Source: Phycisphaera mikurensis (GTDB lineage Bacteria > Planctomycetota > Phycisphaerae > WQYP01). From it: 38,301 nucleotides of DNA. Positions 1 to 38,301 of the stretch are shown one piece after another. The translations under genes and the position numbers were made by a program. The notes beneath the pieces were generated by a model, which ran no database searches, had not been told where the DNA came from, and saw only the letters and a list, made by a program, of their open reading frames with translations. Where the stretch lies: contig DZDI01000013.1 in assembly GCA_022730455.1 (NCBI GenBank), forward strand, positions 1-38,301, in the 5' to 3' direction. Numbering within the stretch: position 1 is the first letter of the stretch; each line of letters starts with the position of its first letter.

Positions 1-224
1 CAACTTTAGGTTACGCCGCCTCTTTTACGCCGTCCACAACTTTTGAGTGTAGCCCTCGCGGCGAATCGATAATGTGGACGACTTGCGACGCGAAACAACT
101 GCGTGGAAGACAGATCGGAACTCTGCCGGCGCGAAAGTGAACTGGCAGTTTACAACGGCGGATGCGCGGATAAAGTTGCGTAGGCTTTATCCATCGTGTG
201 ACGGATGACAGAGCACTAGTGAAA

Positions 225-2009
225 TTATATGTCCCGCGATGCGGTGACGCCCTTTCGCGGTGCAAAACGCCCAATAAGCGGTGCGTGCGCCAGTTCCGGT
301 ATTTTCAGCCAGCGGGCCGCCAAGGCGTAAACCGTTGCTGCAACACCTACGGTCACCAGCAGGCTGATGATGTTGGACACTATGGGATGGGACGGAAGCG
401 GATGGAGCCAGCGGTGGCAGACCGCAACTGCGACAAGTGCTGCCGCCGCCATGGCGGCGGCAGCCAGCAATACGCGGATCAGCATGCCGCCCAAATGACG
501 TAGCTGCAGGTAGCCAATGCGCCGGCGCAGCAGCCACGCCAGCAATATGCATTGAAACACAGAGGAAATAGTGGTGCTCGCGGCAATACCCGCCACGCCG
601 AGCGGCCAGATGAGCACCAAGTTCAGAATGAGATTCAGACCAACGGCGGCTACCGCCACCTTCATGGGAGTGCGGGAATCATGAAAGGCGTAGAATGCCC
701 GTATTAAAATCATCTGCAATTCAAATGCCCAGATACCGGCGCAGAACCACTGGGCGGCAAATGTCGCCCGTGCGACATCGCTGCCGGAAACATGTCCGCC
801 GAGATAGATTGAGGCAATTAACGGGTGAGCGACAATGATCATGCCGATGGTGGCGGGTATACTTAAAAATAGTCCTCGTCGAAACGCACCGAGTAAAACG
901 TTTTTTAATTCATCAAGTTTGGATTCCGCCGCCAATGCGGAAAGCCGTGGAAATACAGCCGTCGCGATCGCGACACCAAATACCCCCACGGGGAGCATAT
1001 AAATGCGTTGTGCCATGGATAACTTGCCGAGTGCACCGGAGAGCATGGGCAGATGAATCTGCCATGATGCTATCCGCACGTGCGCGTCACCCTGGTGGCC
1101 GTCGGGTGAAAACCACCATGCGATTTGCGAATCAAAAAAAGTATTAATCTGCACGGCGGAAAAACCGACAATCATGACACCCATCTGACGGACGACAGAA
1201 TTGAGAGCTGGCGACCGGAAATTCAGGCTTCCCCATCGCAGGCCGCAGCGGTGTGCCGTCGCCCCTAGCATTAGCAATTGAACGACGCCGGAGGCCAATA
1301 CGGCGGCCGCTACCCACCATATGCGAACTGCAATCGGAGCGTGGCGGGCAAAATAGAGTGCGGGCAGTGCCGCCGCGGTCGCCATGAGGATGCTGGTGGT
1401 GATGGGGGCGAGGCTCTGGGCGGCAAATCGGTTATGCACAGCCGCGAAGGCCCCCAGCAGTGCCACGACGCAAATGGCCATGGTATAAGGCAGCATGAAC
1501 GCGATCATGCCTGCCGCGAGGCGGTTTTCGGGTAATATATGGTTATTAAATGCCAGCGGAAGTACTATACCTTCGCCGATGATCGTCAGCGCAGCGAGAA
1601 CGACGGTAAGCAGTACCAATACGGACCGCGCGAATTGATCAGCCGTGGCCGTGCCCTCTTCCATTTGAACTTTGGTATAGGCGGGCACGAAGAGTGCGGT
1701 TAAAGCCCCCTCGCCAAAAATGCGGCGGAAAAGGTTGGGGATTTGAAAGCCCATCCAAAACGCCGACCAGACGACGCCTACACCTAAAAAATAGCTGCAT
1801 ATTTTGTCCCGCAACAGGCCAAAAATCCGCGATGCCATGGTCAGGCGGGAAATGAGGTTGGCGCTGGAAAGAAAACGGCGATGATCGGCGGCTGGATGGG
1901 TGGCTTTAGTATCGTCCGCCAAGCGTTGGCTCCTGCGCCTCAAATTGCGCCCGCGTCCCCATCCGCTGCCAATACGTGCGAGGCAAGGGCTTGCTTGAAT
2001 GAGCGGCAC
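225..2009 (-). CDS. murJ: Lipid II flippase MurJ (MviN family)
   Basis: 594-aa multi-TM ORF with MurJ-like 'SRIFGLLRDKICSYFLG' and 'FQIPNLFRRIFGEGALTALFVPAY' motifs. The true start is probably inside the ORF, because its 5' end overlaps thiE by 70 nt. Confidence 0.93.
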   Translation of the reverse strand: MPLIQASPCLARIGSGWGRGRNLRRRSQRLADDTKATHPAADHRRFLSSANLISRLTMASRIFGLLRDKICSYFLGVGVVWSAFWMGFQIPNLFRRIFGEGALTALFVPAYTKVQMEEGTATADQFARSVLVLLTVVLAALTIIGEGIVLPLAFNNHILPENRLAAGMIAFMLPYTMAICVVALLGAFAAVHNRFAAQSLAPITTSILMATAAALPALYFARHAPIAVRIWWVAAAVLASGVVQLLMLGATAHRCGLRWGSLNFRSPALNSVVRQMGVMIVGFSAVQINTFFDSQIAWWFSPDGHQGDAHVRIASWQIHLPMLSGALGKLSMAQRIYMLPVGVFGVAIATAVFPRLSALAAESKLDELKNVLLGAFRRGLFLSIPATIGMIIVAHPLIASIYLGGHVSGSDVARATFAAQWFCAGIWAFELQMILIRAFYAFHDSRTPMKVAVAAVGLNLILNLVLIWPLGVAGIAASTTISSVFQCILLAWLLRRRIGYLQLRHLGGMLIRVLLAAAAMAAAALVAVAVCHRWLHPLPSHPIVSNIISLLVTVGVAATVYALAARWLKIPELAHAPLIGRFAPRKGVTASRDI

Positions 2010-3037
2010 ACCGCCGCCGGATCTTCCGCACCTATGACAGAGCTGCTGACGGCCACGGCCCGTGCACCGGCAGCCAACACCTGCTGAATATTATCAAGGG
2101 TAATCCCGCTGATGGCCAGCGATGGTATGGGAATAGATTCATCGGCCACCTGCCGGGCATACGAAATGCCCGCCAATTGCGATTTGACTTTGGTTGGACT
2201 GGAAAACATCGGCCCAATGCCAATATAGCTGGCCCCGTCGCGTACGGCTTGCCGAGCCTCTTCGATACGACTGGTGGACACGCCAATGATCATCTCCTCG
2301 GGAGCCAGTTTGCGCAGTTCGGCACAGGGCAAATCGGTATGCCCCACATGCACACCGGCGCCGCATGCCAGTGCAATATCGAACCGATCGTTAATAATCG
2401 GCACGCATGACGCTTTGCAGCAGCGGTCGGATAACCATCGGGCGCGCTGGAGCAATTCCCTGTCGTCAAGACGCTTTTCACGCAATTGCACCATATCTGC
2501 CCCACCGGCCAACACGGCATCAAGGGTTTGAACCCAATCGCGCCGGCAGAGAGATTCAGTTATTAATACGCACAATATAGCGGATGGCAGACGGCCAAGT
2601 TGGCGCATGGCCACCTGCACCACCTGGGCAACCTCATAGAGCTTGTAACGCAGCGACTCAATAGCGTCGGCGGCCGATATATCAAGCGTTTTGGCGATTT
2701 CCTCAAGGCTCCGGAGCGCCTCACTGGCCCGTCCGAAGGCGGCCTCTGCAACGGCTGGAGCGGTTTGCAATTGGCGCTGTGCGGGCTGCTTGATATTTTT
2801 ACCGACATCGCCGCCAATGTCGCGGCAGGCGGCAGCGCTGGATAACCCCAGCGGCTTGAGGGCCGCGATTAAATCATGCCGAATGGCCTTTAACCCTGCG
2901 GAGGTTTCGCGGTCTGACAGAATAAACCGAGCGGTATCTTCAAGGCATCGCAGCGCTTCGCGGGCGCGATTGGCAGCCGCATCCATCAAGCGTAGCGTGC
3001 TGGGAGTTCTGGGATTGCTGGTCGATGAATGCCTCAT
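1940..3037 (-). CDS. thiE: Thiamine-phosphate synthase with N-terminal extension domain
   Basis: 365 aa. The C-terminal half has the ThiE TIM barrel ('GADMVQLREKRLDDRELL', 'IINDRFDIALACGAGVHVGHTDLP', 'IGVSTSRIEEARQAVRDGASYIGIGPMFSSPTK'). The ~150-aa N-terminal domain resembles that of long ThiE forms. ATGA overlap with the upstream lpxA stop. Confidence 0.92.
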   Translation of the reverse strand: MRHSSTSNPRTPSTLRLMDAAANRAREALRCLEDTARFILSDRETSAGLKAIRHDLIAALKPLGLSSAAACRDIGGDVGKNIKQPAQRQLQTAPAVAEAAFGRASEALRSLEEIAKTLDISAADAIESLRYKLYEVAQVVQVAMRQLGRLPSAILCVLITESLCRRDWVQTLDAVLAGGADMVQLREKRLDDRELLQRARWLSDRCCKASCVPIINDRFDIALACGAGVHVGHTDLPCAELRKLAPEEMIIGVSTSRIEEARQAVRDGASYIGIGPMFSSPTKVKSQLAGISYARQVADESIPIPSLAISGITLDNIQQVLAAGARAVAVSSSVIGAEDPAAVCRSFKQALASHVLAADGDAGAI

Positions 3038-3888
3038 GCGTTTTGGCCGTCACCATCATCGGCATGAGTGGAATCGCCCGCGCCCTTGTCTTCGGTGGTC
3101 TTGGACCATGGCTGAAATTTGGCCACACCGCGTTTGGTCGATTTAACAAAATCGACAAATTCACGTACTTCCGGATGGGTGAGGATTTCAGGTGCAAGCT
3201 GATCTACCGCACGGGGCAGTGGAATAGCTGCCAGATCGCGCATTAAAAGTTTGAACATCTGCCGAATGGCATTGATGGCGTCCTTACTCATACCGGATCG
3301 ACGTAAACCAACATGGTTGATCTGCGTGACGACTGCGGTGTGCATCGATATACAGTAAGGCGGCACATCACCCAACTGGGCGGTATTGTTGCTCACCATG
3401 GCCAGGCGACCCACGCGGGCATTTTGATGGATGGCGCAGCCGGCGCCTACGATGGCCCGCTCGTAGACGATGCTATGGCCGCCGAGGCGTGCGCTGTTGA
3501 CCAGGGTTACATAATCGTGGACTTCCGCATTGTGTCCCACATGACTGCCGACCATGAGATAGCAATTGGATCCAATACGTGTAACGCCGTTCGTGCCTCG
3601 ATGCACGGTAACATGCTCGCGGAAGATGTTGTTGTCGCCGATGATCAATTCACTGGTTTGATCTTTAAATTTTAAATCCTGCGGCGCATCTCCAATGACG
3701 GCAAAACTATGGATCGCGTTACCGCCACCTAACGTGGTGTGCCCCATCACCTTGGCATGACTGTGCAGATGAGAATTCGGACCGATTTTCACCGGCCCTT
3801 CAATAACGACATATGGGCCGATGTTAACACTGGCGTCAATTTGCGATTGAGGATCTATTATGGCAGTGGGGTGTATCACCGATGGCAC
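3034..3888 (-). CDS. lpxA: Acyl-[ACP]--UDP-N-acetylglucosamine O-acyltransferase
   Basis: Left-handed beta-helix hexapeptide repeats; LpxA motifs 'IHPTAIIDPQSQIDASVNIGPYVVIEG', 'IGDNNIFREHVTVHRGT', 'GSHVGHNAEVHDYV'. Confidence 0.93.
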   Translation of the reverse strand: MPSVIHPTAIIDPQSQIDASVNIGPYVVIEGPVKIGPNSHLHSHAKVMGHTTLGGGNAIHSFAVIGDAPQDLKFKDQTSELIIGDNNIFREHVTVHRGTNGVTRIGSNCYLMVGSHVGHNAEVHDYVTLVNSARLGGHSIVYERAIVGAGCAIHQNARVGRLAMVSNNTAQLGDVPPYCISMHTAVVTQINHVGLRRSGMSKDAINAIRQMFKLLMRDLAAIPLPRAVDQLAPEILTHPEVREFVDFVKSTKRGVAKFQPWSKTTEDKGAGDSTHADDGDGQNA

Positions 3889-3941
3889 CTATTTTTAATA
3901 CCCATAAAATAATGCAAGCCAACGCGGCCTGATGTTTGATT

Positions 3942-4766
3942 CTATACGCCGGAGGCTGCAATTGGTTTGTCTGCAGTCGATGACGCGGCTTCCGGCAACA
4001 ATTCGCGGCAGGAGTAGTGCAATTGCCGCTTTTTCATCCAGCGGACAGCCAGTAAGTCAATAAAGGCCCTGATGACCCGGCTGCCGAATTTATACTTGGT
4101 GGTGCCATGGGCACGCGGATAATGGCTCACCGGCACCTCAATAACCCTGAAGCCTCGCATTTTGACCAGCGTGGGGAAGAAGCGATGCATCCCTTTGTAC
4201 AGGGTGAGCCCTTCGAGACATTGGCGTTTATACACCTTTAGCGAACATGCCGAATCCTGGATGTTCTCACCACTGAGCCAATTACGAATACCGTTGGCGA
4301 CCCGCGTCTGGATTAAGCGCAGGACGTTATCGCTGCGTTTTTTTCGCCAGCCGTTAACCATATCCACGTCAGGCCCCAGCATGTCCATCAGGCGAGGAAT
4401 TTCACCGGGGTCATTTTGCATGTCGGCGTCAACCGTACCCCAAATCGCGCCGCGGGCGTTACGAAAGCCCGCGTCCATGGCAGCCGTCTGTCCGCTATTT
4501 TTTCCCAGGCGGATAACACGGAGAAAGGGATGCCGGGCGGCTAATTCCAGAAGCCTTTCCCGCGTGCCGTCGCTGCTGCAGTCATCGACGATGATGGCTT
4601 CAAAATGGATTCCCAAGGGCGTGAAGACCGAATCGATACGATCCACCAACGGCCCGACGTTATCCACCTCATTAAAGGCCGGCGCGATAATTGATAGTTT
4701 GACGGCGTTTGGATGCACTTCCTTTAACTCCACCAATTCGTCCGCCTTCTCACTGCGGCACACCAC
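3942..4766 (-). CDS. Glycosyltransferase family 2 (dolichyl/undecaprenyl-phosphate sugar transferase type)
   Basis: 'LSIIAPAFNEVDNVGPLVDRID', 'IIVDDCSSDGTRERL', 'GTVDADMQNDPGEIPRLM', 'HGTTKYKFGSRVIRAFIDL'. No C-terminal TM pair is evident. Confidence 0.9.
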   Translation of the reverse strand: MVCRSEKADELVELKEVHPNAVKLSIIAPAFNEVDNVGPLVDRIDSVFTPLGIHFEAIIVDDCSSDGTRERLLELAARHPFLRVIRLGKNSGQTAAMDAGFRNARGAIWGTVDADMQNDPGEIPRLMDMLGPDVDMVNGWRKKRSDNVLRLIQTRVANGIRNWLSGENIQDSACSLKVYKRQCLEGLTLYKGMHRFFPTLVKMRGFRVIEVPVSHYPRAHGTTKYKFGSRVIRAFIDLLAVRWMKKRQLHYSCRELLPEAASSTADKPIAASGV

Positions 4767-4897
4767 ACATGAAGGTAGAACGCTGGCCCCGCTATTTTTC
4801 TTTCACCATCGACTTACAAAGTATATCGCAGGATATTCAATGCGCCGCCAGTATGACTAAGATACCACGTGTTTAAGCTGCACAAGGCAGGAACTGG

Positions 4898-5821
4898 TCA
4901 TTGTGGAGGCGTGGACAACAACGCCAGGTCATCGCCTGCGGAATAGCCCAGCACCAATCTCCCCATGCGATAAGGGGCGAACGGCAGGCAGCCGGCGCCA
5001 ACGGGAAAAAGGCTGGATTGATCCAGCTTAGCTGCACCGCCCTGATGCTTCCATTGATAACGTAATATATTGATGCGATAGCGGGCACCAGGCTTGCAAG
5101 CACTGACCAGGGCCCGGGGCAAATTTTTGAGCGGTATCTTCACGACCGCACTCCAGCCTGGTGTAAGGGAATGCGAATGCGGCCACGTCCGGGCCATCAA
5201 ACCGGGCGTTTTCCATGGGATGGAGGCGAATGGATGATCAAAATTCACCTTGCCGTTCGCCAAAGGGCGCGGAGGTGACCCTGACTTATGCCACACCTGA
5301 TTCACCCGCCCGTCAGGGGCGATGACAATCTCATAAAAATTCATACCCGTTTGCCGGTGCGTGGTATCCAACCACACTTCGGCACAACTGTGGCGCCATA
5401 ATTTTGAAAGTGGGATGGCGGGTGACGAAGCAGTCGAACCTGCGCAGTTGATGGCAACGTACAGATTGCGGGCGGTGTAGAGGGCTGCCGTCTGCGTGGT
5501 GGATGGTGCCCCCTGCACATGGGCAAGGGTGTACCATCGAGCTCTGGCCCAAAGACGGCTGCGCATGGGATCCGCCAATGCCACCTGTCGTTTTGGAACT
5601 GGCGATGCACGGAAGGCTGTGGGGACAGATCGCGATGACGGGTGAGGCGCCCGGCTGGAACTGACGGCGGCCGTATTGTCCTTGCAGCCGGCCAAAACCG
5701 ATACGAGCATGGTCGCCACCATTGCCACGCCAATCATTTTAATGGTCTTGAGTGCGCGAACTTTCAATGTCTCACACGTTACTTTAATACACCGGGCGGG
5801 CCGTAAAAAAGTTTCAGCCAT
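4898..5821 (-). CDS. Lipoprotein with CBM9-like (carbohydrate-binding family 9-like) domain
   Basis: Hydrophobic signal with lipobox 'MLVSVLAGC'. CBM9-like 'LYVAINC...KLWRHSCAEVWLDTTHRQTGMNFYEIVIAPDGRVNQVWHK'. The start is placed internally because the longest ORF runs into the neighbouring reductase gene. Confidence 0.6.
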   Translation of the reverse strand: MAETFLRPARCIKVTCETLKVRALKTIKMIGVAMVATMLVSVLAGCKDNTAAVSSSRAPHPSSRSVPTAFRASPVPKRQVALADPMRSRLWARARWYTLAHVQGAPSTTQTAALYTARNLYVAINCAGSTASSPAIPLSKLWRHSCAEVWLDTTHRQTGMNFYEIVIAPDGRVNQVWHKSGSPPRPLANGKVNFDHPFASIPWKTPGLMARTWPHSHSLTPGWSAVVKIPLKNLPRALVSACKPGARYRINILRYQWKHQGGAAKLDQSSLFPVGAGCLPFAPYRMGRLVLGYSAGDDLALLSTPPQ

Positions 5822-5900
5822 GAAACGTCCAACCTTCTCCAGACATCCGTTCTCGTCCGGTGTGCCAGCCCTGAGTCCATTCGTAGCCGACACGCATATC

Positions 5901-6986
5901 TTACACAACAGTTGCGTGCGTCCCGGGCACAATTGTCGTCAGCGTCTGAGGCCCCATCTCGCTGGAGTGCCCCGGAAACGCCTTGGCCTTCGGATCCAGC
6001 AGCGTCTTGGCAAAGTTTACCGCAGTTGCTGCTTCTCCGAAACCTGTTGCAATCAACTTCAGTTTACCATCAAAGCCCGCCACATCCCCGGCGGCGAAAA
6101 CGCCTGCGAGATTGGTCTGCATTTTTTGGTCGACCATGATCGAATGCCCCTGAACCTTAATCGGCCAGTCCTTGATGGCCCCAAGCGAACTGATAAATCC
6201 GAGTTGGGGCAGAATAGCGTCGGCATGGACCGACCGCTCTTCGTGCGTCTGGTTATTGACCAAGACGGCCCCCGTAAGGGTGTTATCGGTCACTACGAGG
6301 GATTTTATCTCCCAAAAGGTCAAAATTGAAACACCTAAGGCCATCGTTTTGGCAATACTGTCTTCATGGGCACGAAATTGATTCCGCCTGTGAATAATGG
6401 TGATATGGGAGGCTACGCCATGGAGATTCATTGCCCAATCTAAGGCTGAATCGCCGCCACCAACAATCAGAAGCCGCTTTCCTGCAAACACTTGCTTGGC
6501 GCCGACGGAATAATGGATTCCGCGTCCTTCCCACGGGGCGGCATCAGGAACAGACAATTTGCGAGCGTGGAAAGCACCCGCCCCAGCGCAGATCAACACT
6601 GTGCGTGTTCGGTGGACACCCTTATCCGAAGTCAGCACATAGCACTGCTGCGATTCATCCCGATCAAGCGTTTTAACCGTTTGTGATAAATGCACTTCGG
6701 GTTCATACTGCTGAGCCTGTTCAATTAAATTTTTCACCAGATCGCGAGCGATCACCCGGGGAAACCCTGCCACATCGTATATATATTTTTCGGGGTAAAG
6801 CGTGGCAAGTTGCCCACCAAGCTGGTCGAGAGAGTCGATAATTTTGGTACGCATCTGCCGAAGACCAGCGTAATAGGCCGCGTACAAGCCGACCGGTCCG
6901 CCGCCGATAATGGTAATGTCAGAAATTCCTGATTCCGTCACCACATTGCCTTCCTGAAAACCGACCAAAAAACTACGCAACGCCAT
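5901..6986 (-). CDS. Thioredoxin-reductase-like ferredoxin--NADP(+) reductase
   Basis: FAD 'ITIIGGGPVGLYAAYYAGLR' and NADPH 'LLIVGGGDSALDWAMNL' Rossmann motifs, 'GVFAAGDVAGFDGKLKLIATGFGEAATA'. No CxxC, as in YumC-type FNRs. Confidence 0.9.
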   Translation of the reverse strand: MALRSFLVGFQEGNVVTESGISDITIIGGGPVGLYAAYYAGLRQMRTKIIDSLDQLGGQLATLYPEKYIYDVAGFPRVIARDLVKNLIEQAQQYEPEVHLSQTVKTLDRDESQQCYVLTSDKGVHRTRTVLICAGAGAFHARKLSVPDAAPWEGRGIHYSVGAKQVFAGKRLLIVGGGDSALDWAMNLHGVASHITIIHRRNQFRAHEDSIAKTMALGVSILTFWEIKSLVVTDNTLTGAVLVNNQTHEERSVHADAILPQLGFISSLGAIKDWPIKVQGHSIMVDQKMQTNLAGVFAAGDVAGFDGKLKLIATGFGEAATAVNFAKTLLDPKAKAFPGHSSEMGPQTLTTIVPGTHATVV

Positions 6987-7097
6987 GCCGTGTCTCGGTA
7001 AGCCTTGCCAACATGTAAATTGTATGCGCAGGTCAACAAATGTATAGGGACACGTCGGCGATGCTCCGAAGGACTGTCCGGCTCATGGCGACGATAG

Positions 7098-8720
7098 CTA
7101 TGGCCCAAAGTTGAAGAATTTTTTCATTCGGCTCAACATTGAAGAATTGAGGCTATCTTTGGACAGCCCATCCTCATCCGGTAACTGCAGTTCTGTGAGC
7201 AGGCGAATGCGGCTCTCGTGGCGCTCGGCAATCAGGGATGAGAGTTTTTCCATGGCAGCGGCATTGCCTTTAAACACTTTTTGCAATGCGGCGTTGGGTA
7301 TATCGAGGCAGGTCGTGGGCTCAAGCACCCGAACCGTTCCGGCCCGTGGCCCGCCCAGGCAAGCACTGAGTTCTCCAAAGCAATCACCAGCAGAGAGGGT
7401 TTCGACATGCACTTGCCGGCCGTCGCCCTCAATGGTCAATTCAACGCGCCCCATCGCAACCACCATCAGTGTGTCGCCGATGTCGTTTTGCCTGTAAATC
7501 ACCTGCCGGTTTTCATAAATTCGCACCGCCGCCTGCGAGGCGAGCACACCAAGCTCTTCGGGGGTGAAGGGTGTCAGCAGCCGCACCTTCTGGAGGGTTG
7601 TCACCCGGCCGCGCAATGTGCGATCGACGGCAGCCTGCCGTGCCGCATCGGCATCAGTAAGTTCTAGGGTGCGAATTGGAAATGGAAAGCTCATGCCGGC
7701 CTCGCGCACTTGGTACCATGCCAGCATACGCACATGGCTTTCAATCATGGGAAGCTGCGATGGATCGCTTATCCAGAATTTCAATGTATATTCAATGGAG
7801 GAATTACCAAAATTAGTGAGAAACACTACCGGGGCGGGATCAGGCAGTACGCCGGGCGTTTCACGGAGTGCGGCAAGTAGAACATCACGCACCTGATCGG
7901 GCGGGCTTGGATAGTCAATGCCGAGCGTAATGAGTCTGGCGGTGGCCGTCGTTGGGGAGGCGTAGTTAGTGATGCGGTCCCGCGCGAGCATGCTGTTGGG
8001 AATCAGCACATGGTTATCGTCCAGTGTGTGAAGCGTAACGGCACGCCACGTCATATCGACGACGCGTCCCTCCACCCCGGCACAAGCCACCCAATCTCCC
8101 AGATTAAAGGGCGAACTGGCTTGCATCACCATACCGCTGAAAAAGTTACCGAGCGTTTCCTGAAGCGCCAGGCCCAGCACAATTGAGATAACCGCAGAAC
8201 CTGCCAGAAACTTATTAATATTGAGATCAAATGCCCACGACAAAAAGATAAAAAAACTGAAAATGTAGATAACAGCCAGGATGATTTGATGGACAAATCG
8301 CTGCAGGCGTATTTTACCCCGGCGCGTCAGCAGTGGAATAACCGCGACATGGTCGAATATGCGTACGCCTATAAACAGCAGAATGGCGGTCAGGACACGG
8401 GTTATCCACCAAGCCAGGGAACTTTTTGCGGCGGCTATATGCGCGGGATGCACGGCCCAGATGGCCACATAAATAATCAGGCATTGCATGCCCGCCACCA
8501 CCAGGGTCCACACCCTGGCACGGCGAAGCCAAAGTCCAAAACGCATCAACAAGACAGCGGCGGCAGCTTCGCCCACAAGAAGAGTGACACCGAGGCGGAT
8601 GAGTCCTACAAGCGATGGCAACCACGTGAAAGATGGAATTAGACCCGTGGACGCAGGATGGGCCTGTGTTGTCATTTCTGCCAATTCAATCAGGTGCCGT
8701 AACATACGCTGCTCCTGCAT
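7098..8720 (-). CDS. MscS-family mechanosensitive channel with C-terminal cyclic-nucleotide-binding domain
   Basis: MscS pore/beta-domain 'INKFLAGSAVISIVLGLALQETLGNFFSGMVMQASSPFNLGDWV', 'RAVTLHTLDDNHVLIPNSMLARDRITNY'. CNB domain with phosphate-cassette-like 'GDCFGELSACLGGPRAGTVRV'. Confidence 0.9.
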   Translation of the reverse strand: MQEQRMLRHLIELAEMTTQAHPASTGLIPSFTWLPSLVGLIRLGVTLLVGEAAAAVLLMRFGLWLRRARVWTLVVAGMQCLIIYVAIWAVHPAHIAAAKSSLAWWITRVLTAILLFIGVRIFDHVAVIPLLTRRGKIRLQRFVHQIILAVIYIFSFFIFLSWAFDLNINKFLAGSAVISIVLGLALQETLGNFFSGMVMQASSPFNLGDWVACAGVEGRVVDMTWRAVTLHTLDDNHVLIPNSMLARDRITNYASPTTATARLITLGIDYPSPPDQVRDVLLAALRETPGVLPDPAPVVFLTNFGNSSIEYTLKFWISDPSQLPMIESHVRMLAWYQVREAGMSFPFPIRTLELTDADAARQAAVDRTLRGRVTTLQKVRLLTPFTPEELGVLASQAAVRIYENRQVIYRQNDIGDTLMVVAMGRVELTIEGDGRQVHVETLSAGDCFGELSACLGGPRAGTVRVLEPTTCLDIPNAALQKVFKGNAAAMEKLSSLIAERHESRIRLLTELQLPDEDGLSKDSLNSSMLSRMKKFFNFGP

Positions 8721-9010
8721 CGGGCCATTGACTGGAAGTTACCACATAACTGCCGCGACGCCTACCGGCAAGATTTTGGGATCTCCACCTTTGAAGCCGG
8801 GCGGCGGAGGGCGTGGCAATTTTTTCGGACGGAAGCATTTGGTAAGACAAGGCGATGGCGACCGGATGGTTGCGTGTAATTTAACCGGGCCAAGGACAGA
8901 CGCCTATGAACTGCAGCGCGATTTCCCAATCGCCGCTTGCGTTAAACGCGGAAAATCAGGATTGGGAAGGACGTTTTTCGCCCCTTTGAGGCTGAAGTTG
9001 CGCTGTAGCA

Positions 9011-9874
9011 CTACGATAGGTCCCGCCCGCGGCTTTGCCGAGCTTCCCAATTTTCCTGCGCTTCGGGTTTGCGAAGATAAAGCGGCAAAAGATCCTCGCG
9101 GGAGATAATTTCACCACGCTCCGCACGCCAACGTCCCAGTCGATACAGAGCCGACGCACGCGGTACCGCGGTTGCCTGCGGCAAAACGCGTGATTCCAAC
9201 CCGGCAACTGCAATAGCCTCTTGGTGATAGGCGATTCCCTCGCCCAGCAATTGAATGTTCCTCGGCCAACGTGCCAACACCTCCTTGGGGTTCGCCAACG
9301 TGGGGTCTGATAGAGTCTTGAGTACCAGCCCTGACACAGCAGCGCCATTTTCTGGTGATGCGGATATCCACTGATAGCATGCAGCAAAAATCATTCCCCG
9401 CCGCGCATCAAGCACCACACCGATCGGCTCATCCCCGCGCCGTGGTGCGTTGAGCGCCAAGACCTCTGATGTGGGCACCCCGATCAGCAGACAGCCCAGC
9501 ACTTGCGAGAGCGTCCGCGCCGTCATTACTGCAATCCGCACGCCTGTAAACGACCCCGGGCCCACCGAAACCGCAATCGTTCCGATATCGGCCGGTGTGT
9601 AGCCAAAATCATCCATCAACAACTGCAGTGTGGGCAGTAATTCTGCCGCATGTTGCATGGGGCCCGAAAAGGTGCGCTCGCACGCGCACTCTTTCCCCGT
9701 TCCGATGGCGATCGATCCGACGCGACTGCTGGTCTCCATCGCAATGGTCAGCGGTCGTTCACCCGCGGTCCGTGCCACGGTCGGGGCATCGGGGCTATCT
9801 GCTCTGTCCAACGCTGTCATTAAATGTCTGCCTCTATTTGCATGCCGCCCATATTGCGCCGTAAACTCCGTCAC
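9011..9874 (-). CDS. tsaB: tRNA threonylcarbamoyladenosine biosynthesis protein TsaB
   Basis: 'LTIAMETSSRVGSIAIG', 'HAAELLPTLQLLMDDFGYTPADIGTIAVSVGPGSFTGVRIAVMTARTLSQ'. Start may be internal (for example at 9820). Confidence 0.9.
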   Translation of the reverse strand: MTEFTAQYGRHANRGRHLMTALDRADSPDAPTVARTAGERPLTIAMETSSRVGSIAIGTGKECACERTFSGPMQHAAELLPTLQLLMDDFGYTPADIGTIAVSVGPGSFTGVRIAVMTARTLSQVLGCLLIGVPTSEVLALNAPRRGDEPIGVVLDARRGMIFAACYQWISASPENGAAVSGLVLKTLSDPTLANPKEVLARWPRNIQLLGEGIAYHQEAIAVAGLESRVLPQATAVPRASALYRLGRWRAERGEIISREDLLPLYLRKPEAQENWEARQSRGRDLS

Positions 9875-9894
9875 CGTTTGAGGATCATCTAATT

Positions 9895-12800
9895 ATGCCT
9901 GTGCAATTCATACTTGGACGAGCCGGAACTGGCAAGACGCAGCATATCATCAATGATCTGGTGCGTCATTCCACCGCGCAGCCGCTCGGGCCGCCTCTAT
10001 ATTGGTTGGTACCCAATCAGGCCACTTTCATCACTCAACGTCGCCTGATGGAGCATCTTCCCGCCGCCGCCCGCATTGAAGTGCTAGGCCCCAATCGGTT
10101 ATCGGAAAAAATCCTCGTTCTTCTAGATCGCCCCGCGCCCGAGAACCTTTCGGCCGCGCTCCGCCTGCTGGTGCTTAGCGAAAGCCTGAATGCCGTCCGT
10201 GATCAGCTTACCCATTTTCGATCCAGCGCCAGCCGCCCGGGCTTTATTAATGCATTGGATATCACACTGCGCAAGCTGGTGCGGGAAAATCAATCCGCCG
10301 ACGACCTTCACGCCGCATCGGTAAAACTTTCAGAACGCGGACAAACCAATCTCGCCGCCAAGTTGCACGACCTTGCCCTGCTGCTTGGTATGTGGCATCA
10401 GTCAACCGGCATGGCCAAGTTTGATCCCGACCAACTCCCCCAATATTTACTCAGCCAACTCTCTCACGCCAACCGGCCGCTCCAAGAGGTACGCCTTTAC
10501 ATTGATGCGTTCAGTTCCATGAGCCGTATTGAGATGGATTTAGTTTGTGGTCTGGCGGCGCATTGCCAATCCGTGGTGATCAGTCTGTTGCTCGACCCAC
10601 GAGCCATCAAGCCCGACCGATCGACCGTCAACACTGATGTCGGCATCTTCCATCGCACCAACTTACTATACCAGCGACTAATGCATCAATTCACACAAGC
10701 TGGTATTGCGATACAGCCCCCCCTTTGCCTTTCGACACCGCATCGCTTCGCCGCTGCCGAGATTAAAAACATGGAAGGCCGCCTGAGCGGGGCATCTCAA
10801 ACCGACACCGGGCTAAGCCATGCGGCCGATACCGCAACCGGCAACGTCACGCTGCAATTGCTGCCCGATGTATTGGGGGAAGTGGTGTACGTGGCCCGTG
10901 AAATTAGAAAACTCATTATCGATGGTATGCGCTATCGAGACATCGGCATCATCACCAACACCATCGACGCGTACGATGAACCCATCACCCGTATTTTCAG
11001 CAGTTACAACATTCCTGTGTTTATTGATCGCCACAAGCCCGTAACGCTTCATCCCATTACGTCTGCCGCGCGGGCGCTGTTGCGGTTGGGCAACGCCGAT
11101 TATCGCTTCGCAGATTTAATGTGTCTGCTGCGGAGCGGTTTGACGAATTGCCAGGACGATGACATCAATGCGTTTGAAAATTTTGCTCTCGCCTGCGCAT
11201 TGACCCGCAGCCCACTCAACCAGCCGTGGGGCAGCGATGCGGCGGCCATTCATGCGCCCACCGCGTCCGCCAGCCGTCCCATGCAGGCTGCCGCCAATCG
11301 CGTTCGCGAATCGCTTCATCTTCTTCTGGCAGACTGGTTGGGCGCCGCCCACAATCGCTCCATGACTGGTGCCCAATGGACACAATGGTTTCGCAGCTTA
11401 CTTTTTTCAAGCGCAGCGCTTGACCGTATTGAAAGTGAAATGACTCGATCTTTGGCCGCCGACGACCCGGCCTCTGCCCAACTGCACACTGCCATCCGCG
11501 ATCAGATGGACGAAATATTCGCTGCCATGAGGGCGGAATTGACCCATGACGTTATGACACTCTCGGAATTTTCGCAGCTTGCGTCCACCTTGCTTGATGG
11601 ATTGATGCTGCGCATGATTCCACCCACCATCGATCAGGTGCTGGTGACATCTTCGCAGCGATCACGTCATCCTGAATTTCGTGTGGTTTTCATCGTCGGT
11701 TTCAGCGATGGTCAATTTCCATTGGTGATCGATGAAAATCTTCTGTTAAATCCGGCCGACCGACAGAATGTCCACGATGTTTTGCCCGATCTGCTTCCCA
11801 AACGCGATGACGATGTGCTGGCTGCGCCCTTTTTTGATTATGTCGCGTTGACCCGTGCATCGCAATGCATTTATCTCACCCGTCCGCAGATTAATAGCGA
11901 GGGCGTCCGCTCGGCTCCGTCGATTTATGAATCAGAACTCGCCGGTTTTATTACGCGCGTAACGCCGCACCCCAATCAAGATGTTTTAATGCTTTCCGAA
12001 ATTACCAGCCCGCATGATGCGTTGATTTTTGCCGCCCAGCATGCCATGGGGCGTTCCGGTGATCTTGGCAACATCCCTATGAACCATTTTATAAGTACAT
12101 TGGTTGCTCATGCCCCCGAAAGCCTGCGGCGCCAATGGATCAATTTGCGTGATCGCCTGCAAGCCCGACTGTTTGATCCGGTCAATGCCAGGGCTTTGTT
12201 GCAACAGCCCGGTAATGCGATTCCTATCAGCGTTTCGGCCCTTGAGACCTACGCTCGGTGCCCCCTCCAGCATTATTTCAAACATCTGATTCAGCTTCGA
12301 CCCCGTGCGAAATGGCAGCCTGATGCCTTGGAAATCGGTTCAACCACCCACGAAGTGCTCGAGCAGATTTTCAACGATATCATCGCCCGCCGCGGGCCCT
12401 TGGCCTACTGGCCGCAGGTGACGGATGCCGATATCCAATCGGTGGTACAGGATAAATTTAGTACCAGCGGCATCGCATCGATTGCATCTGTTCACTCGGG
12501 CGAGTTGATTCCGCTTATTGATCTGCTGGCGGCCAACGTCACTCGCATGCTTCGCTATCATGCTCACCTTGCCCTCATTTTGAATACGCGCCCGTTGACA
12601 ACCGAATATCGCTTCGCCGTCAAACTTCGTGAGTTATGTCGCACCTGCGATGATGATCAATCACCAGCAGGGGAAAGCGAAGGAGTATCGCGTGCATCGG
12701 AGACCAACGCCGACGCAGTCGATCTTATTGAAATCGTCGGCAAGGTGGATCGCATCGATGCCACCGAGGCAGATACGCAGCGCAAGGCTGTTATTTTTGA

Positions 12801-13377
12801 CTACAAGAGTTCGGCCCCAAAATTATCTGTTAAACGCGTCGGCGCCGGTCTTGAATTGCAACTGTTGAGCTATCTGATCGCCCTGCGTCAGGCTCCGCTC
12901 TGTTCGGATATGGTAGCTGTCGGTACCCTTTACCAGCCGCTGAAACCACGGATTTTTAACCAGCAGCCCTCCAGCTCGATGAATCCATCGGGTACGGATG
13001 TATCGGCATCGCGCCCAAGACTCACTATGATAGCCATAGGCTTGGTCAATCATGGTACCTGGGACGTGCCAAGCGAAGAAATTGCCTATTGGTTCGGTGT
13101 GCGGACTAAGAAAGATGGCCAACTGTATGCCAACTCGACCTTGGTGTCCGACACGATATTTAACAAATACGTATCTGCCGCGAAAGTTTCGATTGAGGCT
13201 CTCGTCCGGAAAATTCTTCAGGGTGCTATTGAACCTGCCCCGGTTCAATTCAGTGAAAACCTCACGGCCTGTGGCCAATGCGACTACAAGGCTTGCTGCC
13301 CATTTGACCGCATCGCAGGGAAATATCGCCCCATCGCCAATCTTGTCTCTCTGCCGACTCTGGAGCAGCAATGTTGA
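9895..13377 (+). CDS. addB: AddB-type helicase/PD-(D/E)XK nuclease subunit of an AddAB double-strand-break repair complex
   Basis: 1160 aa. N-terminal Walker-A-like 'GRAGTGKT', 'GFSDGQFP', nuclease 'VIFDYKSSAPKLS', Fe-S-type cysteines 'YARCPLQHYFKH' and 'CGQCDYKACCPFD'. Followed directly by addA. Confidence 0.9.
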   Translation: MPVQFILGRAGTGKTQHIINDLVRHSTAQPLGPPLYWLVPNQATFITQRRLMEHLPAAARIEVLGPNRLSEKILVLLDRPAPENLSAALRLLVLSESLNAVRDQLTHFRSSASRPGFINALDITLRKLVRENQSADDLHAASVKLSERGQTNLAAKLHDLALLLGMWHQSTGMAKFDPDQLPQYLLSQLSHANRPLQEVRLYIDAFSSMSRIEMDLVCGLAAHCQSVVISLLLDPRAIKPDRSTVNTDVGIFHRTNLLYQRLMHQFTQAGIAIQPPLCLSTPHRFAAAEIKNMEGRLSGASQTDTGLSHAADTATGNVTLQLLPDVLGEVVYVAREIRKLIIDGMRYRDIGIITNTIDAYDEPITRIFSSYNIPVFIDRHKPVTLHPITSAARALLRLGNADYRFADLMCLLRSGLTNCQDDDINAFENFALACALTRSPLNQPWGSDAAAIHAPTASASRPMQAAANRVRESLHLLLADWLGAAHNRSMTGAQWTQWFRSLLFSSAALDRIESEMTRSLAADDPASAQLHTAIRDQMDEIFAAMRAELTHDVMTLSEFSQLASTLLDGLMLRMIPPTIDQVLVTSSQRSRHPEFRVVFIVGFSDGQFPLVIDENLLLNPADRQNVHDVLPDLLPKRDDDVLAAPFFDYVALTRASQCIYLTRPQINSEGVRSAPSIYESELAGFITRVTPHPNQDVLMLSEITSPHDALIFAAQHAMGRSGDLGNIPMNHFISTLVAHAPESLRRQWINLRDRLQARLFDPVNARALLQQPGNAIPISVSALETYARCPLQHYFKHLIQLRPRAKWQPDALEIGSTTHEVLEQIFNDIIARRGPLAYWPQVTDADIQSVVQDKFSTSGIASIASVHSGELIPLIDLLAANVTRMLRYHAHLALILNTRPLTTEYRFAVKLRELCRTCDDDQSPAGESEGVSRASETNADAVDLIEIVGKVDRIDATEADTQRKAVIFDYKSSAPKLSVKRVGAGLELQLLSYLIALRQAPLCSDMVAVGTLYQPLKPRIFNQQPSSSMNPSGTDVSASRPRLTMIAIGLVNHGTWDVPSEEIAYWFGVRTKKDGQLYANSTLVSDTIFNKYVSAAKVSIEALVRKILQGAIEPAPVQFSENLTACGQCDYKACCPFDRIAGKYRPIANLVSLPTLEQQC

Positions 13378-16300
13378 ACACCTCTGCCGGCGATATTAAA
13401 TTCACCCCCAGTCAATTAAAAGCCGCCAGTCACCGGACTGGTACCATGGTCGTACTGGCCAGTGCCGGATCGGGGAAGACCGCCAGCCTGACGCGCCGCT
13501 GCGTGGAGTTGCTGGTTGATCCGGTCCACCGTTGCCAGGTTGATCAACTGCTGGTTGTGACCTTCACCAATGAAGCCGCCGGCGAGATGCGCAGCCGCAT
13601 TCATCGTGACATGCGCGGTCACTCCGAACGCATCGCGGATCCCTATGCCCGCCAGTATGCCCGGCGCCAGGCTGCCCTGATGGATTCCTCATCCATCATG
13701 ACACTACACGCCTTTTGTAACGGTTTCCTCAAAAACAATTTCGCGGCCTGCGATGTAAATCCATCCATGCGGCTGATGGATGAAACGGAAGCCGACCTCC
13801 TGCTGCATGATGCTGCTATCGAAACCCTGCGAGGCTATGCCGCCGCCCCGAACCATCCTCACCAGATGTTTTTTGACTACTACAAGTATTCATGCGGTGC
13901 CCGCTCAGATTTGCTCATGCGCGTTCTGAATCCGCTCTTCGCCCAACTGGACAACTCGCCTGATCCGGATCAATTCGTCGCTCAATTACTTGCCGGTTTG
14001 GCCGACCATCAGACCGGCATCGGCGCCATCGCCGCGCTGCTGCACGATAAACTCATGGCCTATGTTGATCTGCTCGGTCATGCCGCGGAACGCCTCAGGC
14101 GTTACGGTTTCGCGCGAACAATGGTGCAGAATCTGGAACTCCTCTGCGCTCAAGCCCAGTCCATTGACATGGAATTGCTGCGGCCCGGTGTCACCATAAG
14201 TCAAATCGCGGAGCGTAGCATCGTCCCTAGGCTGGACACAATCCGGCGGCCATCAAACATCGATGTGGAAGAATTTAATTACGTCAAGGAATCGGAATAC
14301 AAGGTCATCGCCGACGGCAGCAAAAAGTTTTTCAAAGAGGGTTTGCCGGATATTCTTAAATCCCACAACTCGGCACGCCGAGAGTTGGAAAGCCAATATC
14401 TGCGTCAAGTCGTTGAATTTGTGTGTGATGTCCGGCGCCGCCTTGGAGATATCAAAATTGCCCGCAATCTGCTTGACTTTTCCGACTTGGAACATCGCAC
14501 CCTTGGCGCCCTGCGCGATACTTCCAATGGCCTGCTGGCTGAAGTGTGCTCCCACTATCGGCACATATTGGTGGATGAATATCAGGATATTAATCCCGTA
14601 CAGGAAGAGCTCATTTCACTTCTCTCCGGTGGGCTGACGCGCGAATCGCCATCGGATCGGAGCCGATTCATGGTGGGCGACGTCTTGCAGAGCATTTATG
14701 GTTTTCGCGGCGCTGCACCTGACCTTCTCTTTCGTCATTACCGCCGCATGCAGGCATTAATCCCGGAAAACGCCGTTGAAATGCGTGAAAATTTTCGTAC
14801 CGCCGCCCATCTGCTCATCCGCATCAATGCTTTGCTGGAACCCATTCTTAACGTGGTGGATGAAATGGTTCAACCTGTACGGATGCCACCAGCATCGAAT
14901 GGTTCCAGCCATTTGTCTGATGGATTATCGCCTGACGCCGCCGTGAAGGATACCGGCCACCCAGGCGATTTGGCCGGCCCGCATTCCGATACCGTCCCGC
15001 TCAGCCAGGTTCCGTTACCTCTGCCCGCGCGCCAATCACCGCCGCTTACTTACGCCGCTAATGACAGCTATCAACTGTCGCTGACCATTGTGGAATGTAA
15101 CCGTCGGCAGATGGCCACAGGCGCGGCCACCCCAGACGTTGAAGCCATCGATTCCGACATAGATTCAAATTCTGACAGTGATCCCGAGAGTGGCAGTGGC
15201 GCCGATTCCGATTTGAGCAATGCCGCCAGCCAGTCCGCCAGTAGCGATGTGTCGGTTTCCAGCACGCGCGCCGAGGCCATGAGCGTTGCGGATAGTATTA
15301 GAAAACTTTTGCAAGCGGGACGCCTGACCATGCCCGATGGCAAAACACGCCCCGTAGAATATTCCGATATTGTCATCCTCATGCGGTCGCTTCGCACCGT
15401 TGCCCCTGTTTATGTGCGTGAATTGGCGCTCGCTGGCATCCCGGTTAAGGCTCAGGTCGCCAGCGGCTTTCTGGATTCCCAGTGTGTGCTTGAGACGATC
15501 AGTCTTCTCCGCGTACTTGATAACCCCGAACAGGATATCGATGTTGCCTCCACCTTGGTCGGCATGTATGGCTGCCTGCAGATTCATGAATTGGCCCATC
15601 TGCGGCTTGCCGCTGCCAATCGTCGCGCCAGCCTCCACCAGATACTCACCGAGATTGCCACCGGCAGCCTGTCGCCGGATAGCGTGCATCTCACGGCCCA
15701 TCTCTGCGACCGTATTAAACGGCACAAGCAGCGCCTGGATAATTGGCGGCAGACGGTTAGTAATCAAGGTGTAGCGGACGGATTGGCCCAGATATTTGAG
15801 CAATCCTCCATTCGGCCGCTCCTCAATGGTCGTCCTGACGGTGCATTGCAACTCGCCAATCTGGAATTATTACTTTCACGCGCCCTGCGCTATGCCGAGG
15901 ATGGATCGCAGGGCGTGAAGCGGTTCCTTGAATTTATAGAACTCCTTTCTGACCGCAATGAAGATATCTCCGCCGCGAGTGTGGAATCCGTTGATTGCGT
16001 CCGCATCATGTCCATCCATGCCAGCAAAGGCCTTGAATTTCCCGTCGTCATCCTCGTTGGCCTGGGAAGAAACATTAATCAGCGCAGCAGCAACACCGAT
16101 CTTTTGTGCAACCGCAGTGGAGATGCAGCATTGCGATGGGTCAATGCCGCCGAAAGCGAACGCGTCGAATCCAGCCGCTATTGGGCCGTCGCCGAGCAAA
16201 TGCGGCGCATCACCCTGCAGGAAGAAGCCCGCCTGCTTTATGTGGCTATGACTCGGGCACGCGATCATCTCCTGCTCTTTGGCACGGCCACCGCCAAAGC

Positions 16301-17300
16301 CATCACGCACTATCGGAGCAGGGTGGCTGATACGCCTCAAGCCGCCGCCCGCCGGTACGGCATCGTTAAAACACTGAGAATGCTCGACCTGATCGCGCCC
16401 GTCATGATGAACCCGGCATCGCATGTGTCCTTTGATGTGGCGATCGTCCCCGCGCCCACATGGACTCAGTCATCCCTCACCACCGCCGCCGCGTTACAAC
16501 CTCCCGCGTCGGATATCCCGATCGTGCCCGATGATGCCCAGAGTGCCGCACAACTGGAACGCATCTGGCACCGCATGGGATTTCAATATCCGCACGCCAC
16601 CCAGATACCGGCCGTGGTCTCTGTGAGCCGCCTCAAAAAAGATCAACTCTCAGCCGGACATTCGCCATTGATACCAGCGATCAATTCCACCACAGCCGAT
16701 ATCGAAGGCTCCATTCGACGTGGACTTGCCGTTCACACCTTTATGCAAAGGGTGGATTTTTCCGTGTTTGCCACCGCCAAAGTAAGTGGCCAGTCGCAGG
16801 CTGCCATCGGCCGGCTTATCGACGATCTCATCTGCCGAGGACATCTGCCTGCAAGCGCTCGCGAAATAATAGAAATCGGCCCCCTTGACTGGTTCATCCG
16901 CACCGACTTATTTGATCGCATCGCCCATGCTGCGGCCCAAGATGCCATTCGCCGTGAAATGCCACTCATGTGGACTCTGCCTGCCAGCCACGTAGCGGAA
17001 AAGCTCGGTTCCTCCACTTCGACCCGCTCGGCCACCGATGGGCCGCCTGAAGTTGCCATCGCCCCGTCGACCGATACCGTAATGGTTCGTGGAATCATTG
17101 ATTTGCTGCTATGCAACACCTCATGTCCAACCATTATCGACTATAAAACCGATCAGCCGCAGCACATTCAACAGAGGCTCCCTGCCTATCAGGAACAAAT
17201 CAACCTCTACGCTGCCGCCGTTCGCCGACTGCTTAACGTCAAGGCCGTAGAGGGATATCTGGTCTTCTTCGCCGGTCGTCAGATCACCCGTGTCTTATAA
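13371..17300 (+). CDS. addA: AddA-type UvrD-like helicase/nuclease subunit
   Basis: 1309 aa. 'ASAGSGKTASLTRRC', 'LVVTFTNEAAGEMRSRI', 'ILVDEYQDINPVQEELI', 'VGDVLQSIYGFRGA', 'MSIHASKGLEFPVVI', 'LLYVAMTRARDHLLLFG', nuclease 'TIIDYKTDQP'. Overlaps the addB stop (ATGTTGA). Confidence 0.92.
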   Translation: MLNTSAGDIKFTPSQLKAASHRTGTMVVLASAGSGKTASLTRRCVELLVDPVHRCQVDQLLVVTFTNEAAGEMRSRIHRDMRGHSERIADPYARQYARRQAALMDSSSIMTLHAFCNGFLKNNFAACDVNPSMRLMDETEADLLLHDAAIETLRGYAAAPNHPHQMFFDYYKYSCGARSDLLMRVLNPLFAQLDNSPDPDQFVAQLLAGLADHQTGIGAIAALLHDKLMAYVDLLGHAAERLRRYGFARTMVQNLELLCAQAQSIDMELLRPGVTISQIAERSIVPRLDTIRRPSNIDVEEFNYVKESEYKVIADGSKKFFKEGLPDILKSHNSARRELESQYLRQVVEFVCDVRRRLGDIKIARNLLDFSDLEHRTLGALRDTSNGLLAEVCSHYRHILVDEYQDINPVQEELISLLSGGLTRESPSDRSRFMVGDVLQSIYGFRGAAPDLLFRHYRRMQALIPENAVEMRENFRTAAHLLIRINALLEPILNVVDEMVQPVRMPPASNGSSHLSDGLSPDAAVKDTGHPGDLAGPHSDTVPLSQVPLPLPARQSPPLTYAANDSYQLSLTIVECNRRQMATGAATPDVEAIDSDIDSNSDSDPESGSGADSDLSNAASQSASSDVSVSSTRAEAMSVADSIRKLLQAGRLTMPDGKTRPVEYSDIVILMRSLRTVAPVYVRELALAGIPVKAQVASGFLDSQCVLETISLLRVLDNPEQDIDVASTLVGMYGCLQIHELAHLRLAAANRRASLHQILTEIATGSLSPDSVHLTAHLCDRIKRHKQRLDNWRQTVSNQGVADGLAQIFEQSSIRPLLNGRPDGALQLANLELLLSRALRYAEDGSQGVKRFLEFIELLSDRNEDISAASVESVDCVRIMSIHASKGLEFPVVILVGLGRNINQRSSNTDLLCNRSGDAALRWVNAAESERVESSRYWAVAEQMRRITLQEEARLLYVAMTRARDHLLLFGTATAKAITHYRSRVADTPQAAARRYGIVKTLRMLDLIAPVMMNPASHVSFDVAIVPAPTWTQSSLTTAAALQPPASDIPIVPDDAQSAAQLERIWHRMGFQYPHATQIPAVVSVSRLKKDQLSAGHSPLIPAINSTTADIEGSIRRGLAVHTFMQRVDFSVFATAKVSGQSQAAIGRLIDDLICRGHLPASAREIIEIGPLDWFIRTDLFDRIAHAAAQDAIRREMPLMWTLPASHVAEKLGSSTSTRSATDGPPEVAIAPSTDTVMVRGIIDLLLCNTSCPTIIDYKTDQPQHIQQRLPAYQEQINLYAAAVRRLLNVKAVEGYLVFFAGRQITRVL

Positions 17301-17328
17301 AATTTTAATAGTGGTAACCGCTTCCACC

Positions 17329-17383
17329 CGCAGCTTTGCTATTACTTGGACTGGGAGTCTGTCCAAGTAATAGCAAAGCTGCG
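17329..17383. repeat. Perfect 23-bp inverted repeat with 9-nt loop at the left edge of dispersed-repeat copy A
   Basis: cgcagctttgctattacttggac - tgggagtct - gtccaagtaatagcaaagctgcg (17329-17351 / 17361-17383). Lies 28 nt after the addA stop. Confidence 0.9.
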
Positions 17384-17626
17384 ATGTGCCGGAAATGCCC
17401 CGGATGCAAGGCGTCGGGCCGACGGCGACTCTGGTGAAGATGAGTCCGAGAACGCCGCAGACGGGGTGTTTGCGGCACACTCTCTGGGCGGCACGTCTTT
17501 TGACTGGCCTCTGCGGCGCGGCTTTCTCAGCGTATCATCTGCTCCCGATGCGCCCTCGTCACCGCTTCTTGATGCCCGCCAAAATTCATGCCGTCGCAGC
17601 CCTGCTACTACCTGGACAGACTCCCA
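17352..17626. repeat. Dispersed TIR-bounded repeat, copy A (275 bp)
   Basis: Starts tgggagtctgtccaagtaatagcaaagctgcga and ends tcgcagccctgctactacctggacagactccca. The terminal inverted repeat matches at 27 of 31 positions. Shares end blocks with copy B and the left half with copy C. Confidence 0.88.
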
Positions 17627-17631
17627 GCCAA

Positions 17632-18486
17632 TCAGGTTGGACGGGTAAAGACCGCCGGATTTAACGGCCCGGATGGAGCAACTGCGGTTGTGGACCGCCA
17701 TCGGCTACGGACGAAACGGAATATCCGTGCCGATGAAAATAAAGTTGCACCGACAGCACCGACAAAAAACCCGATGGGCCAGTCGGTCCAAAACGAAAAT
17801 GCAATGGCGGACCACATCAAGCCCACGGCCAACACCACCGACAAGACAAATGCTCTCGTCGGGTGCGATGAAAGGGTTTGGGCTGTGGCGGCTGGAACCA
17901 CCAGTAGGCTGAAAACTAGGAGCGTGCCGACGACTGGCAGGGCCATCGCCGTCACGAGGCCGAGTAAAATTAGGAACAGCAAATCCGTCGTCCCTGCGCG
18001 AATGCCTCGCGCAACGGCCAGTGCAGGAAAAGCCGATTGCAGCAGCAGCGGACGATACAGGCAAATCACCCCGACCATCACCACGGCTGAGATTATCGTC
18101 ACGGGCAGCAGGTCTGCAGAAGAAACACCCAACACCTCTCCAAACAGCAGTGCGAACACTCCCGGTCCGTATGCTTTTGTCATGCTTAAAAGCAAAGCCC
18201 CGGAGGCCATAAGCGTAACCAGTACAAGTCCCGCGGCTACATCTCTGCGTCCCAGCCGCTGAAGCTGCTGCAGCAGGGCAACGCCCACCGCCACAAAGGC
18301 CAATAATCCCCACAATGGCTGAATTCCCAGCAACTGGGCCGCAGCGGCACCGGGAAAAGCTCCGATGGGTAGAGCGTGGGCTGCAAATGCAGATCGCCGC
18401 AGCACCACAAAAAACCCCAAAATTCCCGCGGTGACGGCGATGATGGTCGCGGCAATCCATGTGTTGATCATAAAACTTGCAAACAT
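17632..18486 (-). CDS. Metal (Zn/Mn-type) ABC transporter permease
   Basis: 'AATIIAVTAGILGFFVVLRRSAFAAHALPIGAFPGAAAAQLLG', 'ALPVVGTLLVFSLLVVPAATAQ', typical of the ZnuB/MntB family. Internal Met chosen 5 nt after the upstream permease stop. Confidence 0.88.
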   Translation of the reverse strand: MFASFMINTWIAATIIAVTAGILGFFVVLRRSAFAAHALPIGAFPGAAAAQLLGIQPLWGLLAFVAVGVALLQQLQRLGRRDVAAGLVLVTLMASGALLLSMTKAYGPGVFALLFGEVLGVSSADLLPVTIISAVVMVGVICLYRPLLLQSAFPALAVARGIRAGTTDLLFLILLGLVTAMALPVVGTLLVFSLLVVPAATAQTLSSHPTRAFVLSVVLAVGLMWSAIAFSFWTDWPIGFFVGAVGATLFSSARIFRFVRSRWRSTTAVAPSGPLNPAVFTRPT

Positions 18487-18491
18487 GTCGT

Positions 18492-19397
18492 TTATCTCTC
18501 GGTGCCTTCCGGTAATGGTTCTGCCACCCTGACGCGCCGTCGCAAAAGTTGCTGACACGGAGCCCCCAGCAGATACATTGCAAAAATAATAACCACCACA
18601 AAAAAACTCACCGGCCAGGCATTGCCCGAAAACCAGTAGTAGCTTTCATAGGCCAGCCAGATACCTCCCCATACAGCGACAAGCCCCAAAATGATGGCCC
18701 ACGAAATGGCAACACAAGGCCGCCGACTCACCCGCAAGGCCGCCGCCGCCGGGCCAATCAGCAGGGCGGATGCCAGCACGGAACCAACCGACAGTGCCGC
18801 CAGTGCCACCGCTCCCGCCAATGCCAGCAGGTGCAGCATGCCCACCCAGCGATTCGAAATTCCCCGCGTGGCCGCCAGTTCAGGGTCTGCCACACTCAGG
18901 AGAAGTGGCCGGTAAAGCACACTGACGGTTCCCAAACCTAGGATCGCCACGATGATTGAAGGCCAGATGAGACTCGGAGAAAGCGCAAACATGGAACCAA
19001 ACATGACCGTCACCGCCGCCCCCGTGGTGCTCGTGGTGGTGATATCGAAATAGAGAAATAATGCAGATAGCCCCAAACCCGCACCTAGGACGATACCGGT
19101 CGCTACATCCTGATCGCGGACCCGCCGCACGCCCAGAAATTCCAAACTCATAGCCGCGATCGCGGCTATGCCCAGAAAACCAGCCAGCGGACTGATACCC
19201 AGAAAAAACGATGCGGAACCGCCAGCGCTGCTCACATCCCCCAACGCATGACCAGCAAAGGCGTGGCCGCGCAAAATGGTAAACACCCCAATCACCGCGC
19301 ACACCACCGCCGCACAGCCGCCTACCAGCAGCGCTGTCCTCACCGGCCCACTGTGAAAAAAACTGAAGTGCAGTATGTGTGCCAGCCAGACCAGCAT
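18492..19397 (-). CDS. Metal (Zn/Mn-type) ABC transporter permease
   Basis: 'VCAVIGVFTILRGHAFAGHALGDVSSAGGSASFFLG', 'VLASALLIGPAAAALRVS', ZnuB-family signature; adjacent to the ATPase gene. Confidence 0.9.
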   Translation of the reverse strand: MLVWLAHILHFSFFHSGPVRTALLVGGCAAVVCAVIGVFTILRGHAFAGHALGDVSSAGGSASFFLGISPLAGFLGIAAIAAMSLEFLGVRRVRDQDVATGIVLGAGLGLSALFLYFDITTTSTTGAAVTVMFGSMFALSPSLIWPSIIVAILGLGTVSVLYRPLLLSVADPELAATRGISNRWVGMLHLLALAGAVALAALSVGSVLASALLIGPAAAALRVSRRPCVAISWAIILGLVAVWGGIWLAYESYYWFSGNAWPVSFFVVVIIFAMYLLGAPCQQLLRRRVRVAEPLPEGTER

Positions 19398-20366
19398 TTA
19401 TACCCCCTCCGCCGACCTGGCGTCGGGCACTACATAGCACCCATCTTCCCCCTCACGCGGGCCGACATCAGGAAGCACCAGAAGTTTTCCGCCATGTTTA
19501 ATGACAGCGACCGGGTAACCATAAAGGCGGCTGAGAGTTTCCTCCTGCACCACTTCTTCAATGCTACCGCTGGCAGCTCGACCTTTAGCCAGATAGACAA
19601 TGCGATCCAGCAGCGATAAGAGTGGATTTATGTCATGGGCCGTTACCAGAACCGAAATGCCATGGACACGGGAGAGGTGGCCCAGCAACTGGGCCAATTC
19701 GCTGGCCGATCGAAAATCCAGATTTGCCAGCGGTTCATCAAGCAACAGCAAACGCGGTTGCCGAGCCATGGCGTGCGCTATGACGGCTCGTTGCTGCTGT
19801 CCTCCGGATAATTCTCCGATACGTTGGTAGGCGAAGCCTTCGGCCCCCACGGCACAAATTGCTTTATGTGCCTGTTCACGCAAGCGGCGGGAAAACCATC
19901 GCGGCCCAAGGCGGTGTCCGTCGCACCCCAGCAGGACCAGATCGAAAACCCGCAAAGGTAAGTCGGGCGCAAAATTTATCTTCTGTGGGACATAGCCCAC
20001 CCAATCACGCGCTTTGGCTGGTGGCAGTCCACACACACGCACACGCCCGTGAGGTGAGTGCTGCAGCCCAATCAAGCTTCGCAGCAGCGTTGTTTTCCCT
20101 GCCCCATTTTCACCAATGAGTCCACAAAATTCTCCCGGGCCTATGCTGAAGGTAACGTTCTGCAGCAACACCCGGGTGCCAATTCGCACCGTGATATCCT
20201 CTGCCGAAAGCAGCGGCGTACCGGTTTGTTCCATAGAGCCTTTAACTATTGCTGCCGAATAGTTCGGTACGCGAGATTCCGCTATTGCCTCGTAATCAGC
20301 CCCGTCCCGCTTACCGTCTGAAGCGATCGATACTTTTTCGCGATAGGCCATCCGAGCCCTTTCCAA
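19398..20366 (-). CDS. Metal ABC transporter ATP-binding protein
   Basis: Walker A 'GENGAGKTTL', signature 'LSGGQQQRAVIAHAMA', Walker B 'LLLLDEPLANLD', H-loop 'VTAHDI'. Start probably internal at about 20234 ('MEQTGTPLLSAEDITVRIG'). Confidence 0.93.
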   Translation of the reverse strand: MERARMAYREKVSIASDGKRDGADYEAIAESRVPNYSAAIVKGSMEQTGTPLLSAEDITVRIGTRVLLQNVTFSIGPGEFCGLIGENGAGKTTLLRSLIGLQHSPHGRVRVCGLPPAKARDWVGYVPQKINFAPDLPLRVFDLVLLGCDGHRLGPRWFSRRLREQAHKAICAVGAEGFAYQRIGELSGGQQQRAVIAHAMARQPRLLLLDEPLANLDFRSASELAQLLGHLSRVHGISVLVTAHDINPLLSLLDRIVYLAKGRAASGSIEEVVQEETLSRLYGYPVAVIKHGGKLLVLPDVGPREGEDGCYVVPDARSAEGV

Positions 20367-20375
20367 TGTACCTGT

Positions 20376-20399
20376 TCATCGGTAGCCGCGTACCGATGA
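20376..20399. repeat. Perfect 9-bp palindrome, 6-nt spacer, upstream of the metal ABC ATPase gene
   Basis: tcatcggta - gccgcg - taccgatga. Confidence 0.75.
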
Positions 20400-20488
20400 T
20401 ACACTATACGTCCAACAGGCTCTCTTGGTGCGCCATGTTACCGTAACAAGGCCACCCCGTAACCAAACGGTCGTCCAGCCACCATCCA

Positions 20489-20618
20489 GGAGCCTGTCCA
20501 AGTAATAGCAGAGCTGCGATGTGCCGAAAATGCTCCGGATGCAAGGCGTCGTCGCCGCTTCTTGATGCCCGCCAAAATCCATGCCGTCGCAGTCCCTGTT
20601 ATTACTTGGACAGGCTCC
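20489..20618. repeat. Dispersed TIR-bounded repeat, copy B (130 bp, internally deleted relative to A)
   Basis: Starts ggagcctgtccaagtaatagcagagctgcgatgtgccg and ends ccgcttcttgatgcccgccaaaatccatgccgtcgcagtccctgttattacttggacaggctcc. Both end blocks match copy A. Confidence 0.9.
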
Positions 20619-20670
20619 CGCCCAGGGGCATTTAAAAATCGAAAGCCCCCGGACGGTTAGCCATGCTCTT

Positions 20671-21615
20671 CTATCTTAAGACCTTTGTCGAAATGCCTCG
20701 CGTCACGGCCAAGCGCATGGCGTGTACTTCTGCGAGCATCCATTTCTGGTAGGTGTAACCCGTGGGCATGGTCTCATAAACGCCCACTACCGGAATGTGC
20801 GATTTCTCTGCCAAGTGCAGGAATGAGGCCGTCAGCGGATCGGTAACCTGCTGGTTGTAGACAAAAACCTTGACCGCATGTTCGCGGAACAGGCGATTCT
20901 GAATGCTCACATCCTGCGGTGCCGGATCGGTTCCATTCATGATAGCGGCCTGCAGGTTCCATGGTGTCTTGATAATGCACCCGATGGCGTTCAGCATATA
21001 ATCGCCTACTGGTTCTGTGACCGCCACGGGCGTGCCGCCAAATTCATCATTGAACTTGGCGATGGCTGCATACCATGGCTTCAGCGAAGCATCAAACGTT
21101 TTTACATTAGTATAAAAATACTCTTTATGTGCGGGATCAAGCTTGCTTAATGCGGCGGCAACGGCGTGCGCAACATTGGGCATCGTCAGAGGTTTGTACC
21201 AGAGATGAGGATTGGGCGTGTCGTTCGGCAGCCCCAGTACATGCTGTACCACGATGACCTCGCGATGGGCCTGTGGGGCGGCGGCCAAAATCTTCTTAAC
21301 CCAGGTATCGTAGCCCACACCATTCCGCACGATAAGCTGCGACCGTGCCACCTCGATAGCCACCGACGGGCTGGCCTCGAAAACGTGAGGATCGGTATTA
21401 GGGTTGCTCACGATGGATCGAACGGCCACAAATTTTCCGCCGATTTGCGCAATGACATTGGCGTATTCATTTTCTACGCCGACGGCGCGAATTTTAGCCT
21501 GCACTACTCCCGCCACACCCAAACTGGTTATGGCCGCGGCCGCGAGAATGGCAGTCAATCGGCGGATACGCAAAAGAACGCCGCCGGACCCGATACGAAA
21601 AATTGATGTGTGCAT
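20671..21615 (-). CDS. Metal ABC transporter substrate-binding protein (TroA/ZnuA superfamily)
   Basis: Signal peptide 'LTAILAAAAITSLGVAGVVQA', then 'IRAVGVENEYANVIAQIGGKFVAVRSIVSNPNTDPHVFEASPSVAIEVARSQLIVRNGVGYDTWV', 'NPHLWYKPLTMPNVA'. Start chosen from the strong SD GGAGGTT (21621-21627). Confidence 0.88.
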   Translation of the reverse strand: MHTSIFRIGSGGVLLRIRRLTAILAAAAITSLGVAGVVQAKIRAVGVENEYANVIAQIGGKFVAVRSIVSNPNTDPHVFEASPSVAIEVARSQLIVRNGVGYDTWVKKILAAAPQAHREVIVVQHVLGLPNDTPNPHLWYKPLTMPNVAHAVAAALSKLDPAHKEYFYTNVKTFDASLKPWYAAIAKFNDEFGGTPVAVTEPVGDYMLNAIGCIIKTPWNLQAAIMNGTDPAPQDVSIQNRLFREHAVKVFVYNQQVTDPLTASFLHLAEKSHIPVVGVYETMPTGYTYQKWMLAEVHAMRLAVTRGISTKVLR

Positions 21616-21724
21616 AGCACAACCTCCTGTAACGCTCTCCATCGGCCGGCCGTTGACCATACGTTTAAGGCATATACGCACACGCGCCTGCCTGAATGGC
21701 CGCACCGACATCAAGCGACTTGAG

Positions 21725-21777
21725 GTTATACAATGTCATACCAATAGTGTCAAGCCAATGATTGTACATTGTTATAC
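21725..21777 (-). promoter_or_regulatory. Candidate regulatory region: two inverted ATACAATGT-like motifs upstream of the substrate-binding protein gene
   Basis: gttatacaatgtcata (21725-21740) and, in inverse orientation, tgtacattgttatac (21763-21777; reverse complement gtataacaatgtaca). AT-rich and divergent from the surrounding GC-rich DNA. Confidence 0.35.
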
Positions 21778-21813
21778 GGTGAAAAATATGCGACGCACTG
21801 CTGGTTGCGAAAT

Positions 21814-23277
21814 TCAGCAGGACAGCCTGCGGGGCCGAGTCGCCAATAGTCGCCTTGGCCCAGTGGCCAACGCCAGCAAGCCTACGCCGCCGAGCAAAAG
21901 AAACCAGCTTGCCGGCTCGGGTACCGGCGATCCAGCCAAAACCAGTCCAAGTTCCGAATTGGGTTGGTCAATGGTCATCCAGCTAAAGGCCCCCGCGTTC
22001 GCTTGGCTTAAATTCACCGTACCACTGGGCTCGAAAAAATTCATCCCTAAATCGCCCGCAAGGGTGAGCATTTTGCCCGTCGTGGGATCGGTGACCGTAA
22101 CATCCACAACTTCAACCGGCGCGTTTTCAAAAGTAATCGTGGTACCCTGCCTGGTTTGCAGCGAAAGTGAACTTAAATAAAAGCCCGCGGCCGTAAGCGA
22201 AGTTCCGCCCGCGCCTCCCAGTGGAATTGCAAACTGGTTGGGAACCACTTTTCCGCTGGCCGTATACACCAACACTGGATTGGATGTCCCATAGGTACCC
22301 GCCTCGTATTGCACGCCGATCTGGCTGGCCATCGCCTGTGAAATAAAGGATGCTTGGGCACCGGTATCCAGTAAAAAGCTGCCGGTGGCGGAAGCGCCAT
22401 TAAATCCAATGGTAACACCGGGTGGGGCGTTGGTTTGGGTTTGGCCATTAAAGGCAGTCACTGGGTTTGGTCCGACAAAGGGATTGGGGGCATAAATGGG
22501 ACCCGCTGCTCCAGCGGGCGTGGCGGTGGTAAACTGCTGAAACGATGCATAGCTTAATCCCACCTGATAAGTGGTTGGGACGATTCCCGGATTGGTATTA
22601 ATTTGCGATGGGTTGTAGGGGGTCCCCGGTGTGTATATATAGGTTTGCGTTTCGCCCGGATTGTTGACGTTGGCAAAATTGTTGGCTGGGCCTAAATCCA
22701 GCACAGTTACTTTTCCATCCATCACCGGCATACCCATGATGTCGGTCGCACCGGTAAGCGAACTTGTCGGGCTGGGTTGCTCCGTAAGTTCCATCTGTGC
22801 CGGGCCGATGGCGTTACCGAAGGCGCTTATGGGCGGCGGCGTACCACCGATGGTCTGATCCGTATTTACGCTAAACGGTGCCGTAGATATCTCGTAACCG
22901 GTGGAGACATAAAACGGCGCCGTGCCGCCTATCGCTACATCATTAAATACGACATTCTGACCGTCGCTGGTGCTTGGAGTGATGCCCAAACCCGTCCACG
23001 TGCTGTGGCTAAGCACAATGCTGCTGGTGCCCGTATCCAAATAAGCCTGAATCACCGAATAGCCGCCGCTCGTAGTCAATACCTTTCCCGTGGTGGGATT
23101 GGTAATAATGGCGTTGATTTGTGGTTGGTCCATGGCTACTGGAAGCACGCCAGAGATGTCCATCGCTCGGGCCACACCCGATGGCGCAAGCGTAGCCACC
23201 ACTCCAGCCGCCGCCAACGTTAAAAACCAAGCCAATTGAAATGTGCTGTTTCCGTGTGGTGCGCAATGGGTCGCCAT
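21814..23277 (-). CDS. PEP-CTERM-sorted protein with retropepsin/pepsin-like aspartic protease domains
   Basis: N-terminal signal peptide, two aspartic-protease-type motifs ('LDTGTSSIVLS' and 'LLDTGAQASFIS'), C-terminal 'VPEPASWFLLLGGVGLLALATGPRRL' sorting signal. Start supported by SD 'atggaggaaacatccATG'. Confidence 0.82.
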   Translation of the reverse strand: MATHCAPHGNSTFQLAWFLTLAAAGVVATLAPSGVARAMDISGVLPVAMDQPQINAIITNPTTGKVLTTSGGYSVIQAYLDTGTSSIVLSHSTWTGLGITPSTSDGQNVVFNDVAIGGTAPFYVSTGYEISTAPFSVNTDQTIGGTPPPISAFGNAIGPAQMELTEQPSPTSSLTGATDIMGMPVMDGKVTVLDLGPANNFANVNNPGETQTYIYTPGTPYNPSQINTNPGIVPTTYQVGLSYASFQQFTTATPAGAAGPIYAPNPFVGPNPVTAFNGQTQTNAPPGVTIGFNGASATGSFLLDTGAQASFISQAMASQIGVQYEAGTYGTSNPVLVYTASGKVVPNQFAIPLGGAGGTSLTAAGFYLSSLSLQTRQGTTITFENAPVEVVDVTVTDPTTGKMLTLAGDLGMNFFEPSGTVNLSQANAGAFSWMTIDQPNSELGLVLAGSPVPEPASWFLLLGGVGLLALATGPRRLLATRPRRLSC

Positions 23278-23552
23278 GGATGTTTCCTCCATCTAAAAAC
23301 CGCTTGCTCTGCCGACTTGCCTCCAACGGCTCGCCATTATAACGTGTATGGCGTCACACCGAAAGCAAAATATGCAGAAATTGCGGCCCGCGAAAATACC
23401 GCGATGGTATCGGGTCGAATATCGAGATACCGCAAGCCACCGGGGCATACATATCGCCCGTGCTTAATTACTCGCCTTAGCTTTATCCTTATTCAGGCGA
23501 TACCCACAACGTCCATGTGCTCAATGTATTTGTTGGGCATATACTCTCGTAA

Positions 23553-24050
23553 ATGAAAAAAGGTGCTAAAACCCCAAAAAACACCAATCACGATGACGGG
23601 AAACTTTCGCCGCGGATCGAAAATCGGCGTGCTCGCTTTGATTATGAAGTGCTCGACACTGTGGAGGCGGGCATCGCGCTGCTGGGCAGCGAGGTGAAGT
23701 CCGCCCGCCTGGGCCGCGTGCAACTTGCCGGTTCATTTGCCCTGATTCGTGGCCGCAATGTGGTGCTCGTCGGTTGTCACATTGAAGAATATGAACAAGC
23801 CAATCGGCTTAATCACGACCCCACACGCTGGCGCAATTTGTTGCTGCATCGGCGCGAAATTCGGCGGTTATCGCAGGCCTTAGCCAAGCAGCCTGGGCTC
23901 ACCCTTGTGCCGCTGGAAATTTACTTCAAACATGGGTTTGCCAAGGTGCGGCTGGCGCTGGCAAAGGGCAAGACACAATTCGACAAGCGGCAAACCCTTA
24001 AAGACCGCGACGCCAAGCGGCAAATAGACCGGGCCCTGCGACGCAATTGA
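23553..24050 (+). CDS. smpB: SsrA-binding protein SmpB
   Basis: 'SPRIENRRARFDYEVLDTVEAGIALLGSEVKSARLGRVQLAGSFALIR', 'KTQFDKRQTLKDRDAKRQIDRALRR'. Confidence 0.95.
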   Translation: MKKGAKTPKNTNHDDGKLSPRIENRRARFDYEVLDTVEAGIALLGSEVKSARLGRVQLAGSFALIRGRNVVLVGCHIEEYEQANRLNHDPTRWRNLLLHRREIRRLSQALAKQPGLTLVPLEIYFKHGFAKVRLALAKGKTQFDKRQTLKDRDAKRQIDRALRRN

Positions 24051-24132
24051 TTTTGGCGACAGCGCCCCGTACCCGATTTGTCCGTGGGGCATCACGACCG
24101 TACGGCTGCGACATACTCTGTAAGCGCGGGTG

Positions 24133-25503
24133 CTAGACAATGTGCGGTCGGGTTTGCCCGGACGTATCTGGCTTTTTTCCTGCCGGTGCGATGGTACCAC
24201 CGGCTGGGTCTGCGGTAAACGCATGCGGTGGGGCGCTGCTATCGCTATCGGCATGAGTCGGAGATGGTATCATCATCGCGCCACTGGACTTGGGGGTCCA
24301 TGAAACTATACCAATTTTGAATGCCACGACCACCAAGCATCCTAGGAGCACCATGTAAAGCGCAATCGCCATGAGGGTGGATATGAGAACAATAATAAAT
24401 GCGAAACCTACGAAGATAAAGGCGATCAGATAACTGAGAAGCGCAGCTTTTTTCACTGATAGTCCGCGTTTCAGCAAGAAGTGATGGAAGTGCCCCGCAT
24501 CGGGCGAAAAAATGGGGCGGCCCGCTAATTTTCGCCGTACAATCGCCAAAAGCGTATCGAGCAGCGGCAAACCAAAGATAATGACCGACGCCAAAAACCA
24601 GCGGAATATGCCGTCATTGCCAAAAAGTAAAATCATGGCCCCGCAGACAAACCCCAGAAACATACTGCCCGTATCGCCCATGAAAATACTGGCAGGATTG
24701 AAGTTGAACGGCAAAAATCCCAGTACCGATCCCAAGAGCGCCATGCTGATCGTGATTCGTGCCGGATTCAGTGCCGTGATGCTCGTCGCACTTAGCCCGT
24801 GGGCCGCCAGATACACCGACAGCAGCAGATAGCCAATCGACATGATGCTGGTAACTCCGCTGCACAGACCATCCATGCCGTCCAGAAGATTCAGGGCGTT
24901 GCAGGCACCCATGATTACCACGACGGTGACCACAGCGCTGAATATGCTGGCAATAGTCACGTAGGTGTGCGGCATGAGCATTGGAAGGTTCATGATCCAA
25001 TGGTGACGGATCAACGGATACATGATCATATTAGCCAGATCAATCCGCGGGCCGATAAGCCCCTGCCGGGTAATGCTCAGAAAGTACAGCAGTCCCGCAC
25101 CTATAAACTGCCCCATAAGTTTCAGTCGAGGCGCTAAGCCATACACATCATCGAAGAGCCCGAACAGCATTACGGTTCCAGCCCCAAAGATTATGCCCGG
25201 AGGTACTTGCGCGGCCGTTACCATGGACGGATCAGGTGTGACTGGCCGGATGGCGGTGGAAACCAATATGCCAGCGAGCCAACCCAAAAACGTGGCCACG
25301 CCGCCCAGATAGGCAACCGGCCGCACATGAATTTTTCGATATCCGTCCGGTTCGTCCACCACGCCATAACGAATGGCGAGAAAACGCATCAACGGCGTGA
25401 GGCACAGCGTGACGACAAACGAAACCACAAAGACCGGCACGTACGGCTCAATGATGCTCACGGAAGAGTTGTATGCAGGCATCAACATCGTTACGCCGAC
25501 CAT
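24133..25503 (-). CDS. MraY/WecA-like undecaprenyl-phosphate sugar-1-phosphate transferase
   Basis: Multi-TM with 'DEPDGYRKIHVRPVAYLGGVATFLGWLAG', 'NALNLLDGMDGLCSGVTSI', 'NFNPASIFMGDTGSMFLGFVCGA', 'GHFHHFLLKRGLS'. Confidence 0.92.
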   Translation of the reverse strand: MVGVTMLMPAYNSSVSIIEPYVPVFVVSFVVTLCLTPLMRFLAIRYGVVDEPDGYRKIHVRPVAYLGGVATFLGWLAGILVSTAIRPVTPDPSMVTAAQVPPGIIFGAGTVMLFGLFDDVYGLAPRLKLMGQFIGAGLLYFLSITRQGLIGPRIDLANMIMYPLIRHHWIMNLPMLMPHTYVTIASIFSAVVTVVVIMGACNALNLLDGMDGLCSGVTSIMSIGYLLLSVYLAAHGLSATSITALNPARITISMALLGSVLGFLPFNFNPASIFMGDTGSMFLGFVCGAMILLFGNDGIFRWFLASVIIFGLPLLDTLLAIVRRKLAGRPIFSPDAGHFHHFLLKRGLSVKKAALLSYLIAFIFVGFAFIIVLISTLMAIALYMVLLGCLVVVAFKIGIVSWTPKSSGAMMIPSPTHADSDSSAPPHAFTADPAGGTIAPAGKKPDTSGQTRPHIV

Positions 25504-25896
25504 CCATTCACTGAGACTTTAAGCTCGCTCACCCTCGCGGCGTGCCACACCACTCTGTCGCAGGCGCAACAGAGCAACTCGTCGATTGTAACGCCGGATA
25601 AGGTTAGTACCAACCTCATTTTTCGTAAAATCGAGTTCCTCATCACCGCGTTTATATCGGACATTAAAGGACAAGTGATGAGCGAGAGGCACCAGTATTG
25701 ATTGAGATTTCACCGCCACAGAGGTGAAATGGCTCTGATTATCTAATTTGCGAATATTTGCCTGCGTTTCAAACCTTGAAAAATAAGGGGCGATAATATC
25801 ACCTGGAAAATCAACTTCGGGTACGGGTTTTGAAGTACAATCCGCAACCAAGCGGGTGCAGGAGCGTTGTTACTTACATGAGTTTCGGATGGCATC

Positions 25897-26433
25897 ATGG
25901 CTGAGCCCAAGGCGGCGACGAAACAATTTGAATCCGCCGTGGTCGCCAATATGGCTCGCCTGATTGGTCTGGCGCGATCCATGTTGGGCGGCCAGATACG
26001 TGATGCCAGACAAGCGGAGGATTTGGTTCAGGATGCTCTGGTGCGGTTGTATCAACACCGTGAGCGTTACGATTGGTCGGACGGCGGCTGGTCGCTGATG
26101 GCTAAGGCAGTAGCGCGGAATGTGATCAGTTGTCGGCGTCGAAAATTGGGCCAGTCTCTGGATGCAGACCCGGCCGCCATGGATTCCTTAGGTGAGGACC
26201 AGGACCCGGCTATCATCCCGATGACGCGTGAAGTAATTGAAATGGTGCAGCGGTACATGGCAAGCCTGCCCGCCAACTGGCGCGAGGCGATGGTTTTAAG
26301 GGAGCAGCAGGAGATGGGTTATCGAGAGATTGCCGACACCATGCGCGCCACTGAGGCGCAAGTTAAAACTTGGCTCCACCGGGGCCGGTCGCGGCTGGCG
26401 CAGTTGTTGCGTGAGCATATGATGGAGAAATAA
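25897..26433 (+). CDS. ECF-type RNA polymerase sigma factor
   Basis: 178 aa. Region 2 'RQAEDLVQDALVRLYQHRERYDW'; region 4 'LPANWREAMVLREQQEMGYREIADTMRATEAQVKTWLHRGRSRLAQLL'. Confidence 0.92.
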   Translation: MAEPKAATKQFESAVVANMARLIGLARSMLGGQIRDARQAEDLVQDALVRLYQHRERYDWSDGGWSLMAKAVARNVISCRRRKLGQSLDADPAAMDSLGEDQDPAIIPMTREVIEMVQRYMASLPANWREAMVLREQQEMGYREIADTMRATEAQVKTWLHRGRSRLAQLLREHMMEK

Positions 26434-26530
26434 GCACGCGGGTGATGAGCCGACTTATTCTGGAGGTCGTGGCGGTTGTGTACCACACGGCCCAGCTCAG
26501 ACCTCTGGTGCGTATGAAAGCGAGTGCGAT

Positions 26531-27070
26531 ATGAAAAAGCCGATGAACGAACTAATTGCTTTATCGCTGGACGGCGAATTAACCGCCGACGAACAGCGCG
26601 AGTTGGATCGGCGGCTGGCGGAAAACCCGTCATGGACTGCTCGTCTTGGCCACGAAAAAGCTTTAAGGAACCTTCGTAAATTGGCATGGCAGTTGGATAT
26701 GCCGTCCGATGATCAAACGCAGCGGCAAACGAAGTCGGCGCTCGATGCCATGCACGAGGCCACTGCGGTTGGTACCGTAAGGATGGTTAGGCTTTTGAGA
26801 ATAACGGCCGCTGCCGCCGTTTTGGCCCTTACGGCCGTGGGTGGTTTTATGGTTGGAAGAGCCAAGCCCATGGCTCCGGCGATGGTAACATCCACGCCCA
26901 TCGTGGGTTATACGGTGGATATCACCATGCGCAATGGCTCACGTGTGTCACAGACCTTTACCACTTTCCAACAGGCCGAGAAATTTGTCCGAGCCTATCG
27001 GTTGGAGCAAAAACTCGCGCCGCCTGAATCAACGCTCAAGGTGCAGGTGGCCAGCGAAGGTATTTTTTAA
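26531..27070 (+). CDS. Putative membrane-anchored anti-sigma factor
   Basis: Follows the ECF sigma gene. N-terminal 'MNELIALSLDGELTADEQRELDRRLAENP', one TM helix 'LLRITAAAAVLALTAVGGFMVG', extracytoplasmic tail. No zinc-binding HxxxCxxC motif. Confidence 0.7.
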   Translation: MKKPMNELIALSLDGELTADEQRELDRRLAENPSWTARLGHEKALRNLRKLAWQLDMPSDDQTQRQTKSALDAMHEATAVGTVRMVRLLRITAAAAVLALTAVGGFMVGRAKPMAPAMVTSTPIVGYTVDITMRNGSRVSQTFTTFQQAEKFVRAYRLEQKLAPPESTLKVQVASEGIF

Positions 27071-27084
27071 TTCATGGAGTTCAC

Positions 27085-28464
27085 TTGCAGATGAACCTAC
27101 GTATGCGACTCGCCACGGCAGCGGCCAGTGGGCTGCTCACGCTGGTGGTTCCTCTCACCGCCGCCGTTCGGGCTCAACCCCGCGCCACTACCCAATCGGT
27201 TGCCCCTCCCTCGATGCGACAGGCTGCCGCCTTTGACCGCGAGACCCGCCGCATGTACCAGTACGTGACACGCTCATTGGTGGAGGTGCATTTAGACCGC
27301 GATGTGACCCAAATGCTTCCACCGTGGCTCCGTCATCGCTTCGTCCAATGGGAGGAGCGTTGGGTGACAAGGCACCAATTTCGACCAAGGGGGCCAAGGC
27401 CCTTCGGCGGTCGCGGACCTTCAATTACCATTCGTCCCGACATGGCTCGCAGGCCGAACCCGCAGAAACGGCGCATAGACGCCGATTCTTGGCTGAGTCA
27501 TTTGCAAAAACATCCCATTGGCCAACTCTTTCTTCTACAGCGCTTCTTGGTGATGAAACTCCATGCCTTTGGTAATCCCCATTTGATGCCGATACTCAAG
27601 GCCGTCCACTTGCGAATTGAATCTTACCACGGTGGTCTGCGCAACCGCGTGTATGGCTTAGTAACCGGCCAACAAGGCCATGTGTTGGTGCTTAGCGTTC
27701 TAGGTGCAGGGGCCACTGACAAAAAGGTAGCGGTTACGATCCCCGACGGACGGACTTGTACGGCTACAGTTCTGGGCGTGGACTTTCATAATGATATGAC
27801 AGAACTTCAACTGCCGAAGGATGTAAAGGTGCCCGGCATAAGGCTCTCGCCACGCTGGCCAAGGCAGGCGGAAATGGTACTCGCCATTAACGGCGGATCA
27901 CCCGGTATTAAATGGGTGCACCTCTGCGAAGCCATACATTGGCGGCATGCTGCACCGAATCAGCACGGCCGCCGCGTCGAGAATTTCCGCATCAACAGCT
28001 TTTTTCAAATGGTCCATTTGCCTCGTTTTTTTATAGATGTCAGGGGCCGATTGGCCGCAATATCCAGCAGCAATAGGGGGCTGGTGATGGGGGGTAAGTT
28101 TTCAATACTTCGGCAATTCATTGCAACCGGTTTGGCCACCGGCCCTCGCTTTGGTATTAAATACAAGCTCTTGCCGCCGCATTCAGCTTTACGAAAGGCA
28201 TATCCAATAATCGCAGCCCGTGCTGCGGCCGAGGTGCAGATGGTCTTTCCGCATACGCCTGCGAAATGGGCTGGTATTAAGCGACACGACATTCTCTTGA
28301 CGATCGACCAGATCCCCGTCGATCAGCTTCATGCCATCATTCAAGCTGCACGCCGCCGACCGGATGACATCCCCGTCACACTGCTGCGCAGTGGAAAGCT
28401 ACTCCATTTGACCATTAACCTGTTGCCCCGGCGTCAGCCTTCTCCGCAACGCACCGCGCCATAA
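27085..28464 (+). CDS. HtrA/Deg-like PDZ protein with degenerate trypsin-like domain
   Basis: Trypsin-like beta-barrel pattern 'GHVLVLSVLGAGATDKKVAVTIPDGRTCTATVLGVDFHNDMTELQL', 'FFIDVRGRLAAISSSNRG'. C-terminal PDZ 'VQMVFPHTPAKWAGIKRHDILLTIDQIPVDQLHAIIQAARRRPDDIPVTLLRSGK'. Confidence 0.7.
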   Translation: MQMNLRMRLATAAASGLLTLVVPLTAAVRAQPRATTQSVAPPSMRQAAAFDRETRRMYQYVTRSLVEVHLDRDVTQMLPPWLRHRFVQWEERWVTRHQFRPRGPRPFGGRGPSITIRPDMARRPNPQKRRIDADSWLSHLQKHPIGQLFLLQRFLVMKLHAFGNPHLMPILKAVHLRIESYHGGLRNRVYGLVTGQQGHVLVLSVLGAGATDKKVAVTIPDGRTCTATVLGVDFHNDMTELQLPKDVKVPGIRLSPRWPRQAEMVLAINGGSPGIKWVHLCEAIHWRHAAPNQHGRRVENFRINSFFQMVHLPRFFIDVRGRLAAISSSNRGLVMGGKFSILRQFIATGLATGPRFGIKYKLLPPHSALRKAYPIIAARAAAEVQMVFPHTPAKWAGIKRHDILLTIDQIPVDQLHAIIQAARRRPDDIPVTLLRSGKLLHLTINLLPRRQPSPQRTAP

Positions 28465-28535
28465 CAAAATCCGTCGCCTTTGCGCTATAATGCCCGACGG
28501 AATATTGGCGTAAGTATGCTGGAACATGAGCGAAA

Positions 28536-29936
28536 ATGACTGACCCCAAAACAAGCGGTTTTATCGACTGGGTGGAAGAGCACCGCGGTTCGCAATATTC
28601 CCTGCATCAGGAATATATCAACCCGGCGTTTGTCAAAATGCTTCAGGCGATTGGCTTTGACAAAAATTATACCCGAGGACAGGGGCCATACCTCTGGGAT
28701 GGCCAGGGCCATCAATACCTGGATTTACTTACGGGCTGGGGTGTTTTTATGCTGGGCCGCAATCATCCCCGGGTGCGTGAAGTGCTTAAGGAGATGATCG
28801 ATGCCGATAGCCCCAATTTGGTTCGTATGGATTGCAGCATTCTAAGCGGTTTGGTTGCCAAAGCGCTTGCCAGCCACATGCCCGATGGCCGCTGGCGAGT
28901 GTTTTTTACCAACAGCGGCACTGAGTCGGTGGAGGCGTCGCTAAAATTTGCCCGCGGCGTGACGGGCCGTCAGAAGGTAGTTTATTGTCACCATGCGTTT
29001 CATGGTTTGACTGCCGGATCGCTTTCCGTCAATGGCGCAACGTTTTTTCGTGAACGTTTTGGCCAGCTCGTACCCGGCTCCGTGGAGGTACCCTTTAACG
29101 ATCTTGCCGCCTTGGAAAAAGCCCTCGCTAATGGGGATGTCGCTGCTTTCATTCTTGAACCGATTCAAGGTAAGACGTGTGAAGTGGTGGCCGACGGCTA
29201 CCTGATCGAGGCCCAGCGATTGTGCCAAAAGACGGGCGCTTTGCTCATTCTCGATGAAGTGCAGACAGGTATGGGACGCACGGGCAAATGGTTCGGCTTT
29301 CAGCATTGGCCGGGAGTCGAACCCGACATGGTGTGTGTGGCCAAGGGGCTCTCGGGCGGCTTTGTGCCGGTAGGGGCCGTCATTTGTAAGGCCCACATCA
29401 TGGAAGCGGTCTTCAATTCCATGGAGCGCTGCGTCGTGCATTCCAACACCTATGGCCAAAATGATCTGGCAATGGCCGCCGCGATGGCCAGCATCCAGGT
29501 GATTGAAGATGAGCATCTGGTGGAAAATGCCGCCGAGCTGGGTGAGGCGACAATTGTCCGCCTGCGTGAAATTGGTAAAACCTGCCCCTTTGTCACCGAG
29601 GTGCGGGGTAAAGGATTGATGTTCGGCATAGATTTTGCCAAGCCTGAAAAATCTATTAAATTACGCTTGGCGTGGGATGCACTGCATAAATTGAACTTCG
29701 GCGTATTCGGACAGGTGATCGTGGTGCCGCTCATGCAGAAACACCGCATTCTGACTCAGGTGGCCGGATATCATACCGAAGTTATTAAATTTTTACCACC
29801 TTTGGTGGTGACTCAGGCCGATATGGACTGGTTTCTCAATGCCATGGATGAGACCCTGGCTGATACACAACGTATTCCGGGCGCGGCTTGGGACACCGTG
29901 ATGAGTCTGGCTAAAAATGTTCTTCGGCCTGGATGA
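28536..29936 (+). CDS. Class III PLP-dependent aminotransferase (HpnO-like)
   Basis: 'YLWDGQGHQYLDLLTGWGVFMLGRNHPRVREVL', 'FTNSGTESVEASLKFAR', 'LLILDEVQTGMGRTGKWFGFQHWPGVEPDMVCVAKGLSGGFVPVGAV'. Confidence 0.9.
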   Translation: MTDPKTSGFIDWVEEHRGSQYSLHQEYINPAFVKMLQAIGFDKNYTRGQGPYLWDGQGHQYLDLLTGWGVFMLGRNHPRVREVLKEMIDADSPNLVRMDCSILSGLVAKALASHMPDGRWRVFFTNSGTESVEASLKFARGVTGRQKVVYCHHAFHGLTAGSLSVNGATFFRERFGQLVPGSVEVPFNDLAALEKALANGDVAAFILEPIQGKTCEVVADGYLIEAQRLCQKTGALLILDEVQTGMGRTGKWFGFQHWPGVEPDMVCVAKGLSGGFVPVGAVICKAHIMEAVFNSMERCVVHSNTYGQNDLAMAAAMASIQVIEDEHLVENAAELGEATIVRLREIGKTCPFVTEVRGKGLMFGIDFAKPEKSIKLRLAWDALHKLNFGVFGQVIVVPLMQKHRILTQVAGYHTEVIKFLPPLVVTQADMDWFLNAMDETLADTQRIPGAAWDTVMSLAKNVLRPG

Positions 29937-29986
29937 CGGGCGGTTGCGTTGAATAGGTATGTGTTGACCATCTATACTGAATTGCC

Positions 29987-32716
29987 ATGCACCTGATCCA
30001 GCGGAAAATGCTTGCCTTCGTCCTGCTGGTGGTTCGTCATCCGCGCTGGGTCCTGTCGCTCGGACTGGCGATGACGGTCGTCGGCGCCTTGTTGGCCGTT
30101 TTTTTTCTCCCCATTTCGACCGATCAAAACAAGCTCTTTTCCGCCCGCGTGCCCTTCTTTCATCGATACTTGCAGTACATCCATGATTTTCCGGAAAATG
30201 AAGCCGCTTATGTCGTAATAACCGCACGTCATGGCCATTCGCCGCCACCCGCCCGGCAGTGGATTGCCGCCGCCAACGCCGTCGCAGACGCCCTGCGTCA
30301 CCTAAAGACCTACGTGCGTGCCGTTGACTCTCACATACCCGTCAAACGCCTGGGGGCACGGGCCATTTGCTTTGCTTCACCCCGGCAGGTTACCGGGGCC
30401 ATCGCCGCCCAACCGACGGTGGGGCGGTTGGCTCAGCTCTTTACCGGTGACTCCGTGCTAAAAAATAATCTATTGGGAAAAAATCGATTGCTCACCCTGC
30501 TGACGCATTTCCCTCATTCCCATTCGCAGGCTGACGGGTTTTTGCAGAGGCTGGCCAACTCGCTCCGCTTTGCGCTTTCTCATCCCCGCACGGACCACCG
30601 GGACGCACGCACGATTGCCCGGATTTTGGCCCCCGGCGTGCCATCCCCACTGGATAAGGGTTACTATTATTTTCCCTCCGCCAGCAACCCCGGCCGCTAT
30701 GTACTGGTCATCAATGTCTTTCCCCGCTTCACCTACGATTCGCTCTCCGCCGTATCACTGCCACTGGAAAAAATTCGCGCCGCCATGCTCCGCGCTGCCG
30801 GCCCCTACACGGCCGAGTTCCATTTTGGCCTTACGGGACGCCCGGTACTGGCGGCCGATGAAATGCGCATCACCACACACGATACCAATTGCGCCGAGGC
30901 CCTGGCGATGACCGTGGTGCTGATCGGCTTGATCCTGATGCTTCGGTCGGTCTGGCTGGCGCTGGCCGCCGGACTCTCGCTGGTGGCGGCCATCGCATGG
31001 ACTTTTGGCTTCGCCACCATCGCTGTGGGGCAACTCAATTTGTTATCCACCGTGTTTGTCATAGCGATGATCGGTATCGGCATGGACTATATTATTCAAA
31101 TATTAGTTCGGTATCGCCATGAGGTACGTCGATATACCCGCCCGGATGCCGTATGGATGAGGGTGTTCCGATACACCGGCCCGGCGGTCGCCACCGCGTG
31201 CTGTGGAGCTTCAGCGGCGTTTCTCGTGGCTCTGACGACACACTTCACCGGCGATGCCGAGCTCGGACTCATTGCCGGTGGTGGATTGCTGTTTTCGCTC
31301 GTGGCGGGCTTCACCGTCTTGCCGGCCATGCTCATCATCTGGCCGCCTAAATTCAAACCCGTGCCAACGGCCAGACGCTTCGCCCATCACAAGCCTCCAC
31401 CGAAGGCCAGTCGGTTTAAGTTCGCCGCATTGGCCGTGTGGCTCGCGACCATCGGGGCACTAAGCCCGTTTGCGCTCCATGTTACGTTTAATCCCAATCT
31501 CCTGAAGCTGCAGGCACGCGGCTTGAAATCGGTGGAACTTATAAAAGACATGCCGTCATGGTACGCCGTCGTACTCTCGCATCACCCCGAAAAATTACAG
31601 GCTTTGCAGGATCGTCTAAATCGCAGCATTCGGCCCGGTTCACAAATCGCCTCCACCAGCAGTCTCTTTGACGCTCTCCGCAACCAGAAGGTTTTGGCCC
31701 GGGGTAGCCGCATATTTTCCAGCATCGATTGGCATCCCCCTCCCGCCTTGAGTGCCGCGGACATCCTCCCGCTTTATATTGCCGTGCAGCAGCTCGCAGC
31801 GACGTTGAACGTCCGCCGTCATCCACCAACATCCGTGGCGGCTCTTGAGCAAATGGCTGCCGTACTGCACCATATCAAACCGGCGCTGGCCGCCACGCGG
31901 CTTACAGCATGGCAGCATCAATGGATGCTTTCCCTGCAACAATTGGCGGCCAAATTATCGCCACCGCCCATTGACCCAATGCAATTGCCTTCGGCGGTAA
32001 AAAATCATTTCATTGGGCGATCTGGCGTGTGGGCACTCTATATTCATCCGCGTTGGAATTTATGGATAAACCAGAATCTGCGCGATTTTGTCCACACTCT
32101 CAGGGGAAAGAAAATGCCCAGTGGCCTCCGCACCCACGGGCTTGTGCCGGAGAATATGAATTTGACGGGCATCGCTCCTCAACTCTACGATTCAACACAA
32201 TCCATCAAACAGGCTTTTGTGCAGTGCACCATCTTGGCGCTCGCGCTGGTCATTGTGATCGTGTTGCTGGACCTGCGAAACGTAGGGCAAACCATCCTGA
32301 CGGTCGGCGTGCTGCTCCTGGGGCTGCCGATGCTCGCGTGTGTTATGGGCCTCCTGCATCTGGATTGGAACTTTGCCAACTTTTTCGCCATGCCTATTTT
32401 GATCGGTGCCGGCCACGAATATGGTGTATTTATGACGCACCGATATCGCGAGAGCCTGCACAACCCGCGCCGTGTCTGGCGCTTCTGGGATGTTAGCGAA
32501 CGAGCCTTGTTGATGTGTGCTTTTGTAACATGTTCAGCCTTCGGATTTCTTGCGCTGGGGCGCGATCGCGGCATCGCGAGTCTGGGTTTGGTCATGACTA
32601 TTGGGATTGCGTGCATTTATCTCGCTGCCATTCTGGTCATCCGGCCTATCTTGGTGTGGCGGCTGGCGCATAAAAATGTTTATGCCGATGTATGTGACTG
32701 GGACGATGAGGTGTAA
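29987..32716 (+). CDS. RND/MMPL-family transporter (HpnN-like)
   Basis: 909 aa with two repeats of TM bundles; 'FVIAMIGIGMDYIIQILVRYRHE', 'FFAMPILIGAGHEYGVFMTHRYRE', 'ERALLMCAFVTCSAFGFLALGRDRGIASLGLVMTIG'. Confidence 0.85.
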   Translation: MHLIQRKMLAFVLLVVRHPRWVLSLGLAMTVVGALLAVFFLPISTDQNKLFSARVPFFHRYLQYIHDFPENEAAYVVITARHGHSPPPARQWIAAANAVADALRHLKTYVRAVDSHIPVKRLGARAICFASPRQVTGAIAAQPTVGRLAQLFTGDSVLKNNLLGKNRLLTLLTHFPHSHSQADGFLQRLANSLRFALSHPRTDHRDARTIARILAPGVPSPLDKGYYYFPSASNPGRYVLVINVFPRFTYDSLSAVSLPLEKIRAAMLRAAGPYTAEFHFGLTGRPVLAADEMRITTHDTNCAEALAMTVVLIGLILMLRSVWLALAAGLSLVAAIAWTFGFATIAVGQLNLLSTVFVIAMIGIGMDYIIQILVRYRHEVRRYTRPDAVWMRVFRYTGPAVATACCGASAAFLVALTTHFTGDAELGLIAGGGLLFSLVAGFTVLPAMLIIWPPKFKPVPTARRFAHHKPPPKASRFKFAALAVWLATIGALSPFALHVTFNPNLLKLQARGLKSVELIKDMPSWYAVVLSHHPEKLQALQDRLNRSIRPGSQIASTSSLFDALRNQKVLARGSRIFSSIDWHPPPALSAADILPLYIAVQQLAATLNVRRHPPTSVAALEQMAAVLHHIKPALAATRLTAWQHQWMLSLQQLAAKLSPPPIDPMQLPSAVKNHFIGRSGVWALYIHPRWNLWINQNLRDFVHTLRGKKMPSGLRTHGLVPENMNLTGIAPQLYDSTQSIKQAFVQCTILALALVIVIVLLDLRNVGQTILTVGVLLLGLPMLACVMGLLHLDWNFANFFAMPILIGAGHEYGVFMTHRYRESLHNPRRVWRFWDVSERALLMCAFVTCSAFGFLALGRDRGIASLGLVMTIGIACIYLAAILVIRPILVWRLAHKNVYADVCDWDDEV

Positions 32717-32774
32717 TGGCGCGTGTTTCGGTTAATATAACCCCGGTTTTGGATGACTCTGGCAGTGGTAATGG

Positions 32775-33761
32775 GTGAAATACATGACGAATTCAAACGT
32801 GCAGCGTGTGCTGGTAACCGGTGCAGCGGGGTTTTTGGGGTCGCATCTAACCGATCGACTTCTGGACCTAGGCCACGAAGTCATCGGTGTGGATTCCATG
32901 ATCACCGGATCGGCTGACAACGTCGGCCACCTTACAGGTCACCCGAGATTCAAATTGCTTACCGCCGACTTGGCCCGTGGTTTACCACCGGAAATCAAAG
33001 AGCAGACTTTTGACCGCATTTGGCATTTGGCCAGCCCCGCCAGTCCCGTCGGATACGTCAAACAGCAGGTCATCACCCTTAAAGTCAATGCCATCGCTAC
33101 GATCGAATTGCTTGAATTGGCGGAAAAATCGCACGCCCGGATATTTGTGGCTTCAACCAGCGAATGCTATGGCGATCCGCTGGAACATCCGCAAAAAGAG
33201 ACCTATTGGGGAAATGTTAATCCCGTCGGGATGCGCAGCATGTATGACGAAAGTAAACGCTTCATGGAAGCGGCCGCCATGGTATATCACCGCGAACGCG
33301 GCGTCGATACCCGGATTGTCCGCATCTTCAATACCTACGGCCCCCGGCTTGCGGTGGACGATGGCCGCGTGGTCGTGGCGTTCATTAAACAGGCACTTCA
33401 CGGCGAACCCCTTACTGTGCAGGGTGATGGGACGCAAACTCGGTCGCTTTGTTATGTAGATGATGAAATTCGCGGTTTTCTCCTCCTGATGGAATCTCCG
33501 GACTATCACCTGCCCGTTAACATCGGCAATCCCGATGAGGTTTCAGTGATGCACATTGCTGAAGAAATAAAAGCACTTTGTGGTTCCAAAAGTGCCATTC
33601 AACATGCCCCCTTGCCGCCCGATGATCCGCGCCAACGTTGTCCGGACATCTCCCTGGCCAAATCTTTGCTGGGATGGAAACCCACCATCAGCCGACGTGA
33701 CGGCTTACTGCGAACAATTGAATATTACCGCCAAAAACTGGGCATTTCAGCCGCCGTATAA
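32775..33761 (+). CDS. NAD-dependent epimerase/dehydratase, UDP-glucuronate decarboxylase (UDP-xylose synthase)-like
   Basis: 'VLVTGAAGFLGSHLTDRLLDLGHEVIGVD', 'HLASPASPVGYVKQQVITLKVN', 'ASTSECYGDPLEHPQKETYWGNVNPVGMRSMYDESKRFMEA', typical of the Uxs family. Confidence 0.88.
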   Translation: MKYMTNSNVQRVLVTGAAGFLGSHLTDRLLDLGHEVIGVDSMITGSADNVGHLTGHPRFKLLTADLARGLPPEIKEQTFDRIWHLASPASPVGYVKQQVITLKVNAIATIELLELAEKSHARIFVASTSECYGDPLEHPQKETYWGNVNPVGMRSMYDESKRFMEAAAMVYHRERGVDTRIVRIFNTYGPRLAVDDGRVVVAFIKQALHGEPLTVQGDGTQTRSLCYVDDEIRGFLLLMESPDYHLPVNIGNPDEVSVMHIAEEIKALCGSKSAIQHAPLPPDDPRQRCPDISLAKSLLGWKPTISRRDGLLRTIEYYRQKLGISAAV

Positions 33762-33859
33762 TCCCGACCGGCGGCGCTGGCTGATATACCTGCTGACAGG
33801 TTACACATTTACCGGGCTGCACTGGAGGCGTCCGGCGTAACGCTGCATCTTGGTGCAGC

Positions 33860-34213
33860 TCAAATGGCTTCTGATCCCGTGGTGCCGTCACTGATACGGA
33901 TCACGGACTCCAGCGGCAAAACAAAAATTTTACCGTCTCCCACCTGCCCCTTGCCATCCACGCCCGTACGCGCCGCTTTCAGAATGGCCGATATCGTAGG
34001 CTCCACAAACTGATCGTTGACCGCAATATCCAACCGCACCTTGCGGATCAGATTCACCTGCATCGCCTGGCCTCGAAAGTATTCCGTATGCCCTTTCTGG
34101 CGGCCATACCCCTGCACGTCGCTGACGCTGAGACGAAAAACCTCAACTTCGCTCAGTGCCATCTTGATGGCGTCCAAGCGGTAAGGTTGAACAATTGCTA
34201 TGATCCACTTCAC
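33860..34213 (-). CDS. PII nitrogen regulatory protein (paralogue 1)
   Basis: 'MKWIIAIVQPYRLDAIKMALSE...GYGRQKGHTEYFRGQAMQVNLIRKVRLDIAV...VGDGKIFVLPL'; GTG start. Downstream of amtB and PII-2. Confidence 0.93.
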   Translation of the reverse strand: MKWIIAIVQPYRLDAIKMALSEVEVFRLSVSDVQGYGRQKGHTEYFRGQAMQVNLIRKVRLDIAVNDQFVEPTISAILKAARTGVDGKGQVGDGKIFVLPLESVIRISDGTTGSEAI

Positions 34214-34340
34214 AATAAAATCCCCCTGAAAGCCACATGTAACTCACACACCGGGCCGCGATAACCGTGCGTTGGCCTGATTAAATTAACCGCTTTCGTC
34301 TTTTTGGCCAATATACGCCGGCCTCCAGTCGAGCAGGCGC

Positions 34341-34694
34341 CTAAAGGGCGTCGGGCCCGGATACCCCATCACTGATCCGCAGGGCGGTGTCGATGGGCAG
34401 GATGAAAATTTTACCGTCACCCACCTGCCCGCGCCCGCCGGCACCCGTGCGGGCCGCGCGGATGATAGCGTCGGTGACCGTCTGCACCTGTCCATCGGCA
34501 ACGGCTATGTCCAGTCGCACTTTACGGATGAGATTGGTTTGACTCGATTCACCGCGAAAAAACTCAGTATGCCCCTTTTGTCGCCCATACCCTTGAATAT
34601 CAGATACTGTCAATCTGAAAATTTCCGCCTCAGTCAGCGCTAATTTAACCGATTCTAGGCGATGAGGTTGTATGACAGCAATAATCCATTTCAT
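34341..34694 (-). CDS. PII nitrogen regulatory protein (paralogue 2)
   Basis: 'MKWIIAVIQPHRLESVKLALTEAEIFRLTVSDIQGYGRQKGHTEFFRGESSQTNLIRKVRLDIAV...VGDGKIFILPIDTALRI'. Confidence 0.93.
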   Translation of the reverse strand: MKWIIAVIQPHRLESVKLALTEAEIFRLTVSDIQGYGRQKGHTEFFRGESSQTNLIRKVRLDIAVADGQVQTVTDAIIRAARTGAGGRGQVGDGKIFILPIDTALRISDGVSGPDAL

Positions 34695-34831
34695 TAATTC
34701 TGTACCTTTTTCATCGTGAGAGTAAATTCAATCCATCGGTATTTTCACCGGATGGCTAACCGCACTACCTATCCTGCGCTACTGGCCCTGCAGAATACAC
34801 ACTTTCGATTCTACAGGTAATTGCCGCGTTA

Positions 34832-34871
34832 TAAAACGAAAGCGGCTGGGGATTATTAAATCCCCAGCCGC
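34832..34871 (-). terminator. Rho-independent terminator of amtB
   Basis: On the minus strand: 11-bp perfect stem tccccagccgc/gcggctgggga (34842-34852 / 34861-34871) with 8-nt loop, followed by 'tttcgtttta'. Confidence 0.85.
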
Positions 34872-34916
34872 AGTGAGCAACCATCGCAGTATGGCTTGCA
34901 GTCAGCAGCCTGAACT

Positions 34917-36422
34917 TCAGGCGGTAACCGCACCTTCGCTGATGTCGTCTTCGGCTAGGCCGTAGGCCTCTTCGCCGTGCACGGCCGCGTCGCCAACACG
35001 CAGTTTTGTATCCGACATACGCAGCGGCACCACCAGCTTGATGAGATACAGCAGCACGGTAGTGACCACAATGTTCAGGCCGATAATAAACGCAGCACCG
35101 ACCAGCTCCAGCCAAACCAGTTTCGGATTCCCGGCAAGTAATCCGCCCGGAGTGGTCAGACCAAAGGCTGCGCACCCGATCTTGGTGGCAAAGATGCCGG
35201 TCATGATACCACCCAGAAGGCCGGCAAAGCCGTGCGTATGCACAACGCCGAGGCAGTCGTCAACTTTCTTGAAAATCGCCAATTTTTTACCGAGGATATT
35301 CATCGTAAACCACGGTATGGTGGCGCAAACGACGCCCACCGCAATGGCGCCATAGCCATTGACCACACCAGCACCAGGCGTGATGCCTACCAGCCCGGTG
35401 ATCATGCCATTGACCGCACCGAGCACAGATGGCTTACCGTATTTTACGTAATCCAAGAACATCCAAACCAACAGCGCCATGGCGGTGGCGACGTTGGTGT
35501 TCAGCACGGCGGCACCAGCATCGGCATTGGCCGAGTACGGGTCACCACCGTTAAAGCCGTTCCAACCCAGCCACACCAAACCGGCACCCGCCAACACCAT
35601 CAAGATGTTGTTGGCGCGGAAGTTCTCGCGGTCCTGTGGTAAACGAGGTCCGATGATCGCGGCAGCGGTAAATCCGGTTACACCCGCAGCCAAGTGAATG
35701 ACATATCCACCCGAATAGTCAATGACTCCCATTTGACCCAGGAAACCTCCACCCCACAGGCTAAATGCGCCCACGGTGTACGAGAAGGTCATCCACAGCG
35801 GAACAAATATGATCCATGCCATAAAGTTCATACGGCCAAAAAGCGATCCGGCAAACAAAATGACGGTGATGGCGGCAAATACAAACTGGAAGTAAACCAT
35901 CGCCGACATTGGGAATCCGGCCGTCGCCCCAGCGGCAGGAATGCTTGCCTGGACGAGTTCGTCAGACATACTCGCGACGGGCCCAGGGTGACCCAGGAAT
36001 GGAAACCACTCCGGGCCGAAGCCCATGTTGTAGGCCCAGAGCAGCCACACAATCAGGACGGCAGCAAAGGCGTAAAACACCATAAATGCCGAATTGATGG
36101 CCCATTTTTTCTTCACCACGCCACCGTAAAGAATAGCGAGGCCCGGAATGCTTTGCATGCCGACGATAGTTGCAGCCGTAAGCTGCCATGCCGTGTCGCC
36201 GTGCGAAAGCCAAGCCGGAGTGGCCCAATTGATAGGGGCCGGGGCGCTGGCCGCAGGTGCCGCTGCAGTGGCGGCCGCCACTACCGGGGGTGCAGCCGCA
36301 GGTGCTGCCGGCGCAGCCGTCTGAGCCAGCAACGGGCCGGCTACCATGGTGAACATCAGCAGCAAGCCGATGCCAGCCATCCATTTCATCTTTCTGGGTG
36401 TAAACCATTTCGTGGGACGCAT
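34917..36422 (-). CDS. amtB: Ammonium transporter (Amt family)
   Basis: 'DTAWQLTAATIVGMQSIPGLAILYGGVVKKKW', 'GGYVIHLAAGVTGFTAAAIIGPR', 'LVWLGWNGFNGGDPY', 'DDCLGVVHTHGFAGLLGGIMTGIFA'. Start from SD 'taggagaatt'. Confidence 0.95.
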   Translation of the reverse strand: MRPTKWFTPRKMKWMAGIGLLLMFTMVAGPLLAQTAAPAAPAAAPPVVAAATAAAPAASAPAPINWATPAWLSHGDTAWQLTAATIVGMQSIPGLAILYGGVVKKKWAINSAFMVFYAFAAVLIVWLLWAYNMGFGPEWFPFLGHPGPVASMSDELVQASIPAAGATAGFPMSAMVYFQFVFAAITVILFAGSLFGRMNFMAWIIFVPLWMTFSYTVGAFSLWGGGFLGQMGVIDYSGGYVIHLAAGVTGFTAAAIIGPRLPQDRENFRANNILMVLAGAGLVWLGWNGFNGGDPYSANADAGAAVLNTNVATAMALLVWMFLDYVKYGKPSVLGAVNGMITGLVGITPGAGVVNGYGAIAVGVVCATIPWFTMNILGKKLAIFKKVDDCLGVVHTHGFAGLLGGIMTGIFATKIGCAAFGLTTPGGLLAGNPKLVWLELVGAAFIIGLNIVVTTVLLYLIKLVVPLRMSDTKLRVGDAAVHGEEAYGLAEDDISEGAVTA

Positions 36423-37577
36423 GTAAAATTCTCCTAAATTAAAATTCAACCAGATACAAACCACTGACGAGACTGACTTTCCCGCAACGCACGGGTTTCA
36501 ATGCAACTCTCTTTTCATTTCACGATGTCCAATATCACCTCCTTCATCAAAACCCGGGGCTGGAAAGCCAATACTCAATTGGGCACATCGGTCGGGTCGC
36601 AATTCGTCCAATGTAGCCAGACAAAAAATAATGTTTTTATCAGGAGAGTCGCGGTAAATTCGCCGACTGCACCGAATATGGTTGAGATGTGGCAGCGATG
36701 GTTCGCCACGCTGAAACCACCGGCATATTGCTTAAAAAATGGGCCCATTCAAAGCGTGAACTTGTCGGAGGATCAAGTGGTTCCCGTCGCGAACTGACAA
36801 CCGCATCCACGGTTTGATATTTTTTACCCAGCATGACATTGGCGGCCAACAAGCAGTCACCACGATTGGCTCTGTGATGCAGTGTGAAAGCGTCAATAGT
36901 GTCTTGCCGCATCTTATTCTGGGTGCCGCCGCCCACTTGGCTCCGTAAGGCCGCAGCCGTCATCGGTGAATGCAAAGCCAATACAGTGGTACCTGCCGTG
37001 CCCACGCCATGTTCGTCACCATGAGCACGCGCTACCACGACGAAAAACACCATCGTGCAGGCCACCAGCAGAATCGCGTGGAAGGTACTCAGTGGGAGTG
37101 AACGCAGCAACACAGTGCCGTCACTTCCGCCATATGGAAGCGGTGACACGCCCCGGCATATTTTGCGCGCCGGTTTCACCATTCTGATTTTGGTGTCACA
37201 AGGTTGCACTGCTCAGGCCCTTTCAAACTCCCGGCCAAAAACGTATTTGGCTGATCGGCAGGGATAAGTCGCAATTGTTGTGCCAAAGCTGCGACTACCT
37301 TGGTGCCTGGCTTAGCGAATAGCTCACAAATCCTTAAAATTCAGGCATCTTGACGCTGGGCGAAATGGGCGTTGGCCAATTTGCGGGCGGATTACATATG
37401 CCTGAAAACTCATCGCTGAACCTATTTTTTGAATTGTTGCATACTATTTAGGCAATCGGGTTGGATATTATGAAGTGAGACCACGGCCATAAGCGCATAA
37501 CATCGTCTTTGTCACGCCCATGGATTTCCACCAAGATGAATCACGCCCACCAATTTGATCCCACATTTGCATACTTA

Positions 37578-37695
37578 GGAGTCTGTCCAAGTAATAGCAA
37601 GGCAGCGATGTGCCGGAAACGCTCCGGATGCAAGGCGTCGGGCCGACGGCGCCTCTGGTGAAGATGAGTCGTCGAGGCCCGAGAACGCCGCAGAC
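37578..37695. repeat. Dispersed TIR repeat, copy C (left-half only)
   Basis: ggagtctgtccaagtaatagcaaggcagcgatgtgccggaaacgctccggatgcaaggcgtcgggccgacggcgcctctggtgaagatgagtcg...gagaacgccgcagac matches the left part of copy A. No right terminus found. Confidence 0.85.
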
Positions 37696-37832
37696 TGCAA
37701 AATCGATTTGGCACGCCAATTGCAAGTGTATACCTGAGGAATGGCCGGGAGTGGAGTGTAACTGGTTCCTTGGCCATTGAATAGTAAGTGAGGTTGTGAA
37801 GTGTTCATCGCTCCAATAAAGGGAGGTTTGTT

Positions 37833-38150
37833 ATGAGTCCACTTCCGTTTAAGGTTGAATGGTCCGGGCCGTCTCCATCTGCACGCAAAGTTAGGCAACG
37901 ACTGCATCCACTTGTATCGCAGACGGATGCGTATGGGCGCATATTGCGGGTGGGTGAGTGGCTGCTGATATTGCCATCGTGCATCTTGGTGATCTTGGTT
38001 CTGGTTCAAGCCATCGCGGGGAGGCCCACCCAGTCGAAGCCGGAGATCAAACAGATTGCCTCAACGACTCTGTATCCGAAGCCAACGTTGGTGACCGTGC
38101 TGGCCGTACCCCAGACGCCACTGCTTGATATTGTGGCACAGCGGCCATAG
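37833..38150 (+). CDS. Hypothetical small single-TM protein
   Basis: 105-aa ORF preceded by an SD-like 'aaagggaggtttgttATG'. One TM helix 'EWLLILPSCILVILVLVQAIAG'. No family recognised. Confidence 0.5.
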   Translation: MSPLPFKVEWSGPSPSARKVRQRLHPLVSQTDAYGRILRVGEWLLILPSCILVILVLVQAIAGRPTQSKPEIKQIASTTLYPKPTLVTVLAVPQTPLLDIVAQRP

Positions 38151-38301
38151 GCCTCATCATCGGCATGAATGATACCACCGGTTGTATGGTCGCGTTTTCT
38201 GGCTTTCCCGTTCATAGCCCAGCCGGGATTCATAGTCAGCCGGCGTGGCGTTTGCGGCCAACCCTGCAGGGCGGGGGCTAAGGGGCCGTGGGCTTTGTCG
38301 C

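Follow-up and report, generated by a model that had tools for sequence, protein, structure and literature searches.

The body of a miniature inverted-repeat transposable element (MITE) of approximately 270 bp, of which the source bacterium carries about a hundred copies, consists of two inverted copies of a hairpin module of approximately 110 nt. In several phyla, MITEs with other terminal inverted repeats (TIRs) have bodies made of the same module, present once or twice. The element itself is very probably an IS1182-type MITE carrying this shared module. The DNA analysed (the window) is a stretch of 38,301 nucleotides, contig C252 of a 3.23-Mb draft genome (394 contigs, 93% completeness).

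Copies in the window

Three repeat copies had been predicted from the letters of the window alone. All three exist, with TIR match counts far beyond chance, and a scan of the full window revealed no further clear copies. Copy A (17354..17624, plus strand, 271 bp) is a full-length MITE, which scores 259.9 bits with R1, a covariance model built for the entire element. It is located between addA, which ends at 17300, and znuB (minus strand, stop at 17632). The copy is real but its predicted extent, 17352-17626, was too wide: the two additional nucleotides on each side are the flanking TG and CA. Inverted-repeat analysis defines its left TIR (GGAGTCTGTCCAAGTAATAGCAAAGCTGCGA; 17354..17384, plus strand) and right TIR (17594..17624, minus strand), which form an imperfect repeat of 34 nt (88%). 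The first 21 nt of the left TIR are identical to both ends of an IS1182-type element, L192, described below.

The two arms of copy A are each a hairpin module. These were identified with R2, a model of the hairpin alone derived from alignment A2, together with covariation. The left arm (17378..17487) has its sense on the plus strand (79.0 bits, as a training sequence of the model; fold z -3.6) while the right arm (17484..17601) is the inverted module and is matched on the minus strand (35.7 bits, E 3.7e-4). A remnant of another element end (17329..17351, minus strand) precedes copy A. It is an exact inverted copy of 17361-17383 without the outer GGAGTCT, and a TG separates it from A. Similar junctions occur at other sites in the genome.

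Copy B (20489..20618, plus strand, 130 bp; TIR of 23 nt, 96%) lies between znuC and znuA. It corresponds to positions 1-63 of the family profile joined to positions 210-279 and is therefore copy A minus its middle, with the junction at a short CGTC/TCG microhomology; the original prediction was correct in viewing it as an internal deletion. Copy C (37578..37695, plus strand) retains the left end and the greater part of one module (R2, 55.3 bits at 37626-37695). It covers profile positions 1-120, sharing the left 118 nt or so and then ending, a left-end truncation whose right part is missing, as had been noted. The flanks are TG/CA for A and CA/CG for B, and no target-site duplication is seen in these copies. 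In six relatives whose znu locus is syntenic, the corresponding spacers contain neither A nor B, a comparison made at the level of the spacer (the relatives are approximately 70% identical) rather than of base-precise empty sites.

Copy number, size and genomic distribution

When up to 3 mismatches are allowed, the 21-nt TIR has 95 matches on each strand of the 3.23-Mb source genome, giving 190 ends. The reversed TIR pattern, used as a control, gave 0 matches. A search with copy A retrieved at least 40 scored copies, with identities of 73-97%. A long exact pattern searched in the genome contigs gave no match.

The three copies had been taken to represent three length variants. Among the pieces fetched from the source genome, the recurrent size classes are instead approximately 271-281 bp and 48-49 bp, the latter simply two TIRs and a short spacer. 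Lengths of 58, 91, 130 (that of copy B), 208, 303 and 497 bp were each found once, and copy C is one among many truncated copies. Neither B nor C therefore defines a length class.

Of the partial profile matches, 32 run into an edge of the fetched piece. Contig ends interrupt many copies, which makes the repeat a frequent cause of assembly breaks and accounts for the break points of many contigs in this genome. The same position at contig ends could point to an assembly or binning artefact, but complete copies occur within long contigs (C281, C189, C137, C232 and C252) and the same family is present in relatives that were assembled independently. We consider an artefact hardly credible.

The copies avoid genes: only 22 of 78 outer junctions fall inside long ORFs compared with 81% of random points. 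We do not claim a bias towards positions upstream of genes (38 versus 16) since this depends on a crude ORF caller. The bodies align as structured non-coding DNA with no transposase gene, in agreement with the original remark that no transposase is visible.

The same TIR was found in 20 of the 28 genomes of the taxonomic family, with from 1 to 247 ends each, whereas class-level relatives contain single occurrences only, at 3 mismatches. The named carriers are Planctomycetota metagenome-assembled genomes (MAGs), including Phycisphaerae/Phycisphaerales. A tree of 37 full-length bodies separates two subfamilies that cut across genera. Subfamily I is found in the source genome and in G003, subfamily II in G002, a third member of the genus, and both occur together in G016, G008 and G027. 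This distribution suggests that the family has spread horizontally, or that old lineages coexist, with bursts specific to single genomes.

Ends, target site and partner transposase

Clean copies begin with GGAGYCTGTCC, preceded by CTA, and finish with GGACAGRCTCC, followed by TAG. The target-site duplication expected of a MITE is seen as TA/TA in 34 of 90 paired copies (from the source and related genomes), 22 of these 34 being CTA...TAG. At CTAG sites, a 2-bp TA and a 4-bp CTAG duplication leave identical letters, but the outer bases are unequal in 12 TA/TA pairs, which favours a 2-bp TA duplication. The flanking dinucleotides differ in 51 of the 90 pairs, and one-sided deviations to CA or TG are common. 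Equal flank pairs (39 observed) are in modest excess over permuted flanks (mean 31, maximum 42) and the argument for the target consequently rests on the TA/CTAG preference. The 48-49-bp elements, which have no module, also show TA flanks.

To look for a partner, a DDE_Tnp_1 search of the taxonomic family was combined with a TIR pattern scan. Autonomous elements with the same TIRs, which the original prediction had proposed to seek, were found in relatives. L192 (2355-3897, 1543 bp) has an intact frame, CTA...TAG flanks and two 21-nt TIRs that are both exactly GGAGTCTGTCCAAGTAATAGC, the MITE consensus. Its transposase belongs to the IS1182 family (NCBIfam NF033551, 357.5 bits against a cut-off of 270). 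L139 (1726 bp, intact 486-aa frame), L143 (1726 bp, frameshifted, from the same genus as the source genome) and L135 (with an internal deletion) have the same ends and TA flanks. In a more distant set (L198, L250 and L257), IS1182-type transposases lie beside the same TIR in Dehalococcoidia and other Chloroflexi MAGs and, with both ends, in a Deltaproteobacteria MAG.

We therefore assign the partner transposase to the IS1182 type on the basis of the shared ends. The MITE is probably mobilised in trans by such a transposase, which it does not encode: the DDE enzyme would recognise the 21-31-bp TIRs and insert the element at TA, preferably within CTAG, in intergenic DNA. No L192-type transposase was found in the source genome, a 93%-complete draft, so that the copies appear orphaned there, and the hundred or so copies are probably left over from a past burst. 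IS630 was also considered as a partner. The source genome contains four DDE_3 loci, none of which has these ends. The end of a second repeat, CTAGTGCTCTGTCACGCC, adjoins one DDE_3 relic but points away from it.

The MITE is not an internal deletion of the insertion sequence (IS). By eye, no similarity to the interior of L192, L139 or L143 is seen beyond the ends, an R2 scan found no hairpin module in L192 or L139, and the body is not derived from the IS interior.

These results also bear on the type of repeat, for which the original prediction had offered both a MITE-like and a REP/BIME-like element. The TIRs, TA flanks, high copy number, lack of coding capacity and same-ended autonomous IS1182-type elements in relatives identify it as a MITE-like non-autonomous element. 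Repeats of the REP/BIME type, spread by a RAYT transposase, are likewise palindromic, dispersed and intergenic. We judge this identity extremely improbable in view of the TIRs of 31-34 bp, the TA/CTAG target-site signature, the 271-bp unit and an autonomous partner that is a DDE element of the IS1182 type.

The hairpin module

Copy A folds far better than its shuffled versions (z -6.2), as does copy B (z -9.2). An alignment of 35 copies shows a TIR stem and two inner arms, and 95.7% of the cells in the inner arms are paired compared with 38-43% in slid controls. Double changes occur in 20 of 63 inner-arm pairs against 11.1 +- 1.6 in shuffles, a value reached by none of 500 shuffles. Because related copies inflate the shuffle test, the main weight lies on the slid control and on the large number of pair types. 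On its own module-sense strand, each arm of A is more stable, and the module alignment reaches -48.0 kcal/mol on the sense strand compared with -36.0 kcal/mol on the other. G-U pairs exceed A-C pairs in the sense orientation, weakly after thinning (13:10 and 12:4); the asymmetry between strands had at first looked stronger and, once thinned, is only suggestive.

Template switching is an established mechanism for imperfect palindromes in general, and compensatory changes could also arise in this way. The element might then be a plain IS1182 MITE whose hairpins are kept by mutation only, quasi-palindrome template switching making the arms match without any function. This would account for the arm symmetry and for the double changes, but it does not predict that unpaired letters of the core should be conserved in distant genomes and behind unrelated ends, and we regard it as rather unlikely.

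The core of the module is GCAAGGCGC...GCAACGCNGC, and side-by-side reading of distant elements gives GGATGCAAGGCGC...GCAACGCCGCAGACGG. The original prediction had overlooked the composition of the body, in which a conserved hairpin module, common to MITEs with other ends, is paired with an inverted copy of itself.

The covariance models, an approach suggested with that prediction, find matches in further Planctomycetota and in other phyla. R1 gives a full-length match to a 276-bp element in an Acidobacteria MAG and also matches elements in other Planctomycetota families, Nitrospira and Ca. Euphemobacter, although an R1 score alone does not prove homology as the reverse complement of the element itself scores 88.9 bits. 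The acidobacterial element had been considered unrelated in its body (35% identity). This was reversed by the covariance model together with an orientation-specific alignment (z of about 6 to subfamily I).

With R2, the module was detected in 51 of the 392 Planctomycetota genomes sampled (about 13%), which represent 47 of 267 genera, and it is often present many times. Elements of approximately 160 bp carry a single module. In genomes unseen by R2 the core is recognisable and partly degenerate. At least a dozen different TIR sequences enclose the module (for example, TTAGAACCCATCCCAAAACCCC, TAAGAGTCTATCTCAAAACC, TGAGAAGGTGTTCCCATCAAC, CTAGTGCCGTGAACTGGAAGTG and AGAGCGTGAGCAGGAATCCC), which lies approximately 20-35 nt inward of them. 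Many of these TIRs have a GAGCCTGTC-like form in common and are perhaps related; at some module loci no TIR is clearly recognisable or the TIR is implausibly wide. In the source genome, a second repeat family, the one with CTAGTGCTCTGTCACGCC ends, also has the module, and chimaeras of the two families occur.

The module also occurs in Comamonadaceae, in three contigs from viral collections and in a plasmid of Comamonas odontotermitis. The plasmid copy is a TIR element of approximately 270 bp that carries no annotation and is flanked by one gene for an SMR transporter and another for organic hydroperoxide resistance. A query with a single arm against plasmids gave no match.

No Rfam family matches the window above its gathering threshold. 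A lax scan gave only sub-threshold matches to microRNA precursors, which cover the left-end palindrome of A, and for five other module loci it gave no match on the module. We found no published report of the module, and a text search with the motif returned only unrelated strings.

A possible role for the module

The module could act in transposition at the DNA level: as a hairpin extruded on single strands, it would recruit a transposase or host factor at a fixed distance from each end and so be useful to several DDE transposases. Its position some 20-35 nt inside many kinds of TIR would fit, as would its presence in MITEs and absence from the two autonomous ISs tested. The TA flanks of the module-less 48-49-bp elements imply that the ends alone may suffice, and we find this explanation doubtful.

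A broader proposal, put forward tentatively, is that the hairpin is a reusable cargo, joined to many bacterial transposon ends across phyla. Selection would act on it as single-stranded RNA or DNA that has a definite biochemical task, either to tame read-through transcription or to serve several transposases or a host factor. With rather more reserve, we favour the view that the module is kept because it folds as a single-stranded nucleic acid in the sense orientation, in line with the better folding of that strand, and most likely as RNA in read-through transcripts, where it would make insertions tolerable or cause them to be processed. An inverted pair would provide one sense hairpin whichever way the element has inserted.

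Comparison with known elements

REPs are units of 20-40 bp with a GTAG/CGTC tag at one end (PMC3733652). Like REPs and BIMEs, the present repeats are dispersed intergenic palindromes, but the unit is a 271-bp TIR element at TA/CTAG. Correia and ERIC elements, as covered in the consulted part of a review (PMC10969869), are also high-copy, non-autonomous and intergenic with structured transcripts, and Correia ends undergo RNase III cleavage; that part of the review describes no common module behind different ends. The IS1182-family ISs L192 and L139 share identical or near-identical ends and TA flanks in CTAG with the MITE but are 1.5-1.7 kb long with a transposase gene, and have neither a common interior nor the hairpin module.

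The closest published element that we found is MITEPye1 of Paracoccus yeei (159 bp, 18-bp TIRs, 4-bp repeats, 1-3 copies; PMC11578231). It is also a non-coding intergenic MITE with IS1182-family-like TIRs, target direct repeats and a long predicted stem-loop (PMC11578231). By its published description, it differs from the present element, which has 271 bp, approximately 100 copies, a TA/CTAG target and a two-module body common to other MITEs; no shared module is described for MITEPye1 (PMC11578231). An IS1182 MITE as such is of a kind already known; we found no description of a shared hairpin body behind varying ends.

The module supplies a structured element outside Rfam, whose carriers include a sequenced plasmid, that of C. 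odontotermitis, where it could be tested. MITEs are usually seen as shrunken copies of a single IS with a meaningless interior. Here, it is the interior that is conserved and the ends that vary, which makes testable the question of whether the bodies of bacterial MITEs do anything.

Element ends and their flanks

A full end of the first family (the approximately 271-bp MITE with ends GGAGYCTGTCC) adjoins a second end, either inverted or in tandem, at 17329-17353 in the window and in contigs C155, C165 and C266 of the same draft genome. At these places precisely the outermost 7 nt (GGAGYCT) are missing from the second end, and a CA or TG dinucleotide separates it from the full end. This arrangement occurs at least four times in the genome. 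A shortened copy in contig C137 (locus L004, 2109-2356) stops, as read from the sequence, at the start of a putative tRNA gene.

Elements of 48-49 bp consist of two terminal inverted repeats and nothing else. They are found in this genome's contigs C111 (at 15818), C214 (39708) and C328 (921) and in loci L110, L157, L172, L216 and L230. Several have TA flanks, and these minimal palindromes are possibly mobile.

Where the left flanks of copies in this genome and its relatives are not TA, they mostly differ by a single transition, giving CA or TG, and in many cases just one of the two sides is affected. A candidate source is very-short-patch repair, which would change CTAGG to CCAGG at the element flanks.

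Other elements carrying the hairpin module

Another repeat family, bounded by CTAGTGCTCTGTCACGCCTACAAATTAGG, also contains the conserved hairpin module of the first family (this genome's contigs C189 at 47871, C158 at 4015, C207 at 2987, C266 at 99 and C298 at 2860; loci L017, L024 and L028). Chimaeras between the two families were seen. In contig C331 of this genome (locus L031), an IS630-type transposase is decayed and contains an internal TAG; an CTAGTGCTCTGTCACGCC end adjoins it, oriented away from the transposase.

In locus L322, two Acido-Lenti-1 RNA matches (1842-1888 and 1989-2038), both above the gathering score, adjoin a module-bearing element.

Elements of approximately 270-280 bp with ends TTAGAAC[CG]TGTT also carry the module and occur on two viral contigs (L388 and L390) and a Comamonas odontotermitis plasmid (L391, 4001-4272). 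The plasmid provides an accessible setting for testing the hairpin module.
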